NCBI RefSeq assembly: GCF_002939885.1
Contig: NZ_MDED01000027.1
Location: 1-62,016, forward strand
Length of the DNA stretch: 62,016 nt
From: Xanthomonas cucurbitae
Lineage (GTDB): Bacteria > Pseudomonadota > Gammaproteobacteria > Xanthomonadales > Xanthomonadaceae
Reading direction: 5' to 3'
Positions 1-62,016 of this stretch are shown piece by piece; the stretch's first letter is position 1, and every line of letters starts with the position of its first letter. The translations under genes and the position numbers were made by a program. The notes below the pieces were generated by a model that searched no databases, was not told the origin of the DNA, and was given only the letters and a program-made list of their open reading frames with translations.

Positions 1-120
1 CTGGGACGGTGGAAAGGGCCTGTTTCCAAGGCTCAACGCAGATTCAGGGGCCTCAAGGCACCCACACGAATCCGCGATGAGCCAGAAAAAAAAAGACTCT
101 GCCGGCATTGCGCGAGCCAT
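1..120 (+). promoter_or_regulatory. Putative CRISPR leader (partial)
   Basis: This is the sequence immediately 5' of the first intact repeat. The opposite end of the array carries the decayed repeat, so this side should be the leader and the site of new spacer acquisition. It holds a run of nine A residues about 30 bases before the first repeat. I see no open reading frame here apart from artefacts that run on into the repeats. The left edge of the window cuts it off, so a promoter or IHF site cannot be judged. Assignment rests on array polarity only. Confidence 0.5.
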
Positions 121-2189
121 GTTCACTGCCGCGTAGGCAGCTCAGAAATACCTCGCGCGCGAGCGGGACAAGGGCGGCGAGTTCACTGCCGCGTAGGCAG
201 CTCAGAAAAGTATCGAGGACAGCGAACACGCGACGGCGCCGTTCACTGCCGCGTAGGCAGCTCAGAAATGGTATACGGCCATAGCGCCGGTCTGCTTTGC
301 GTTCACTGCCGCGTAGGCAGCTCAGAAACGAAGGGGCGCAGCATCGCATCGGCAGTGTGGGTTCACTGCCGCGTAGGCAGCTCAGAAACTCACGGACGGT
401 CGGCAGCGCCTTCTCCCACGCGTTCACTGCCGCGTAGGCAGCTCAGAAATCATGAGGGTGACGTGCCGTGCCCCGAGCTCGGTTCACTGCCGCGTAGGCA
501 GCTCAGAAATGGATCGGGCCACGGCCTCGATAGCGGTGGCCGTTCACTGCCGCGTAGGCAGCTCAGAAATAAGCGGGATATCGGCATACATGTCGAATCT
601 TGTTCACTGCCGCGTAGGCAGCTCAGAAAGACACACCGCTCGAAGGCGAGGAAACCAAGTCGTTCACTGCCGCGTAGGCAGCTCAGAAAAATCGATTCAG
701 ATGCCGCCAGCTGCAAAAGTCGTTCACTGCCGCGTAGGCAGCTCAGAAATCACAGTCGAGCTTGGAACTGTATTTTGCAGCGTTCACTGCCGCGTAGGCA
801 GCTCAGAAACATGGATTCATCCTGCCAGGTGACGTGCCCGCGTTCACTGCCGCGTAGGCAGCTCAGAAATAGGCAACGCGGCATACGCGAGTCGTTTGGG
901 CGTTCACTGCCGCGTAGGCAGCTCAGAAAACCACTCTCCAACGGGTTTGGCGGCGGGTTGGGTTCACTGCCGCGTAGGCAGCTCAGAAAGACCACCGCCG
1001 CCATGAGCGCGCGTGTCGGGCGTTCACTGCCGCGTAGGCAGCTCAGAAATGCACGACCACATGCGCGCCGCGCACGCCATCGTTCACTGCCGCGTAGGCA
1101 GCTCAGAAAATCATGCCCTGCACTGGCCTGGTCGGAATCGGGTTCACTGCCGCGTAGGCAGCTCAGAAATTGAGACCGCCCGCTTATCGCGCTCGGTCGC
1201 AGTTCACTGCCGCGTAGGCAGCTCAGAAAGACGACCAGCTCCGCGCCTGCCAAGCCGTGGTGTTCACTGCCGCGTAGGCAGCTCAGAAAATGAGCGAGCC
1301 GGCAGTGATTGGCCGCCAGGTGTTCACTGCCGCGTAGGCAGCTCAGAAACACCGAAGTTGGTGCCGGTCTTCACCGGAGAGGTTCACTGCCTCGTAGGCA
1401 GCTCAGAAAAAATGAGCGCGGCGATGATGGCGATCAGGATGGTTCACTGCCGCGTAGGCAGCTCAGAAATGGTCAACTTGACCGGCATCGTCGGCGGCTA
1501 CGTTCACTGCCGCGTAGGCAGCTCAGAAATTACGGATATCTCTCGCGGTCGCTGCATCGGCGTTCACTGCCGCGTAGGCAGCTCAGAAAGGGCCAATCTG
1601 TTCGCAGCGGAGAGGCGCTGTGTTCACTGCCGCGTAGGCAGCTCAGAAAACGGCGTGCGGCCGACCACAGGTCCGTAGCGTGTTCACTGCCGCGTAGGCA
1701 GCTCAGAAAAAGAGCCTGACTGCGCCGCGCCTGACGCTGGCGTTCACTGCCGCGTAGGCAGCTCAGAAATGGAAGCGCGCGACCGAGCAGAACGCGCATG
1801 AGTTCACTGCCGCGTAGGCAGCTCAGAAATTTTCGCGCTCACGCTGGACAGTCTGGCTGACGTTCACTGCCGCGTAGGCAGCTCAGAAATAGCGACCGAA
1901 TCGGGGGATAAATGCGGAATGGTTCACTGCCGCGTAGGCAGCTCAGAAATGCTGCTCCACCGGCGCCTGCGACTGCCGAACGTTCACTGCCGCGTAGGCA
2001 GCTCAGAAAGTCAATGGACGCTGATGCCGAGCACCTTAAGCGTTCACTGCCGCGTAGGCAGCTCAGAAAACTCGCGAAGCAACGATTGCTGGCGGATTTG
2101 AGTTCACTGCCGCGTAGGCAGCTCAGAAAAACGAGCGCAGGGACCAAATCAACGGGATGGGGTTCACTGCCGCGTAGGCAACTCGGAAT
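121..2189 (+). CRISPR. Type I-F-like CRISPR array, 35 repeats and 34 spacers
   Basis: A 28-base repeat recurs every 60 bases. It starts with GTTCACTGCC, contains the stem CTGCC/GGCAG around a GCGTA loop, and ends in CTCAGAAA. This layout matches the type I-F repeat family, in which Cas6f cuts at the 3' base of the hairpin and leaves an 8-base 5' handle, here CTCAGAAA. Repeats start at 121, 181, 241, 301, 361, then 422 and every 60 bases to 2162. Spacers are 32 bases except the fifth (389-421), which is 33. The repeat at 1382 has one loop change (G11T) that leaves the stem intact. The last repeat (2162-2189) differs at three positions, including the closing pair of the stem and the handle, which marks it as the leader-distal end. 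No spacer duplication was noticed by eye. No cas gene is present in the window, so any cas operon would lie beyond the left edge. Confidence 0.97.
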
Positions 2190-2292
2190 GCCGAAAAGCG
2201 GGCAGCCACCTCTGCAGCCATGGATTCCGAACGCAACGAGTCAATCGGCTTGCACGAGAACCAGCTGCCTTGTGGCAGCCGGTTCATCCGGC
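2190..2292. other. Short gap between CRISPR trailer and zwf 3' end
   Basis: The array is read rightwards and zwf leftwards, so this is a convergent junction. I see no clear terminator hairpin with a T-tract and no credible gene. Confidence 0.4.
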
Positions 2293-4104
2293 TCAGCTCC
2301 GCGGCTTGCGTTTTGGACGCGCGGCCGCTGACGTCTGCGCTTCGATCCGGTCGCCGACCGCCTTTCGCGTTGTCTTCGCAATTTTTCTGGTCGCCGGCTT
2401 GACCACCGCTTTCGCAACCTTGCCTTTTAATGCAGCAGACGCTTGCGTGCTTTTCTTCGTAGCTGTAGATGCACGGCTTGCGGTTGGAGGGGTGGCCCTC
2501 TTTGCCGCGCTTTTACGCGTCTTCCCGGCTGGCGTCATGGCACTGGTGCGCACTTCCGGTGGGCGGCGCGGGGGTGGCTTGCGGCCGGGGGTGAGTGCCC
2601 GCCAGGCATGGCCGCCGTTCATGGCCAGCAATGCGTCGGCGGCCGAGGGGCCGGCGCTGCCGGCGGCGTAGTTGGGGAAGTCGCTGGCCGGTTGCTTCCA
2701 GGCATCCAGGATCGGTTGCACGATGCGCCAGGCGCCTTCCACCATTGCCGCGTCCTGGAACAGGCCGGCTTCGCCGTTCATGCAGTCCTGCAGCAGGCGC
2801 TCGTAACCCACGGTGTATTCCTTGGGAAACCAGTCGCGGTAACGGAAATCCATGCGCACCGGCGCCAGCGCGACCTGTGCACCGGGGCGTTTGACGTCGA
2901 ACTGCAGCGAGATGCCTTCGTCGGGCTGGATGTGCAGCACCAGCCAGTCGGGGCCGTAGCCACCCACTTCGGTGCTGCGGAACGGGGCCAGCGGTGCGGG
3001 CTTGAAGCGGATGGCGATCTCGGTGGTGCGTTCGCGCAGGCGCTTGCCAGTGCGCAGGTAGAACGGCACGCCGGCCCAGCGCCAGGTGTCGACCTGCAGT
3101 TTCATCGCCACGTAGGTTTCGGTATCCGAATCGTCGGGCACGGTGTCCTCTTCGCGATAGCCAGGCACGGCGCTGCGATTGACCGCGCCGGAGGCGTATT
3201 GGCCGCGCACCACATCTTCCGGTTTGATCGGGCGCACGGCTTCGATCACTTCGGCGCGGCGGCGGTGCATCGCCTCGGTGGTGAAGGCCGCCGGCGGTTC
3301 CATCGCGATCATCGCCAGCAGCTGGAACAGATGATTGGGCACCATGTCGCGCAGGCAGCCGGTGGGATCGTAGAAGCGGCCACGCCCTTCCACGCCGATG
3401 GTTTCGGCGGCGGTGATCTGCACATGATCGATGCGGTCGCGGTTCCACACCGGCTCGAACAGGCCATTGGCAAAGCGGAACGCCAGGATGTTCTGCACGG
3501 TTTCCTTGCCCAGGAAATGGTCGATGCGGAACACCTGGTCCTCGTGCAGCACCTTGGCCACGGTGGCATTGAGCGCGATGGCGCTGGGCAGATCGTGGCC
3601 GAAGGGTTTTTCCACGATGACCCGGCGCCAGCCCTGGCCTTCGCGCTGCTTGACCAGGCCAGCCTCGCCCAGGTTGAGCAAGACCGGTTCGAAGAAGCGC
3701 GCAGCGGTGGCCAGGTAGAACAGCACGTTGCCCTGGGTGCCATAGCGCTTGTGCAGCTTGTCCAGCACGCCGCCCAATGATTGGTAGGCACCCTGGTCGG
3801 TGAAGTCGCCACGCAGGTAATGCATGCGTTCGCGCAGCCAGTCCCAGGTGGCGGTGTCGAAGGCATCGGTCTGGAATTCGGCATCGCGGCTGCTGAGCAG
3901 CTGCGTCATCGCCTTGCCCATGTTGGTGCGCCAGGCGCGTTCGCTGATGTCGCCATGGTCCATGCCGACGATGGCGAAATCATCGCCCAGCGCACCGGCC
4001 CGGCGCAGGTTGTACAGCGCCGGCATCACCAGCCGCCGGGTCAGGTCGCCGCGGGCGCCGAACACTACGATGATGCAGGGCGGCGTGGTCTGTTGCTCGT
4101 TCAT
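2293..4104 (-). CDS. zwf: Glucose-6-phosphate dehydrogenase with basic C-terminal extension
   Basis: Oxidises glucose-6-phosphate to 6-phosphogluconolactone with NAD(P)+, the entry step of the oxidative pentose-phosphate and Entner-Doudoroff routes in the cytosol. The N-terminus has the dinucleotide-binding motif FGARGDLTRR and the active-site motif RIDHFLGKE with its substrate-binding His and Lys. The catalytic part, about 500 residues, is of usual family length. It is followed by roughly 100 residues rich in Lys, Ala, Arg, Thr and Pro (about residues 503-603), which the family normally lacks and which resemble histone H1/AlgP-like tails. The start is the ATG at 4104, preceded by AAGGAAA. 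It overlaps the stop of the upstream glucoamylase-type gene as ATGA, so the two are probably translationally coupled. The enzyme assignment is firm; the role of the tail is unknown. Confidence 0.96.
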   Translation of the reverse strand: MNEQQTTPPCIIVVFGARGDLTRRLVMPALYNLRRAGALGDDFAIVGMDHGDISERAWRTNMGKAMTQLLSSRDAEFQTDAFDTATWDWLRERMHYLRGDFTDQGAYQSLGGVLDKLHKRYGTQGNVLFYLATAARFFEPVLLNLGEAGLVKQREGQGWRRVIVEKPFGHDLPSAIALNATVAKVLHEDQVFRIDHFLGKETVQNILAFRFANGLFEPVWNRDRIDHVQITAAETIGVEGRGRFYDPTGCLRDMVPNHLFQLLAMIAMEPPAAFTTEAMHRRRAEVIEAVRPIKPEDVVRGQYASGAVNRSAVPGYREEDTVPDDSDTETYVAMKLQVDTWRWAGVPFYLRTGKRLRERTTEIAIRFKPAPLAPFRSTEVGGYGPDWLVLHIQPDEGISLQFDVKRPGAQVALAPVRMDFRYRDWFPKEYTVGYERLLQDCMNGEAGLFQDAAMVEGAWRIVQPILDAWKQPASDFPNYAAGSAGPSAADALLAMNGGHAWRALTPGRKPPPRRPPEVRTSAMTPAGKTRKSAAKRATPPTASRASTATKKSTQASAALKGKVAKAVVKPATRKIAKTTRKAVGDRIEAQTSAAARPKRKPRS

Positions 4105-5900
4105 GGATGCGTTTCCTTTTCGCCCATGCGCCCGTGCAGGCGCAGTGCCGCATTGACCAGGGCCACGTGGGAATACCCTTGGGGGAAGTTGCCAAGCATG
4201 CGTTTCGCACGTGGGTCGTACTCTTCTGCGAGCAGGCCCACGTCGTTGCAGAGCCCGAGCAGCCGTTCGAGCAGCGCGCGCGCCTCCTCGGTACGGCCGA
4301 TCAAGGCATAGTTTTCCACCAGCCAGAAACTGCAAGCGAGGAAGGTGCCCTCGCCGGCCGGCAGGCCGTCGGCACTGTCGTCGGCGCGATAGCGTTCGAC
4401 CAGGCCATCGATGGTCAGCTCGCGTGCGATCGCGTCGGCAGTGGCGGCAATGCGCGGGTCCTCCGGCGGCAGGAAGCCGACGATGGGAATCAACAACAGC
4501 GACGCGTCCAGCCGATCGGAACCGTAGCTCTGCACGAAGTGGCCATCCGGGTGCACACCTTTTTCCAGCACTTCGGCGCGAATGTCTTCGGCGATCCGGC
4601 CCCAGCGCGCGCGCTTTTGCGCATCGGCGTTGGTGATGCCATCGCGCGCGCCGCAATCGAACGCCAACCATGCCATTACCTTGGAATGCACGAAGTGGCG
4701 GCGCTCGTCGCGGATTTCCCAGATGCCTTCGTCCGGTTGACGCCACAGGCTCTCGAGCGTGTCGAGGATGTTCTCCAACAATGCCGACGACGAGCCGTCG
4801 TCGTCCGACGGCGGTGCGACGCCCTTCTCCCGGGCGTAATGCAGGGCACCGATCAGCTCGCCATAGACATCGAGCTGGAACTGATCCACCGCGCCGTTGC
4901 CGATGCGCACCGGGCCGGAGTTTTCATAACCGGGGAGCCAGTGTGCTTCCCATTCCTGCAGCCGGCGCTCGCCGCCGATGCCGTACAGCGCCTGCAGCTG
5001 GTCCGGCGGACCGGCGATGGTGCGTTGCACCCAGTCACGGAACGAGGCGGCCTCGTCGCGATAGCCGGCCTGCAACAGGGCGATCAGCGTGAATACCGAA
5101 TCGCGCAGCCAGCAATAGCGGTAGTCCCAGTTGCGGGTGCCGCCCAGGTGCTCGGGCAGCGAGGCGGTGGGTGCGGCGACAATGCCGCCGGTTGGCAGAT
5201 AGCTCAGACCTTTGAGCACCACCAGCGAGCGGCGCACCTGCTGGGTCCATGGCCCGACGTCGGTACAGCGGCGCGCCCAGCCGTGCCAGAACGCGGTGGT
5301 GCGTTGCCGCGCCTGTTCCGGGTCGATCGGTGGCGGCGCAGGCAGATGCGAGGCGCCGTGGCTGAGCACGAACCAGGTGCTCTCGCCATCGCGCAGGGTG
5401 AAGTCGGCTTCGGTGCCCAGGTCCTGTCCGCGCAGTTGCTGCGGCGAGCGCAGCGCGAGTTGGTCGGGCCCGGCGATGGCGCGGATGCCACCGTCGATGC
5501 GGGTCACCCACGGCACGGTGCGGCCGTAATTGAAGCGCAGGGTCAGCCGCATATGCATGGACACCTCGCCCTGCACGCAGCGCACGATACGCACCAGGTG
5601 CTGATGCGCCTCGCCATCTTCGTTGGCGGCCATGAAATCGACCAGCTCCACCGTACCGGTATCGGCGATCAGCCGCGTGCACAGCACCAGGCTGTCGTCT
5701 TCGTAGGCGCGTTCGCTACGGTAATCGGCTGCGGGTGCCATCGCCCATTGCCCGTGTTGCTCGTCGCCCAGCAGCGATGCGAAGACCGCATCGGAATCGA
5801 AGCGTGGCAGACACAGCCAGTCGATGGTGCCACGGTGGTCGACCAGGGCCGCGCTGTGGCAGTTGCCCAGCATGGCGTGATCTTCGATACGCACGCTCAT
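4101..5900 (-). CDS. Glycoside hydrolase family 15 protein (glucoamylase/trehalase-type)
   Basis: A 599-residue cytosolic GH15 enzyme with an N-terminal beta-sandwich followed by an (alpha/alpha)6 barrel. Diagnostic stretches are IEDHAMLGNCHSAALV at the N-terminus, GTRNWDYRYCWLRDS in the barrel, GIWEIRDERRHFVHSK carrying the candidate general-acid Glu, and EGTFLACSFWLVENY carrying the candidate general-base Glu. Bacterial relatives hydrolyse alpha-glucosides such as maltodextrins or trehalose; which one cannot be told from sequence. It lies directly upstream of zwf with a 4-base overlap, so released glucose could feed glucose-6-phosphate oxidation. A GGAAGGAAG sequence sits about 13 bases before the ATG. 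There is no signal peptide. Confidence 0.9.
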   Translation of the reverse strand: MSVRIEDHAMLGNCHSAALVDHRGTIDWLCLPRFDSDAVFASLLGDEQHGQWAMAPAADYRSERAYEDDSLVLCTRLIADTGTVELVDFMAANEDGEAHQHLVRIVRCVQGEVSMHMRLTLRFNYGRTVPWVTRIDGGIRAIAGPDQLALRSPQQLRGQDLGTEADFTLRDGESTWFVLSHGASHLPAPPPIDPEQARQRTTAFWHGWARRCTDVGPWTQQVRRSLVVLKGLSYLPTGGIVAAPTASLPEHLGGTRNWDYRYCWLRDSVFTLIALLQAGYRDEAASFRDWVQRTIAGPPDQLQALYGIGGERRLQEWEAHWLPGYENSGPVRIGNGAVDQFQLDVYGELIGALHYAREKGVAPPSDDDGSSSALLENILDTLESLWRQPDEGIWEIRDERRHFVHSKVMAWLAFDCGARDGITNADAQKRARWGRIAEDIRAEVLEKGVHPDGHFVQSYGSDRLDASLLLIPIVGFLPPEDPRIAATADAIARELTIDGLVERYRADDSADGLPAGEGTFLACSFWLVENYALIGRTEEARALLERLLGLCNDVGLLAEEYDPRAKRMLGNFPQGYSHVALVNAALRLHGRMGEKETHP

Positions 5901-5963
5901 CGTCGAAACGCTTCCTTCCTGCGAAAGAAGCGGCAGTCTTGCACGCGCGGTGTCGGGATCAGG

Positions 5964-6275
5964 TTAGGACTGCGCCGGCAAACGCAGCAGCGGTGGCACC
6001 GTGTGTTCCAGCCGGCGGATCAGCGCCGGGTCCATGCAGGCATCGTCGTCGGGGATCTGCAGGCAGACCACGCGGCAGTGGCGCAGATGCGCGGCGAAGC
6101 ATTTGCGCAGCAGCTGCAGGTGGCGCGATTCCATCACCAGCACCACCTGCGCTTCGTGCAACAGCTCCGCAGTGACCTGCACGTCGGCATCGGCGGCCAG
6201 CCCGGCCGATTGCGCCTGCACGCCGGCCCCGTCGGCGAACACGCGCGCGGCGGTGGGGCTGCGTACGAACAACAC
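5964..6275 (-). CDS. Low-molecular-weight tyrosine-phosphatase-like protein lacking the catalytic loop
   Basis: A protein of about 103 residues. Its order of motifs, VLFV..RSPTA..VFADG..SAGLAADADV..VVLVME..IPDDDACMDP, matches small predicted protein tyrosine phosphatases (COG4551-like). In that family VLFV is followed by a Cys-x5-Arg P-loop before SPTA. Here VLFV runs straight into RSPTA, so the nucleophilic Cys and the intervening loop residues are missing. The start is uncertain: I use the GTG at 6275 because no ATG precedes it in frame after the upstream gene stops at 6302. The gene sits between the ankyrin gene and the GH15 gene on the same strand. If translated it is probably a catalytically dead protein, or an eroded gene. 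Confidence 0.6.
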   Translation of the reverse strand: MLFVRSPTAARVFADGAGVQAQSAGLAADADVQVTAELLHEAQVVLVMESRHLQLLRKCFAAHLRHCRVVCLQIPDDDACMDPALIRRLEHTVPPLLRLPAQS

Positions 6276-6301
6276 CCGCAGCGGTTGTCCGCCACGCAGG
6301 C

Positions 6302-9300
6302 TCAGCGCCCCTCGCGCAGGAAGCGCGCCATCGACGAGACGCCCGGCAGCGCCGGTTCGAACTGGCCGGCCACATCGATGAAGCCACGCATGATGGCGAT
6401 CTCGCGCGGGGTACGGTTGAGTGCGTCGCGGCGATCGGCGTCGGCGCCGGCACGCAGCAGGCGCTGCACCAGCAGCGGCAGGCCATGCAGGGCGGCCAGG
6501 TGCAGCGGGCCGAAGCCGCGTTGATCGGCCACCTCCAGCGAGACGCCTTCATCGAGCAGGCGCTCGACTCCGGCCAGCACCACTTTCTCGTCGCAGGCGG
6601 TGCCCGGTTCGGCACGCGCGCCCAGCAACAGCAGCAGCGGGCTGACCCGGCCACCGGCCAGATGCTCGGGATCGGCGCCGGCCAGCAGCAGCGTATCCAG
6701 CAGGGCCAGCAGGCGGGTGCTGTCGCGTGCGGTGAAGCCGTACAACGCGGCGCAATGCAGCGCCGCCAGGCCCTGGTTGTCGGTGGCGTGCACGTCGGCC
6801 GCGGCGGTGAGCAGGCGCGCCACGATATCGGCCAGGCCCAGCGCGCAGGCCAGCATCAGCACGGTGACACCGGCCGGCAGGCGGTGCTCGATCTGCGCGC
6901 CGGCCTGCAGCAAGGCCGCGACGATCTCGGTCTGACGCATGCTCACCGCTGCCGACAGCGGCGTTGCGCCGCTATTGGCGGCGTGTTGCGGATCGGCGCC
7001 GCGGCCGAGCAGATAGGTCAACACGCCGAGATGGCCGCCGCCCGCCGCACGCAGCAGCGCGGTGCAGCCCTGCGCATCCACCGCATCGACGGTGAAGCCG
7101 AGGTCGATCAAACGGCGCACCGCATCGGTGTCGCCGGTCATCGCCGCTGCCGGCACGTCCGCCTCGCGCAGCGCGCGGTGCGGCAGCGGCCAGATCCGCC
7201 AGTCCAGCCAGTCGGCCAGATCGCGACGCCCGATCGACAGCGCCACGCCCAGCGGGGTCTGCCCATCGGCGGCGCGCGCGTCCGGCGAGGCGCCCTGTTT
7301 GACCAGCAGTTTCAGCGCGGCCTCGCGGCCCAGTGCGGTGGCCAGGTGCAGCGCGGTCATGCCGTGGCTATCACGCGCCTCGCGGTCCACGCCGTGTTCC
7401 AGCAACCATTGCTGCAGGCGCAACCAGCCCAGCCGCACCGCCCGCGACAACGGCGGGTCGCCGGCGGCCGAGGGCGCAAACGGATCGGCGCCGCGTTCCA
7501 GCAACTCCAGCGCGAACTGTTCCAGCCCGCGCGAGGCGGCATCGTGCTGCACGCAGGCGCTGAGCAGCCGGGTCAGGCCACCGGCACCGGCCGGCGAGAC
7601 CCCATGCCGCAACAGCACCTGCAGCGCCGGCACCGCCTCCATCCCACGCGACAGCAACGCGAACATCGGCACGTCGCCGCAGGCGTCCCGCACCTCGGCA
7701 TCGGCGCCATGGCGCAGCAGCCAGTCCACCGCCTCGGCCTTCAAGGCCACATGCGCATCGTGCAGCAGGCCGCCGAGTTCTTCCGGCCCGCACAGCCGGG
7801 CCAGGGCGACCAGGCCGTCGCGCTGGCCGAGTTGCAGGCCCTCGCGCAGCAGCACCAGCGGCGGGCGATCGGGCAATGTGGCGACGCCGGGGCCGTCGCC
7901 GGAGGCGTCGCTGACCACGGCCGGCAGCGGGTAAGCCGGATCGAGCAATCGCACGATGGCCCACCGCCCGGCCTCGGCCGCCACGTCCACCGCGCGGCGG
8001 CCGTGTGCATCGGCCGCATCGGCAGGCACCTGCAGTTCGAGCAGGCGGCGGATCAGTGCCGGCGAGACGCTGTCGGCGGCGCAGGCCAGCATCACCGCAT
8101 TGCGGCCTTCGCCGTCGATGGCCAGCACGTCGGCCTTGCGTGCGATCAGGCGTTCGAGCACCGCGCTGCGCGCCTGGCGGGCCGCATCCAGCCACGGGGT
8201 GCGGCCGAGCAGGTCGCGCGCCTCCAGATTGGCGCCGGCCGACAACAACGCTTCGGCGATATCGCCATGACCGGCCAGGGCGGCTTCGTGCAGGGCGCTG
8301 CGGCGCTGGCGGTCGCGCGCATCCACGCGTGCCTTGTGCTTGAGCAGCAGCTGCACGCCGGCGGGGTCGTCTTCTTCGGTACCGGCGGCGGCCAGCAAAA
8401 CCGGGGCGCCGCCTTCCGGTTCGGACTGCGCACCGCGCTCCAGCAGGAACTTCGCCAACCGCCAGTTGCCGACCTGGCAGGCCATCGCCAGCGGCGAGTG
8501 GCCGTCGTTGTTGAGCGCATCGAGTTCGGCGGCGGCATCGCGCAGCAGCGCAGCCACGCCGGGGTCTGAGCTGCGCACGGCGTGGTGCAGCGGGGTGTTG
8601 CCGTCGTTGTCGCAGGCGCGCGGGTCGGCGCCGTTGGCCAGCAGGGTCATCACCGCGTCCGGGCGGCCATGCCAGCTGTCGCGGGTGGCGGCCAGCAACG
8701 GGGTCATGCCGCGATGCGGCTGGTTGACGTCCACGCGCCGCACGATGAGTTCGCGCAGCAGGCGCAGGTCCGGCAGCACCGCTGCCAGCGCCGGCAGGCT
8801 GCGCTGGTCGCGCCATTCCGATAGCGGCAGCGCCTGGGGGTCGGCGCCGGCATCGAGCAATTGCAGCGCGCGGTCCACCCGGCCGCTGCGTGCCGCTTCG
8901 AACAGTTCGGGCACCAGCTGATGCTGCGCTACCGGCTCCAGCGGGCGTGGTGCGGCGGCCGCTTCGTTGAAGAAATCGGCCGCCTGCGGGGCCAGAGGTA
9001 CCGCGCTGCGCGACGGCGCAGCGGTGCGCTGCAACAACAAATGGGCAACCGGCAACGCCGCACAGGCCGCGGCCGCCAGGCCCCAGCGCAGCGCGCTGGA
9101 CACCCCGCCCGGCCAGGCCAGGGTCACGCACCACGTGCACATCGCCAGCACCAGCACGGCCACCAGCAACCCGCGCCAGGCCTGCAGTTCCTGCGTGGCC
9201 AGCGCGTGCCAGCGTGGCACCAGTGCACCGCCATCACGTTCCACCTCGCCCCACAATGGCCAGGTCCGCCACAGCCCGAGCAAGGCGGCGCTGACCGCCA

Positions 9301-9622
9301 CGCTCAACGCCAGCGCGGCGGCCAGGCTACCGCTGTCGCGCAGGGCGGTCAGCGGCCAGCTGACGAGTGCGGCCAGCGCCAGCAGGCCCACGCCCCAGAT
9401 CGCCAGCAACGGCGGCAGCGCCTGCGCAATGGCGCGCGGCTGCGCCGGCAGTGCGCGCGTCCCACGCGCCCACGACACCGCCAGCGCAAAGGCAGGCTGG
9501 GCCAGCCACAGGCTCAGCGCGGCAATGCCGCCACCCAGCCCACCCAGCAGGGACAACACCACACCGGCCGCGCCCGCCAGCGCTGCGGCGCGCAGACGCG
9601 CGGCACGCTGCGGATCAGTCAT
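6302..9622 (-). CDS. Large membrane-anchored ankyrin-repeat protein
   Basis: A 1106-residue protein. The first ~210 residues form about five or six hydrophobic segments (for example [20 protein letters not shown] and [20 protein letters not shown]). The remaining ~850 residues consist of many ankyrin repeats, recognisable by recurrent G-x-TPLH/A and ALLxAGAxxxxxD patterns such as [19 protein letters not shown] and [20 protein letters not shown] expect membrane insertion with a long ankyrin solenoid used for protein binding, probably in the cytoplasm. The ATG at 9622 was preferred over an upstream in-frame start because it overlaps the end of ycgL by 8 bases and gives a clean [18 protein letters not shown]-terminus. 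No enzymatic domain is visible and the partner is unknown. Confidence 0.85.
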
Positions 9623-9875
9623 GGTCGCACTCGCCGGCCAGCACCACGGTCTTGGGCAGTTGCAGGTAGAAGCCATGCTTGCCCAGCGCCTCGCGCACCG
9701 TGGCCGCGTCGGCCTGCGCCAGCCGGCGCTGCGGCGTCAATTCCGCCTCCAGCACGAACGCGAACGGCGCCAACTGCGCGTGCACGGCAGCAGGAAGACC
9801 GGCGAAGTCGTCGCGCGTGGCGAGATAGACGAAGGTGTCCTGCTTGCGTTGGCTTTTATAGACGTAGGCGTGCAT
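9615..9875 (-). CDS. ycgL: YcgL domain-containing protein
   Basis: An 86-residue cytosolic protein beginning [18 protein letters not shown], the usual opening of the YcgL family (formerly a UPF family, function unresolved). Further family-like stretches are [14 protein letters not shown] and [11 protein letters not shown]. It is the first gene of the minus-strand group that continues into the ankyrin gene, overlapping it by 8 bases. An in-frame extension upstream of the chosen ATG exists, but the family length supports this start. Confidence 0.85.
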
Positions 9876-10067
9876 GCGCGCGTGATCGCGCTCGAAGAGC
9901 AATGGGTCGCGTCGATTGTGTCCCAATTGCGGCCATGGCGGAAGCGCGACGGGCGCGAAAAATCCCAGCCGCGTCAGCGACATGACCAGCACGTTCAGTT
10001 GCGCCATCGATGGGACAGGCGCACGCCACCGATATACTGCCAGCATTACTTCGCCAGCCAGACCACC
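9876..10067. promoter_or_regulatory. Divergent intergenic region between ycgL and the plus-strand xanthomonadin unit
   Basis: About 190 bases separate two divergently read units, so promoters for both are expected here. On the plus strand a TATACT box at 10033-10038 lies 30 bases before the GTG of the ketosynthase gene, but no convincing -35 box is spaced correctly. Part of the left side may encode an N-terminal extension of ycgL if a longer start is used. Confidence 0.35.
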
Positions 10068-11291
10068 GTGAGCCAAGCGCAGCATCCGTCCCAGATGGCC
10101 CCGGTCGCCGTCACCGCCTACACCTCCACCACCGCGCTGGGCGCCGGGCTCGCCGCCCAGGCCGCCGCCTTGCAGGCGCGCCGCAGCGGCCTGCGTCGCA
10201 ACGATTTCGGGCCGCAACCGCTGCCGTGCTGGATCGGCCGCGTCGACGGCGTGGAAGACGTCGTCCTGCCCGATGCGCTGCACCGCTGGGACTGCCGCAA
10301 CAACCGCCTGGCCTGGCTGGCGCTGCAACAGGACGGCCTGCTGGAAGCGGCGCAGGCCGCCGCGCAGCGCTACGGCGCCGAGCGCGTGGCGGTCATCATC
10401 GGCACCTCCACCTCCAGCATCGGCGCCAGCGAAGAGGCCTATACGCGGCTGGTGGAAGACGCCGACGGCGCGCGCTTCCCGCCCGATCTGGAACGCCCGA
10501 TCGTGCACACCCCGCATTCGCTGGGCGACTTCGTGCAGCACGCCACCGGCCTGCGCGGCCCCAGCGTGACCGTGGCCACCGCCTGTTCGTCCAGCGCCAA
10601 GGTGTTTGCGCAGGCGGCGCGGCTGATCGACGCCGGGGTGGTCGATGCGGCCCTGGTCGGCGGCGTGGACACCTTGTGCGGCAGCGTGCTGTTCGGCTTC
10701 AACGCGCTGCAGGTGGTGGCGCCGGAACCGTGCCAGCCGTTCGATGCGCGCCGCGTGGGCCTGAGCCTGGGCGAGGCCGGCGGCTTTGCGCTGGTGGAAC
10801 GCACCGCCGCCGCGCCGGACGCGGCGGTGTGGCTGTATGGCTACGGCGAATCCAGCGACGCGCACCATATGTCCGCCCCGCACCCGCAGGGCCTGGGCGC
10901 GCAGCTGGCGATGCGCGGCGCGCTGCAACGCGCCGGCCTGGCGCCGGCTGCGGTGGGCTATCTGAACCTGCACGGCACCGCCACCCCGGCCAACGACAGC
11001 GTGGAAGCGGCCGCAGTGGCGGCGATCTTCCCCGACACCTTGCACGCCAGCTCGACCAAGGCCTGGACCGGCCACACCCTGGGTGCGGCCGGCATCGTGG
11101 AATCGGTGATCGCGCTGCTGGCACTGCGCGACGGCCTGCTGCCGGGCACGCTCAACAGCGACGTGCCCGACCCCGCCTGCGGCCCGCAGATCCGCTTCGA
11201 CAACGCGCAGACCCGGATCGACTACGCCATGAACAATTCTTTCGGTTTCGGCGGCAACAACTGCTCGCTGCTGTTCGGGCGGGCACGCTGA
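10068..11291 (+). CDS. Beta-ketoacyl-ACP synthase of the xanthomonadin cluster
   Basis: A FabB/FabF-type condensing enzyme of about 407 residues, expected to extend the 3-hydroxybenzoyl starter with malonyl-ACP in the type II polyketide route to xanthomonadin. The thiolase-fold triad is present: the nucleophilic Cys in [11 protein letters not shown], His in [12 protein letters not shown] and His in [10 protein letters not shown]. The C-terminal [10 protein letters not shown] motif is also typical. Two starts are possible, GTG at 10068 and ATG at 10095. I use the GTG because it lies close to the putative promoter, but the ATG is nearly as good. Its stop overlaps the start of the next gene by one base (TGATG), so the four genes to 14501 form one unit. 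Confidence 0.88.
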
Positions 11292-12064
11292 TGCTCGCTG
11301 CCAGCATTGAAGGAATCGGCTTCTGGACCCAGGGCCTGCCCAACTGGGAGGCCGTGCGCGCCTTCGTGCACGGTGCCGCGCTGCAGGACACACCGGCGCG
11401 TCCGGCACCGCAGCTGCTGGCCGCCAACGAGCGCCGCCGCGCACCGGATACGGTGGCGGTGTCACTGGAAGCGGCACTGGCCGCCTGCACCGCCGCCGGC
11501 CGCGACCCGGCCAGCCTGCCATCGGTGTTCACCTCCACCCATGGCGACCTGGCCATCACCGATTACATGTGCACCACCCTGGCCAGCGACCCGCTGGCGA
11601 TCTCGCCAACCAAGTTCCACAACTCGGTACATAACGCGGCGGCCGGCTACTGGACCATCGGTGCCGGTGCGTTGACGCCGGCTACGGCCATCAGCGCGTC
11701 CGATGCCAGCTTCGCGCAAGGGCTGCTGGAAGCCTTGGTGCAACTCGGCGACGGCGTGGAGGCGGTACTGCTGGCCGGCTACGACGCGCGCTCGGTGGGG
11801 CCGCTGGGCCGGATTTCGCCCAGCTGCGGCCTGCTGGGCGGCGCGCTGGTGCTTGGCAACGCCGGCCAGGCGGGCAAGCCGCAGTTGTACGCGCGGCTGG
11901 ACGATGGCGCCCCGTCGCCGGGCGATGGCCCGTTGGCACGGCAGGTCGCCGGCAATGCAATGGCACCGATGCTGCCGTTGTTCGAACTGCTGGCCGGCCG
12001 CGGCGATGGCGTGGCCTTGCATGCCGGCCCTGGCCGCGTCCTGCGCGTGGGGATCCAGCCGTGA
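11291..12064 (+). CDS. Beta-ketoacyl synthase-like protein, chain-length-factor type
   Basis: A 257-residue protein with the ketoacyl-synthase N-terminal fold ([15 protein letters not shown]..; [18 protein letters not shown]) but only about two thirds the length of an active condensing enzyme. The Cys position of the real ketosynthase is replaced: the equivalent stretch reads [10 protein letters not shown] with no TACSSS-like motif. By analogy with type II polyketide and aryl-polyene systems it should pair with the ketosynthase encoded just upstream and help set chain length. The ATG overlaps the previous stop by one base, and its own TGA overlaps the following GTG start. Confidence 0.8.
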
Positions 12065-12882
12065 GCCGCGTGCCGCTGACGCCCCAGGACACTGCGATCC
12101 TGGTGCCGGCACTGAACGAATCGCTGCGCATCCGCGAAGTGGTCGGCGAGGCACTGCAGTACTGCACGCAGGTGATCGTGGTCGACGACGGCTCCGACGA
12201 TGGCACCGCCGACTGCATCGCCGACCTGCCGGTGACGGTCATCCGCCATCCGCAGCGCATGGGCAAGGGCGCTGCCCTGCGCAGCGGCTTTGCCAAGGCG
12301 CGGCAGTTGGGCATGCGCGCGGTGATGACCATGGACGGCGACGGCCAGCACAAGGCCGCCGACTTTCCGCGCCTGCTGGCCGCAGCCAACCGCCACCCCG
12401 GCAGCGTGGTGATCGGCGCACGCCTGCGTAAGCGCGCCACCCAGCCCACCATCCGCCGCATCGGCAACGATTTCGGCGACTGGGGCATCGCCTGGGGCTG
12501 CGGTTTCCAACTGGTGGATAGCCAGAGTGGCCAACGGCTGTATCCGGCCTCGGTGTTCACCCTGCCCAATGTGCACGGCGAAGGCTTCGTGTTCGAAGCG
12601 CAGCTGCTGATTTCCGCCGCGCGCCAGGCCGGTGCGCGCGTGGTCGCGGTGCCGATCGAAACCCGCTACGCCGGCAGCGCGCCAGGCACTTTTCGCAAGA
12701 GCCATTTCCGGCTGGTGCACGATCTATGGAACATCACCTCCCACGTGGTCAAACAGGTCTGGGCCTACGGCCACGTCTGGCGCGAATATCGCCGCGTGCG
12801 CGCCAACCCGGTGATCGTTGACGATGCCGATGGCGAATTTGCTACTGTGCCCGCGGCCACCAAGAGCAACCCATCCTCATGA
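12061..12882 (+). CDS. xanK: Family 2 glycosyltransferase of xanthomonadin synthesis
   Basis: A 273-residue GT-A fold protein. The N-terminal AILVPALNESLRI, the nucleotide-binding VIVVDDGSDDGT and the metal-site MTMDGDGQHK are standard GT2 signatures. The C-terminus has a basic, amphipathic stretch but no clear membrane helix. In published work on the Xanthomonas pig/xan cluster a glycosyltransferase called XanK is needed for pigment formation; this is the only glycosyltransferase in the cluster here, so I transfer that name. The GTG start at 12061 overlaps the previous stop as GTGA, and the stop overlaps the following ATG as ATGA. Sugar donor and acceptor are not deducible. Confidence 0.82.
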   Translation: MSRVPLTPQDTAILVPALNESLRIREVVGEALQYCTQVIVVDDGSDDGTADCIADLPVTVIRHPQRMGKGAALRSGFAKARQLGMRAVMTMDGDGQHKAADFPRLLAAANRHPGSVVIGARLRKRATQPTIRRIGNDFGDWGIAWGCGFQLVDSQSGQRLYPASVFTLPNVHGEGFVFEAQLLISAARQAGARVVAVPIETRYAGSAPGTFRKSHFRLVHDLWNITSHVVKQVWAYGHVWREYRRVRANPVIVDDADGEFATVPAATKSNPSS

Positions 12883-14501
12883 ATGCACAGCGTAACGATG
12901 TCGTCATTACCGGTGGCGGTCTGGCCGGACTGAGCCTGGCCTTGCAATTGAAGCAACGCGATCCGGAGCTTGCGATCACCGTGCTGGAGCGCCGTGCGCA
13001 CCCGGTGCGCGAGGCGGCATTCAAGGTGGGCGAATCCACGGTGGAAATCGGCGCGCAGTATTTCGCCGACGTACTGGGACTGCGCGAGCATCTGGAGACC
13101 GAACAGATTCGCAAGTTCGGTTTCCGTTTCTTCTTCTCCGACAAGCGCACCGACATCGACCGTTGCACGGAACTGGGCGTCAGCCAGATCCTGCCGACGC
13201 CGTCGTGGCAGATCGACCGCGGCCGCTTCGAGAACTTCCTGGGCGAACGCGCCCGCGCGCAGGGCATTACCTTTATCGATGGCTGCAGCGTCAAGGGCGT
13301 GGACCTGGCCGAGGACGACGCCGACCATGCGGTGCGTTACGAGTGCGCCGGCACTGCGGGCGTGCTGCAGGCGCGCTGGGTGGTGGACGCCAGCGGCCGC
13401 GCCGGCCTGCTCAAGCGCAAGCTCGGCCTGGCGCAGGACAACGCGCACGATGCCAACGCAGTGTGGTGGCGCGTGGAAGGCTTGATCGACCCCAATGGCT
13501 GGTCGCAGGACAGCAGCTGGCTGCAACGTTGCACCCCGCCGGATCGCTGGCGCTCGACCAACCACATGTGCGGGCCGGGCTACTGGTTCTGGCTGATCCC
13601 GCTGTCGTCGGGCGCGCACTCGCTGGGCATCGTCTGCGATGCCGCGATGCATCCGCTGGACACCATGAACACCCACGAAAAAGCCATGGACTGGCTGCGC
13701 CTGCATCAACCGCAGGTGGCTGCCACGCTCGACAGCGCGCACTACCGGCTGCAGGACTTCCTGTTCCTGCGCAAGTTTTCCTACAGCTGCAAGCAGGTAT
13801 TCTCTGCGCAGCGCTGGGCGCTCACCGGCGAGGCCGGCCTGTTCCTGGACCCGTTCTATTCGCCCGGCAGCGACTTCATCGCCATCTCCAACACCTATAT
13901 CTGCGAACTGATCGGCCGCGACCGTGCCGGCAAATCGCTGAGCCCGTATGCGGAGCTGTACCAACAACTGTATTTCTCGTTCTACGAAAACACCCTGACC
14001 CTGTACCAGGATCAATACGCCTTGTTCGGCGACGAGCAGGTCATGCCGGTCAAGGTGATCTGGGACTACACCTATTACTGGTCGCTGCTGGCGCCGCTGT
14101 TCTGCTCGGGGCGCATCGCCGACCTGAGCTTGTTGTCGCGCATGAAAGCGGATTTCTTCCACGCCCACGACATGAACCTGTCCATGCAACGCGTGTTGCA
14201 CGACTGGGGCGTGCGCAATACCGAACAAGGCATCACCGGCGGCGAAGGCCGCCTGCTGGACCAGTACCTGATCGGCTGGTTCAACGAACTCAATGGCGCC
14301 TTGAACGACACCCTCGACGATGACGCCTTCGCCGCACGCATCCACCGCAACGTGGCACAGATGGCGGTACTGGCCCGCGAGATCCTGCAGCAGGCACGCC
14401 AGCGCCATCCGGCGCTGCCCGACCACGGCCTGGACGCATTGACGGCCGATGCCAGCGGCGAGGCGATCCTGACCGCCACGTGGTACGCCGACGCGGCGTG
14501 A
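12879..14501 (+). CDS. FAD-dependent halogenase-type flavoprotein (first of two)
   Basis: A 540-residue flavoprotein, likely the enzyme, or one of two, that brominates the xanthomonadin aryl head or polyene. It carries the FAD-binding GGGLAGLSLA near residue 12, the KVGES motif after it, a Lys at residue 79 in IRKFGFRF where FADH2-dependent halogenases keep their catalytic Lys, and the halogenase signature W-x-W-x-I-P as WFWLIP at residues 236-241. It needs reduced FAD from a separate reductase, which is not encoded nearby. It is the last gene of the plus-strand xan unit, starting with an ATGA overlap, and faces xanH across a 297-base convergent gap. A hydroxylase role cannot be excluded. Confidence 0.82.
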   Translation: MNAQRNDVVITGGGLAGLSLALQLKQRDPELAITVLERRAHPVREAAFKVGESTVEIGAQYFADVLGLREHLETEQIRKFGFRFFFSDKRTDIDRCTELGVSQILPTPSWQIDRGRFENFLGERARAQGITFIDGCSVKGVDLAEDDADHAVRYECAGTAGVLQARWVVDASGRAGLLKRKLGLAQDNAHDANAVWWRVEGLIDPNGWSQDSSWLQRCTPPDRWRSTNHMCGPGYWFWLIPLSSGAHSLGIVCDAAMHPLDTMNTHEKAMDWLRLHQPQVAATLDSAHYRLQDFLFLRKFSYSCKQVFSAQRWALTGEAGLFLDPFYSPGSDFIAISNTYICELIGRDRAGKSLSPYAELYQQLYFSFYENTLTLYQDQYALFGDEQVMPVKVIWDYTYYWSLLAPLFCSGRIADLSLLSRMKADFFHAHDMNLSMQRVLHDWGVRNTEQGITGGEGRLLDQYLIGWFNELNGALNDTLDDDAFAARIHRNVAQMAVLAREILQQARQRHPALPDHGLDALTADASGEAILTATWYADAA

Positions 14502-14798
14502 GTTTGAGCGAGCGCGCCGATGCGCGGCGAGTTCTGGCGTGCGACGCGCTTTTTCGACCAGTACGTGCAGCACGTGAGCGCACTGGCATCCAGTGCGCGA
14601 TGTCTCACCGGACGGTTAGTCGGCTGCTTTATTGAAAGCCCTGCGCACCGACCCTCTCGACTGGTCCTTGCCCGCCCACCGTCGCGGGACCCTTGGCGGC
14701 ATGGATGCCGCCAAGGAGCTTACAAGGACGTACTTGCAGCGTGTCCTGCGATGGTGGGCGGGCAAGGGCCCTGCAACAAAGACGCAGACCATCCGCTC
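14502..14798. repeat. Convergent intergenic gap containing a large nested inverted repeat
   Basis: The left arm at 14666-14689 pairs with 14744-14767 at 22 of 24 positions (CCTTGCCCGCCCACC against GGTGGGCGGGCAAGG). Nested inside, 14691-14702 and 14705-14716 form a perfect 12-base stem around ATGGATGCCGCCAAGG. The whole block looks like an intergenic repeat element of the kind scattered through Xanthomonas genomes. It could also act as a bidirectional transcription stop between the halogenase gene and xanH. No open reading frame of interest lies here. Confidence 0.65.
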
Positions 14799-15536
14799 TC
14801 AGCCCATCCCACCATTGATGCCGATGACCTGGCCGTTGATGTAACCGGCGGACTCCGAACACAGAAACGCCACCAGCGCAGCGACTTCCTCGGGTTTGCC
14901 CACGCGTCCGGCCGGCACCAGTTGCTTGATGACGTCCGGGGCAAAGCTCTCGCCGACCATCTCGCTTTCGATCACGCCGGGCGCAACCACATTGACGGCG
15001 ATACCGCGGCTGGCCATCTCGCGCGACAGCGACTTGCTGGCGCCGTGCAGCGCCGCCTTGGCCGCGGCGTAGTTGGTCTGCCCGCGATTGCCCAGCACCG
15101 CCGCCACCGACGACACGCTGACGATACGGCCCCAGCGCGTACGCGCCATCGGCAGCAACAAGGGCTGGGTGACGTTGAAGAACCCATGCAGCGACACATC
15201 GATGACCCGATGCCACTGCGCGGCCTGCATGCCCGCCATGGGCGCGTCGTCGTGGATGCCGGCGTTGTTGACCACGATCTGGATCGGGCCGCTGTCCAGC
15301 AGGGCCTCCAGCGCGGCCGTGGCGGCCTGCGCATCGGCCACGTCGAAGGCCACCGCTTCTGCGCTGCCGCCGTCGGCGACGATTGCAGCCACCACGTCTT
15401 CGGCACGTGCCAGGTTGCGGTTGGCATGCACGATCACATGCCGCCCCTGCGCCGCCAGCTGACGGCAGATGGCGCCGCCAAGATCGCCACTGCCGCCGGT
15501 GACCAGGGCGCGGCGCTGAGGAACGGAGATGCTCAT
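14799..15536 (-). CDS. xanH: FabG-like 3-ketoacyl-ACP reductase
   Basis: A 245-residue short-chain dehydrogenase that should reduce the beta-keto group of the growing aryl polyene with NADPH. It has the cofactor loop TGGSGDLGGAIC, the NNAG motif, and a catalytic Ser-Tyr-Lys set in SVSSVAAV and NYAAAKAALHG, with the usual INGGMG end. A FabG-like enzyme named XanH has been reported as required for xanthomonadin, and this is the only one in the cluster. It is the last gene of the long minus-strand unit. A 170-base gap holding a REP-like element separates it from the upstream dehydratase gene. Confidence 0.88.
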   Translation of the reverse strand: MSISVPQRRALVTGGSGDLGGAICRQLAAQGRHVIVHANRNLARAEDVVAAIVADGGSAEAVAFDVADAQAATAALEALLDSGPIQIVVNNAGIHDDAPMAGMQAAQWHRVIDVSLHGFFNVTQPLLLPMARTRWGRIVSVSSVAAVLGNRGQTNYAAAKAALHGASKSLSREMASRGIAVNVVAPGVIESEMVGESFAPDVIKQLVPAGRVGKPEEVAALVAFLCSESAGYINGQVIGINGGMG

Positions 15537-15642
15537 GGAATCCTCGATGGAAGCCGCAGCAGCGACGGCGGAAAGAGCGTCATCCTAACCACTGGCAGCA
15601 AGCGCAGGAATAGATCGCCAGCCTGTTGATTGCCCACATTGC

Positions 15643-15710
15643 GTAGAGGCACGCTGGCGCGCGATGAGGCCTTCCCAGCAAAACCACATCGCGCGCAGGC
15701 ACGCTCCTAC
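15643..15710. repeat. REP-like palindromic element
   Basis: On the minus strand it opens with GTAGGAGCGTGCCTGCGCGC and ends with a roughly inverted copy (CGCGCCAGCGTGCCTCTAC). The centre folds through GCGCGATG/CATCGCGC. This is the layout of REP elements found in gaps between genes in xanthomonads and pseudomonads. Its first bases overlap the TAG stop of the dehydratase gene at 15707-15709. Confidence 0.65.
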
Positions 15711-16156
15711 AGCCCTTCCGTGGCCTGCGCGGCGCCCAGCATCACCGTGGCGCGGCCTTCGGCCAGCAGCCGCTCGCCGTGGCTCAGGCGAAAGCTGTAC
15801 TGCTGGCTGTCCTCGCCCTGCATCAACACCTGCGCTTCGCACACGATCGCGTCGGGCAGCTGCTCCAGATAGGCCACCTGCAGTTCCACGCCGCGCAGGG
15901 CCACCAGCATGCCCGGGCGCACCGGCCTGCCCGAGGCACGGCCCAGCAGACCGCCGTGCACCGCCATCGCCTGCGCCCCGTATTCGCACAGATGCAGGGC
16001 GCGCAGGCGCCCGGCGGCGCGCAACGGATGCGTGTCATCGCGGTGCGCGTGGCTGCGCAGCACGATGCGCTGCGCATCCCATTCCACCACGTCTTCCCAC
16101 AGGCACATCGCGCCCTGGTGCGGAATCAAGGCGGCAATCGCGTCACGTCCCTGCAT
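15707..16156 (-). CDS. Hotdog-fold 3-hydroxyacyl-ACP dehydratase-like protein
   Basis: A 149-residue protein starting MQGRDAIAALIPHQGAMCLW; the IPHQGAM-type motif and CEYGAQAMAVHGG helix are characteristic of the FabA/FabZ-like dehydratases in aryl-polyene clusters. It should remove water from 3-hydroxyacyl-ACP to build the conjugated double bonds, together with the second small dehydratase encoded at 20190-20477. The ATG overlaps the end of the exporter gene by 14 bases. The stop codon is formed inside a REP-like element. Confidence 0.8.
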   Translation of the reverse strand: MQGRDAIAALIPHQGAMCLWEDVVEWDAQRIVLRSHAHRDDTHPLRAAGRLRALHLCEYGAQAMAVHGGLLGRASGRPVRPGMLVALRGVELQVAYLEQLPDAIVCEAQVLMQGEDSQQYSFRLSHGERLLAEGRATVMLGAAQATEGL

Positions 16157-18509
16157 GCGGATCTCCGTTGGCCACGCGTTCCAGCGCCGGTTCGCGCGAC
16201 ACCAGCAAGGCCAGAATGAAATTGAACAACACCCCCAGCGCCACCGTGCTTCCGATGGCGCGCAATACCGGAATGCTGGAGGCGGCCAGCAACGCGAACA
16301 CCAGCAGCGTCATCAGGCTGCACACGATCAGCGCATGCAGCGTGCGCAGCTGATCGGCATGGTCGTCGCCGGCATGGTCGAAGAACAAGGCGTAATCCAG
16401 ACCAAGCCCGGCCGCCAGGATCAGCGCGATCAGGTGGAACAGATTCAGCTCCACGCCGGTGCCGCGCAGGATGGCCAGGATCAGCACCGTGGTCAGCGCC
16501 ATCGGCAGCAGCACGCGCGCGATGCGGCGCGGGCTGCGCAGCGCGATCGCCACCGTCGCCGCCAGCAACACCGCTGCCAGCACCAGGGCGCCAAGCACGC
16601 GGCCGCGGTAGGCCGCCACCAACGACTCGGAGGCGTCCTTCAGATCCAGCAGCTGCGCGCCGCTGCCGTCCACCGCCGCCGCCAGCACCGCCGGATCGCG
16701 CAGGCCGGTCAACGACACCAGCGCGGTGCTGCGATCGCCATGGCTCAGCAACAGGCCACCGACCGAGGTGGCCAGCGGCGAGCCGGACAGATCCTCCGGG
16801 CGCAGCGGCGCGGCATGCTTGGCCGTGTCCAGATCCTGCAGGAAGGGCGCAAACGCGTCGCTGCGCAATGGTGTGGTCGCCACCGCCTGCTCGGTCATCG
16901 CGCGCGCCTGCGCGGCACTTGGCAACGCTGCCTGACGTGCCTGCTGGGTCCGCGCACTGGGCAGGTAACGCGCGGCCATGTCGTAGCCGGTCAGCGCGCC
17001 ATCGCGCACCAGTGCGTCCAGGCGCGGGCGCAACTGCTCGCTGGCCTGCAGCGCGGCTTCGTCGCTGGCGGCAGGCACGGCAAGCACGTAGCGCACATCC
17101 GGCGCACCCAGTTCCTGGCGCAGGTGGGTGTCCTGGGCCAGTGCCTTCGGCGGCACCGGCGTGAGCTTGGACAGATCGTTCTGCCAGAACTGGCCGGGCG
17201 CCAACGCGATCACCGCGATGCCGACCACCGCCACCACCGCCAAACTGATGCGTGGCCGCGGCAGCCGCGCGATGCCGCGCCACAGCGTGGCCAGCAGGCG
17301 CGAATCGGCGTAGTCGCGCGGTGCCGGGTCGATCAGCCACGGCAACAGCCAGCGCGTGGTGATGGCCGCCGCCGCCAGCCCGGCAATGGTGAACACCGCC
17401 AGCTGGCGCAGGCCGTCCACCCCGGAGAACAGGAAGGTCACGTACGCGATGCAGGTGGACACCACGCCCGTGGCCAGCGTCGGCCACAGGTGCCGTGCGT
17501 TGGCGCGCGGGTCCAGACCGGGGCGCTGATGGCTGAACAGGTGGATCGGGTAATCCTGCACCACGCCGATCAAGGTAAAGCCGAAGGCTACGGTGATCCC
17601 GTGCACGCCATCGAACAGCAGCGCCACCGCGCCCAGGCCGGCCAGGCCGGCGCTCGCCAGCGGCAGCACGCCAAGCACCGGGATCTTCCAGCTGCGATAA
17701 GCGACCAGCAGCAACAGCACCAGGCCCACCGTATCCAGGGTCCCGATCCACTGCGCCTCGCCCTGGGTGCGTGCGGTGATTTCCACCGCGAATGCGCCCG
17801 GCCCGGTCAGCGTCAGCTGCGTGGAGGTGCCCTTGCCCACCTTCGCGAAGGCCGCTTGCACGGCATCGTAAGCCTGCTGCTGTCCGGTGGGGTCGAACCC
17901 GGCTGCGCGCGTCTGCACGATCAACAGCGCCGATGTGCCGGCACGGTCGAACCACACGTCATTGCGTGTCTGTGGTGCGGCCGCTGGCTGCAGGGTCTCG
18001 GCCAGATGCAGGATTTCCAGTGTGGGATCACGTGGCAGCAACGGCTCGACCATGGCCGCTGCCGGCGAGCCCAGGTCCTGCACGCGCGCCTGCAACGCTG
18101 CTTCCAGCGTTGGTGCATCCAGCGGGGTCGTGTCGAAGCTGTCGCTGAGCAGGTAGCGGTACGGCAGCAAGCGCCCCGGAATCGCCTGCAGCCCTGCGTT
18201 GCCGCCGTTGCCGACCAGTTCGAACAGATCCGGCTGCGCGGACAACGCTTGTTGTAGTTGCTGCGATTGTTCGGCAAGCACGACCGGATCGCTGTTGGAC
18301 AGCGCCATCAGCAGCAGCCGCGAACCAGGGCCTTCGCCGAGTTCTTCAATCAGCAGTTTTTGCGCCGGCGTGCGCGGAGCGGGCATGAATTTGCGCAAAT
18401 CCCCAGTGACCTTGAGCGTTTCGCTCAACCAGAGCCCGGCCACTGCCAGCAATGCCAGCCACAACAGCGCCAGGCCGATGCGGCGGTTTGCGTTCAATTT
18501 AAACGCCAT
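16143..18509 (-). CDS. MMPL/RND-superfamily exporter of the xanthomonadin cluster
   Basis: An inner-membrane transporter of about 788 residues with the two-fold RND/MMPL plan: one N-terminal helix (GLALLWLALLAVAGLWL), a large periplasmic loop, five helices from about residue 255, then the same pattern again. LIGVVQDYPIHLFSH and AAGLGLDYALFFDHAG are the repeated helix motifs with the buried Asp-Tyr. It likely moves the finished pigment lipid towards the outer membrane together with the LolA-like protein encoded just upstream. The ATG at 18509 was preferred over an upstream start because MAFKLNANRRIG leads straight into the first helix. About 138 bases without a gene separate it from the LolA-like gene. 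Confidence 0.85.
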   Translation of the reverse strand: MAFKLNANRRIGLALLWLALLAVAGLWLSETLKVTGDLRKFMPAPRTPAQKLLIEELGEGPGSRLLLMALSNSDPVVLAEQSQQLQQALSAQPDLFELVGNGGNAGLQAIPGRLLPYRYLLSDSFDTTPLDAPTLEAALQARVQDLGSPAAAMVEPLLPRDPTLEILHLAETLQPAAAPQTRNDVWFDRAGTSALLIVQTRAAGFDPTGQQQAYDAVQAAFAKVGKGTSTQLTLTGPGAFAVEITARTQGEAQWIGTLDTVGLVLLLLVAYRSWKIPVLGVLPLASAGLAGLGAVALLFDGVHGITVAFGFTLIGVVQDYPIHLFSHQRPGLDPRANARHLWPTLATGVVSTCIAYVTFLFSGVDGLRQLAVFTIAGLAAAAITTRWLLPWLIDPAPRDYADSRLLATLWRGIARLPRPRISLAVVAVVGIAVIALAPGQFWQNDLSKLTPVPPKALAQDTHLRQELGAPDVRYVLAVPAASDEAALQASEQLRPRLDALVRDGALTGYDMAARYLPSARTQQARQAALPSAAQARAMTEQAVATTPLRSDAFAPFLQDLDTAKHAAPLRPEDLSGSPLATSVGGLLLSHGDRSTALVSLTGLRDPAVLAAAVDGSGAQLLDLKDASESLVAAYRGRVLGALVLAAVLLAATVAIALRSPRRIARVLLPMALTTVLILAILRGTGVELNLFHLIALILAAGLGLDYALFFDHAGDDHADQLRTLHALIVCSLMTLLVFALLAASSIPVLRAIGSTVALGVLFNFILALLVSREPALERVANGDPHAGT

Positions 18510-18647
18510 GGTGTGGATGTCCTGCTGCAGCGGCCGACCGCTTACCGGCCGCGCGCGCGGCATGCAACGTCATCGGCAGCACACGATTTGTTGCTGCCAA
18601 TGGTGTGATTTTTCTGGAGACGACCGGTGCAGCCGTTCCGCGCGCGG

Positions 18648-19295
18648 TCACGCGCCCGAACCGTGGCAGAGCGTGGTCAGTGCCGCCGCGTCGGTGACAC
18701 TGGCCGCCTCGCGCGCAGCGCCGGCCAGCAGCGTGCGCTGCAGCTCGCCCTTGACCGGCACGCTCTCGATGCAACGCAGCTCGTCATTGCGGCCGTACAG
18801 GCGCAATTCGCGCACCTGCCTGGCCACGGCGGCGTCCTTGGGCTGCAGCGTCAGCTGCCAGGCCTGCGGCTGGCCCTGCCCACTGAGGCGGTACTGCTGT
18901 TCCAGCAGCGCGCGGTCGCCGGCCAGCAGCGCGCCGAAGCCGGATTTCAGCCCGGCCAGCTCGGGCACGCGGCGCAACGAGAAGCGACGCGGCGGCTTGC
19001 CGTCGCGTTCCAGCACGCCTTCGTCGCCGGTCAAGGTGGTGGTTTCGTGGTACGGCGCGCTTACCTCGCGCACCAGCGTCTGCGCATCCGGGCGGCGGTA
19101 GTGGCCCTGCACGCGCAGCGGCGTCTTCAGCAGCGCCGAGCCACGCAGTTCGACGAACTCGGTACTGACCGGGGCCGGGCGCGCCAGGCGCTGCAGCACC
19201 TGGCCCACATCCAGGGTCTCAGGCGGTGCGGCGCATAGCGGTGCGGCGCTGGACAGCAGTATCAGCATCCACGGCAGGGTGCGGCGCATCGGCAT
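18648..19295 (-). CDS. LolA-like outer-membrane lipid carrier protein
   Basis: A 215-residue periplasmic protein with an N-terminal signal peptide (MRRTLPWMLILLSSAAPLCA). The body resembles LolA-family carriers of aryl-polyene loci (FVELRGSALLKTPLRVQGHY; LTLQPKDAAVARQVRELRLYG), predicted to ferry the hydrophobic pigment across the periplasm. The start at 19295 (or ATG 19289) lies inside the 3' end of the upstream acyltransferase gene, a 77-base overlap, so translation of the two is probably linked. Confidence 0.78.
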   Translation of the reverse strand: MPMRRTLPWMLILLSSAAPLCAAPPETLDVGQVLQRLARPAPVSTEFVELRGSALLKTPLRVQGHYRRPDAQTLVREVSAPYHETTTLTGDEGVLERDGKPPRRFSLRRVPELAGLKSGFGALLAGDRALLEQQYRLSGQGQPQAWQLTLQPKDAAVARQVRELRLYGRNDELRCIESVPVKGELQRTLLAGAAREAASVTDAAALTTLCHGSGA

Positions 19296-20193
19296 GGTGG
19301 GTGTTCCAGAAATCGTAGAAGTTGAACCAGTTGTATGGCGCGTAGCGGGTGTAATGTTCCAGCCTGGCAGCGTAATCGCGCATGAGTACCGCCAGCGCCG
19401 GGGCGCGCTGGCGACGCGGCAGGTCCAGGCCTTCGCTGAAGGTCTCGAAGGCCAGCTCGTAATGGTTGCCACCGCGATACAGGCCGAACGCCAGCACCAC
19501 CGGCACCTTGAGCGCGGCGGCGATCAGCCAAGGCGAGGTCGGGAACATCGCATTGCGGCCCAGGAACATCGCCGGCAGCGCCGGGTCGCCCTCGCGCGGG
19601 CGGTCGATCAGCAGCGCCACCAGCGCACCGGCGTCGGTGGCTTCCTTGATCGCCATGACGATCGAGGTGGCGTCCATCCCGGCATCGATGATGTTGGCGG
19701 CCAGCTGCGGATTGAGCGCGCCCAGCAGGTCGGTCAGGGCACGATTGTGCGCCTTGTCCAGCACCACCTTGACCTGCACGTCCGGGCGCTCGGTGGCCAG
19801 CACGCGCAGCGCGTCGAAACTGCCCAGGTGCGAACCGAAGATCAGCACGCCGCAGCCGCGATCCATCTGCGTGTGCAGCTGGTCCAGGCCGGTGATGTCC
19901 ACGCGGAAGCGCTGCATCTGCCCACACAGCATGTACACCCGATCCAGGATGGTGGAGGCGAAGGTGTGGATATGCCGGGCCACCTCGCGCAGCGTTGCCT
20001 CACGGCCCAGCACCCGCGCCAGGTAGGCACGCGAGGCGGCGCGTTCGGGCGCACGCACCAGCAGGAAGTACAGCGTGATCGGGTAGAGCATCGCCCGCCC
20101 CACCGCGCGCCCGGCGTGGCGGGCGATGCCGCGGATCAGCCATAGGGCAAAGCGTCCGCCGCCTTCGGGGCGCTGTTTCCAGTGATTGCTCAT
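19219..20193 (-). CDS. LpxL/HtrB-like acyltransferase of the xanthomonadin cluster
   Basis: A 324-residue membrane-associated acyltransferase. The N-terminal hydrophobic segment (AMLYPITLYFLLV) is followed by the HxxxxD motif GSHLGSFDAL and by IDRPREGDPALPAMFLGR, the typical layout of lysophospholipid/LPS acyltransferases. It probably transfers the aryl-polyene acyl group from ACP to a lipid acceptor, or acylates that lipid. It starts with an ATGA overlap on the small dehydratase gene. Its last ~25 codons overlap the LolA-like gene in another frame. Confidence 0.82.
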   Translation of the reverse strand: MSNHWKQRPEGGGRFALWLIRGIARHAGRAVGRAMLYPITLYFLLVRAPERAASRAYLARVLGREATLREVARHIHTFASTILDRVYMLCGQMQRFRVDITGLDQLHTQMDRGCGVLIFGSHLGSFDALRVLATERPDVQVKVVLDKAHNRALTDLLGALNPQLAANIIDAGMDATSIVMAIKEATDAGALVALLIDRPREGDPALPAMFLGRNAMFPTSPWLIAAALKVPVVLAFGLYRGGNHYELAFETFSEGLDLPRRQRAPALAVLMRDYAARLEHYTRYAPYNWFNFYDFWNTHHADAPHPAVDADTAVQRRTAMRRTA

Positions 20194-20477
20194 GCCATTG
20201 CCTCGGCCACCAGTTCGCCGCTGACCAGCAGCTGGTCGGCGCGCTGCACGCGAAAGCGCCAGCGCGGGCCATCGCCTTCCAGCGTGACCGACGCGGTCTG
20301 GCCCGGCAGCAGCGGCTGCGCGAACTTCACCTGCGGCAGGCGTGCCGCCGCACGCGGGCCGTGCAGCGCTTCCACGGCTTGCAGCACATGGTCGAGCACG
20401 ACCACGCCGGGCACCACGGGGCGACCCGGGAAGTGCCCGGGCAGGCAGGGATGGTCATGCGGCACGACGAAATCCAT
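20190..20477 (-). CDS. Small FabZ-like hotdog dehydratase
   Basis: A 95-residue protein, shorter than the usual ~150 of FabZ, keeping the hallmark HFPGRPVVPGVV with the catalytic His just before PG. It is likely a second dehydratase or a thioester-binding partner acting on ACP-bound polyene intermediates. The gene follows the acyltransferase gene by 11 bases and overlaps the next start by 4. Confidence 0.75.
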   Translation of the reverse strand: MDFVVPHDHPCLPGHFPGRPVVPGVVVLDHVLQAVEALHGPRAAARLPQVKFAQPLLPGQTASVTLEGDGPRWRFRVQRADQLLVSGELVAEAMA

Positions 20478-20488
20478 AAGCGTAGAAC

Positions 20489-21238
20489 TCAGATCCTGGG
20501 TTGAAGCATTGCAGCCACGGCCTTGTGTGCCTGCTTGGTCAATTGCTGGCGGTCCGGTGCATCCGGCCCGGCGACGGCGATGGGCGCGCCGATGCGCACG
20601 CGGATGATGCCGGGGCGCACCCTGAACACACCATCTACCGGCAACACCTTGCCACAGCCATCCAGCGCCACCGGGACCACCTGCACGCCAGCATCGATAG
20701 CGGCCTGCAGCAGCCCGGCCTTGAATGGCAATAATGCGCCGCTACGGCTACGGGTGCCTTCGGGAAACAGACACAACTGCTTGCCCTCGCGCAGCAGCGC
20801 GGCCGCCTGCCGCCGCACCAGCGCTCCGGCCCGGCGGCTGTCGCGGTCCAGGAACAGCATGCCGGTGGCGCGCGCATACCAGTTCACGAACGGCACCTTG
20901 AGCATTTCTTCCTTGAGCAGAAAACGCAGTGGCACCGGCAGTGCGTAGAACAGCGCGCAGATGTCGATGATCGACTGGTGGTTGCTGACGAACAGGTAGT
21001 TCCTGGACCAATCGACCTGGTCGCGCCCTTCCACAATCACCCGGGCGCCCGCGCCGCGGAACAGCACCGGCGCCCACATCCAGCCGCCCATGCGCAGCAG
21101 GCGGTCGGCATCGCGGGTCAGTGCCAGCAGCAACAGCGCATAGACGATGCCGCCAGCGGTAAACGCCAGCGTGAAGGCCAGTTGCAGCAGATTGAATACG
21201 GCCCACGCCAGGCGCGACGGCATCCTTGCCAACGGCAT
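20489..21238 (-). CDS. 1-acylglycerol-3-phosphate acyltransferase-like (PlsC family)
   Basis: A 249-residue membrane protein with one or two N-terminal helices and the PlsC signatures VSNHQSIIDIC (HxxxxD), LFLDRDSRRAG and LFPEGTRSRSG. In aryl-polyene loci such enzymes help attach the acyl chain to a glycerol-type lipid. A GTG at 21265 would add nine residues; I chose the ATG at 21238 because GGGGACAAG precedes it at a usable distance and the family starts near this point. Confidence 0.85.
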   Translation of the reverse strand: MPLARMPSRLAWAVFNLLQLAFTLAFTAGGIVYALLLLALTRDADRLLRMGGWMWAPVLFRGAGARVIVEGRDQVDWSRNYLFVSNHQSIIDICALFYALPVPLRFLLKEEMLKVPFVNWYARATGMLFLDRDSRRAGALVRRQAAALLREGKQLCLFPEGTRSRSGALLPFKAGLLQAAIDAGVQVVPVALDGCGKVLPVDGVFRVRPGIIRVRIGAPIAVAGPDAPDRQQLTKQAHKAVAAMLQPRI

Positions 21239-21292
21239 TTTTGTCTTGTCCCCGAAACTGTGCACGAACGTCGGTGCCCTTGAGCTACGCCG

Positions 21293-22039
21293 TCAGCGTA
21301 GCAAATCGCGCCAGAAGTCCGGCCCGAGCCGCGCCATCTGCCGCATGAAGTCCAGCAGATTACGGTAGGGCCGCTGCGGAAACCAGCGGGCGCGCAAGCA
21401 ATATTCCCCGACGAAGAACCCGCCCAGCACGCCATAGGCGAGCAGGTTGGCAAACAACGAGGCGCGCGCATCGCTGATCGGCAGTGGCGAGGCAATGCCC
21501 AGTTGCGCCAGCACGCCACTGGGTTCTGCGCACAGGCCCAGCACCAGGTTGACCAGGGCCAACCCGCACAGCAGCAGCGCCCAGGCCAGGGTGAGGCGGC
21601 GCGTATAGCGGTACTGCGCCGGGGTCAGCGGCACGCCGGCCTGGCGGTACAGCCCTTCGACGATGCGGGTAATCAACGGCGTGCGCCCGCGGCGCAGGCT
21701 GCGCCCGAAGAACCAGGCGATCCAACCGGTGAACACCACCGGCGGCGCGGCCAGCAACAGCATCGCGTACGGCGACTGCCACAACGCCCACAGACCGGCC
21801 AGGGTCGCCAGCGCCAGCATCCAGGCCCACGGCCGACGGCCGACCATCGGCTCGATCAGCACCATCAGCACCAACAGGCCGCCGGCCACCACGGCCAGTT
21901 CGGGGCGATGACTGGCGTTGGCCCAATGCGCCAGCGGCGAGTACGCCACCGCCAGCAGCACGCCCACGCCCAGCACCCAAGGCGCAGACTCGCCAGGCGC
22001 GGCGGCGGGCGCCTCAGACGGTCTTGTTGGCTTGGACAT
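21293..22039 (-). CDS. Membrane protein of the xanthomonadin cluster, function unknown
   Basis: A 248-residue protein with six or so hydrophobic segments (WVLGVGVLLAVAYSPLA; LVVLMVLI-like; WMLALATLAGLWAL; AMLLLAAPPVVFTGWIAWFF; LTLAWALLLCGLALVNLVLG; LLAYGVLGGFFVGEYCL). The C-terminal FPQRPYRNLLDFMRQM is recurrent in aryl-polyene-cluster membrane proteins. It lies between the ACP and acyltransferase genes, with its start 26 bases inside the ACP gene. I cannot assign an activity; a role in handing the ACP-bound product to the membrane acyltransferases is a guess. Confidence 0.7.
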   Translation of the reverse strand: MSKPTRPSEAPAAAPGESAPWVLGVGVLLAVAYSPLAHWANASHRPELAVVAGGLLVLMVLIEPMVGRRPWAWMLALATLAGLWALWQSPYAMLLLAAPPVVFTGWIAWFFGRSLRRGRTPLITRIVEGLYRQAGVPLTPAQYRYTRRLTLAWALLLCGLALVNLVLGLCAEPSGVLAQLGIASPLPISDARASLFANLLAYGVLGGFFVGEYCLRARWFPQRPYRNLLDFMRQMARLGPDFWRDLLR

Positions 22040-22283
22040 GCGCCGACAATGCGCGCAACGACGCGAAGATGCGACGGTTTTCGTCGTTGTCCGAGCGCAG
22101 CTGGAAGCCGTAGCGCTTGCTGATCGCCAGCGCCAGTTCCAGTGCATCGATCGAATCCAGCCCCAACCCGGTGTTGAACAATGGCGCCTCTGGCTCGATG
22201 TCGGCGGGTTGGACGTCTTCCAGGTTCAGGCTTTCGACCAGGAGTTCGGCCAGTTCACGTTCGGCAGCGGTTTGCGAAGACAT
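22014..22283 (-). CDS. xanC: Acyl carrier protein
   Basis: An 89-residue ACP with the phosphopantetheine attachment Ser in GLGLDSIDALEL. The acidic helix pattern and length fit the family. XanC is the published ACP of the Xanthomonas pigment cluster; it receives 3-hydroxybenzoate from XanA2 and carries the growing polyene. This is the only ACP in the window, whereas many aryl-polyene clusters have two. The start MSSQTAAERELAELL was chosen over an upstream in-frame ATG because it matches normal ACP length. It is the first gene of the minus-strand unit. Confidence 0.9.
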   Translation of the reverse strand: MSSQTAAERELAELLVESLNLEDVQPADIEPEAPLFNTGLGLDSIDALELALAISKRYGFQLRSDNDENRRIFASLRALSAHVQANKTV

Positions 22284-22553
22284 CCAGAGGGTTTCCAGGG
22301 TAAAAGGTCGTGGCAGAGGGGACCAGCGCGCCAACCGGGCACCAAGGCCGATGGTCGTGGTGGGCGAGGCATCGAGCCGGCAGTGTACGTAGCGTACCTG
22401 TCGGGTCGCGCGCCCGGCCCAGCGCGCATCCGGCGATCGCCCTGTCCTTGCAATGGTCGTCCTGTGAGGGACAGACGGCCCGCACAGCAGTCCGGGCCGC
22501 CGGTCAGGCTATCATGACTGCATCACGCTCGCCCGCTGCAGGTTCGTTCCAGG
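22284..22553. promoter_or_regulatory. Divergent promoter region between xanC and the second halogenase-type gene
   Basis: 270 bases without a credible gene separate two divergent pigment transcripts, so both promoters should lie here. It contains a short perfect inverted repeat, GTACG-TAG-CGTAC, at 22385-22397, which could be an operator. No clear sigma-70 boxes stand out. Confidence 0.4.
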
Positions 22554-23912
22554 ATGACTTCTCCCGTTGTTCGCCCCATCCCGGCCGCCGGGCCGGCCCC
22601 CGGACCGGAGTGTCCGGACGTCGTGATCGTTGGCGGCGGACCGGCTGGTTGCGCTGCGGCCATTGTACTGGCCGAGCTCGGTTGGGCGGTGACACTGCTG
22701 GAGAAGGCACAGCATCCGCGCTTTCATATCGGCGAATCGCTGCTGCCGATGAACATGCCCATTCTCGAGCGCCTGGGCGTGCTGGAACAGGTGCGCCGCA
22801 TCGGCGTGCTCAAGCGCGGCGCGGATTTTCCCAACGATGCCGGCGGCTACAACACATTCCGCTTTTCGCACGCGCTCGATGCCAAGGCCGACTTCGCCTT
22901 CCAGGTCCCGCGCGCGCAGTTCGACGAGGTGCTGTTCGCGCGCGCACGGGCAGTAGGCGTGGATGCACGCGAGCAGGTCGCGGTGGAACAGGTGGACCTG
23001 GACGGCGGCCAACCGCTGCTGCGGGCGCGCACGGCCGACGGCCAGGTACAGCAGTTCCGCCCGCGCTACCTGCTCGACGCCAGCGGCCGTGACACCTTCC
23101 TGGGCAACCGGCTCAAACTCAAACGCGCCAATGCCAAGCACCAGTCTGCCGCGCTGTTCAGCCACTTCCGCGGCGTGACCCGCCGCCCGGGCGAGGATGC
23201 CGGCAACATCAGCATCTACCGGCATGCACATGGCTGGATGTGGCTGATCCCGTTGCCCGACGACATCATGAGCGTGGGCGCGGTCTGCTACCCCGAATAC
23301 ATGAAGACGCGCAAGGGCGACAGCGAGGGGTTTCTGATGCGCACGCTGGCGCTCAACGTCGAAGTCACCGAGCGTATGGCTGGTGCGCAGCGCGTGGCGC
23401 CGGTGCATGCCACCGGCAACTACGCCTACGCATGCACGCGCATGGCCGGGCCGCGCTGGCTGATGCTCGGCGATGCCTACACCTTCGTCGATCCGATGTT
23501 TTCCTCCGGCGTGTTCCTGGCCATGCACAGCGCCGAACGCGGCGCGGCGATGGTGGACGCGGCGCTGCGCACGCCGCAGCACGAAGCCAGGCTGCAGCGC
23601 GCATTGCAGCGTGAGCTCAACCGCGGCATCGACGAATTCAAGTGGTTCATCTACCGCTTCACCTCGCCGACCATGCGCAGCCTGTTCGCGCAACCGCAGA
23701 ACGTGCTGCAGCTGGAACAGGCCGTGGTGGCGATGCTGGCCGGCGATGTGTTCGACAGCCCCAAAGTTCGCCTGCGCCTGCGCGCCTTCCGCGCCATCTA
23801 CGCACTCACCACGCTGTCGATGCTGCCGCGTGCCTGGCACTCGTGGCGCCAACGCCGGCGCCAGGCCAGGTTCGGTTTCGACGGCGACACCTTGCACCGA
23901 GACAGTCAATGA
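22554..23912 (+). CDS. FAD-dependent halogenase-type flavoprotein (second of two)
   Basis: A 452-residue flavoprotein with FAD-binding VVIVGGGPAGCAAA near residue 25, the family motif HIGESLLP, Lys 87 in GVLKRGADF at the position of the halogenase Lys, and the signature WMWLIP (W-x-W-x-I-P) at residues 228-233. It is distinct from the flavoprotein at 12879-14501, so the cluster encodes two. One may halogenate and the other oxidise or hydroxylate the aromatic starter; sequence alone does not say which. Its stop overlaps the xanB2 start as ATGA, suggesting a functional link with 3-hydroxybenzoate supply. Confidence 0.82.
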   Translation: MTSPVVRPIPAAGPAPGPECPDVVIVGGGPAGCAAAIVLAELGWAVTLLEKAQHPRFHIGESLLPMNMPILERLGVLEQVRRIGVLKRGADFPNDAGGYNTFRFSHALDAKADFAFQVPRAQFDEVLFARARAVGVDAREQVAVEQVDLDGGQPLLRARTADGQVQQFRPRYLLDASGRDTFLGNRLKLKRANAKHQSAALFSHFRGVTRRPGEDAGNISIYRHAHGWMWLIPLPDDIMSVGAVCYPEYMKTRKGDSEGFLMRTLALNVEVTERMAGAQRVAPVHATGNYAYACTRMAGPRWLMLGDAYTFVDPMFSSGVFLAMHSAERGAAMVDAALRTPQHEARLQRALQRELNRGIDEFKWFIYRFTSPTMRSLFAQPQNVLQLEQAVVAMLAGDVFDSPKVRLRLRAFRAIYALTTLSMLPRAWHSWRQRRRQARFGFDGDTLHRDSQ

Positions 23913-24916
23913 CCGCTTCCCCCGCGCCTACTGCGCAGCCCCTGCGCGCTCCCCGCCTGCAGGTCGATTATGTCGACCAGACCGACCCGGCCGCGCTACT
24001 GACCGATCAGCAGGTGCTGGCGGTATTCGGCTTTGGCACAACTGCGTCACGCCTGCACGACCCGCGCTATCTGCGTGTGCCGCTGCAGCCGTACCAGGCC
24101 GATGTGCTGGAAGTGTGGCGTACCGATGCGCCGGTGCGTAGCGGCCGCGATGGCAACATCGCCTGGTCCAGCGACGGCCGCCTGCAGTTCGGCGTGATCG
24201 AAATCGACGAGCAGGATGTCGATATCGAAGACGCCGCCGCCAAGGCCTATGCCGAGATCACATCCTTCGTCAGCGGCAGCGACACGCCGCGCCTGTTGCG
24301 CATCTGGAACTACCTGGATGCCATCACCCTGGGCAGCGGCGACCGCGAACGCTACCGCCAGTTCTGCGTGGGCCGCGCACGCGGGCTGGGCGCATTCGAC
24401 ACCGCGCAGCTACCGGCCGCTACCGCGGTGGGTCGCTGCGATGCCGAACGCGTCATCCAGATCTACTGGCTGGCCGCCGCCGAGGCCGGCCTGCCGCTGG
24501 AAAACCCGCGCCAGGTCAGTGCCTACAACTACCCGCGCCAGTACGGCCCGCAGCCGCCAAGTTTCGCCCGCGCGATGTTGCCGCCGGCCGGTAGCGACAT
24601 GCCGCTGCTGCTCTCGGGCACCGCCGCTGTGGTCGGGCATGCCTCGATGCATACCGGCCAATTGCTGGCGCAGTTGGAAGAAACCTTCGCCAATTTCGAT
24701 GCCCTGCTCGGTGCTGCACGGACGCATGCACCTGCCCTGCCCGCGCAGTTCGGCGCCGGCACACGGCTGAAGGTGTATGTGCGCGAGCAGGACGACCTGG
24801 CCAAGGTCGCTCACGCCCTGGATGCGCGCTTCGGTGATGCGGTTCCGCGCCTGCTGCTGCACGCGGTGATCTGCCGCGACGAGCTGGCGGTGGAGATCGA
24901 TGGCGTGCATGGGTGA
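23909..24916 (+). CDS. xanB2: Bifunctional chorismatase making 3- and 4-hydroxybenzoate
   Basis: A 335-residue protein of the FkbO/Hyg5/XanB2 chorismatase family, recognisable by LAVFGFGTTASRLHDPRYLRV, SAYNYPRQYGPQPPSF and the C-terminal RidA-like segment with LLSGTAAVVGHASMHTGQ and VYVREQDD. It cleaves chorismate to 3-hydroxybenzoate, the pigment starter, and 4-hydroxybenzoate, the ubiquinone precursor, releasing pyruvate. It overlaps the upstream flavoprotein gene by 4 bases and converges on xanA2, the ligase that uses its product. Confidence 0.93.
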   Translation: MTASPAPTAQPLRAPRLQVDYVDQTDPAALLTDQQVLAVFGFGTTASRLHDPRYLRVPLQPYQADVLEVWRTDAPVRSGRDGNIAWSSDGRLQFGVIEIDEQDVDIEDAAAKAYAEITSFVSGSDTPRLLRIWNYLDAITLGSGDRERYRQFCVGRARGLGAFDTAQLPAATAVGRCDAERVIQIYWLAAAEAGLPLENPRQVSAYNYPRQYGPQPPSFARAMLPPAGSDMPLLLSGTAAVVGHASMHTGQLLAQLEETFANFDALLGAARTHAPALPAQFGAGTRLKVYVREQDDLAKVAHALDARFGDAVPRLLLHAVICRDELAVEIDGVHG

Positions 24917-25074
24917 GCCTGCACTGCGGCAGCCGGCAGCTCCGCGTGCTGGACCGCCCGGTGCCCGGCGCTGGCAAGCGCTCTGCGCGGTCATGATCGC
25001 CGCTGTGTCACGCCGCGCGGCACCCGCAGCGCACTGAACGGCATGCCCGGCGCGCTGCTGCGCGATTGCAGCGC
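24917..25074. other. Convergent gap between xanB2 and xanA2
   Basis: 158 bases of GC-rich DNA with no credible gene. No strong hairpin followed by a T-run was recognised in either direction. Confidence 0.4.
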
Positions 25075-26424
25075 TCAGCCGTTGAGCAGGCCCAGCACCA
25101 GATCACGCGGCAGCTTGCCGGTTTCGTTGCGCGGCAGTACCGCGAGCTTGCGCAGGCGGCGCGGCAGGAACACCGGATCGATGCTGGCGCGCAGCGCGGC
25201 AAGGATCTGCGCTTCGTCCAGCGCAGGCGCCACCACCAGTGCGGCGATGCGTCCGACGGCTTGTCCGGCGTCGGGCGTGAGTTGCACGACGATGCCATCG
25301 ATCACGCCAGGAACGGCGAGCAGGCGGCGGGTGAGATCGGCCAGCGAAGCGCGCTTGCCGGCGATTTCCAGCAGGTCGGCCTGGCGCCCGCGCACCTGGA
25401 AGCGGCCGTCTTCGGCAACATCCATCATGTCGGCCAGCAACACCGGTGTGGCCAGATGCGGGGCATGCACCAACGTGCCGGCCTCCTGCACCTGCAACCG
25501 CACGCCCGGCAGCGGGGTCCAAGCCGCTTCCAGCGCGGTGCGACGCACGGCGAACACGCAGGTCTCGGTGGAGCCGAACATCTCGCGCACTTCCCCGCCG
25601 AAGCGCGCCTCGGCCGCCGCCGCGACCTCCTGCGCCAGCGGTGCCGTGGCCGAGACGATGCCCACCAACGGCGGCAGTACCACGCCCGATTCGACCAGCG
25701 CGCGCAGATGCACCGGCGTGGTCACCAGCACGCGCGGCTCCGGAATCTCTGCCAGCGCACGCGCCACATCGTCCGGAAAGAACGGGCGCCCGGCATGTAC
25801 CGCCAACGCGGTCACCATCGGCAACAGCACCGACAATTCCATGCCGTACATGTGCTGCGGCGGTACCGTGGCCACCACATGCGGCACCGCATCGGTGTGC
25901 GCCCACAGGCTTTGCAGCGCCACCAGATCCTGTCGCGTGCTGGTCAGAAAGCTACCCCAGGTCTTGGGATTAGGTTGCGGTGCACCGGTACTTCCGGAGG
26001 TGAAGCCGATCGCCACCAAGGCATCGTCGGCCAGCAGCGGGATCGGGCCATCGGCCTGCGGCAGCTCGGCCGGCAGCTGCCAGTAACGCGGCGGCGCCAG
26101 CTCCAGCGACAGATCGCCCAGGCAATAGGTGTCGGCATGGCGTGCCTGCACTTCGCCGACCACGGCCGGCGCGCGCGAGGACGGCAGCAGCGACACCTGC
26201 CCGCGCAGCGCGCAGGCATAGAACGCCACCATGAAGTGGTAGCGGTCTTCGCATAGATTCACCGCGTGGCGGCCTTGCGGCAGTTGCTGTGCCAGACCGT
26301 GCACGTGCGCTGTGAAGGTTGCCAGATCCACCGACTGTCCCGCGCGCCACGCCAGCGGCCGGCCAGGCGCGCCGACGGCCATGGGGTGGGAAAGGGCAGG
26401 AGCAGACAGGCTGGGCATGTGCAT
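25075..26424 (-). CDS. xanA2: ATP-dependent 3-hydroxybenzoate:ACP ligase
   Basis: A 449-residue adenylate-forming enzyme. The AMP-binding P-loop reads GFTSGSTGAPQPNPKTW (residues 140-156), followed by the MFGSTET motif, GRQADLLEIAGKRAS, and the C-terminal catalytic Lys in RNETGKLPRD. XanA2 of Xanthomonas is the known enzyme activating 3-HBA and loading it on XanC; the adjacent xanB2 supports that identity. The start MHMPSLSAPALSH has two ATGs six bases apart (26424 and 26418). It is transcribed alone, diverging from the S9 peptidase gene. Confidence 0.9.
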   Translation of the reverse strand: MHMPSLSAPALSHPMAVGAPGRPLAWRAGQSVDLATFTAHVHGLAQQLPQGRHAVNLCEDRYHFMVAFYACALRGQVSLLPSSRAPAVVGEVQARHADTYCLGDLSLELAPPRYWQLPAELPQADGPIPLLADDALVAIGFTSGSTGAPQPNPKTWGSFLTSTRQDLVALQSLWAHTDAVPHVVATVPPQHMYGMELSVLLPMVTALAVHAGRPFFPDDVARALAEIPEPRVLVTTPVHLRALVESGVVLPPLVGIVSATAPLAQEVAAAAEARFGGEVREMFGSTETCVFAVRRTALEAAWTPLPGVRLQVQEAGTLVHAPHLATPVLLADMMDVAEDGRFQVRGRQADLLEIAGKRASLADLTRRLLAVPGVIDGIVVQLTPDAGQAVGRIAALVVAPALDEAQILAALRASIDPVFLPRRLRKLAVLPRNETGKLPRDLVLGLLNG

Positions 26425-26701
26425 CGACAATCGCAAAAGCGCGCTAGCTTGGCGCCCCGCCCGGGCCGCTGGCAAGTCGGCAGGTCGCCAGCCCGGGGCA
26501 CGCATGCGCCGCTGGCGCGCTGCCGGTGTTCCCGAGGCCGCGGCGACGAAGCCACCAGGCCACGGATCTTCGGCCATTGTCGCGCTCGCCAGGCGCGCTG
26601 GTGACTGCGCGTGGACAACCGCCGCATGACCTGTGGCCCAAGCCTTGCGTGCGGATGAGCTGCTAGGCTTGGCCGTTCTCTTCAGTACCCCGTCGTTGCC
26701 G
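26425..26701. promoter_or_regulatory. Divergent intergenic region, xanA2 / S9 peptidase
   Basis: 277 bases between divergent genes. Promoters for both must lie here, but I could not identify convincing -10/-35 pairs or operators. Confidence 0.35.
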
Positions 26702-29077
26702 ATGCCCAGATTGCTGCCGTTGACCCTTCTGCTGCTGACTGCCGCCGCGCACGCGCAGTCCGCCGCACCGCTCACCATTGAACGGGTCATGGCCGATCCG
26801 GACTGGATCGGGCCGTCGGTCGATCAGGCATGGTGGCAATGGGACGGCAAACAGGTGCAATACCTGCTCAAGCGCGACGACAGCCCGGTGCGCGACACCT
26901 ACCGCCAGGGCATCGACGGTGCCGCCGCCGAACGCGTCGCCGATACCGCCCGCGCCGGCCTGGATGCCGCCAACCCCAGCTATGACGCCACCCGCCAGCG
27001 CATGTTGTTCGCGCGCAACGGCGACATCTTCCTGCGCGATCTGCGCTCGGGCGCGCTCACCCAGCTGACCCGCAGCAACGAGGTCGAATCGCGGCCGCAG
27101 TTCGCCAGCGATGGCGGTGCGATCTGGCGTGCCGGCAACAACTGGTACCACTGGCGCTCCGATGGCGGCACTGCGCAGGTTGCCGTGGTCAAGGCCGAGC
27201 GCGACCCCAATGCCGTGCCCAAGGCCGATACGTTGCGCGAGCAGCAACTGGCCACCCTGGCGACGCTGCGGGACGACCGCGAACAGCGCGATGCGCTGCG
27301 CAGCCAGGAAGATGCCTGGCGCCGTGCCGATGCCACCCGCGCCGCCGCGCCGGTGTATCTGGGCGATGAAGTCGAGATCGTCGACAGCGCCTTGTCGCCG
27401 GACGGCCGCCACCTGCTGGTGGTCACCCAGGCCAAGAGCGCCGAAGAAGGCCAGGCCGGCAAGATGCCCAAGTACGTCACCGAATCCGGTTACGAGGAAT
27501 TCCAGGAAGTGCGTACCCGCGTGGGACGCAATGACCCGGTCGCGCACACGCTGTGGCTGGTGGATGTCACCGCCGGCAGTGCGCGGCAGCTCTCGTTCGA
27601 CGCGCTGCCGGGCATCGCCACCGACCCGCTGGCAAGCCTGCGCAAGGCCGCCAAGCGCGATGCGCTCAAGGGCAACCGCACCGTGCGCGTGGAAAGCGAT
27701 GGCGATGGCAGCGGCCCGGCCGTGCACTGGAGCGACGACGGCCGCAACGTGGCAGTGGAAATCCGCGCCACCGACAACAAGGACCGCTGGATCGCCAGCG
27801 TGGATCTGGACACGGCCAAGCTGCAGCCACGCCATCGGCTGAGCGATGGCGCCTGGATCAGCTGGGACTTCAACGATTTCGGTTGGCTGCCCGACAACCG
27901 CACGCTGTGGCTGCTGTCCGAAGAATCCGGTTATTCGCACCTGTATACCGTGGACGGCAACGGCAAGCCGCGCCAGCGCACGCGTGGCAAGTGGGAAGTG
28001 TCACTGCCGGTGCCCAGTACCGATGGCAGCGGCATGTACTTCCTGTGCAACCAGAAGTGGCCGGGCGACTACGAGGTGTGCAAGCTCGACCTGCGCACCG
28101 ACCAGCTCACCGAAGTGACCGCTTTGAACGGCGTGGAAGGCTTCAGCCTGTCGCCGAACGGGCAGCAGCTGTTGGTGCGTTACTCCGGTGCGTATCTGCC
28201 GCCGCAACTGGCGGTGGTGCCGGCCGCCGGCGGCCAGGCCAGGGTACTCACCGATACGCGCACAGCAGCCTTCAAGGCGCAGTCGTGGATCGCACCGCAA
28301 TACGTACAGATACCCTCCAAGCATGGAGCCGGCACGGTCTGGGGCAAGTACTACGGCCCGCAGACGCCCGAGCCGGGCAAGCAGTATCCGATCGTGATGT
28401 TCGTGCACGGCGCCGGCTACCTGCAGAACGTTTCGCAACGCTATACGCCGTATTTCCGCGAGCAGATGTTCCACAACCTACTGGTGCAGCAGGGCTACAT
28501 CGTGCTGGATCTGGACTATCGCGCCTCCGAAGGCTACGGCCGCGACTGGCGCACCGCGATCTACCGCAACATGGGCCACCCGGAACTGGAAGACTACCTG
28601 GACGGGCTGGACTGGCTGGTGACCACCAAGCAGGGTGACCGTGCGCGTGCCGGCATCTATGGCGGTTCCTACGGCGGTTTCATGACCTACATGGCGCTGT
28701 TCCGCAGCCCAGGCACGTTCAAGGCGGGCGCGGCGCTGCGGCCAGTGGGCGACTGGATGCAGTACAACCACGAGTACACCTCCAACATTCTCAACACGCC
28801 CGAGCTCGACCCGCAGGCGTACAAGACGTCCTCGCCGATCAACTACGCCGATGGGCTGCAGGACCATCTGCTGATCGCGCACGGCATGATCGACGACAAC
28901 GTGTTCTTCAAGGACTCGGTGGACATGACGCAGAAGCTGATCGAGTTGCACAAGGACAACTGGCAGGTGGCGCCGTATCCGCTGGAACGCCACGGCTTTA
29001 CCCGCGCCGACGCGTGGCTGGACGAGTACAAGCGCATCCTCAAGCTGTTCAACGAACAGGTGAAGCCACAGCGCTGA
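26702..29077 (+). CDS. Secreted S9-family prolyl oligopeptidase / dipeptidyl-peptidase IV-like
   Basis: A 791-residue serine peptidase with a signal peptide (MPRLLPLTLLLLTAAAHAQS), an N-terminal beta-propeller of about 500 residues, and a C-terminal alpha/beta-hydrolase domain. The nucleophile elbow is YGGSYGGFMTY, the acid lies in HGMIDDNVFF and the His in LERHGF, giving a complete Ser-Asp-His triad. It is expected to act in the periplasm or outside, releasing dipeptides or short peptides. Starting at the ATG at 26702 puts the signal peptide at the very N-terminus. It is transcribed alone and has no visible link to pigment synthesis. Confidence 0.9.
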   Translation: MPRLLPLTLLLLTAAAHAQSAAPLTIERVMADPDWIGPSVDQAWWQWDGKQVQYLLKRDDSPVRDTYRQGIDGAAAERVADTARAGLDAANPSYDATRQRMLFARNGDIFLRDLRSGALTQLTRSNEVESRPQFASDGGAIWRAGNNWYHWRSDGGTAQVAVVKAERDPNAVPKADTLREQQLATLATLRDDREQRDALRSQEDAWRRADATRAAAPVYLGDEVEIVDSALSPDGRHLLVVTQAKSAEEGQAGKMPKYVTESGYEEFQEVRTRVGRNDPVAHTLWLVDVTAGSARQLSFDALPGIATDPLASLRKAAKRDALKGNRTVRVESDGDGSGPAVHWSDDGRNVAVEIRATDNKDRWIASVDLDTAKLQPRHRLSDGAWISWDFNDFGWLPDNRTLWLLSEESGYSHLYTVDGNGKPRQRTRGKWEVSLPVPSTDGSGMYFLCNQKWPGDYEVCKLDLRTDQLTEVTALNGVEGFSLSPNGQQLLVRYSGAYLPPQLAVVPAAGGQARVLTDTRTAAFKAQSWIAPQYVQIPSKHGAGTVWGKYYGPQTPEPGKQYPIVMFVHGAGYLQNVSQRYTPYFREQMFHNLLVQQGYIVLDLDYRASEGYGRDWRTAIYRNMGHPELEDYLDGLDWLVTTKQGDRARAGIYGGSYGGFMTYMALFRSPGTFKAGAALRPVGDWMQYNHEYTSNILNTPELDPQAYKTSSPINYADGLQDHLLIAHGMIDDNVFFKDSVDMTQKLIELHKDNWQVAPYPLERHGFTRADAWLDEYKRILKLFNEQVKPQR

Positions 29078-29083
29078 GCCGAT

Positions 29084-29111
29084 GCTGCGCCCATTGCGAG
29101 ATGGGCGCAGC
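29084..29111 (+). terminator. Strong hairpin after the S9 peptidase gene
   Basis: A perfect 11-base stem (GCTGCGCCCAT with ATGGGCGCAGC) around a 6-base loop begins seven bases after the stop codon. No T-run follows, so it is not a textbook intrinsic terminator but may stabilise or end the transcript. The rest of the gap to 29354 holds no credible gene. Confidence 0.5.
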
Positions 29112-29354
29112 GAGCGCGCAAGGAACAGGGCATCGCGTCTGCGGCCCCTGCAGGCGAGCGGCAGCGCCTGCCGTGCAAGCGCATGCCGCGTTGCCATGCG
29201 CTCACCTGCCCGTACGCCGGTGGCTCTAAGCTTGGTACCAGGATCGGCAAAGCGATGCTGCATTCGCGCCCTGCTGCACCGGTCTGCCGCATGCCCGGTG
29301 CGCCGCCTGCTTGGTGGCGATCGTCAACGACGTCGGCGCATACGAGGAGAGGCG

Positions 29355-30071
29355 ATGGGCCTGTGGGACCGTTTGTTTGGACGCAACACCGCCGCGGCAA
29401 AGACGCCGCGCACCGAGCCCACCGTGGCGCCGGCCGCTATAGAAGAAGACGCGACAGCGGCCAGCGCCATCGACCCGGCCCTGCAACCGGCGCTGGCTGC
29501 ATTCCAGCGTGGCGATCACGTTGGCGCCTACAGCGCGGCGTTGGCGCAGCTGCAGACCGGTGCCGACGCGCAACGGCTGTGCGCGTTGTCGCTGAGCGCA
29601 CTGGATCGCTACCGCGAGGCCTATCCGCATTGGCTGGCCCTGTATGAGCTGGAGCCCACAGCGCACAACGCGTTGCAGCTGGCCGCCACCGCGGTGATGT
29701 GCAACGAGATCGCGCGCGGTGAGCAGTGGTTGCTGACCTTCGACGATCTCAACGCGCACGAACGCGCGACTTCGCCGGCCGTTGCACGCACCAGCTTCCT
29801 GACCGCGCTGACCCGCGCCGGCCACGGCGCGCAGGCCCTGCCGCATCTGGAATGGCTGCGCGAGGCGTACGCCGGCATGTCAATCACAGACAGTCATTTT
29901 CTCTCCGTGCGCGGCCTGCCGTTCCTGGAGGCGTTCCTGGAACGCAGCACGCCGTTGCTGCGCCAGTGCCTGCCGGCCGATGCCCTGCCCGGCTGGTATG
30001 CACAGCTGCAACCCGCGCTGGACCCGCCCGGGCAGGCGGTGGTGGCGGCGCACATCGCCGCGCTGCAATGA
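29355..30071 (+). CDS. TPR-like hypothetical protein
   Basis: A 238-residue protein that I cannot name. It begins MGLWDRLFGRN, an amphipathic start, then an Ala/Pro/Glu-rich linker and helical repeats resembling tetratricopeptide motifs (AAFQRGDHVGAYSAALAQL; LSALDRYREAYPHWLALYEL; TALTRAGHGAQALPHLEWL). No enzymatic motif is visible. A GAGGAGAGG sequence lies just before the ATG. Its stop overlaps the start of the following membrane protein gene as ATGA, so the two are probably partners. Confidence 0.75.
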   Translation: MGLWDRLFGRNTAAAKTPRTEPTVAPAAIEEDATAASAIDPALQPALAAFQRGDHVGAYSAALAQLQTGADAQRLCALSLSALDRYREAYPHWLALYELEPTAHNALQLAATAVMCNEIARGEQWLLTFDDLNAHERATSPAVARTSFLTALTRAGHGAQALPHLEWLREAYAGMSITDSHFLSVRGLPFLEAFLERSTPLLRQCLPADALPGWYAQLQPALDPPGQAVVAAHIAALQ

Positions 30072-30628
30072 ACGCCCCGCACCGCACCGCGTTGCAGCCG
30101 CGCGGCGGGTTGGTGACGCCACTGGCCTGGGTGTCGCTGTTGCTGGGCGCGGCCAGTGCGCTGGCCAATCTGTTGCAGGTCGTGGTGCTGGTGGCGGTGC
30201 CCGATGCCGGTACGCTTGCGCTGCCTGCCGGCATGCGGATCCCGCACGCCTGGCAATGGCTGATCGACCATGCGATGGCGCTGTCGCTGCTCGGCGTGGT
30301 GCTGTCGGTCGCGTTTGCCTGGCTGAGCTGGGCGCTGCTGCAGCGCCGCGAATGGGCACGCATCGGTTTCGTCGTGGTGTTGCTCGCCACCGGCCTGCTG
30401 AACTTCGCCGGGCTGGCCCTGATCGGGCCGCTGTTCGACTGCGTGCAGGCAATGCTGCCTGCCGAACTGGTGCACAGCCCCGAATGGCCGCAATTGCAGG
30501 TGCGTCTACAGGCCACCCGGCAAATGGCGCTGGTCCTCACCGGGCTGGGTGCACTGGCCATCGGCGGCCTGCACGCGGCGCTGGCCTGGCGGCTGTGCAC
30601 GCCAGCGGTGCGCGCCGAGTTCAGCTGA
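30068..30628 (+). CDS. Small integral membrane protein, function unknown
   Basis: A 186-residue protein with four hydrophobic segments (WVSLLLGAASALANLLQVVVLVAV; MALSLLGVVLSVAFAWLSWALL; IGFVVVLLATGLLNFAGLALIG; MALVLTGLGALAIGGLHAALAW). The two-pair layout is seen in many uncharacterised inner-membrane proteins; no catalytic residues are recognisable. Coupled to the TPR-like gene by a 4-base overlap and followed by hemF after 88 bases. Confidence 0.75.
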   Translation: MNAPHRTALQPRGGLVTPLAWVSLLLGAASALANLLQVVVLVAVPDAGTLALPAGMRIPHAWQWLIDHAMALSLLGVVLSVAFAWLSWALLQRREWARIGFVVVLLATGLLNFAGLALIGPLFDCVQAMLPAELVHSPEWPQLQVRLQATRQMALVLTGLGALAIGGLHAALAWRLCTPAVRAEFS

Positions 30629-30707
30629 GCGACTGCACGCGCCGCACCTCGCCCTGCGACAAACGAGCGCGCGTGGGTGGGCGCACTGGCGGCGAGACAC
30701 GATTTAG

Positions 30708-31616
<909 letters not shown>

Positions 31617-31848
31617 TCTATCGGCGGCTGGCGGCTGGCAAGCGTGGTCCGGCCGTTGGCTTTTCCGTCTGCATTGATGCAGGCGGCCAGCGCCGCCATA
31701 TAAACCTGAATTGGCGAGATGAAACACTGTGTTGATTCAGTGGATTAATTTGGCCTATTCAAATTTGTGATTAAGACATACTGCGCAAACAGCGCGCAAC
31801 ATCCCAAAGCGTGCCGCAGCGCAAGGCAATCCGCGCTTTCAACCGTAG
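31617..31848. other. Non-coding stretch after hemF
   Basis: About 230 bases of noticeably more AT-rich DNA than the neighbourhood. A short ORF begins at 31767 but runs through the hairpins of the minus-strand sRNA and has no protein-like composition. No other feature seen. Confidence 0.4.
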
Positions 31849-31889
31849 AAAATAAAAAGCCCCGCAGACCAGGGGGAGGTCGGCGGGGC
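31849..31889 (-). terminator. Rho-independent terminator of the sX13-like RNA
   Basis: GCCCCGCCGACC pairs with GGTCTGCGGGGC (31889-31878 with 31870-31859, one mismatch), followed directly by TTTTTATTTT on the minus strand. It ends the sRNA and would also stop any read-through from polA. Confidence 0.9.
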
Positions 31890-31975
31890 CAGGGAACGGA
31901 AACTTGGGGAGGAGTTTCCGCTCCGAGATCTGCTCCAGGGGATGGGAGAGATCTGCCGACAGGCGTTGCGCCCGT
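31850..31975 (-). ncRNA. sX13: sX13-like small RNA
   Basis: Read on the minus strand, this stretch folds into successive strong hairpins with C-rich loops. One stem is AGATCT-CTCC/GGAG-C-AGATCT (31954-31926) with loop CATCCCCT. A second is CGGAAACT/AGTTTCCG (31920-31897) with loop CCTCCCCA. The third is a 12-base GC stem (31889-31859) with loop TCCCCCT, followed by TTTTTATTTT. The Xanthomonas sRNA sX13, about 115 bases, is known for exactly this plan of three stem-loops with C-rich loops that pair with G-rich motifs in target mRNAs and influence virulence genes. I recall it being placed next to polA, but that is from memory. The 5' end is estimated from a -10-like box and may be off by about ten bases. 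Confidence 0.85.
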
Positions 31976-32012
31976 CGAGGGATATAACACCACTTTCCAC
32001 ATTGATGGATCG
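31976..32012 (-). promoter_or_regulatory. Putative promoter of the sX13-like RNA
   Basis: On the minus strand a TTATAT box (31987-31982) lies about seven bases before the estimated RNA start, in the AT-rich DNA between polA and the hairpins. The -35 region is not obvious. The remaining gap to the polA stop at 32142 is the polA 3' flank and shows no gene. Confidence 0.4.
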
Positions 32013-32141
32013 TGAAGATAACTGTTAAAAAAATGTAGAATTTAGCGGTTATTCATTCCCTCGACGCTGATGCAGTTGCGTTATCACGCGCGCTCCGTAT
32101 AACTGATCTGTGTATCCAGCATATCGCTGGAATTCATCACG

Positions 32142-34922
32142 TCAGTGCGCCTGGTCCCAGTTATCGCCAATGCCCGAATCCACCACCAGCGGCACGCGCA
32201 ACGCGGCGGCAGCGGCCATGCGCGTGGTGACTTCGGCCAGTAGCGTATCGACGAAATCGATGTCTGCTTCGAACACTAGTTCATCGTGCACCTGCAGGAT
32301 CATCTGTGCGCGTTGCGCGTGGTCGGCGATCCAGCCATCCACGCTGACCATGGCGCGCTTGATGATGTCGGCGGCGGTGCCCTGCATCGGGGCGTTGATG
32401 GCGGCGCGCTCGGCGCCGGCGCGCTGGCCCTGGCTGCCGGCGTTGATGAAGTCCAGATACAGGCGGCGGCCGAACACGGTTTCCACGTAGCCCTTGTCGC
32501 GCGCCTGCTGGCGCGTGGTCTCCATGAAGTCGCGCACGCCCGGGTAGCGGCTGAAGTACAGCGCGATGTAGTCCTGCGCTTCGCCACGGCCGATGCCGAG
32601 CTGACGTGCCAGGCCGAAGGCGCTCATGCCGTACATCAGGCCGAAGTTGATCGCCTTGGCGGCGCGGCGCTCATCCCCGCTGACGGTGTCGATGGTGCGG
32701 CCGAACACCTCGGCGGCGGTGGCGCGGTGCACGTCGGCACCGGACTCGAACGCGCCCACCAGGCCGGGGTCGCCGGACAGGTGCGCCATGATGCGCAGCT
32801 CGATCTGCGAATAGTCGCAGGCGATCAGCTTGCGCCCGGCCGGGGCGACGAAGGCGCGGCGAATGCGGCGGCCGTCTTCGGTGCGGATCGGGATGTTCTG
32901 CAGATTCGGGTCGGACGAGGACAACCGCCCGGTGGCGGCGCCGGCCTGGTGGTAGCTGGTGTGCACGCGCCCGGACTGCGGGTGGATCATCTCCGGCAGC
33001 TTGTCGGTGTAGGTGCTGCGCAGCTTGGCCAGGCCGCGGTACTCCAGGATCACCCGCGGCAGTTCGTGCTGGTCGGCGATGGCTTCCAGCGCCTCCTCAT
33101 TCGTCGAGGGCTGGCCCTTGGGCGTCTTGACCACGGCGGGCAGCTTGAGCTCGTCGAACAGCAGCGCCTGCAGCTGCTTGGGCGAATCCAGGTTGAAGGT
33201 GCGCCCGGCCAGCTCGGTGGCCTTCTGCTGGGCGGCGAGCATGCGCTTGGACAGGTCCGCGCTCTGGCGGCGCAGTTCGGCTGCGTCCACGCACACGCCG
33301 TTGGCCTCGATGCGCGCCAGCACGCTCACCAGCGGCATTTCGATCTCGCGATAGACGCGCTCCAGGCTGGGCTCGGCGGCCAGGCGCTGGCCCAGCACCT
33401 GGTGCAGGCGCAGGGTGATGTCGGCGTCTTCGGCAGCGTAGCCGGTGGCGTCTTCCAGGCTGACATGGGCGAACGGGATCTGCTTGGCGCCCTTGCCGCA
33501 GATGTCTTCGTACTTGACCGTGTCGTAGCCCAGATAGCGCTTGGCCAGGCTGTCCATGTCGTGGCGGGCGCTGCCGGAATTGAGCACGAAGCTCTCCAGC
33601 AAGGTGTCGTCGGCATAGCCGGCCAGCTCCACGCCGTGGCGGCGCATCACGTGCAGGTCGTACTTGCCGTGCTGGCCGAGCTTGCGCACGGCCGGGTCGG
33701 TGAGCAGCGGTGCCAGCTGCGCCAGTGCCTGGGTGCGGTCGAGCTGGGCCGGGGCGCCGGGGAAGTCGTGGCCGAACGGCAGGTAGGCCGCCTGACCAGG
33801 CTCGGCGGCGACGCTGAGGCCGATCAGGTTGGCCTGCAGGGCATCCAGGCTGTCGGTTTCGGTATCGAAGGCGAACTGGCCGGCGGCGCGCAGGCGGGCG
33901 ATCCAGCTGTCCAGCTGTTCCTGGGTGAGGATGGTGGCGTACTGGCCGGGCGCGGCCAGTGCCGGGTCGATATCCACCGGCGCACTGGCCGGGCCGGAGA
34001 CGAAGCCGGTGCCGCGGGCGCGGCCGGGTTCGGTGCGGGCCACCGCCATCGCTTCGGTCTGCACGCCGGCGGCGGCGGCGCCACCGAGTTCGCGCAGCGC
34101 CTGGCTGAAGCCGTAGCGGGCATACAGCGCAGCCAGCGTTTCGCTGTTGGGCTCGCGCAGCTCCAGCGCGCGCGGGCCGCTGGCCAGCACCACGTCGGTC
34201 TTGATGGTGACCAGCTCGCGGTTGAGCGGCAGCCGCGGCAAGGCGGCGCGCAGGTTGTCGCCGATCTTGCCCTTGATCTTGTCGGCGTTGGCGATGACCC
34301 CGTCGAGCGAGTCGTATTCGGCCAGCCATTTGGCGGCGGTCTTGGGGCCGCACTTTTCCACGCCGGGCACGTTGTCGATGGTATCGCCCATCAGCGCCAG
34401 CAGGTCCACGATCTGGTCGGGGCGCACGCCGAACTTGGCGATCACCGCTTCGTCCGAGTCCATGCGGCTGCCGCTCATGGTGTTGACCAGTTCGATGCCC
34501 GGACGCACCAGCTGGGCGAAGTCCTTGTCGCCAGTGGAGATGGTGACGGCCAGGCCATCGCTGGCACCTTGCAACGCCAGCGTGCCGATCACATCGTCCG
34601 CTTCCACGCCGTCGATGCGCAGGATGTCGATGCCCAGCGCATGCACGATGTCGCACATGGGCTGCACCTGCGCGCGCAAGTCGTCGGGCATCGACGGGCG
34701 GTTGGCCTTGTAGTCGGCATACAAGTCATCACGAAATGTCTTGCCGGGCGCATCCACCACGAAGGCGACGTAGGCCGGGCGCTCCTTCAAGGTGGCTCGC
34801 AGCATGTTGACCACGCCGAACAAGGCGCCGGTGGGCTCGCCCTGGGCGTTGGTCAGCGGCGGAAGCGCGTGGAACGCGCGATACAGGTAACTGGACCCGT
34901 CGATCAGGACTAATCTGCTCAT
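32142..34922 (-). CDS. polA: DNA polymerase I
   Basis: A 926-residue repair and Okazaki-fragment polymerase. The N-terminal 5'-3' exonuclease starts LVLIDGSSYLYRAFHALPPL and includes DDVIGTLA and STGDKDFAQLV. The 3'-5' exonuclease domain keeps the metal-site FDTETDSLDAL, so proofreading is probably intact. The polymerase domain has motif A (DYSQIELRIMAHLSGD), motif B (RRAAKAINFGLMYGM) and motif C (QVHDELVFE). Length matches gammaproteobacterial PolA. It diverges from a small lipoprotein gene, with 77 bases between them. Confidence 0.98.
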   Translation of the reverse strand: MSRLVLIDGSSYLYRAFHALPPLTNAQGEPTGALFGVVNMLRATLKERPAYVAFVVDAPGKTFRDDLYADYKANRPSMPDDLRAQVQPMCDIVHALGIDILRIDGVEADDVIGTLALQGASDGLAVTISTGDKDFAQLVRPGIELVNTMSGSRMDSDEAVIAKFGVRPDQIVDLLALMGDTIDNVPGVEKCGPKTAAKWLAEYDSLDGVIANADKIKGKIGDNLRAALPRLPLNRELVTIKTDVVLASGPRALELREPNSETLAALYARYGFSQALRELGGAAAAGVQTEAMAVARTEPGRARGTGFVSGPASAPVDIDPALAAPGQYATILTQEQLDSWIARLRAAGQFAFDTETDSLDALQANLIGLSVAAEPGQAAYLPFGHDFPGAPAQLDRTQALAQLAPLLTDPAVRKLGQHGKYDLHVMRRHGVELAGYADDTLLESFVLNSGSARHDMDSLAKRYLGYDTVKYEDICGKGAKQIPFAHVSLEDATGYAAEDADITLRLHQVLGQRLAAEPSLERVYREIEMPLVSVLARIEANGVCVDAAELRRQSADLSKRMLAAQQKATELAGRTFNLDSPKQLQALLFDELKLPAVVKTPKGQPSTNEEALEAIADQHELPRVILEYRGLAKLRSTYTDKLPEMIHPQSGRVHTSYHQAGAATGRLSSSDPNLQNIPIRTEDGRRIRRAFVAPAGRKLIACDYSQIELRIMAHLSGDPGLVGAFESGADVHRATAAEVFGRTIDTVSGDERRAAKAINFGLMYGMSAFGLARQLGIGRGEAQDYIALYFSRYPGVRDFMETTRQQARDKGYVETVFGRRLYLDFINAGSQGQRAGAERAAINAPMQGTAADIIKRAMVSVDGWIADHAQRAQMILQVHDELVFEADIDFVDTLLAEVTTRMAAAAALRVPLVVDSGIGDNWDQAH

Positions 34923-34999
34923 GGCCCGATTCTACGCTGCACGCCCACAGCGCACCCGGCCGGCGCATACTCGGCGGCGACCTCACACGGACCATCACG

Positions 35000-35284
35000 A
35001 TGAACAAAGCACGTTTCTTGCTGCTGCCGCTAGTGCTGCTTGGCGGCTGTGCCACCACCAATCCTGGCGGCGGCGATGTGCCAGCCAATGCCGACGTCAC
35101 CAGCAAGACCATGGGCAATGGCGACAAGGTGGACGAATACCGCGTCAACGGTGAACTGGAAATGGTGCGCGTCACGCCGGCACGCGGTGCGCCGTATTTC
35201 CTCTACGACCGCGACCACGATGGACACACCGATGCGGAGAAGGACAAGGTCAACAAGGTACATTGGCAGCTGTATAGCTGGTGA
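35000..35284 (+). CDS. Small lipoprotein (DUF2782-like)
   Basis: A 94-residue protein with a lipoprotein signal peptide: MNKARFLLLPLVLLGGCATT, lipobox LGGC with Cys at residue 17. The mature part is hydrophilic and ends RDHDGHTDAEKDKVNKVHWQ, reminiscent of DUF2782 proteins encoded next to polA in gammaproteobacteria. The DxDxDG-like stretch (DRDHDGHTD) looks like a calcium-binding loop, but this is only a resemblance. No function is known to me. Confidence 0.8.
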   Translation: MNKARFLLLPLVLLGGCATTNPGGGDVPANADVTSKTMGNGDKVDEYRVNGELEMVRVTPARGAPYFLYDRDHDGHTDAEKDKVNKVHWQLYSW

Positions 35285-35286
35285 TT

Positions 35287-35307
35287 CGGGAATCGGGAAT
35301 CGGGAAT
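35287..35307. repeat. Three tandem copies of CGGGAAT
   Basis: Three exact, adjacent copies of a 7-base unit lie just after the lipoprotein stop codon, with a further partial copy (CG) after them. Such short arrays may vary in copy number between strains. Confidence 0.8.
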
Positions 35308-35356
35308 CGTAGAGCGTAAGCACGGCGGCGTTGCCGGCCGCTCGTGCCGGCAATGC

Positions 35357-36397
35357 TCAGCGTTCTTCCAGCGGGCCGGTGACGCGTTGCAGGTCGTCGA
35401 TGCCGGCCGGGGCCAGTTCCTTCATCAAGGCCAGGAAGTCGCAGCCCACCAGGCGCTGGGCGCGGCGCAACAGCATCGGGACCGGGCTGGAAGGCTCGCA
35501 GCGCGCGTAGTAGGCGCAGATCTCGTCCAGGCGGCGCAGCACATCGTCCGGGCCGGCAATGGCACCGGGTGGGCGGGCGCTGCTGGATGCCACCTCGCCC
35601 TCGCCTGCCGGCGCGGCGTCGGCCTCCGGCGTGCCGGCGGTGGCACCGCCGTCGCGCGCCCGCCAATGCGGCAACACGAAGCGCTCCAGCTCGCGTAGGT
35701 CGGTCAACAGCGGGCGCAGGTCTGGCGCGGCGGTGCCCAGGCGTTCGGTCAGCAGGGCGTCGATCGCACGCGTGCGCGCCAGCGCATCGGTGATGGCCTG
35801 GGCAGAGGCGGCCAGGGTCTCGAGCGCGCAGTCCAGGCAGCAGGCTTCGATCTCGGCCAGGCTGGGGCCGCTCTGCCCGTCGGCTAGCTTGATGCTGCCG
35901 TTGGCTACGCGCAGGTCGCGCAGGCTGAAACGGCCCAGCCGCGGCGACTGCACGAATGCGGTGGTGCGCAGCGCGCCCAGCAGGCCCATGGGGTCGCTCA
36001 GGCCGACCAGGGCGTTGACGCGCGAGGTGGGGTCGTTGTCGTCGTCGGCATCCAGTTGCGGGTGCACGCTGTCCCAATGCTGCTCCAGCAGGCCGTGGAT
36101 CAGCGCCAGGGTGTCGGCCCAGCCGGGCAGCCCGCGCAAGCGCAGCCAGGCCGCGCCGAGCCGGCTGGCCACGCGCAGGTCGCGGCTGCGCCGGCTCAGC
36201 TCCAGCGCCAGCGTCTGCACCTTGTCCCAGTCCGGCTCTTCGGCGGCAATGACGGCATCGCCCAGGCTGCGCTCGGCGCGGATGGCCGAGTCGCGCTCCA
36301 GGCGCAGGAAGTCCGGGTCGTATTCCAGATCCGGGCCGGCCGGTGCGTCGTCGCTGACCGGTGCGAGCAGGGTCTGCAGGGTGCTGTCGTCGTGCAT
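35357..36397 (-). CDS. tssA: Type VI secretion protein TssA
   Basis: A 346-residue cytosolic protein with the ImpA N-terminal domain that defines TssA: PVSDDAPAGPDLEYDPDFLRLE at the start, then GLPGWADTLALIHGLLEQHWDSVHP, and a C-terminal helical part ending in a VGCDFLALMKELAPAG motif typical of short TssA proteins. TssA caps or primes the sheath-baseplate assembly. It is the last gene of the minus-strand locus and lies 50 bases downstream of the giant exoprotein gene rather than next to the other tss genes. Confidence 0.88.
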   Translation of the reverse strand: MHDDSTLQTLLAPVSDDAPAGPDLEYDPDFLRLERDSAIRAERSLGDAVIAAEEPDWDKVQTLALELSRRSRDLRVASRLGAAWLRLRGLPGWADTLALIHGLLEQHWDSVHPQLDADDDNDPTSRVNALVGLSDPMGLLGALRTTAFVQSPRLGRFSLRDLRVANGSIKLADGQSGPSLAEIEACCLDCALETLAASAQAITDALARTRAIDALLTERLGTAAPDLRPLLTDLRELERFVLPHWRARDGGATAGTPEADAAPAGEGEVASSSARPPGAIAGPDDVLRRLDEICAYYARCEPSSPVPMLLRRAQRLVGCDFLALMKELAPAGIDDLQRVTGPLEER

Positions 36398-36447
36398 GGC
36401 ATGGGCTCCGTCGGGGGAGCCGCCGCAACGAGGCGGCGGCGGGGCGA

Positions 36448-39400
36448 TTACTGGGGGGTGCAGACCGCGTCCGGGTCGCCGGCATCGCAGGCCGGCTGCT
36501 GGTCGTCGGGCAGGCGCAGGCCGGGGCGAACCAGGCCGAACGCGCGATACGGCGTCCCGGAGCTGGACAGATCGACAAAGGCGATGGTGCGGTTGGCCGA
36601 ACTCTGCGCGCGACTGGCGAACGCAGAGGCCGGCACGTTGAAGCTGGAGCCGCCGCTCAGGTCCAGCAGGCCGCCAGCGGCGGTGGTGGCGTCGAAGTAG
36701 GCCGGTGGCGCGCCCACCATGCCGATGGTCTGCGACCCGCTGCCGATGAGGTAGATCGGGTCCTGCTGGGTGCCGATGCGGCCGGTGGCCGAGAAGCTGC
36801 CGGTGCCATCGCGCAGGGTGGCGCGGCCTTCCTGCAACAGATCGCCGCGCACCGACAGGAACAAGGCGCTGTTGCCGGCATCCACGCTGTAGACGCTGCC
36901 GTTGGCCCGCACCAGGGTGAGGGTGCCGGCGTTGGTCAGGCTGAAACCATTGCCGGCCGTGAAGTCGCCCAGGCGCACCACGCGGTTGTCGATGAAGGTG
37001 GCCGCATCGCCCAGCATGACCGGACCACCGGCACTGCCACTGAGCAGGTTGGTACCCAGCGTACTGCCGGCGCGCTGGTCAATGCCCGCTGTGGCCTGCA
37101 GCCAGGTGCTGGCACCGCTGAGCTGTCCATCCAGCAGCAACACCGCGCCACTGCCCAGCCGCAACAACGTGCCGCCATCCACGCGCCCGCTGACCTGCAG
37201 CGTGGTGGCGCTGAACACGTCCAGCCCCTGCGCGCTGACATCGGCCAAGGTGCCGATGCTGTTGCCGGCACCGGCGAGCGTGGCCGCACCGGCGGCGCTG
37301 CCGTTGAGCTGGCCGACACGCAGGCTGCCAGCGCGCTGGGTGATCGCACCGCCGCTATGCAGGCTGAGCGTGCCGGCCGTGGCGACATCGTGGCCGAGCA
37401 GCATGGCACCGCCGCTGGTCAACGCCACGGTGTTGCCGGTGATCGCGCCACTGCTGGACAGCTGTCCGCCGGCCTGCAGGTCCACCGCACCGCTGGATTG
37501 CACGGCGGCGGCCAGGGCGTTGCGATCGGCCAGGGCGATGCTGCCGCCGCTGGCCTGCACACTCCCCTGGAAATCGTTGCCGGCGTCGGTGAGCACGATG
37601 GCACCGGTGCCGGCGTCGAGCAGGCTGTTGCCGAGGACGGTCAAGGCGCCCTGCTGGGTGATACCGGCACCGGTTGCAGCCGGGCGCGCGATCGCCTGCG
37701 CGGTGACCCTGCCATTGTCGCTACCCGCAGCGGTGCCGCTACGCGCCAGCAGCGTGCCGCCGATACGGCCCTGGCCCAGGTTCAGGCCGGCACCGCTGGC
37801 CGCATCCAGCGCGCCGACGTCCAGGTTGCCCAGTGTCAGTGCGTTGCGATCGCGCACGCGGGTATCGCCGCCGCTCAGGCTGAGGATGGATTGGAAATCA
37901 TTGCCCGTATCGGCCAGAGCGATGGTTGCGCCGGCGCTATTGATGCGGCTGGCACCGGTGACGGTCAGCGCGCCGGTCTGGCTCACCGCACCGCCGTTGC
38001 TGGTGGCATCCAGATCGCCGTTGACCAGGCCAAAACCCAGGTTCAATGCACCGTTGCTGGTGACATTCAATGCGCCGGTGTCGAGTGCATCCAGGCTGAG
38101 CGCATTGGCATCGCGCACCCGCGTGGCGCCGCCGGTCAGGGCAAGCCCTCCCTGGAAATCGTTGCCCGCCGCATCCAGCACGATCGCGCCGCTGCCGGCA
38201 TCCACCACGCTGTTGCCGGCCACCTGCAACGTGCCCGCGCCCTGGGTGATGGCCGCGTTGGTGCTGCGCAGGCTCAGCGTGCCGCCGGCGGTGATGCCCT
38301 CGCCCAGCGCAATCCCGTTGGCACCGCTGAGCTGCACATCGCCACCGCGCACGGCGTGCGTGGTGGTGAGGACAGCGCCGCGCGCCGTGAGGCTGAGCGC
38401 GCCGGTACCGACATCGATCGCACTGGCAGGCAGCTGCAAGGCACCGCCGGCATCCAGCGACACCGAGGCATTGCCGCTGCTCTGCAAGGACGCCATCTGC
38501 AGATCGTTGCGATCCACCAACGCGATGCCGGAGGCGATCGCGTTCACTGCACCGGCGAAATCGTTACCGGCGTTGTCCAGCGCGATGGCGCCGTTGCCGG
38601 CATCGAGCGTGCTGGTGCCGCTGATGCGCAGTGCGCCTGCCTGGGTGATGCGGCCGCCGTTGCTGGTGGCGGTCAACGCGCCATCGACGCGGCCCTGGCC
38701 CAGATTCAGTGCGCCGTTGCTGGCGATGGTGAGTGCGCCGGTGTCCAGCGTGCCCAGGGTAAGCGCGGAGCCGGCCGTGAGCTCGGTCGCGCCACCGGTG
38801 AGGCTCACCGTGCCTGCGAAGGCATTGTTGCCGGTCAGCGTGATAGTGCCGGCGTCGGCACCGAGGCTGCCGGTGCTGCTATCGAAAGTTGTCGCGCCGC
38901 CCACGCTGAGCGCACCGCGTTGCACGATGTCGCCGCCGTTGCTGATGGCCGTCAGTGCACCGTCGCTGCGACCGCTACCCAGGCTGAGCGTGTCCTTCAC
39001 CGTCGCGTCCAGGGCACGTTCGTTGCTGGTTGCGCGCAGGCTGGTCACCGCAAAGGTCTCCAGGCTGAGTGCATTGCGATCGACGATCTGGCTCGCACCA
39101 CCGACAAGGCGCACTCCGCCCTGGAAGTCGTTGAACCGGTGGGTGAGCGTGATCGTTCCGGTACCGGCATCGATCATGCTGGCGCCACCCACCCCGATCG
39201 AAAAGGTCTGGCCGATCGCGCCGCCATTGCTGGTTGCACGCAAATCGCCACGCACGCCGGCCATTCCCAGGTCCAGCGCACCGGTGCTGGTCACCGTGAG
39301 GCGATCGGCGCCAACGTTGCCCAGCGTCAATGCATTACGGTCCACCAGCGTCACACCTTGTGAGAACACCGATAGCGCGCCGACGAAATCGTTGCCGACG

Positions 39401-42400
39401 TTGTCCAACCTGACGTCACCGGCGTTCGCTTCGATGACGCTGCTGCCTGAGACCACCAGTGGCCCCGTCTGCGACACCGAGCCGAACACGCTGCTCGCCG
39501 CCAGCGTACCGACCGTACCCTGGCCGAGATTGAGCGCACCCACCGTCGAGACATGCAGCTCTCCGACGTTGAGCATGCCCAGCGTCAGTGGCGTAGCGGT
39601 ACCAATCCGCGCCGCTGCCGCGTTGAGCGTGAGCTTGCCCGCCAGATCGTTGGCTGGATCGTTCAAGAAGATGGCGCCCGCGCCTGCGTCAAGCACAGCG
39701 TCACCAAGGACACGGAGCGAGCCGCCCTGCCTGATCGCACCGCCATTGCTGCGCGCCGACAGCGTGCCGGCGACGACGCCAACCCCCAGATTCAGATCGC
39801 CCTGGCTGGTGGCCTGCAGCGTGGAGGTGTCCAGCCGCCCCAGCGTCAATGCAGTGGCATCGGCAATCCCCACCGCGCCACCACGCAGCGAGACGGTTCC
39901 AGCGAAGTCGTTGCCTGGCGCTGTCAATGCAATGGTGCCCGCACCCGCATCGAACGAGGCATCGCCAGACACCGACAACGTGCCTGTCTGTGCGATGGCA
40001 CCGTTGGCGACGGCGGCGATGCTGCCCATGCGCGAGGTTGCCAGCGACAGCGCATGGGCATCGCGCAGTTGTACCGCACCGGCGGCCACGGCCACGGTGC
40101 CGCCGAAGTCGTTTCCGGCCTGGTTCAAGGTGACCGCGCCGGCGCCGGCGTCGATCACGCTGTTGCCGGCGATGACCAGTGCACCGGCCTGCCCGATGGC
40201 AGCACCGTTGCTGACCGCCAGCAGGCTGCCCGCACTGCCCTGGCCCAGATCCAGCTGCCCATGGCTGGTGACGTCGAGCGCGCCGGTGACGAACCGCTCC
40301 AGGGTGAGCAGGTTGGAATCCACGATCTGCGCGTTGCCCGCCGCCAGGGTGAGCGCACCGCGGAAATCATTGCCGTCGGAGTTCAGCACGAGCGCGCCGC
40401 TGCCGGCATCGACCGTACTGGTGCCAGTGACCAGCAACGCACCGGTCTGCGTCACGGCCCCGCCGTTGCTGGTGGCGACCAAGATGCCATCGATCGTGCC
40501 GCTGCCCAGGTTCAATGCGCCGTTGCTGGTGGCGGTGAGGTTGCCGGTGTTGAGCGTGCCCAGCGTCAACGCATTGCGGTCGTTGATGTTGGTGAGGCCG
40601 CCGCTGAGCGTGACGGCCTGCTGGAAGTCGTTGTTGCCGGTCAAGCTGATGGCGGCGGTGCCGGCGTTTGCACTGGTCGTCTCGCGCACCAGCAGTTGGC
40701 CGGCGGTCTGCTCGATCGCGGCATTGGCCGTGCGCAGGGTCAAGGTGTTGTTGGCGGTGATGTCGTGCGCAAGCGTCAGCCCGTCGCGGGCGTCGAGCAC
40801 GACATTGCCGCCGCTGAGGGCACCCTGGGTGGCCAGTGGACCGGCGTTTGCGGTCAGGGTCAGTCCACCGGTGCCGGCGGTGATCGCCGATGTCGGTAGC
40901 GTGATCGCCTGCGCGTTCAACACGATGTTGCCGCTGGTGTTGCCGGCGATCGAGGAGACCGTCAGCGTGTTGCGGTCGGTGAGGGCGATGCCGTTGCCGG
41001 TGGCGCCGACGGCGCCCTGGAACTCGTTGTCGGCATTCTCCAGCGTGATGCCAGCGCTGCCGGCATTCAACGTGCTGGTGCCGGTCACGGTCAGGCCGTT
41101 GGCCTGGGTGATTGCGCCACCGTTACTGGTGGCGGCCAGCGTGCCGGTAATGATGCCGCTGCCCAGGTTCAGTGCGCCGTTGCTGGTGGCAGTGAGGTTG
41201 CCGGTGTTGAGCGTGCCCAGCGTCAGCGCATTGCCATCGGTGATGCTGGTGAGGCCGCCGGTCAGCGCAACGGCTTGCTGGAAGTCGTTGTTGCCGGTGG
41301 TCAGGGTGATCGCGCCAGTGCCGGCATTGAGGCTGCTGGCATCGGTCACGGTCAGGCCGTTGGTCTGGGTGATCGCGCCATTGTTGCTGGTGGCGGTCAG
41401 TACGCCGGTGACCGTGCCGCTGCCCAGGTTCAGCGCGCCGTTGCTGAGGGCAGTGAGGTTGCCGGTGGTGAGCGTGCCCAGTGTCAACGTATTGCGGTCG
41501 GTCAGGCTGGTGAGGCCGCCGGTGAGCGTGACGGCCTGCTGGAAGTCGTTGTTGCCGCTCGTCAGCGTGATCGCGCCACTGCCGGCATTCAACGTGCTGG
41601 TGCCAGTCACGGTCAGGCCGTTGGACTGGGTGATTGCGCCACCGTTGCTGGTGGCGATCAAGCTGCCATTGATCGTGCCGCTGCCGAGGTTCAGTGCGCC
41701 CGTGCTGATGGCCGTAAGGTTGCCGGTGTTGAGCGTGCCCAGCGTCAACGCATTGCCGTTGGTGAGACTGGTCAGGCCGCCAGCGAGGCTGACGGCCTGC
41801 TGGAAGTGATTGTTGCCAGTCGTCAGCGTGATCGCGCCAGTGCCGGCATCGATGCTGCCAATCCCGGTCACGGTCAGGCCGTTGGACTGGGTGATCGCGC
41901 CATTGTTGCTGGCGGCGGTCAACGTTCCGGTGATCGTGCCGCTACCCAGATTCAATGCGCCAGTGCTGGTGGCGGTGAGGTTGCCGGTGTTGAGCGTGCC
42001 CAGCGCCAGCGCATCGCGATCGGTGATCTGCGCGACACCACCGGTCAGGGTCACTGCATTCTGGAAGTCGTTGTTGCCGCGGGTCAACGTGATCGCGCCA
42101 CTGCCGGCAGTGATGCTGCTGGCGCCGGTCACGGTCAGGCCGTCGGTCTGGGTGATCGCACCGTCGTTGCTGGTGGCGGTCAAGGTGCCGGTGATGGTGC
42201 CGCTACCCAGATTCAATGCGCCGTTGCTGATGGCGGTGAGGTTGCCGGTGGTGAGCGTGCCCAGCGTCAATGCATTGCCATTGGTGATGCTGGTGAGGCC
42301 ACCGTTGAGACTGACGGCCCGCTGGAAGTCATTGTTGCCGGTGGTCAGGGTGATCGCGCCAGTGCCGGCATCGATGCTGGCAATACCGGTCACGGTCAGG

Positions 42401-45400
42401 CCGTTGGACTGGGTAATCGCACCGTTGTTGCTGGTGCTGGTCAGCGTGCCGGTGATCGTGCCGCTGCCCAGGTTCAATGCACCGTTGCTGGTGACGATAA
42501 GGTTGCCGGTGTTGAGCGTGCCCAGCGTCAGCGTATTGCGGTCGGTGAGGCTGGTGGCGCCGCCGGTGAGCGTGACGGCCTGCTGGAAGTCGTTGTCGAG
42601 ACCGTTCAAGGTGATCGCACCGGCAGCGGTGGCCGTGGTGCCTGCTGCAACGTCGAGGTGCCCGGCAGTCTGGTTGATCGCGCCGGTGTCGCTGGTCAAT
42701 CCAAGCGTGCCGCGGGACTGGATCACATGCCGCAGATTCAGGCCGCTACCCGCGCGCAAGGTGAGGTTGTGACCAGCCAGCGAGCCGGCGGTGGTCAGCG
42801 CGCCACCCAGCGAGGTCAGGCTGAGATCGCCGGTGCCGGTCTCGATCGCCTGCGCGGGCAGCGTGAGTGTGTCGCCTGCCAGCAACGCGATGGCACCGTT
42901 GCCACCGTTGGTCAGCCCGGCCACCGTCAGGCTGTTGGCATCGCGCATCGTCAGCCCGTTGCCGGTCAGGCTGACTGCGCCCTGGAAATCGTTGTTCGCC
43001 TCCTCCAGCGTGATGGCAGCGCTGCCGGCATTGAAGGTGCTGGTGCCGGTCACGGTCAGGCCGTTGGATTGAGTGATCGCGCCATTGTTGCTGGTGGCGG
43101 TCAACGTGCCGGTGATCGTGCCACTGCCCAGGTTCAATGCGCCGTTGCTGGTGGCGGTGAGGTTGCCGGTGTTGAGCGTGCCCAGCGTCAATGCATTGCC
43201 GTTGGTGAGGCTGGTGAGGCCGCCAGCAAGGCCGACGGCCTGCTGGAAGTCATTGGTGCCGGTGGTCAGGGTGATCGCGCCAGTGCCGGCATCGATGCTG
43301 CCAATGCCGGTCACGGTCAGGCCGTTGGATTGGGTGATCGCGCCGTTGTTGCTGGCGGCGGTCAGCGTGCCGGTGATGGTGCCGCTGCCCAGGTCCAGCG
43401 CGCCATTGCTGAGGGCAGTGAGGTTGCCGGTGTTGAGCATGCCCAGCGCCAGCGCATCGCGATCGGTGATCTGCGCGACACCACCGGTCAGGGTCACTGC
43501 ATTCTGGAAGTCGTTGTTGCCACTGGTCAACGTGATCGCGCCACTGCCGGCATCGATGCTGCTGGCGCCGGTGACGGTCAGGCCGTTGGACTGGGTGATC
43601 GCACCGTTGTTGCTGATGGCGGTCAAGATGCCATCGATCGTGCCGCTGCCCAGGTTCAGTGCGCCGTTGCTGATGGCGGTGAGGTTGCCGGTGTTGAGCG
43701 CGCCCAGTGTCAATGTGTTGCGGTCGGTGATGCTGGTGGCACCACCGCTGAGGCTGACGGCCTGCAAAAACGCGTTGTTGGCGTTCAAGGTAATGGACGC
43801 GGTGCCGGCATTCAGCGCGCTGGTGCCGGTCACCAACAAGCCGTTGGACTGGGTGATTGCGCCGTTGTTGCTGGTCGCGGTCAGCGTGCCGACGATCGTG
43901 CCACCGCCCAGGTTCAGTGCGCCGCTGCTGCTGGCGGTCAGGCTGCCGGTATTGAGCGTCCCCAGCGTCAAGGTAGCGCGGTCGGTGATGCTGGTGGTGC
44001 CACCGCTGAGGCTGACGGCCTGCTGGAAGTCGTTGTCGCTATTGGTCAGCGTGATTGCCTGGCCGAGCGCATCGATGCTGCTGGTTCCGGTCACGGTCAA
44101 GCCGTTGGATTGGGTGATTGCGCCGTTGTTGCTGGTGGCGTTCAACGTGCCGGTGATGGTGCCGCTGCCCAGGTTCAGCGCGCCGTTGCTGATGACAGTG
44201 AAGTTGTCGGTATTGAGCGTGCCAAACGTCAACGCATTGCGGTCGGTGATGCTGGTGAGGCCACCGCTGAGGGTGACCGCCTGCTGGAAGTCGTTGTTGC
44301 CGGTCAAGGTGATGGCCGCAGTGCCGGCATTGACGCTGGTCGCATTGCGCACCAGCAGTTGCCCGGCGGTCTGCTCGATGGCGGCATTGGCCGTGCGCAG
44401 GGTGAGGGCGTTGTTGGCGGTGATGTCGTGCGCAAGCGTCAGCCCGTCGCGGGCATCGAGGACGACATTGCCGCCGCTGAGGGCACCCTGGGTGACCAGT
44501 GGACCGGCGCTGGCGGTCAGGGTCAGTCCACCGGTGCCGGCGGTGATCGCCGATGTCGGCAGCGTGATCGCCTGCGCGGTCAGCGCGATGTTGCCGCTGG
44601 TGTTGCCGGCAATCGAGGAGACCGTCAGCGTGTTGCGGTCGGTGAGGACGATGCCGTTGCCGGTGGCGCCGACGGCGCCCTGGAACTCGTTGTCGGCATT
44701 CTCCAGCGTGATGGCAGCGCTGCCGGCATTCAAGGTACTGGTGCCGGTCACGGTCAGGCCGTTGGACTGGGTGATCGCGCCGTTGTTGCTGGTGGCGGCC
44801 AGCGTGCCGGTGATGGTGCCGCTGCCCAGGTTCAATGCGCCGTTGCTGATGGCGGTGAGGTTGCCGGTATTGAGCGCGCCCAGTGTCAATGTACTGCGAT
44901 CGGTGAGGCTGGTGAGGCCGCCGGTCAGCGCGAGGGCCTGCTGGAAGTCGTTGTTGCCGTTGGTCAGCGTGATCGCGCCAGTGCCGGCATTCACTCTGCT
45001 GGCACCGGTCACGGTCAGGCCGTTGGTCTGGGTGATCGCGCCGTTGTTGCTGGTGGCGGTCAGCGTGGCGGTCAGCGTGCCGGTGATCGTGCCGCTGCCC
45101 AGGTTCAATGCACCGGTGCTGGTAGCGATGAGGTTGCCGGTGTTGAGCGTGCCCAGCGTCAGCGTACTGCGGTCGATGATGCTGGTGAGGCCGCCGGTGA
45201 GCGTGACTGCCTGCTCGAAGTGGTTGTTGCCGGTCAGGGTGATGGCGGCGGTGCCGGCATTCAAGGTGCTGGTGCCGGTGACGAAGAAGCCGTCGGTCTG
45301 GGTGATCGCACCGTTGTTGCTGGTGGCGTTCAGCCGGCCGACGATCGTGCCCCTGCCCAGGTTCAACGCACCGTTGCTGATGACGGTCAAGCCGTCGGTG

Positions 45401-48400
45401 ATGAGCGTGCCCAGCGTCAGGGCATTGCGGTCGGTGATGCTGGCGGCGCCACCGTTGAGGTTGACGGCCTGCTGGAAGTCATTGTCGCCGTTGGTCAGCG
45501 TGATCGCCTGACCGAGCGCATCGATTCTGCTGGTACCGGTCACGGTCAGGCCGTTGGACTGGCTGATCGCCCGGTTGTTACTGGCGGCGGTCAGCGTGCC
45601 GGTGATGGTGCCGCCGCCCAGGTTCAGCACGCCGTTGCTGATGGCGGTGAGGTTGCCGGTATTGAGCGTGCCCAGCGTCAGCGCATTGCGGTCGGTGAGG
45701 CTGGTGGCGCCGCCGCTGAGCGAGACAGCCTGCTGGAAGTCATTGTTGCCGTTGGTCAGCGTGATGGCCTGGCCAAGTGCATCGATGCTGCTGGTGCCGG
45801 TCACGGTCAGGCCGTTGGCCTGGGTGATTGCCCCGTTGTTGCTGGTGGCGGTCAATGTGCCGGTGATCGTGCCGCCGCCCAGGTTCAGTGCGCCGTTGCT
45901 GGTGGCGGTGAGATTGCCGGTGTTGAGCGTGCCCAGCGTCAATGCATTGCGGTCGGCGATCTGCGCTACACCGCCGGTCAGGGTCACTGCACTCCGGAAG
46001 TCGTTGTCGCCGGTCAAGGTGATGCCCGCAGCGCCGGCATTCAACGTGCTGGCACCGGTCACGGTCAGGCCGTTGGTCTGGTTGATTGCGCCACCGTTGC
46101 TGGTGGCGGTCAACGTGCCAGTGATCGTGCCGCCGCCCAGGTTCAGGTCGCCGTTACTGATGGCAGTGAGGTTGCCGGTGTTGAGCGCGCCCAGCGCCAG
46201 CGCATCGCGATCGGTGATCTGCGCGACACCGCCGGTCAGGGTCACTGCGTTCTGGAAGTCGTTGTCGACGGCGGTCAGCGTGATCGCGCCAGTGCCGGCA
46301 TTCACGCTGCTGGCATCGGTCACGGTCAGGCCATTGGCCTGGGTGATCGCGCCGTTGTTGCTGGTGGCGGTCAACGTGCCGGTGATGGTGCCGCTACCCA
46401 GATTCAGGTCGCCAGTGCTGGTGGCGGTGAGGTTGCCGGTGTTGAGCGTGCCCAGCGTCAATCGATTCCTGTCGGTGATGCTGATGGCACCGCCAGTGAG
46501 CGTCACTGGCTGCTCGAAGTCATTGTTGCGATTGGTCAGCGTGATCGCGCCGGTGCCGGCATCCAACGTGCTGGCGCCGGCGACGAACAGGTTGCTGGCC
46601 TGGGTGATCGCACCATTGTTGCTGGTGGCGTTCAGCCTGCCGAAGACCGTGCCCGTGCCCAGGGTCAGCACACCGTTGCTGGTGGCGTTGAGGCCGTTGA
46701 GCATGAGCCCGCCCAGCGTCAGTGCATTGCGGTCGGTGATGCTGGCGATGCTGCCGCTGAGGCTGACAGCCTGCTGGAAGTCGTTGTCGCCATTGGTCAG
46801 CGTGATCGCCTGGCCACGCGCATTGATGCTGCTGGTGCCGGTCACGGTCAGGCCGTTGGACTGGGTGATCGCCCAGCTGTTGCTGGCGGCGGTCAGCGTG
46901 CCGGTGATCGTGCCACCGCCCAGGTTCAGCACGCCCTCGCTGATGGCGGTGAGATTGCCGGTGTTGAGCGTGCCCAGCGTCAACGCATTGCCATCAGTGA
47001 TACTGGTGAGGCCGCCGGTCAGCGTGACGGCCTGCTGGAAATCGTTGTTGCCGGTCAGGGTGATGGCGGCGGTGCCGGCGTTTGCACTGGTCGTCTCGCG
47101 CACCAGCAATTGGCCGGCGGTCTGCTCGATCGCGGCATTGGCCGTGCGCAGGGTCAAGGTGTTGTTGGCGGTGATGTCGTGCGCAAGCGTCAGCCCGTCG
47201 CGGGCGTCGAGCACGACATTGCCGCCGCTGAGGGCACCCTGGGTGGCCAGTGGACCGGCGTTTGCGGTCAGGGTCAGTCCACCGGTGCCGGCGGTGATCG
47301 CCGATGTCGGTAGCGTGATCGCCTGCGCGGTCAGCGCGATGTTGCCGCTGGTGTTGCCGGCAATCGAGGAGACCGTCAGCGTGTTGCGGTCGGTGAGGGC
47401 GATGCCGTTGCCGGTGGCGCCGACGGCACCCTGGAACTCGTTGTCGGCATTCTCCAGCGTGATGCCAGCGCTGCCGGCATTCAACGTGCTGTTGCCGGTC
47501 ACGGTCAGGCCGTTGGCCTGGGTGATTGCGCCATTGTTGCTGGTGGCGGCCAGCGTACCAGTGATGGTGCCGCTGCCCAGGTTCAATGCGCCGTTACTGG
47601 TGGCGGTGAGGTTGCCGGTGTTGAGCGTGCCCAGTGTCAGCGCATTGCCATCGGCGATGCTGGTGAGGCCGCCGGTCAGCGCGACGGACTGCTGGAAGTC
47701 GTTGTTGCCGGTGGTCAGCGTGATCGCGCCACTGCCGGCATTGAGGCTACTTGCACCGGTCACGGTCAGGCCGTTGGCCTGGGTGATCGCACCGTTGTTG
47801 CTGGTGGCGGTCAGCGTGCCGGTGATGGTGCCGCTGCCCAGGTTCAACGCGCCAGTGCTGGCGGCGGTCAGGTTCCCGGTGGTCAGTTCGCCCAGCGTCA
47901 GCGCATTGCCATCGGTGATGCTGGTGGCACCGGCCTTGATGTTCACCGCTTTGACGAAGTCGTTGCTCGTAGTGTTCAGGGTGAGCGCATGGGACCCGAG
48001 CGCGAACGTACTGATCCCCTTCACCTGGAGGGCGGTGCCCTGACCGAGATCGCGCGCATTGGTCAGGCTCAGATCGCCGTCTATGAAGCCATTGATCTTG
48101 GCGATCTTGTTCTCGCCGGTGAGCAGCAGGTTTTTGCTGACGCTGGCAAACAGGTCGCCGGCGGTCAGGGTGCCGGTTTGCTGCACGCTGCCCTCAGTGA
48201 TATAGCTGATCGAGCCGCTGCCGACATTGATGCTGCCGCTGCCACCAATCGATGTTTCAGTGCTGCCATTGGCAACCAACGAGACATTGCCGTCCCTTCC
48301 GACATCGGACAGCGAAACAGCGCTGATGATGCCGCTGTTGTTGACGAGCTGGTTGAACAGCGCTCTGGCGGCGCTGGCCTGCAAGGTGATGGTACCGCCG

Positions 48401-49149
48401 GGTGCGATCAGACTGTCGGTGTTGTTCACCGCCGCTCCGCCTAGCTGGCTTTGCAACCCTGTCTCGATGACGACGCCGAAACCGCCACTTTCGAAATTGA
48501 GCGTGGCGCGGTTGGCGCCGGCCAGTGTGATGTTGCCCGCCGTGGCGGTGATGGTGCCGTTGTTGACGACCTGGCCACCGATCAGGTTGACCGAGCCTGC
48601 CGCCGCAGTGATGGTGCCGTTGTTGGAGACGAACGAAGTGCCGCCGCCGGCATCGAGCGTGTTGCCGTTGTTCATGAAATCGGCCGCGCTCATACCCAGG
48701 CTGCTGGCCACCAGGCCGCCGACATTGACCTGCGCGCCAGGGCCGAACAGCACGCCATTGCTATTGACCAGGAACACCTGCCCGTTGGCGTTGAGTTTGC
48801 CAAAGATCTGGCTGGCCGAACTGCCGCCAATCAAATTGAGCACCACCGCAGCGCTGGAGGGCTGGTCGAACCGCAGCGTGGCATCCGCGCCGAGGTTGAA
48901 GGAGGACCAGGTCAATGCCATCCGGTCCGAGGTCTGGGTGATGACCTGGCTGGCGCCGGTAGGTACCGGGAGGGCGCCGGTGCCACCGACAATGCTGCCG
49001 TTGGTCGGCAGCTGAGTACTGGCAACCTGCGCGGCGGCAGGCGCACTGAGTGTGAGCGCGGCGGCCAGCGCCAGCGCCAGCGGGGAGCGCGGCGGCAGCG
49101 CACCAGGGGAACGGGCGGCAGCGGTCGCGGCGGTGTGGTTGGCGTGCAT
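36448..49149 (-). CDS. Giant filamentous-haemagglutinin-like exoprotein (TpsA of a two-partner secretion system)
   Basis: A predicted 4233-residue secreted adhesin-like protein. The N-terminus has a signal peptide (SPLALALAAALTLSAPAAAQ) and a TPS secretion domain recognised by its TpsB partner: LPTNGSIVGGTGALPVP, WSSFNLGADATLRFDQPS, and the NSNGVLFGPGAQVNVGG hallmark (usual form N-x-N-G-I). From about residue 400 to 4080 it consists almost wholly of degenerate repeats of about 87 residues, rich in Thr, Asn, Gly and Leu, that should form a long right-handed beta-helix. The last residues, PACDAGDPDAVCTPQ, contain the only two Cys I see, a pair like that which tethers HMW1-type adhesins. The ATG at 49149 lies 11 bases after the tpsB stop with GAGGGATC before it. 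Adhesin or contact-toxin function cannot be decided; no toxin domain is visible at the C-terminus. Confidence 0.88.
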   Translation of the reverse strand: MHANHTAATAAARSPGALPPRSPLALALAAALTLSAPAAAQVASTQLPTNGSIVGGTGALPVPTGASQVITQTSDRMALTWSSFNLGADATLRFDQPSSAAVVLNLIGGSSASQIFGKLNANGQVFLVNSNGVLFGPGAQVNVGGLVASSLGMSAADFMNNGNTLDAGGGTSFVSNNGTITAAAGSVNLIGGQVVNNGTITATAGNITLAGANRATLNFESGGFGVVIETGLQSQLGGAAVNNTDSLIAPGGTITLQASAARALFNQLVNNSGIISAVSLSDVGRDGNVSLVANGSTETSIGGSGSINVGSGSISYITEGSVQQTGTLTAGDLFASVSKNLLLTGENKIAKINGFIDGDLSLTNARDLGQGTALQVKGISTFALGSHALTLNTTSNDFVKAVNIKAGATSITDGNALTLGELTTGNLTAASTGALNLGSGTITGTLTATSNNGAITQANGLTVTGASSLNAGSGAITLTTGNNDFQQSVALTGGLTSIADGNALTLGTLNTGNLTATSNGALNLGSGTITGTLAATSNNGAITQANGLTVTGNSTLNAGSAGITLENADNEFQGAVGATGNGIALTDRNTLTVSSIAGNTSGNIALTAQAITLPTSAITAGTGGLTLTANAGPLATQGALSGGNVVLDARDGLTLAHDITANNTLTLRTANAAIEQTAGQLLVRETTSANAGTAAITLTGNNDFQQAVTLTGGLTSITDGNALTLGTLNTGNLTAISEGVLNLGGGTITGTLTAASNSWAITQSNGLTVTGTSSINARGQAITLTNGDNDFQQAVSLSGSIASITDRNALTLGGLMLNGLNATSNGVLTLGTGTVFGRLNATSNNGAITQASNLFVAGASTLDAGTGAITLTNRNNDFEQPVTLTGGAISITDRNRLTLGTLNTGNLTATSTGDLNLGSGTITGTLTATSNNGAITQANGLTVTDASSVNAGTGAITLTAVDNDFQNAVTLTGGVAQITDRDALALGALNTGNLTAISNGDLNLGGGTITGTLTATSNGGAINQTNGLTVTGASTLNAGAAGITLTGDNDFRSAVTLTGGVAQIADRNALTLGTLNTGNLTATSNGALNLGGGTITGTLTATSNNGAITQANGLTVTGTSSIDALGQAITLTNGNNDFQQAVSLSGGATSLTDRNALTLGTLNTGNLTAISNGVLNLGGGTITGTLTAASNNRAISQSNGLTVTGTSRIDALGQAITLTNGDNDFQQAVNLNGGAASITDRNALTLGTLITDGLTVISNGALNLGRGTIVGRLNATSNNGAITQTDGFFVTGTSTLNAGTAAITLTGNNHFEQAVTLTGGLTSIIDRSTLTLGTLNTGNLIATSTGALNLGSGTITGTLTATLTATSNNGAITQTNGLTVTGASRVNAGTGAITLTNGNNDFQQALALTGGLTSLTDRSTLTLGALNTGNLTAISNGALNLGSGTITGTLAATSNNGAITQSNGLTVTGTSTLNAGSAAITLENADNEFQGAVGATGNGIVLTDRNTLTVSSIAGNTSGNIALTAQAITLPTSAITAGTGGLTLTASAGPLVTQGALSGGNVVLDARDGLTLAHDITANNALTLRTANAAIEQTAGQLLVRNATSVNAGTAAITLTGNNDFQQAVTLSGGLTSITDRNALTFGTLNTDNFTVISNGALNLGSGTITGTLNATSNNGAITQSNGLTVTGTSSIDALGQAITLTNSDNDFQQAVSLSGGTTSITDRATLTLGTLNTGSLTASSSGALNLGGGTIVGTLTATSNNGAITQSNGLLVTGTSALNAGTASITLNANNAFLQAVSLSGGATSITDRNTLTLGALNTGNLTAISNGALNLGSGTIDGILTAISNNGAITQSNGLTVTGASSIDAGSGAITLTSGNNDFQNAVTLTGGVAQITDRDALALGMLNTGNLTALSNGALDLGSGTITGTLTAASNNGAITQSNGLTVTGIGSIDAGTGAITLTTGTNDFQQAVGLAGGLTSLTNGNALTLGTLNTGNLTATSNGALNLGSGTITGTLTATSNNGAITQSNGLTVTGTSTFNAGSAAITLEEANNDFQGAVSLTGNGLTMRDANSLTVAGLTNGGNGAIALLAGDTLTLPAQAIETGTGDLSLTSLGGALTTAGSLAGHNLTLRAGSGLNLRHVIQSRGTLGLTSDTGAINQTAGHLDVAAGTTATAAGAITLNGLDNDFQQAVTLTGGATSLTDRNTLTLGTLNTGNLIVTSNGALNLGSGTITGTLTSTSNNGAITQSNGLTVTGIASIDAGTGAITLTTGNNDFQRAVSLNGGLTSITNGNALTLGTLTTGNLTAISNGALNLGSGTITGTLTATSNDGAITQTDGLTVTGASSITAGSGAITLTRGNNDFQNAVTLTGGVAQITDRDALALGTLNTGNLTATSTGALNLGSGTITGTLTAASNNGAITQSNGLTVTGIGSIDAGTGAITLTTGNNHFQQAVSLAGGLTSLTNGNALTLGTLNTGNLTAISTGALNLGSGTINGSLIATSNGGAITQSNGLTVTGTSTLNAGSGAITLTSGNNDFQQAVTLTGGLTSLTDRNTLTLGTLTTGNLTALSNGALNLGSGTVTGVLTATSNNGAITQTNGLTVTDASSLNAGTGAITLTTGNNDFQQAVALTGGLTSITDGNALTLGTLNTGNLTATSNGALNLGSGIITGTLAATSNGGAITQANGLTVTGTSTLNAGSAGITLENADNEFQGAVGATGNGIALTDRNTLTVSSIAGNTSGNIVLNAQAITLPTSAITAGTGGLTLTANAGPLATQGALSGGNVVLDARDGLTLAHDITANNTLTLRTANAAIEQTAGQLLVRETTSANAGTAAISLTGNNDFQQAVTLSGGLTNINDRNALTLGTLNTGNLTATSNGALNLGSGTIDGILVATSNGGAVTQTGALLVTGTSTVDAGSGALVLNSDGNDFRGALTLAAGNAQIVDSNLLTLERFVTGALDVTSHGQLDLGQGSAGSLLAVSNGAAIGQAGALVIAGNSVIDAGAGAVTLNQAGNDFGGTVAVAAGAVQLRDAHALSLATSRMGSIAAVANGAIAQTGTLSVSGDASFDAGAGTIALTAPGNDFAGTVSLRGGAVGIADATALTLGRLDTSTLQATSQGDLNLGVGVVAGTLSARSNGGAIRQGGSLRVLGDAVLDAGAGAIFLNDPANDLAGKLTLNAAAARIGTATPLTLGMLNVGELHVSTVGALNLGQGTVGTLAASSVFGSVSQTGPLVVSGSSVIEANAGDVRLDNVGNDFVGALSVFSQGVTLVDRNALTLGNVGADRLTVTSTGALDLGMAGVRGDLRATSNGGAIGQTFSIGVGGASMIDAGTGTITLTHRFNDFQGGVRLVGGASQIVDRNALSLETFAVTSLRATSNERALDATVKDTLSLGSGRSDGALTAISNGGDIVQRGALSVGGATTFDSSTGSLGADAGTITLTGNNAFAGTVSLTGGATELTAGSALTLGTLDTGALTIASNGALNLGQGRVDGALTATSNGGRITQAGALRISGTSTLDAGNGAIALDNAGNDFAGAVNAIASGIALVDRNDLQMASLQSSGNASVSLDAGGALQLPASAIDVGTGALSLTARGAVLTTTHAVRGGDVQLSGANGIALGEGITAGGTLSLRSTNAAITQGAGTLQVAGNSVVDAGSGAIVLDAAGNDFQGGLALTGGATRVRDANALSLDALDTGALNVTSNGALNLGFGLVNGDLDATSNGGAVSQTGALTVTGASRINSAGATIALADTGNDFQSILSLSGGDTRVRDRNALTLGNLDVGALDAASGAGLNLGQGRIGGTLLARSGTAAGSDNGRVTAQAIARPAATGAGITQQGALTVLGNSLLDAGTGAIVLTDAGNDFQGSVQASGGSIALADRNALAAAVQSSGAVDLQAGGQLSSSGAITGNTVALTSGGAMLLGHDVATAGTLSLHSGGAITQRAGSLRVGQLNGSAAGAATLAGAGNSIGTLADVSAQGLDVFSATTLQVSGRVDGGTLLRLGSGAVLLLDGQLSGASTWLQATAGIDQRAGSTLGTNLLSGSAGGPVMLGDAATFIDNRVVRLGDFTAGNGFSLTNAGTLTLVRANGSVYSVDAGNSALFLSVRGDLLQEGRATLRDGTGSFSATGRIGTQQDPIYLIGSGSQTIGMVGAPPAYFDATTAAGGLLDLSGGSSFNVPASAFASRAQSSANRTIAFVDLSSSGTPYRAFGLVRPGLRLPDDQQPACDAGDPDAVCTPQ
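36950..47960 (-). repeat. Long array of ~261-bp coding repeats in the exoprotein gene
   Basis: Units of about 261 bases (87 codons) recur roughly forty times. Each encodes a segment of the form TLNTGNLTATSNGALNLGSG..TGTLTATSNNGAITQ..GLTVTG..AITLT..NNDFQQAVTLTGG. Copies in 41000-47900 are the most alike; those below 40000 are more diverged. A longer variant block encoding NTLTVSSIAGNTSGNIAL and TLRTANAAIEQTAGQLLVR occurs three times, near 40670-41090, 44340-44760 and 47080-47500, almost unchanged. Boundaries are approximate. Confidence 0.9.
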
Positions 49150-49160
49150 GCGCAGATCCC

Positions 49161-50849
49161 TCAGAAAGTGAAGCCGAAACGCGTGTAGATACGGGCGTCG
49201 TCGCGACCATCGGAGGCGTTGCGGCGTCCGGTCGGCAGGGCGGCGGTGAGGCGCCATTCGAAATTGGCGTACTGCGGCAGGCGGAAGGTGAAACCCACAC
49301 CGGCGGCGTCGAAGGTCGCCGGCGCGGCTATCCCGTTGGACGCGTACACGCGGGCGTGGTCGGCGAACACGTCCAGCTCCAGCAGCTCGCGCCACGGGCG
49401 GCCGTTGAACGGCGAGGCGACATCGGCAAAACCCGGCGCATCGACGTGGTATTCCAACCCGGTGTAATAACCACGGTCGCCCAACGCATCGGAGACCGGA
49501 TAGGACCGCATGCTGTCCGGGCCACCGACGGCGAATTGCTCCAGCGGCGCCAGGGTGTTGTCGCTGTATTGGCCGCTGACCTTGAAATACAGGCGCTGGG
49601 TGCGGGTGAGGTACTGCAGGCGGGTGTAGGACAGCCGCGCCAGTGTGAAATGGCTGTCGCGATCGGGGGTGACCAGGTCCGGGTCGGCCGAGTCGTCGCG
49701 CAAGGCCTGGCGCACGCTGAGCTGCAACAGGTCCACCCCGCGCCAGCGCAGGTCGGTGCGGCGCAGCGAGGCGCCGAGTTCGGCCACGTCGAAGGACTGG
49801 TCCGAGAGCCGGGTGCCGGCCGCTTCGAGCCGCGAGGTTTCGCGCAGGTAGCGCGCCGATGCCTGCAGCTGCAGCAGATCCTGGTTGATGAATTTCCAGT
49901 CGGCGCCGGCATACACCACGGCTGTCGGTCCCCTGAGGCCAAGCCGGGCGAACAGGCCGTTGCGCACTTCCAGCTCGCTGCGGCTGGCGCCGACCACCGC
50001 ACTCAGGCCGGACACCTGGCCGATCGGCAAGGCGTATGACAACGCGCCGATCTGGCTTTGCCGCGGCGACAGCGAATAGGCGTAATTGGCCGCGAACACA
50101 TCGCCCAGGCCGAGCGGGCTGTTCCAGGTGATGCCCACCTGGGCGCGATAACGGCCGGTGAGTTCGGTACCGTAGTTGTTGCCGCCCAGGCTGATCGTGT
50201 ACGGGCGCGCGGCTTCGCTGGCGACCAGCACCACGTCGGTCTCGCCAGCGTTCTGGCCAGGCTGCAGCACCGAGGACAACGACACGCCGGGCAGGTCGCG
50301 CGTGTACAGCAAGGCGGTGTCCACGTCCTGCTTGCGCAGCGGGCGGCCCTGCAGCTGGCGCAAGGGCGCCGACAACGCGGTGCCACGATAACGCGCCGCG
50401 CCCTGCACGGTGATCTGGCCGATCCGTCCTTCGAGCATGCGGATCTCGATGAGGCGGTCCGCGCCCGGGGTTTGCGCCGGCAGGTAGGCGGTGCTGACGA
50501 TGAAGCCGGCGCTGCGATAGGCCTGGGTCACGGTGTCGGCCACCGCCTGCAGCTGGTCGAAGCGCAACGCCACTTCCGGCTGGCCCTGCGCCAGCGCGGC
50601 GAAGGCGGCATCGGCCACGGCCTGGATGCGCGCCGGGTCGATACCGGCGTCGGGGTAGTTGCCGACCTCGCGCACGCGGAAGCCGCGTACCGGCAGGGTT
50701 GCTGCGGCATCGCCGCGATCCTTCATGGCCGGCAGTGCGGCACCGCTGCCGGCAACCGGTGCTACGGAATCCTGCTGTCCCTGCGCCCAGCTGGGAACGG
50801 GCAGCAGCAGGCACGCGGACACCGCCGCGGCCAGACACGTCATACGCAT
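49161..50849 (-). CDS. Two-partner secretion outer-membrane transporter (TpsB, FhaC/ShlB-like)
   Basis: A 562-residue outer-membrane beta-barrel with signal peptide (MRMTCLAAAVSACLLLPVPSWAQ), two POTRA-like periplasmic domains (about residues 50-215, including RLIEIRMLEGRIGQITVQG), and a C-terminal 16-strand barrel ending in Phe. The barrel motif GGPDSMRSYP corresponds to the conserved VRGY/F-motif loop region, and the final GRDDARIYTRFGFTF is typical of the last strand. It should export the giant exoprotein encoded 11 bases downstream. AGGGG lies ahead of the ATG. The start overlaps the small membrane-protein gene by 10 bases, placing it in the T6SS gene string. Confidence 0.92.
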   Translation of the reverse strand: MRMTCLAAAVSACLLLPVPSWAQGQQDSVAPVAGSGAALPAMKDRGDAAATLPVRGFRVREVGNYPDAGIDPARIQAVADAAFAALAQGQPEVALRFDQLQAVADTVTQAYRSAGFIVSTAYLPAQTPGADRLIEIRMLEGRIGQITVQGAARYRGTALSAPLRQLQGRPLRKQDVDTALLYTRDLPGVSLSSVLQPGQNAGETDVVLVASEAARPYTISLGGNNYGTELTGRYRAQVGITWNSPLGLGDVFAANYAYSLSPRQSQIGALSYALPIGQVSGLSAVVGASRSELEVRNGLFARLGLRGPTAVVYAGADWKFINQDLLQLQASARYLRETSRLEAAGTRLSDQSFDVAELGASLRRTDLRWRGVDLLQLSVRQALRDDSADPDLVTPDRDSHFTLARLSYTRLQYLTRTQRLYFKVSGQYSDNTLAPLEQFAVGGPDSMRSYPVSDALGDRGYYTGLEYHVDAPGFADVASPFNGRPWRELLELDVFADHARVYASNGIAAPATFDAAGVGFTFRLPQYANFEWRLTAALPTGRRNASDGRDDARIYTRFGFTF

Positions 50850-51283
50850 TCGTCACTTACCCCTGAAAACATCCGCTGTCGCGCATGCCCGACGGCGTCG
50901 GCTGCGCATGCGGCAGTCTCGAGACCCGGGTGATGTTCGGCAGGCGGGCACTCACTCCTGACTGAACGTCGGTCGAACCCCAACGCACCTTCACGGAATA
51001 TTAGCAATATTAATGCAACGACGGTCACTGTTACGACGATTGCCACGTTACGACGACGGCGCTGGCTGAACCGGTTCGCTTGCCGGGGTGGGCGGGCGTA
51101 GGGGTCGGCCGGCCGCAGCGGCGGGTTGCGCAAGGTAGCGCCCTGCGCCTGCCGCGCGGCCTCCAGCACGCTGCGGCGGCGTGCGCGGTACTGCGCGCGG
51201 TCGAGCTGGCCGTGCTGATGCGCCTGCGCCAGGGCCTGCAGTTGCGCGTTGGCCGCGTGCTGCGTGGTGCCGTCGTGGCTCAT
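50840..51283 (-). CDS. Small single-pass membrane protein, SHOCT-like N-terminus
   Basis: A 147-residue protein that I cannot name. The N-terminus (NAQLQALAQAHQHGQLDRAQYRA is one continuous helix-turn; key residues Leu, Gly, Leu, Tyr, Arg) resembles SHOCT oligomerisation motifs. A basic stretch (QRRRR) precedes one transmembrane helix, VAIVVTVTVVALILLIF, about residues 80-96. The last 50 residues are Cys-containing and would be periplasmic. It overlaps the kinase gene stop (ATGA) on one side and the tpsB start (10 bases) on the other, so it is the physical bridge between T6SS and TPS genes. Confidence 0.65.
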   Translation of the reverse strand: MSHDGTTQHAANAQLQALAQAHQHGQLDRAQYRARRRSVLEAARQAQGATLRNPPLRPADPYARPPRQANRFSQRRRRNVAIVVTVTVVALILLIFREGALGFDRRSVRSECPPAEHHPGLETAACAADAVGHARQRMFSGVSDECV

Positions 51284-54200
51284 GGCAATTCCCGCAGCAC
51301 GCGAAAGCCCACATCCGGCTGCGCCGAGCCGTTGTCGCTACGGCTGGCCTGCACGGTGCAGTCGGACCAGTAGCTGGCAAAGCTGCCGCCGCGCGCCTGC
51401 ACCCCGGCGCCAGTGGAGACCCATTCCCAGACATTGCCGGTGAGGTTGATGAGGCCCCAGGGGTTGGCGTCGCGCCCGCGTGCGGAGACCGGCGCGCGCA
51501 CGGTGTCGCTGGCGCTGGCGGTGGGCGGCACGCAGTTGCTGTCTTCGGCCTGCCGCCAGTTGGCCCCGGCCTGCGCGGCATGCAGCCATTCGGCATCGCT
51601 GGGCAGGCGGTAGCGCCAGCCGCCGCTGCCGATGGTCAGCCAGCGCAGGTAGGCGCGGGCCTGGCTCAGGCTGATGTTGCGCACCGGCGCGCGGGCCAGC
51701 TCGGGGGTGCTGGCGGCCTGCGCGGTACAGCGGCCGGTGGCCTGGCAGAACAGGTTGAAGTCGGCCACCGCCACCTCGCCGCGCGATAGCGCATACGGCT
51801 TGCCGCCATCGCGGCCGGGCACCACCACCAGCATCGGCCCGCGGGTGTCGCCCAGGGTGTCGAAACAGGCCGCGCCACGGCCTGGCAGGCCGGCGCCGCC
51901 GCAGGGGTCCGGCCCGGTGGGCACCGGCGGCAGGCTGGCCTCGTCGTCCAGGCCGGCCGGCGCCGCGGCCGCGCCGGGAGCGCGCGGGATGGGCGCGGCG
52001 ACGCCCGGTTGGGCGCCGGGTTTGCCACGCGCCGGCCTGGCCGGGGCAGCCGCCGCCGGGTCGCCGGCACTGCCGGTCGGCACGCTGTCCGGCACGGGTG
52101 CGTCGCTGGCGGGCGCGCCTTGCAAACGGGCGGACAGCGCACCCTCGGGCAGTTGCCCGGCGGCCTTCATCTGCGCTTCCAGCTGCGCCATGGCCGTGGC
52201 ATCGCTGCGATACAGCGCCTGCAGGCGCTGGCCCAGTGGCCGACGCTCGGCGGCCGGCAGGTCGCCGGCCGCCATCACGGCGGCCACCACCGCATAGCGT
52301 TCCTGCGCCTGGCGCAGCTCGGCGCGCTGGCCCAGCCGCTGCTGGGCCTGGGCCAGCAAGTCGGCGGCCTGGGCATAGCGGCCCTTGGCGAAGGCGTCGT
52401 CGGCGGTGTTGCGGTACACCTGCGCCAGCAACTGCGGGCCTTCGCTGCGCAGCAGCGGGTGGTCCGGCTGCAGGCTGCGGATGCGCGCCAGCGCATCGGC
52501 GGTCTTGCCCAGATCGTTGGCGGCCGCGGCACGCCGCAGCGATTCCACCCGCCCGGCCAGTTCGGCCTCGGCGCTTTCGCGGGCCAGTGCCTGTTGCAGT
52601 TGCTGCTGCAGGGTCTGCAGGCGCGTGCGCTGGGCCAGCAAGGCGCCCGACTGCGGGACCAGGTCCAGGCCGAACGCCACCAGCGCCTGCGCGCCGGCCA
52701 GTTGCGCCGGATCGGCCTGCGCGGCCACCACGCCGGCGATGGCCTCGGCCACGGCGCTGCGCTGCGTGCTGCGCTCGGCCGGCGGCAACGCGGCCAGCGC
52801 GGCGGCCACGCGATCGCGCCAGGCCGGGTCGGTTGCCGGCTGTGCCAGGGCGGCTGCCAGCGCCTGGCGTGCGCCTGCGGCATCGAGCGGCGCGGTGGCG
52901 CGTGGGCGGCGCGCCTGCTGTTCGGCCACCTGCACCTCGGCGCTGCGCAACTGCAGGCGCAGCGCGTCCGGGAAGGCGGCGCGGGCCTGGTCGATCTGGT
53001 TGCGCGCGGTGGCCAGTTGCCCGGCAGCCACCGCCTGCGCGATGGCCTCGTCCAGCCGCACTTCCAGCGCCGAATGGCGCAGCAGGCTGCTCTGCGGATC
53101 GATGCGGCGCACCTGGTCCAGCGTGGCCAGCGCGTTGTCGGGTTGGCTGCGGAACAGCAGCCCGGCGTCGAGCTGGCGATTGAGCGCGGTGTCGAGCGCG
53201 TTGAGCCGTTCGTTCTTCTCGCGTTCCATGGTCTGGCGGCGCGCATCCAGCGACGGCGAGTACAGCCGCAGCCGGTCGCGCAGCGCAAAGACCTGCAATG
53301 CGCCGCGATAGTCGTCGCGGCCGTTGCCCGGATTCCATAGCGCATCCAGGCGACGCAGCAGGAAATCCTCGATCAGGTCGCTGCGGTCGGTGAGCAGGCG
53401 GCGGCGGTCGTCCGGCTCCAGGCTGGACAGCGCCTGCATGGCCTGGGTTTCGTCGCGATAGCGCTGCGGGTCCTGCGCGCCGAAGCGTGCGATCACCTCG
53501 GCCAAATGTTGCTGATGCAGATAGCGGTGGATGCCCCAGCCGCCCGTGCCCACCACCGCCAGTGCGGCGGCGCCGTAGCCGAGCAACGGCAGCGCGCGTT
53601 CGCGCAGTGGCACCTGGCGCAGGCCATCGAGCAACTGCTCCACCCGCTTCAGGCGATGCGTGGCCGGGAACGCCACCGCCGCGCACAGCGTGGCGTACTG
53701 GCGCCGGGTCAGGCCAGGCACCGGCGGCGGGCGGCGGCCTTCGCGCAGGGCCACCTCGGCACTGAGCTTGTCGAAGGGGTGCTTGCCGGTGAGCAGCTCG
53801 AAACACACGCAGCCCAGCGCGTACAGATCATCGGCCGGTGTCGGCGCCTGGCCGCGGATCATCTCCAGGCTGGCATAGGCCGGGGTCAGCGCGCCGAGCG
53901 TGGCGGCGTCGAACACGGTCTGCTCGCCGGCCACGTCGGCGGCGTGTTTGCCGGCGCGTGCGATACCGAAGTCGAACACCTTGGCCACGTTCTCGCGGGT
54001 GACCATGACATTGCCGGGCTTGAAGTCCGAATGCACCACACCGGCCGCATGCGCGCGGATCAGCGCGCGGCCCATGCCATCGATCAGCGGCCAGGCCTGC
54101 TTGAGCGGCATGCCGCTGTAGGCCTGCTCGCGGATCAGGGTCTTCAGGTCGCAGCCGTCGATGTACTCCATGGTCATGAAGACCAGGGTGCGGTCCTTGT

Positions 54201-54972
54201 CGAAGTCGTACACGCGCACGATGTTGTCGTGTGCCAGCTTCTGCGAGCGGCGCGCTTCGCGTTGCAGCGCCACCAGCGCATCGGGATGGCGGCGGAATTC
54301 GTCGCTGAGCACCTTCACCGCCAGCCACGGGTCGCGGTCGCGCGCTTCCACCTTGCGTTCGTCGCGTGCCAGGTACACCACGCCCATGCCGCCACGCCCG
54401 AGTTCGCGTTCCAGCAGGAAGCGGCCCTTGAGCAGGCTGCCGACGCTGGCGTGATCGCCGCCGGCCGCGTCGGCCAGTTGCTGCCAGCTGGACAGGCTGG
54501 CGGTGCCGGCCGTGCCGGTGCCGGTGCCAGTCCCAGTGCCGGTCTGGGTACCCAGACCGGTCTGCGTGCCCAGCCCCAGGCTGGTGAGGCTGGGCGCATC
54601 GCCGGGTAGCGGCTGCGCCGGTTGCACGCGGGTGATGTCCTCGTCGAGCACGCGCACGGCATCGCGGCGCGGCATCACCACGGTGGCGTCGTCGTCGATC
54701 GGCGTGGCTGGCGGCGGTGTCGATGGCGGCGCGGCGGCGGTGGGAGCGGCGGCGGTGCGCAAGGCATCCAGCCGGCGCACCAGGGTGGTGACGGTGGCAT
54801 CGTCCAGCAGCTGCTGGCGCTGCAGCTGCCACAGCGTTTCCACGCCATCGCGGTATTCGGCGTCCGGCATCGCCGCGCGCCTGCCCAGCGCGGCCAGCAC
54901 GGCCTCCAGGTCCAGCGCGCCGCGGCGCATGGCGGTGACCAGTTCGGTCACGGTGGCGGTGTCTTGGTGCAT
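51280..54972 (-). CDS. T6SS-associated Ser/Thr kinase fused to a formylglycine-generating-enzyme-like domain
   Basis: A 1230-residue membrane protein. Residues 1-183 are a linker with Pro/Ala and a Gly-Thr run (145-154). The Hanks-type kinase begins near 184 with GRGGMG (192-197), the VKV Lys, the catalytic loop HSDFKPGN (the usual HRD is HSD here) and the DFG motif. A transmembrane helix follows near residue 500 (LLGYGAAALAVVGTGGWGI), then a long Ala/Gln-rich coiled region of about 450 residues. A C-terminal FGE-sulfatase/SUMF1 domain ends the protein (RLPSDAEWLHAA; NLTGNVWEW; RGGSFASYW; DVGFRVLR). The kinase part corresponds to PpkA, which switches on T6SS by phosphorylating a forkhead-domain protein; the FHA protein is not in the window. 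The phosphatase gene follows the expected ppkA-pppA pairing. Confidence 0.88.
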   Translation of the reverse strand: MHQDTATVTELVTAMRRGALDLEAVLAALGRRAAMPDAEYRDGVETLWQLQRQQLLDDATVTTLVRRLDALRTAAAPTAAAPPSTPPPATPIDDDATVVMPRRDAVRVLDEDITRVQPAQPLPGDAPSLTSLGLGTQTGLGTQTGTGTGTGTGTAGTASLSSWQQLADAAGGDHASVGSLLKGRFLLERELGRGGMGVVYLARDERKVEARDRDPWLAVKVLSDEFRRHPDALVALQREARRSQKLAHDNIVRVYDFDKDRTLVFMTMEYIDGCDLKTLIREQAYSGMPLKQAWPLIDGMGRALIRAHAAGVVHSDFKPGNVMVTRENVAKVFDFGIARAGKHAADVAGEQTVFDAATLGALTPAYASLEMIRGQAPTPADDLYALGCVCFELLTGKHPFDKLSAEVALREGRRPPPVPGLTRRQYATLCAAVAFPATHRLKRVEQLLDGLRQVPLRERALPLLGYGAAALAVVGTGGWGIHRYLHQQHLAEVIARFGAQDPQRYRDETQAMQALSSLEPDDRRRLLTDRSDLIEDFLLRRLDALWNPGNGRDDYRGALQVFALRDRLRLYSPSLDARRQTMEREKNERLNALDTALNRQLDAGLLFRSQPDNALATLDQVRRIDPQSSLLRHSALEVRLDEAIAQAVAAGQLATARNQIDQARAAFPDALRLQLRSAEVQVAEQQARRPRATAPLDAAGARQALAAALAQPATDPAWRDRVAAALAALPPAERSTQRSAVAEAIAGVVAAQADPAQLAGAQALVAFGLDLVPQSGALLAQRTRLQTLQQQLQQALARESAEAELAGRVESLRRAAAANDLGKTADALARIRSLQPDHPLLRSEGPQLLAQVYRNTADDAFAKGRYAQAADLLAQAQQRLGQRAELRQAQERYAVVAAVMAAGDLPAAERRPLGQRLQALYRSDATAMAQLEAQMKAAGQLPEGALSARLQGAPASDAPVPDSVPTGSAGDPAAAAPARPARGKPGAQPGVAAPIPRAPGAAAAPAGLDDEASLPPVPTGPDPCGGAGLPGRGAACFDTLGDTRGPMLVVVPGRDGGKPYALSRGEVAVADFNLFCQATGRCTAQAASTPELARAPVRNISLSQARAYLRWLTIGSGGWRYRLPSDAEWLHAAQAGANWRQAEDSNCVPPTASASDTVRAPVSARGRDANPWGLINLTGNVWEWVSTGAGVQARGGSFASYWSDCTVQASRSDNGSAQPDVGFRVLRELP

Positions 54973-54976
54973 GCGG

Positions 54977-55693
54977 TCACTCCTGCAGGCTGACGACGAC
55001 GGCGGTGACGTTGTCGCGCGCCGCCCTGCCCATCGCCAGTTCGAACAAGCGCGCCAGCAGCGCGCGCGGATCGCCGAAGCGGTGGCATTCGGCATCCAGC
55101 TCCGGGTCGGGGATTTCCTTGTTGATGCCGTCGCTGCACAACACGAACTGCGTGCCGGGCAGGCTGGGGGTGAGCACCCAATCGACAAACAACGGTTCCT
55201 GCGCGCCCACCGCACGGGTGAGCACACCGGCTGCGGCGGCGGCGGCCTGGGCGCTGCCGAACTGGGTCACGTCCTCGCGCACGCCGTGCACGTGGTCGCG
55301 GGTGAGCTGGCGCAGCGGGCCGGCGTGGCGGGCGTAGATGCGGCTGTCGCCGACCCAGCCGCACAGCATGAAATCCGGGTCGTGCACCAGCACCACCACG
55401 GTGGTGGCGATCATGTCCACGCGGCGCTGCCGCGCGGCGTGCAGCAACTCGGCGTTGATCTGCGCCAGGGTGTCGTCGATGGCGTCCAGGAAGTCGCACA
55501 GGTCCGGCGGGCGCACCAGGGCGCCCAGCCGCTGCACCAGCAACTGGCTGGCGTAATCACCGGCGCTGTGGCCGCCCAGGCCATCGGCCACCACCCACAG
55601 CCCGGCCTCCTCGCGCACCAGCAGCGCGTCTTCGTTGAGGCGGCGCACCTTGCCCGTTTCGGTATGTCCGGCCGAGCGGTAGGGCGCGCTCAT
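54977..55693 (-). CDS. pppA: T6SS-associated PP2C-type protein phosphatase
   Basis: A 238-residue cytosolic phosphatase of the PPM/PP2C family. Metal-binding motifs are present: RRLNEDALL, VVADGLGGHSAGD, GWVGDSRIYA and the C-terminal ARDNVTAVVV. PppA reverses the PpkA phosphorylation and turns T6SS down. The gene ends four bases before the kinase gene, and its start overlaps the tagF stop by 4 bases. Length is normal for the family. Confidence 0.92.
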   Translation of the reverse strand: MSAPYRSAGHTETGKVRRLNEDALLVREEAGLWVVADGLGGHSAGDYASQLLVQRLGALVRPPDLCDFLDAIDDTLAQINAELLHAARQRRVDMIATTVVVLVHDPDFMLCGWVGDSRIYARHAGPLRQLTRDHVHGVREDVTQFGSAQAAAAAAGVLTRAVGAQEPLFVDWVLTPSLPGTQFVLCSDGINKEIPDPELDAECHRFGDPRALLARLFELAMGRAARDNVTAVVVSLQE

Positions 55694-56259
55694 CGGGTCA
55701 CCTCGGTGATGTCCTGTTCGGCCAGCAGCCAGTCCAGATAGCGTTCGGCGGCGGGCAGCCCGTGCAGCGACTGGGCGGTCTCGCCTGGACGCCACCACAG
55801 CGCGTGACCCTGCACGGGGGCCGGTGCGGTGGAGGGCGTGGCCGGTAGCGCGAGCGCGCACACGGCGGTCTCGAAACCGGCAGCGTTGGTGCGTGCGCGC
55901 AAGGCGCGGCCCAGGCAGGCGGCCAGCGCGCCGAACCACGCCGGCGCCGGGAGGCATGCGTGCGCCCACGGCATCGCCAGGGTCAGCGGAAAGCACCGCC
56001 CCACCCGGTCTTCGCCCGGACCGAGCACGCCGGCCCAGGCCTGCGGCCCGCATACGCCCGGCCCCAGCGCGAACGCACGCACGCCACTGCTGCGGTAGGC
56101 GGCGGGCCAACGCTCGCCCAGCGGCTGGCGAACCGCCTCCAGGCAGGCGGCAAAATGCGCATCCCAGGGCTGCACGAAGCCGGGCGGCAGGCGCCGCTGC
56201 ACGAAGTCGCCCACGCCGGGCAACTTGCCGTAGAAGCCGATCTGTTCGGTGGCCGACAT
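55690..56259 (-). CDS. tagF: T6SS-associated protein TagF
   Basis: A 189-residue cytosolic protein matching the TagF (BMA_A0400) family: GFYGKLPGVGDFVQRRLP at the N-terminus, then WDAHFAACLEAV and GPGEDRVGRCFPLTLAM. TagF restrains T6SS after assembly, acting with or beside the kinase/phosphatase pathway. Its ATG is two bases after the tssM stop, and it overlaps pppA by 4 bases. Confidence 0.9.
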   Translation of the reverse strand: MSATEQIGFYGKLPGVGDFVQRRLPPGFVQPWDAHFAACLEAVRQPLGERWPAAYRSSGVRAFALGPGVCGPQAWAGVLGPGEDRVGRCFPLTLAMPWAHACLPAPAWFGALAACLGRALRARTNAAGFETAVCALALPATPSTAPAPVQGHALWWRPGETAQSLHGLPAAERYLDWLLAEQDITEVTR

Positions 56260-56261
56260 GC

Positions 56262-59200
56262 TCAACCGCCGCACGCAAAGTGCTGGACGTCGCTGTCCAG
56301 AAACGGGTGCCGCAGGTTGCCTGCGCGCAGCGGCAGCTGCACGTCGTGGCCGCCGAGCGCGAAACGGGCGACGAAGCGCAGGTCGGAGGGATTTTCCAGA
56401 TGCGCGTCCTGTAGCGCGCGAAACAGCGCCCAGTCGCCCTGGTAATCGAGCTTGCCCAGCGCCACGCCGTCGGCACCGAAGGCCGTGATCGAGACATGCC
56501 CCGGCACCGGGCCGGGCCAGGTCATCGGCATGCTCTGCGCGGCGCCGGGCTGGTAGTCGTAGCGCTGGCCGTCGATCTCCAGCGTGAGCCGGGCGACGCC
56601 CTCGCCCAGCGTGGGCGCCAGCACGGTGAAGCCCACCTGCGGGGCCGGCCCGCCGCGGAAATACTTCTGCCGGATACGCTGCGCCAGTTGCAGTTGCGCC
56701 GGCAAACCGGGAGCGCCGACCACCGCATCGGGGCCGTCCTTCCAGCGCCAATGCGCCGCCTGGGTGTCCAGCAGGGCCTGTACGGTGCCGGTGTACAGCG
56801 CATCCAGGCGCCCGCCGCTGCCGAACAGTTCGCCAAAATTCTGCAGCGGAATCTCCACCTGCGCGGCCGGGTCGAACGGGTAGCGGCCGCGCACGAACTC
56901 GCTGCACACCTCGCCCACCGACTGGCGCACCTGTGCATCCAGCGCCGCACGCGCGCCCTGGGTCATCAAGGTGGCGCTGCTGCCGGCCAGGCTCTGCAGC
57001 CAGCCGGTCACCGGCGGCGGCAGCTGCGCCATTTCCTGCCGCGCCAGTGCCAGTTGCGCATTGGCCGCCGCAGCATCGCCACCGCCTTGCGAGACCACCA
57101 GCAACTGCTTGCCGAGTTGATCGAGCACGCGCAGCAGCTGGTCCAGCGGCGTGCTGCCGGGCGCACCGGCCGCCAGTGCATTGAGGGCCAGGAAATGCTC
57201 GCTGATCGCTGCCCCAGGCACGGATGCGGTGGCGGCCGCAGGATCGGGCGGGGTCGCCAGCGCGGCGCGCATCGCTGCCCCACCCGGCAGCTTGGCCGCT
57301 GCGCTGCCGGCGGCGGCGGCGGCCTTGCCGGCCACCGCAGAGGCAGCGCGCTGGGCCGCATCCGGCGGTGGGGCGCGGTCCATCGCCTGGGTGTGGTCGC
57401 CGACCACGCCCAGCAGCAGCCGCAGCGGTGAACTGGGGCCGGCCAGCTTGGCGGCGGTGGCGCTGGCGGCGGCCAGATCGGCGGCCGGGCGCAATTGCAG
57501 ATCGGCCAGCAATCCATCCCAGTAGCGGAGATAGTCGGCCTCGTAGCGCTGGCCGACCTGGCGCGTCAGCGCGGCGCGGGCGTCCGCATCCAGCGGCGCG
57601 CCGCCGAACACCCAATCGTCGCGCCCGAAGCGTTCCACCGCCTGGCCGATGCCGTCGCGCTGCAGGGCCGCGAACACCGGTTGGGTATACAGCGCCGGCA
57701 CCGGCGTGGACAACGGCGTGCCGCTGCGGCGCTCGAAGGTATCGGCGAGCAGGCCCAGTGACGTGTCCAGCCGCAGCGGCGTACCGGGCGGCGGGGTGAG
57801 CAGCAGGTTGCCGTAGATCAGCGTGGACAGATCGGCCGCCTGCAGGCTGGCTTGCGCCTGCGCAATGCGCTGCCCATCCAGCGACAGCGCGCGTACGCGC
57901 GTGGGCGTGTCCAGCAAGGCCTGCAGTTGTGCGACCAGTGCCTGCTGCTGCGCCGGATCGCGCGGGAACAGCTTGCCGGCCTCGATCGCCGCCAGCGCGC
58001 CTAGCTGGGCCGGATCCAGGTGCTGCGGCTGGCCCAGCATCAGATAGCCCTTGAGCGTGTAGTACAGCGCCTGCGGCGCCTGCGCGTTGTCGACCAGGCC
58101 ATCGCGCAAGCGCACCGCCAGTGCCGGCAGCAGCGTGGCATTGAGCTGGCGCAGATAGCCGGCCTGCAGCGCATCGCCGAGCGCGCCACCCTGAAACAGG
58201 CCCATGCGCAGCGCCCACGGCGCACCCTGCCGGTACTGCTGCGCCACCTGCACCACCGCGTGCGTGGCGGCCGCCTGCTGCAGCGTGCGCGTCACGTACT
58301 CGGGCATGCGGGTGGCGGCATTGGGGTCGGGCACCGCCGGGCGTGCATCCAGCGCCTGCTGCACCTGCGCCAGATAGGCGCGGTTGCCGAGGTAACTGGC
58401 GCTCAATCCGGCCAATAGCGCCGCCGTCAGCACGCCCACGCTGGCATAGGCGGCGGCCTGCAGCCAGGCCGTGCGGCGTTGCCGCGATGGCGGCGTGTTG
58501 GCCAACCCGGATTCGCGCAATACCACCTCGCGCAACAGCCGTTCGACGAAGAAGGTGCGGCGCTGCGCGCCTGGCGCATGCACGCGCGCGTCGTCCACGC
58601 CGAAGGTGCGTGCCACCGCGCCCATCATGCGATCGATCGGCGTGCCTTCCTGGGTGCCGGAGGTGAAGTACACCCCGCGCAACAGCGGCGCCGGCCCGTA
58701 GGCATTGCCGGCGAAACTGCCTTCGACAAACTGCCGCGCGCGCTCGCCTAAGGCGGCCAGCTGCTGCGGAAACGCCAGGATCGCCGCGCGCCGCAGCCGG
58801 TCGCGTTCCAGGTTCAGGCGCTCGAACAGGCGTGCGCTCAGCTGCTGCTGCAGCAGGTTGAATTCGTCGGCGAAGCGGCGCGCCGCCTGGCCTTCCAGGG
58901 TCTGCGCCAGCGCGAACGTCATGCCCCACACCTGGCTGCGCTGGGCAGGGCTCAGATCGTCGAAGAACTCGCCAAAGCCGCCGACCAGATCGCACTTGGT
59001 GAAGATCAGATACACCGGCACGCTGGCCTGCAGGTGGTCGGCCAGTTCGTCCAGGCGGCGGCGGATCGCCTGCATGTGGGTGTCGCGCTCGCCATCGTCG
59101 AGCAGCAGCAGGTCGGACATGCTCATGGTCACCAGCACGCCATTGAGCGGCCGGCGCGGGCGATGCCGGCGCAGCAGGCGCAGGAAGTCGCGCCAGGCGC

Positions 59201-59789
59201 CGGCATCCACCACCTGATCGGAATCCTGCGTGGTGTAGCGGCCGGCGGTGTCCAGGAACACCGCTTCGTCGGTGAACCACCATTCGCAATCGCGGGTGCC
59301 GCCCACCCCGCGCAGCGCGGCATCGCCCATGCGCGCGGCCAACGGAAACTGCAGACCGGAATGCTGCAGCAAGGTGCTCTTGCCCGAGCCGGGCGGGCCG
59401 ATCAGCGCATACCACGGCAAGCTATACAGATCGCCGCCGCGGCGCTTGCGCAGCAGCGCAATGGCCTGCTGGAAGCGCGCCTGCAGGTGTGCGCGTTCCT
59501 GGCCGCTGCGCAGTTCGCGGTCGTCGTCGCGACCGGGCGCCGCCAAGGCGCTGGACAGCCGGGCCGCACGCCGCTGCGCCTGCCAGCGACGCAACGCCAG
59601 TACGCCGACCCACAGCGCGATCACCAGCACGATGGCCACCACGCGCGCGGCCGCGCCGGCCAACGGGCTCCAGCCACCGATCGCCACATACGGCCCGCCC
59701 ACCCACAACAGCACCGCGAGCAGGCTCAGTGCCAGCACGCTCACCACCACGGTGGCGCTCAGCGTGGACAACAGCGTCTTCATCGTCAT
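56262..59789 (-). CDS. tssM: Type VI secretion inner-membrane protein TssM (IcmF)
   Basis: A 1175-residue protein forming the periplasm-spanning channel with TssL and TssJ. Two N-terminal transmembrane helices (VVVSVLALSLLAVLLWVGG; VVAIVLVIALWVGVLAL) are followed by a cytosolic NTPase domain with Walker A GPPGSGKS (131-138) and Walker B-like VFLDTAGRY. A third helix (YASVGVLTAALLAGLSASYL, about residue 450) leads into the large periplasmic region with IcmF-related and TssM C-terminal domains. The ATG overlaps the tssL stop as ATGA. Length fits intact TssM. Confidence 0.95.
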   Translation of the reverse strand: MTMKTLLSTLSATVVVSVLALSLLAVLLWVGGPYVAIGGWSPLAGAAARVVAIVLVIALWVGVLALRRWQAQRRAARLSSALAAPGRDDDRELRSGQERAHLQARFQQAIALLRKRRGGDLYSLPWYALIGPPGSGKSTLLQHSGLQFPLAARMGDAALRGVGGTRDCEWWFTDEAVFLDTAGRYTTQDSDQVVDAGAWRDFLRLLRRHRPRRPLNGVLVTMSMSDLLLLDDGERDTHMQAIRRRLDELADHLQASVPVYLIFTKCDLVGGFGEFFDDLSPAQRSQVWGMTFALAQTLEGQAARRFADEFNLLQQQLSARLFERLNLERDRLRRAAILAFPQQLAALGERARQFVEGSFAGNAYGPAPLLRGVYFTSGTQEGTPIDRMMGAVARTFGVDDARVHAPGAQRRTFFVERLLREVVLRESGLANTPPSRQRRTAWLQAAAYASVGVLTAALLAGLSASYLGNRAYLAQVQQALDARPAVPDPNAATRMPEYVTRTLQQAAATHAVVQVAQQYRQGAPWALRMGLFQGGALGDALQAGYLRQLNATLLPALAVRLRDGLVDNAQAPQALYYTLKGYLMLGQPQHLDPAQLGALAAIEAGKLFPRDPAQQQALVAQLQALLDTPTRVRALSLDGQRIAQAQASLQAADLSTLIYGNLLLTPPPGTPLRLDTSLGLLADTFERRSGTPLSTPVPALYTQPVFAALQRDGIGQAVERFGRDDWVFGGAPLDADARAALTRQVGQRYEADYLRYWDGLLADLQLRPAADLAAASATAAKLAGPSSPLRLLLGVVGDHTQAMDRAPPPDAAQRAASAVAGKAAAAAGSAAAKLPGGAAMRAALATPPDPAAATASVPGAAISEHFLALNALAAGAPGSTPLDQLLRVLDQLGKQLLVVSQGGGDAAAANAQLALARQEMAQLPPPVTGWLQSLAGSSATLMTQGARAALDAQVRQSVGEVCSEFVRGRYPFDPAAQVEIPLQNFGELFGSGGRLDALYTGTVQALLDTQAAHWRWKDGPDAVVGAPGLPAQLQLAQRIRQKYFRGGPAPQVGFTVLAPTLGEGVARLTLEIDGQRYDYQPGAAQSMPMTWPGPVPGHVSITAFGADGVALGKLDYQGDWALFRALQDAHLENPSDLRFVARFALGGHDVQLPLRAGNLRHPFLDSDVQHFACGG

Positions 59790-61036
59790 TCCCCCGGCTG
59801 AAACAGGATGTCCACGCGGCGGTTGCGCGCGCGATTGGCCGGCAAGTGCGGCGGTCGTACCAGCGGTTGCGAATCACCCGCGCCCAGCGCTTCCACCCGC
59901 CCCGGCGTGGCCAGCTGCGCGCGCAGCAACTGCGCCACCGCCTGCGCACGCGCCGCCGACAAGGCGTAGTTGTCGGCAAACCGCAGCGAGCGCACCGGCA
60001 CGTCGTCGGTGTGCCCGACCACGATCACCCGCCCCGGCAATTGATCGATCGCCGCGGCAACCTGCGCGATCAGGCCGCGCTGATCCGGCTCCACGTCCAC
60101 GCCGCCGGAGGCGAACATCGCCGCGCTGCTCAGGCGCACGCGGGTCTGGCCATCGGGCTGCTCGTCCACCTGCAACAAGCCCTCGCCTTCGGGCGCGGCC
60201 AGCAGCTGCTTGAGCCGCAGCGGTGGTGGCGGCAACGGACTGGCGTCCGGCGGCGTGGCCGGCGCAAGCCCCCACTGCGCCGCCTGCGCGCTGATCGGCG
60301 CAGCCAGGGTACTCAGGCGTGTCTGGAACCACACGAAGGCCACCACCAGCACGCTCAGCCCCAATAGCGCGGCGGCCCACAGCGGCAGGAAGCGGCCCAG
60401 CCGCCGGCGGTCTTCCACGCCGCGCCAGCGCGGCGCCAGGCTGTCCGGGGCGGGGCCGCGCTCGGCGCGGATGCGGCGGTACAGATCGTCCTGGATCTCG
60501 CCCAGCCGGGCCAGGCCACCGGCCTCGATCTGGTAACGGCCCGCAAAGCCCAACGCCAGGCACAGGTACATCAGCTCGATCAGGTCCAGATGCCGCCGCA
60601 CATCGGCGCACAACCGCTCCAGGATCTGGAAGAACTTGGCCCCGCCATACGACTCGCTGTGGAAGACCACCAGCAGCGTTTTCTGCGACCAACCGCTGCG
60701 CTCGCCCCAGGGTGCATTGAGCACCGCCTCATCGAGCAGGGCGCACAACACGTAGCGTGCGGCGGTGATCGCCTCCACCGGCGCGCCACCCTGGCGGGCG
60801 CGCTGTTCGAAGCGGCGAATCTGCGCCATCACCTGTTCGCGCAGGCGCGCCACGTCGGGCAACTGCGCGCTGTGGCGCAACTGCACCGCCAGCAGCAGCA
60901 AGGGCGTGGCCGCCTGCACCAGCGGGTTGACGCTGCGTCCCAGCAGTTCGCTGATGTCGGTGTCTTCGGCGGCGATGGCTTCTGCCGGCAACGGCGCGGC
61001 AGCGATCGGGTCGCGTTCGGCAAGCGGATGGCTCAT
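59786..61036 (-). CDS. tssL: Type VI secretion protein TssL with OmpA-like peptidoglycan-binding domain
   Basis: A 416-residue inner-membrane protein. Residues ~30-230 are the DotU/TssL cytoplasmic domain (NPLVQAATPLLLLAVQLR; ALLDEAVLNAPWGERSGWSQ; LYLCLALGFAGRYQ), then one transmembrane helix (FLPLWAAALLGLSVLVVAFVW). The C-terminal OmpA-like domain has VIVVGHTDDVPVRS, NYALSAARAQAVAQLL and NRARNRRVDILF, so this is the extended TssL form that holds peptidoglycan itself. The start lies four bases after the tssK stop. Confidence 0.94.
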   Translation of the reverse strand: MSHPLAERDPIAAAPLPAEAIAAEDTDISELLGRSVNPLVQAATPLLLLAVQLRHSAQLPDVARLREQVMAQIRRFEQRARQGGAPVEAITAARYVLCALLDEAVLNAPWGERSGWSQKTLLVVFHSESYGGAKFFQILERLCADVRRHLDLIELMYLCLALGFAGRYQIEAGGLARLGEIQDDLYRRIRAERGPAPDSLAPRWRGVEDRRRLGRFLPLWAAALLGLSVLVVAFVWFQTRLSTLAAPISAQAAQWGLAPATPPDASPLPPPPLRLKQLLAAPEGEGLLQVDEQPDGQTRVRLSSAAMFASGGVDVEPDQRGLIAQVAAAIDQLPGRVIVVGHTDDVPVRSLRFADNYALSAARAQAVAQLLRAQLATPGRVEALGAGDSQPLVRPPHLPANRARNRRVDILFQPGE

Positions 61037-61040
61037 GCGC

Positions 61041-61930
61041 TCAGCTCCGGATCGCCCACAATTGCAAGTCCAGCCCGGCGAATTCGCTGCCGAAGTGGAA
61101 GGCAATGCCGCCGGAGGTCTTCAAGGTGCGCCACAGCGCGGCGCTCTTGTCGAACTCGAAGTACAGGTAGCCGGCGTGATACGGAATCTGCCGCGGCGCC
61201 ACTGGCATCGGGTTGGCCGCGATGCCCGGCAACTGCAGGTTGACCAGGTCGCGGATCTGCTCCACCGGGCCGATCTTGGCGTGCGCCGGCAGCAGGCGGC
61301 GTAACTCTTCGCTGGGCATTTCGGCCTTGGCAGCCAGCACGAAGGCGGCGCTGTCCAGCAGCGTGGGGTCCGGCACCATCGCCACCCACACGCCGAACTT
61401 GCGTGCCTGCATCGGCAACGGCGTGGCGGTCTGTTCGAGCACCGCGCTCAGGCTGCTGCGCAACGCGCCGATCAGCGGCTCGAAGCTCTCTTGCTGCGTC
61501 TCATGCCGGTACACCGGCGATGCCGGCGGGCGCTTGCCCGGCGCGGTGAAGGTGCTCAGCTCGCCGGCCAGCGCCAGCAAGGCGCGGAACAATTCTTCCG
61601 GATGCGCCAGCGGTGCGGCGGCCCAGTGCGCGATCTGCGGTTGCCAACGGTTGACCAGCTGCAGCAGCAGGAAATCGGCGATATCGGCCGCGCCACCGCG
61701 ATCGGTGAGCGTCATCCGCGCGGCCAGGGCTTCGCCACGCTGGTGCAGCAGCCCGAGTAGTTCGGTCAGGAAGGTGGTCAGCCGTGGCGCGGCCTGGCAC
61801 ACCATCGCGCTGGGAATGAAGTGCGGGTCCAGCACTACCTGGCGATCGGCGCGCGTTTCGATGATACGCGCCACCGCAATGCGGTCCAGCCCTTCCAGTG
61901 GCTGCGATTGCGGTAGCAGCCGCGTGCTCA
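61041..61930 (-). pseudogene. tssK: tssK, 5' end lost to an insertion
   Basis: About 296 codons of a T6SS baseplate protein that is normally about 440-450 residues. The surviving part reads TRLLPQSQPLEGLDRIAVARI, VVLDPHFIPS, VRxLLxAHAKIGPVEQIRDLVN-like segments and YHAGYLYFEFDK, all typical of the TssK middle and C-terminus. Upstream, the frame runs into foreign AT-rich DNA and meets a TGA at 61967-61965. The N-terminal ~150 residues, which contact TssF/G, are therefore missing here. A GTG at 61874 could start a shorter protein, but it would lack this domain. Confidence 0.85.
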
Positions 61931-62016
61931 GAGGGTGTTTACATAATGATATAATAGTGCCATCTCATCACAGACAGTCATCGAAATGGGCCGCCCACTG
62001 AAGATTCAAGTCGAAC
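61931..62016 (+). mobile_element. Partial insertion-sequence end
   Basis: The base composition changes sharply from GC-rich tssK to GAGGGTGTTTACATAATGAT and further AT-rich DNA. A transposase-like start follows within 56 bases, and the window ends inside it. The tssK frame is broken exactly at this boundary. The exact terminus, inverted repeat and target duplication cannot be defined from one end; the boundary is good to a few bases. Confidence 0.7.
61986..62016 (+). CDS. Start of a probable transposase gene (cut by window edge)
   Basis: Only the first ten codons are visible, MGRPLKIQVE. A short basic start of this kind (MxRPLKI) is common in transposases with an N-terminal helix-turn-helix, including IS630-type ones, but ten residues cannot prove a family. 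A TATAAT box at 61950-61955 lies ahead of the gene. Confidence 0.5.
   Translation, partial: MGRPLKIQVE

What the first reader, a model, noticed from the sequence alone, without database searches (positions are those of the whole stretch)
36448..55693. Two-partner secretion pair embedded inside a type VI secretion gene string
Seen: ten minus-strand genes follow each other with overlaps or gaps of 50 bases or less, in the order tssK' - tssL - tssM - tagF - pppA - ppkA-FGE - small membrane protein - tpsB - tpsA - tssA. The TPS pair interrupts the T6SS set, and tssA is left downstream of a 12.7-kb exoprotein gene. The bridging gene overlaps both neighbours. Inference: the giant adhesin and the contact-dependent T6SS may be co-expressed and co-regulated, with the adhesin holding cells together during T6SS firing, or the PpkA/PppA switch also acting on the TPS system.
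Basis: partly seen in the sequence, partly recalled or inferred. Interest (0 to 1): 0.7.

Follow-up and report, generated by a model that had tools for sequence, protein, structure and literature searches.

The report
Giant adhesin built into T6SS locus
In many Xanthomonas bacteria the genes for a very long surface adhesin and its exporter sit inside the gene string of a molecular spear gun of a kind known to protect such bacteria from amoebae, and in the genomes examined the two come together, so the adhesin may be the hand that holds the target while the gun fires.

Summary
Ten minus-strand genes, tssK'-tssL-tssM-tagF-pppA-ppkA-smp-tpsB-tpsA-tssA, follow each other with overlaps of 4-10 bases or gaps of 1-50. 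TpsA (4,233 aa) has a TPS domain, 39 DUF5649 repeats and a C-terminal two-cysteine motif like the HMW1 tether. It is no quirk of this strain: in 35 genomes of the genus, this T6SS type and tpsB occur in the same 15; in a 247-genome family sample, all 12 genomes with this tssK type have tpsB and the 4 with other tssK types do not. The order recurs outside the genus. A sister T6SS type (taken as i3***) lacks the pair and carries tssA convergently; an smp-like ORF follows ppkA there too, so smp probably belongs to the T6SS kinase module. The locus fits subtype i3*, the X. citri anti-amoeba T6SS. Best reading (0.45): a cell-tethered adhesin made with the T6SS that holds its target. Co-transcription, tethering and a role in T6SS delivery are inferred; kinase control of the TPS has no support. 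In this strain an insertion element interrupts tssK.

The parts
35357..36397 (-). tssA (346 aa)
   Evidence: TIGR03363 E 5e-93, ImpA_N E 4e-34
36398..36447 (-). 50-base tpsA-tssA gap with a G+C-rich hairpin and no T run
   Evidence: Gap 47-50 bases in the window and 9 of 10 named loci with tssA in view, 190 in Leaf148; stem kept in 11 of 11 aligned sequences; fold z -1.5, not significant
36448..49149 (-). tpsA, giant exoprotein of 4,233 aa, 409 kDa, two cysteines only, at 4221 and 4230
   Evidence: PF05860 TPS domain, TIGR01901, 39 stretches of DUF5649, C-terminal motif in 14 of 14 loci, N-terminus like EtpA
49161..50849 (-). tpsB, outer-membrane transporter (562 aa)
   Evidence: ShlB E 2e-28, POTRA_2 E 5e-8; like CdiB structures
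50840..51283 (-). smp, 147-aa protein with a weakly SHOCT-like N-terminus and one likely membrane span, probable partner of PpkA
   Evidence: No Pfam match at E 0.01; homologue P0016 matches SHOCT at E 1.8e-4, below the cut-off; named homologues only from Xanthomonas
51280..54966 (-). ppkA, Ser/Thr kinase with C-terminal FGE-sulfatase domain (1228 aa)
   Evidence: PF00069 E 3e-34, PF03781 E 2e-18
54977..55693 (-). pppA, PP2C phosphatase
   Evidence: PF13672 E 3e-18
55690..56265 (-). tagF
   Evidence: PF09867 E 4e-32, TIGR03373
56262..59789 (-). tssM (1175 aa)
   Evidence: IcmF family domains
59786..61039 (-). tssL, long form with OmpA domain
   Evidence: DotU E 5e-69, OmpA E 1e-9
61041..61931 (-). 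tssK', C-terminal part, interrupted by an insertion element
   Evidence: PF05936 positions 155-429, TIGR03353; break
61932..62016 (-). end of a multicopy insertion element at the contig end
   Evidence: About 90 bases repeated at 5 other places of the genome

Best explanation
Shown: this is a T6SS of the Xanthomonas i3* type whose locus has a complete two-partner secretion pair (tpsBA) as a standing part, between the ppkA-smp module and tssA. Inferred: the string is made as one transcript. TpsB exports TpsA; a disulphide loop at the TpsA C-terminus stays in the pore, so the rod of DUF5649 repeats remains fixed to the cell with its N-terminal end outward. Inferred: the rod is the grip arm of a contact-dependent T6SS. 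It binds a target, most likely a predatory amoeba, and keeps it in reach while EcfK/PknS turn on the genes and PpkA/PppA/TagF/Fha set off assembly. smp probably works with PpkA, not with the TPS pair.
For: Co-occurrence: smp, tpsB and this tssM type in the same 15 of 35 genomes of the genus; in the family sample 12 of 12 genomes with tssK of 70% identity or more have tpsB, 0 of 4 with other tssK types. Same order in 11 named loci and 3 loci outside the genus group. Linked TpsBs in one clade, 98/96 (clade also holds three rows of unknown linkage). Tether motif in 14 of 14 C-termini and no other cysteine in the window TpsA; a C-terminal disulphide loop anchors HMW1 (PMC5422565, PMC3297439, passages). 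N-terminus like the adhesin EtpA. ECF sigma factor and TPR kinase genes next to the rest of the T6SS on contig C60, as in X. citri, whose T6SS protects from Dictyostelium (PMC6653060, PMC13147305). Precedent: the giant TasL encoded in a T6SS island of Vibrio fischeri is needed for contact and killing (PMC9040878, passages).
Against: No expression, tethering or killing test. TpsB relatives at 45-54% occur in 6 of the 247 genomes without a tssK match, so such TPS pairs work without a T6SS. Within Xanthomonas, tpsB distances follow tssM only at r 0.55 (10 sequences; 0.92 with the three distant loci, 13 sequences), and the TpsA N-terminus at r 0.02: partly separate histories. tpsA is broken in Leaf148, phaseoli and codiaei and tpsB in dyei. 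A survey reports fhaBC in only 3 X. melonis isolates although its X. melonis genomes have the T6SS; which fhaBC is meant is unclear (PMC8734464, passages). A tssM deletion in X. perforans lowered an fhaB of unstated locus while ten i3* genes rose (PMC10782981).
Confidence: 0.45

Rival explanations
1. Shared regulation only: TpsA is a leaf-surface or biofilm adhesin needed in the same life stage as the T6SS, so one regulon serves both, but TpsA has no part in T6SS delivery.
For: FhaB-type adhesins of X. citri serve attachment and biofilm (PMC2632755, abstract and passages). The i3* T6SS matters on the leaf surface in X. perforans (PMC10782981, passages). TPS relatives exist without a T6SS match.
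Against: A general adhesin would be expected now and then without this T6SS; in the genus no tpsB at E <= 1e-20 was found outside the 15 genomes.
Confidence: 0.3
2. Hitchhiking: the pair entered the locus once and is kept by descent, because loss by deletion would harm tssA downstream; no functional tie.
For: Linked TpsBs form one clade. tpsA or tpsB is broken in 4 of the 11 named loci.
Against: tpsB is kept at 81-94% identity, about as well as tssM (mean difference 0.117 against 0.121), which speaks for selection on it.
Confidence: 0.15
3. Contact sensor: the tethered end of TpsA, TpsB or both report to the periplasmic part of PpkA or to smp, and so start T6SS assembly.
For: Position next to ppkA-smp; PpkA has a long part beyond its likely membrane span with an FGE domain at the end.
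Against: smp-like ORF and an FGE-like stretch (by eye) are also found with a T6SS that lacks the pair. No interaction evidence.
Confidence: 0.07
4. Contact-dependent inhibition (CdiB/CdiA): TpsA carries a C-terminal toxin.
For: TpsB matches CdiB structures by sequence.
Against: The C-terminus is conserved between species and ends in a tether motif; no VENN motif; no room for an immunity gene in the tpsA-tssA gap, 47-50 bases in most loci.
Confidence: 0.03

Closest known systems
X. citri T6SS (group 3, i3*; PpkA XAC4116, PppA XAC4117, PknS XAC4127)
   Same: T6SS type with tagF-pppA-ppkA-fha and ecfK-pknS. The window locus fits its species distribution (PMC9048695 Table 1). XAC4114, a ShlB-type protein (PMC2632755), would by order be its tpsB (inference; strain 306 was not read).
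   Different: The papers read in passages do not treat a TPS pair as part of the locus (figures and supplements not seen). In the window strain tssK is interrupted.
TasL of Vibrio fischeri T6SS2
   Same: Giant surface protein (over 380 kDa) encoded in a T6SS island, needed for contact (PMC9040878, passages).
   Different: TasL is a putative outer-membrane lipoprotein and acts in killing of bacteria; TpsA is exported by its own TpsB.
HMW1/HMW2 two-partner adhesins of Haemophilus
   Same: TPS domain, repeats, C-terminal cysteine pair near the end.
   Different: Much longer, DUF5649 repeats, and encoded within a T6SS string; no search was made for an HMW1C-type glycosyltransferase.
Sister T6SS type of Xanthomonas (taken as i3***)
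   Same: tssK-L-M-tagF-pppA-ppkA in the same order; smp-like ORF after ppkA in G008.
   Different: No TPS pair in the stretches read; tssA on the opposite strand.

Membership tests
Two-partner secretion (type Vb) | TpsB with POTRA domain and ShlB/FhaC family barrel | tested here: met
   PF08479 and PF03865 above cut-off
Two-partner secretion (type Vb) | TpsA with N-terminal TPS domain, gene next to tpsB | tested here: met
   PF05860 E 1e-24, TIGR01901, gap of 11 bases
Two-partner secretion (type Vb) | TpsB exports this TpsA | not testable with these tools
   Needs an experiment
HMW1-type tethered TpsA | C-terminal cysteine pair that forms a loop in the TpsB pore | tested here: inconclusive
   Cysteine pair in 14 of 14 loci; disulphide and retention not tested
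T6SS of Xanthomonas subtype i3* | tagF-pppA-ppkA-fha with ecfK-pknS in the same cluster | tested here: met
   the two contigs are put next to each other by a relative's DNA, not by assembly; subtype name by species table
T6SS of Xanthomonas subtype i3* | working machine | tested here: not met
   tssK interrupted in this strain; no second match to its C-terminal part. Other genomes have the gene without stops
CDI (CdiB/CdiA) | Variable C-terminal toxin with VENN-type junction and an immunity gene | tested here: not met
   Conserved C-terminus, no VENN, no gene in the gap
T6SS-associated contact protein (TasL-like role) | Gene within the T6SS locus and co-occurring with it | tested here: met
T6SS-associated contact protein (TasL-like role) | Loss abolishes contact and T6SS-dependent effect | not testable with these tools
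   Needs gene removal and a contact assay

The most novel reading that the evidence does not exclude
The i3* T6SS of Xanthomonas and its kin is a compound machine: a T6SS with an obligatory type Vb arm. The giant tethered TpsA is the dedicated grip that brings an amoeba into spear range, and its tethered end may report the grip to the kinase module. It would be the first T6SS found here or in the papers searched with its own two-partner adhesin, and would give the TpsB XAC4114, so far discussed as a possible transporter of a distant FhaB, its own substrate.
Probability: 0.25. Interest if true: 0.75.

Novelty: new variant of a known kind. Interest (0 to 1): 0.55.

Why it matters
How a contact-dependent T6SS meets its target is an open step, above all for systems that act on amoebae. 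If TpsA is the grip, one gene removal would separate contact from firing. The co-occurrence also says that surveys which list only T6SS core genes leave out a standing part of this locus, and that mutants upstream may affect tpsBA and tssA.

Tried and rejected
CDI reading rejected. smp as a TPS-specific bridge rejected, since an smp-like ORF follows ppkA in a T6SS without the pair (G008 only read, by eye; that ORF has no Pfam match). The FGE domain of PpkA as a TPS-specific sensor set aside: the PpkA of G008 ends in a similar stretch by eye (not scanned). The tpsA-tssA hairpin as an intrinsic terminator set aside for lack of a T run; its stem holds in 11 of 11 aligned sequences with one two-sided change by eye, the fold is not better than shuffles (z -1.5, 11 of 200 as good).

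Led nowhere: no TpsB relative at E 1e-30 among plasmids; PpkA hits on Burkholderia and Caballeronia replicons (4 records; 2 read) show no further gene of this string apart from a PP2C match in one; no match of the tssK/insertion end among plasmids. Linkage could not be seen for TpsB relatives known only as proteins (for example P0033 X. translucens, P0038 Lysobacter cavernae, P0082 S. maltophilia, P0090 Luteibacter and Dyella, Frateuria and Rhodanobacter rows; 120 of 336 rows were listed). Joint decay of tpsBA and T6SS genes: among the 11 named loci both sets are broken in phaseoli and dyei, TPS genes only in Leaf148 and codiaei, T6SS genes only in cissicola; too few, and base errors in the records are possible. 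G+C of tpsA (0.665) and tpsB (0.69) is near that of the window (0.682) and gives no sign of recent entry. No structure prediction was run.

Rows left out: L010 from the gap table; Leaf148 only by its last part, and L010 and the three loci outside the genus group left out; L012 left out of the tree; L007 and L012 left out (broken frames) and the three distant loci left out.
Full report
What is there. The window is a whole contig (C27) of a draft genome of 4.42 Mb in 181 contigs. Its genus is Xanthomonas: genus mates match named Xanthomonas contigs in length. From 61931 down to 35357 ten minus-strand genes follow each other: tssK' (C-terminal part), tssL, tssM, tagF, pppA, ppkA, a small membrane protein gene (smp), tpsB, tpsA, tssA. 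Junctions are a gap of 1, overlaps of 4, 4 and 4, a gap of 10, overlaps of 4 and 10, and gaps of 11 and 50 bases. The consensus scan found no terminator-like or promoter-like site at a junction: 8 terminator-like sites in 36000-55900 against 10.3 in shuffles, the only minus-strand one inside tpsA; both promoter-like sites (1.0 expected) lie inside tpsA. ECF-type promoters are not covered by that scan.

The proteins. TpsB has POTRA_2 and ShlB domains. TpsA has 4,233 residues, 409 kDa: a TPS domain (PF05860), 39 stretches of the repeat family DUF5649 with a period of 87 residues, and a conserved C-terminal region of about 400 residues. By sequence its N-terminus matches EtpA, a heme/hemopexin-binding protein and an adhesin (2odl, HMW1 as I recall) among solved structures. 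The whole protein holds two cysteines, at 4221 and 4230, and the motif ACDxxDPDAxC around them is found in 14 of 14 TpsA C-termini aligned: the window, 10 named loci and 3 loci outside the genus group. In HMW1 a C-terminal disulphide loop locks TpsA in its transporter, and the same is expected for HxuA (PMC5422565 and PMC3297439, passages). Retention on the cell is therefore likely, but not tested. TpsAs of relatives with an open frame through to the C-terminus have 2,377 to 2,824 residues (7 of the 11 named loci), so this strain has more repeats; assembly of repeats is a caution.

Co-occurrence in the genus. Of 35 genomes, 15 have smp at E <= 1e-3, 15 have tpsB at E <= 1e-20, and 20 have a tssM at E <= 1e-30, 15 of them of the window's type at 77% identity or more. 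The three sets of 15 are the same genomes. Five of the other 20 (G008, G009, G018, G029, G033) have another kind of T6SS only. The genomes are not independent, so I put no probability on this. In 15 of 15 loci ppkA, smp and tpsB are neighbours. The 11 named loci were found with TpsB as query, so they show order, not co-occurrence.

Co-occurrence in the family. In a sample of 247 genomes, 18 have tpsB at E <= 1e-40 and 16 have tssK at E <= 1e-50. The 12 genomes with tssK of 70% identity or more all have tpsB; the other 4 (G008 at 64%, G055, G147 and G242 near 50%) have none at that threshold. Outside the genus group the linked cases are G164, G213 and G062; their order tssK-L-M-tagF-pppA-ppkA-(smp)-tpsB-tpsA-tssA was read directly. 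Six genomes (G040, G086, G091, G117, G182, G190) have a TpsB relative of 45-54% without a tssK match, and G164 has a second one; no gene of the T6SS string was found in the flanks fetched (both sides, except one side for G117 and the second copy of G164). A class-wide sample of 369 genomes gave tpsB at E <= 1e-90 only in the window's genome and G062. A tree of 33 TpsBs puts the linked ones in one clade with 98/96 support; that clade also holds P0033, P0038 and P0082, whose gene neighbours are unknown. Order-wide searches failed.

The comparison that places the small gene. A sister T6SS type (tssM 47-48% identical; G008, G016, G024, G033; taken as i3*** from the literature) has tssL-M-tagF-pppA-ppkA in the same order (tssK too where in view), then tssA on the opposite strand, and no match to tpsB or to the TpsA ends in the stretches read. 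Downstream of ppkA in G008, overlapping its stop codon, lies an ORF with the make-up of smp: charged N-terminus with a similar motif and one membrane span near the C-terminus (by eye, no Pfam match). Its PpkA also ends in an FGE-like stretch by eye. So smp and the FGE-bearing PpkA probably come with the T6SS, and tpsBA is what i3* has in addition.

Which T6SS this is. The species that hold the locus (floridensis, melonis, phaseoli, euvesicatoria, cissicola, maliensis, codiaei, dyei) fit i3* in Table 1 of PMC9048695 (section read). Contig C60 of the same genome carries an ECF sigma factor, a kinase with TPR repeats, VgrG domains and an FHA protein beside the rest of tssK, as ecfK-pknS do in X. 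citri. There PpkA is XAC4116, PppA XAC4117 and PknS XAC4127, all in the anti-amoeba cluster (PMC13147305, passages). The X. citri system gives resistance to Dictyostelium and no advantage against other Gram-negative bacteria (PMC6653060, section 3 part 1). XAC4114 was noted in 2009 as a ShlB-type TpsB far from fhaB that might serve XacFhaB (PMC2632755, passages), and is called a filamentous hemagglutinin elsewhere (PMC3838355, passages). By order it would be the TpsB described here; that is an inference, since X. citri 306 was not read.

What is in print. Ten paper searches were made. In the main texts of PMC7788950, PMC9048695, PMC6653060 and PMC13147305 'hemagglutinin' has no hit; 'two-partner' was asked in PMC9048695 and PMC6653060 only and has none; PMC6653060 has 'adhesin' once, in a table row for X. 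citri 306. Figures and supplements were not seen, so the pair may be drawn or listed there. Of the papers cited, I read sections 13 of PMC7788950, 6 and 14 of PMC9048695, part of section 3 of PMC6653060 and section 10 of PMC10782981; of the others I saw passages only.

Against the reading. tpsA frames are broken in Leaf148, phaseoli and codiaei and that of tpsB in dyei; T6SS genes are broken in phaseoli (tssM, ppkA), cissicola (tssL, tssA) and dyei (tssL) (11 named loci, tssL only in part). Within Xanthomonas (10 sequences; 9 for the TpsA C-terminus, whose locus L010 ends early) tpsB distances follow those of the TpsA C-terminus (r 0.95) better than those of tssM (0.55), while tssM follows pppA, ppkA and tagF at 0.95-0.96, and the first 300 residues of TpsA follow tssM at 0.02. 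With the three distant loci tpsB and tssM agree at 0.92 (13 sequences). The TPS block has thus probably been exchanged in part by recombination at its place, and the end that would point outward is variable (mean difference 0.29 against 0.12 for TpsB). That fits an adhesin tip but shows no link to the T6SS. PMC8734464 (passages) reports fhaBC in only 3 X. melonis isolates although its X. melonis genomes have the T6SS; which fhaBC was meant is unclear. PMC10782981 reports a lowered fhaB of unstated locus in an i3* tssM deletion while ten i3* genes rose.

This strain. The window ends in an insertion element: about 85-90 bases that recur at 5 other places. The matches of contig C60 and of the window to a relative's tssK overlap by 5 bases, as a target-site duplication would. 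tssK is interrupted, and genes downstream may be affected. A search of this genome with the C-terminal part of TssK found one match only, so the T6SS of this strain is probably inactive.

Verdict. The mechanism, a tethered giant adhesin as the grip of an anti-amoeba T6SS, is an inference with a precedent in TasL (PMC9040878, passages) and no direct test.

Noticed in passing
121-2129: CRISPR array with 34 matches to CRISPR-DR4 (28-base repeat, about 60-base period).
   Followed up: no
31853-31967: sRNA sX13 of Xanthomonadaceae on the minus strand, beyond polA at the tssA end of the string.
   Followed up: no
36398-36447: Hairpin in the tpsA-tssA gap without a T run, kept in 11 of 11 aligned Xanthomonas sequences with a two-sided change in X. 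melonis by eye; role unknown. Two of the three loci outside the genus group have another stem there by eye.
   Followed up: partly
L003, tpsA-tssA gap; L046 about 15600-15760: Leaf148 has about 140 extra bases in the gap with imperfect inverted ends; a stretch after the smp-like ORF of G008 looks similar by eye. A pattern search found the end only in L046.
   Followed up: partly
61932-62016: End of a multicopy insertion element of unidentified family, with 5 more matches in the genome.
   Followed up: partly
L077 5081-6904: ORF of 607 aa with TPR and methyltransferase domains between the pknS-like kinase and vgrG on contig C60.
   Followed up: no
47950-49149: The TPS-domain end of TpsA is more variable and follows a different history than the rest of the locus (10 sequences), possibly by recombination.
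   Followed up: partly
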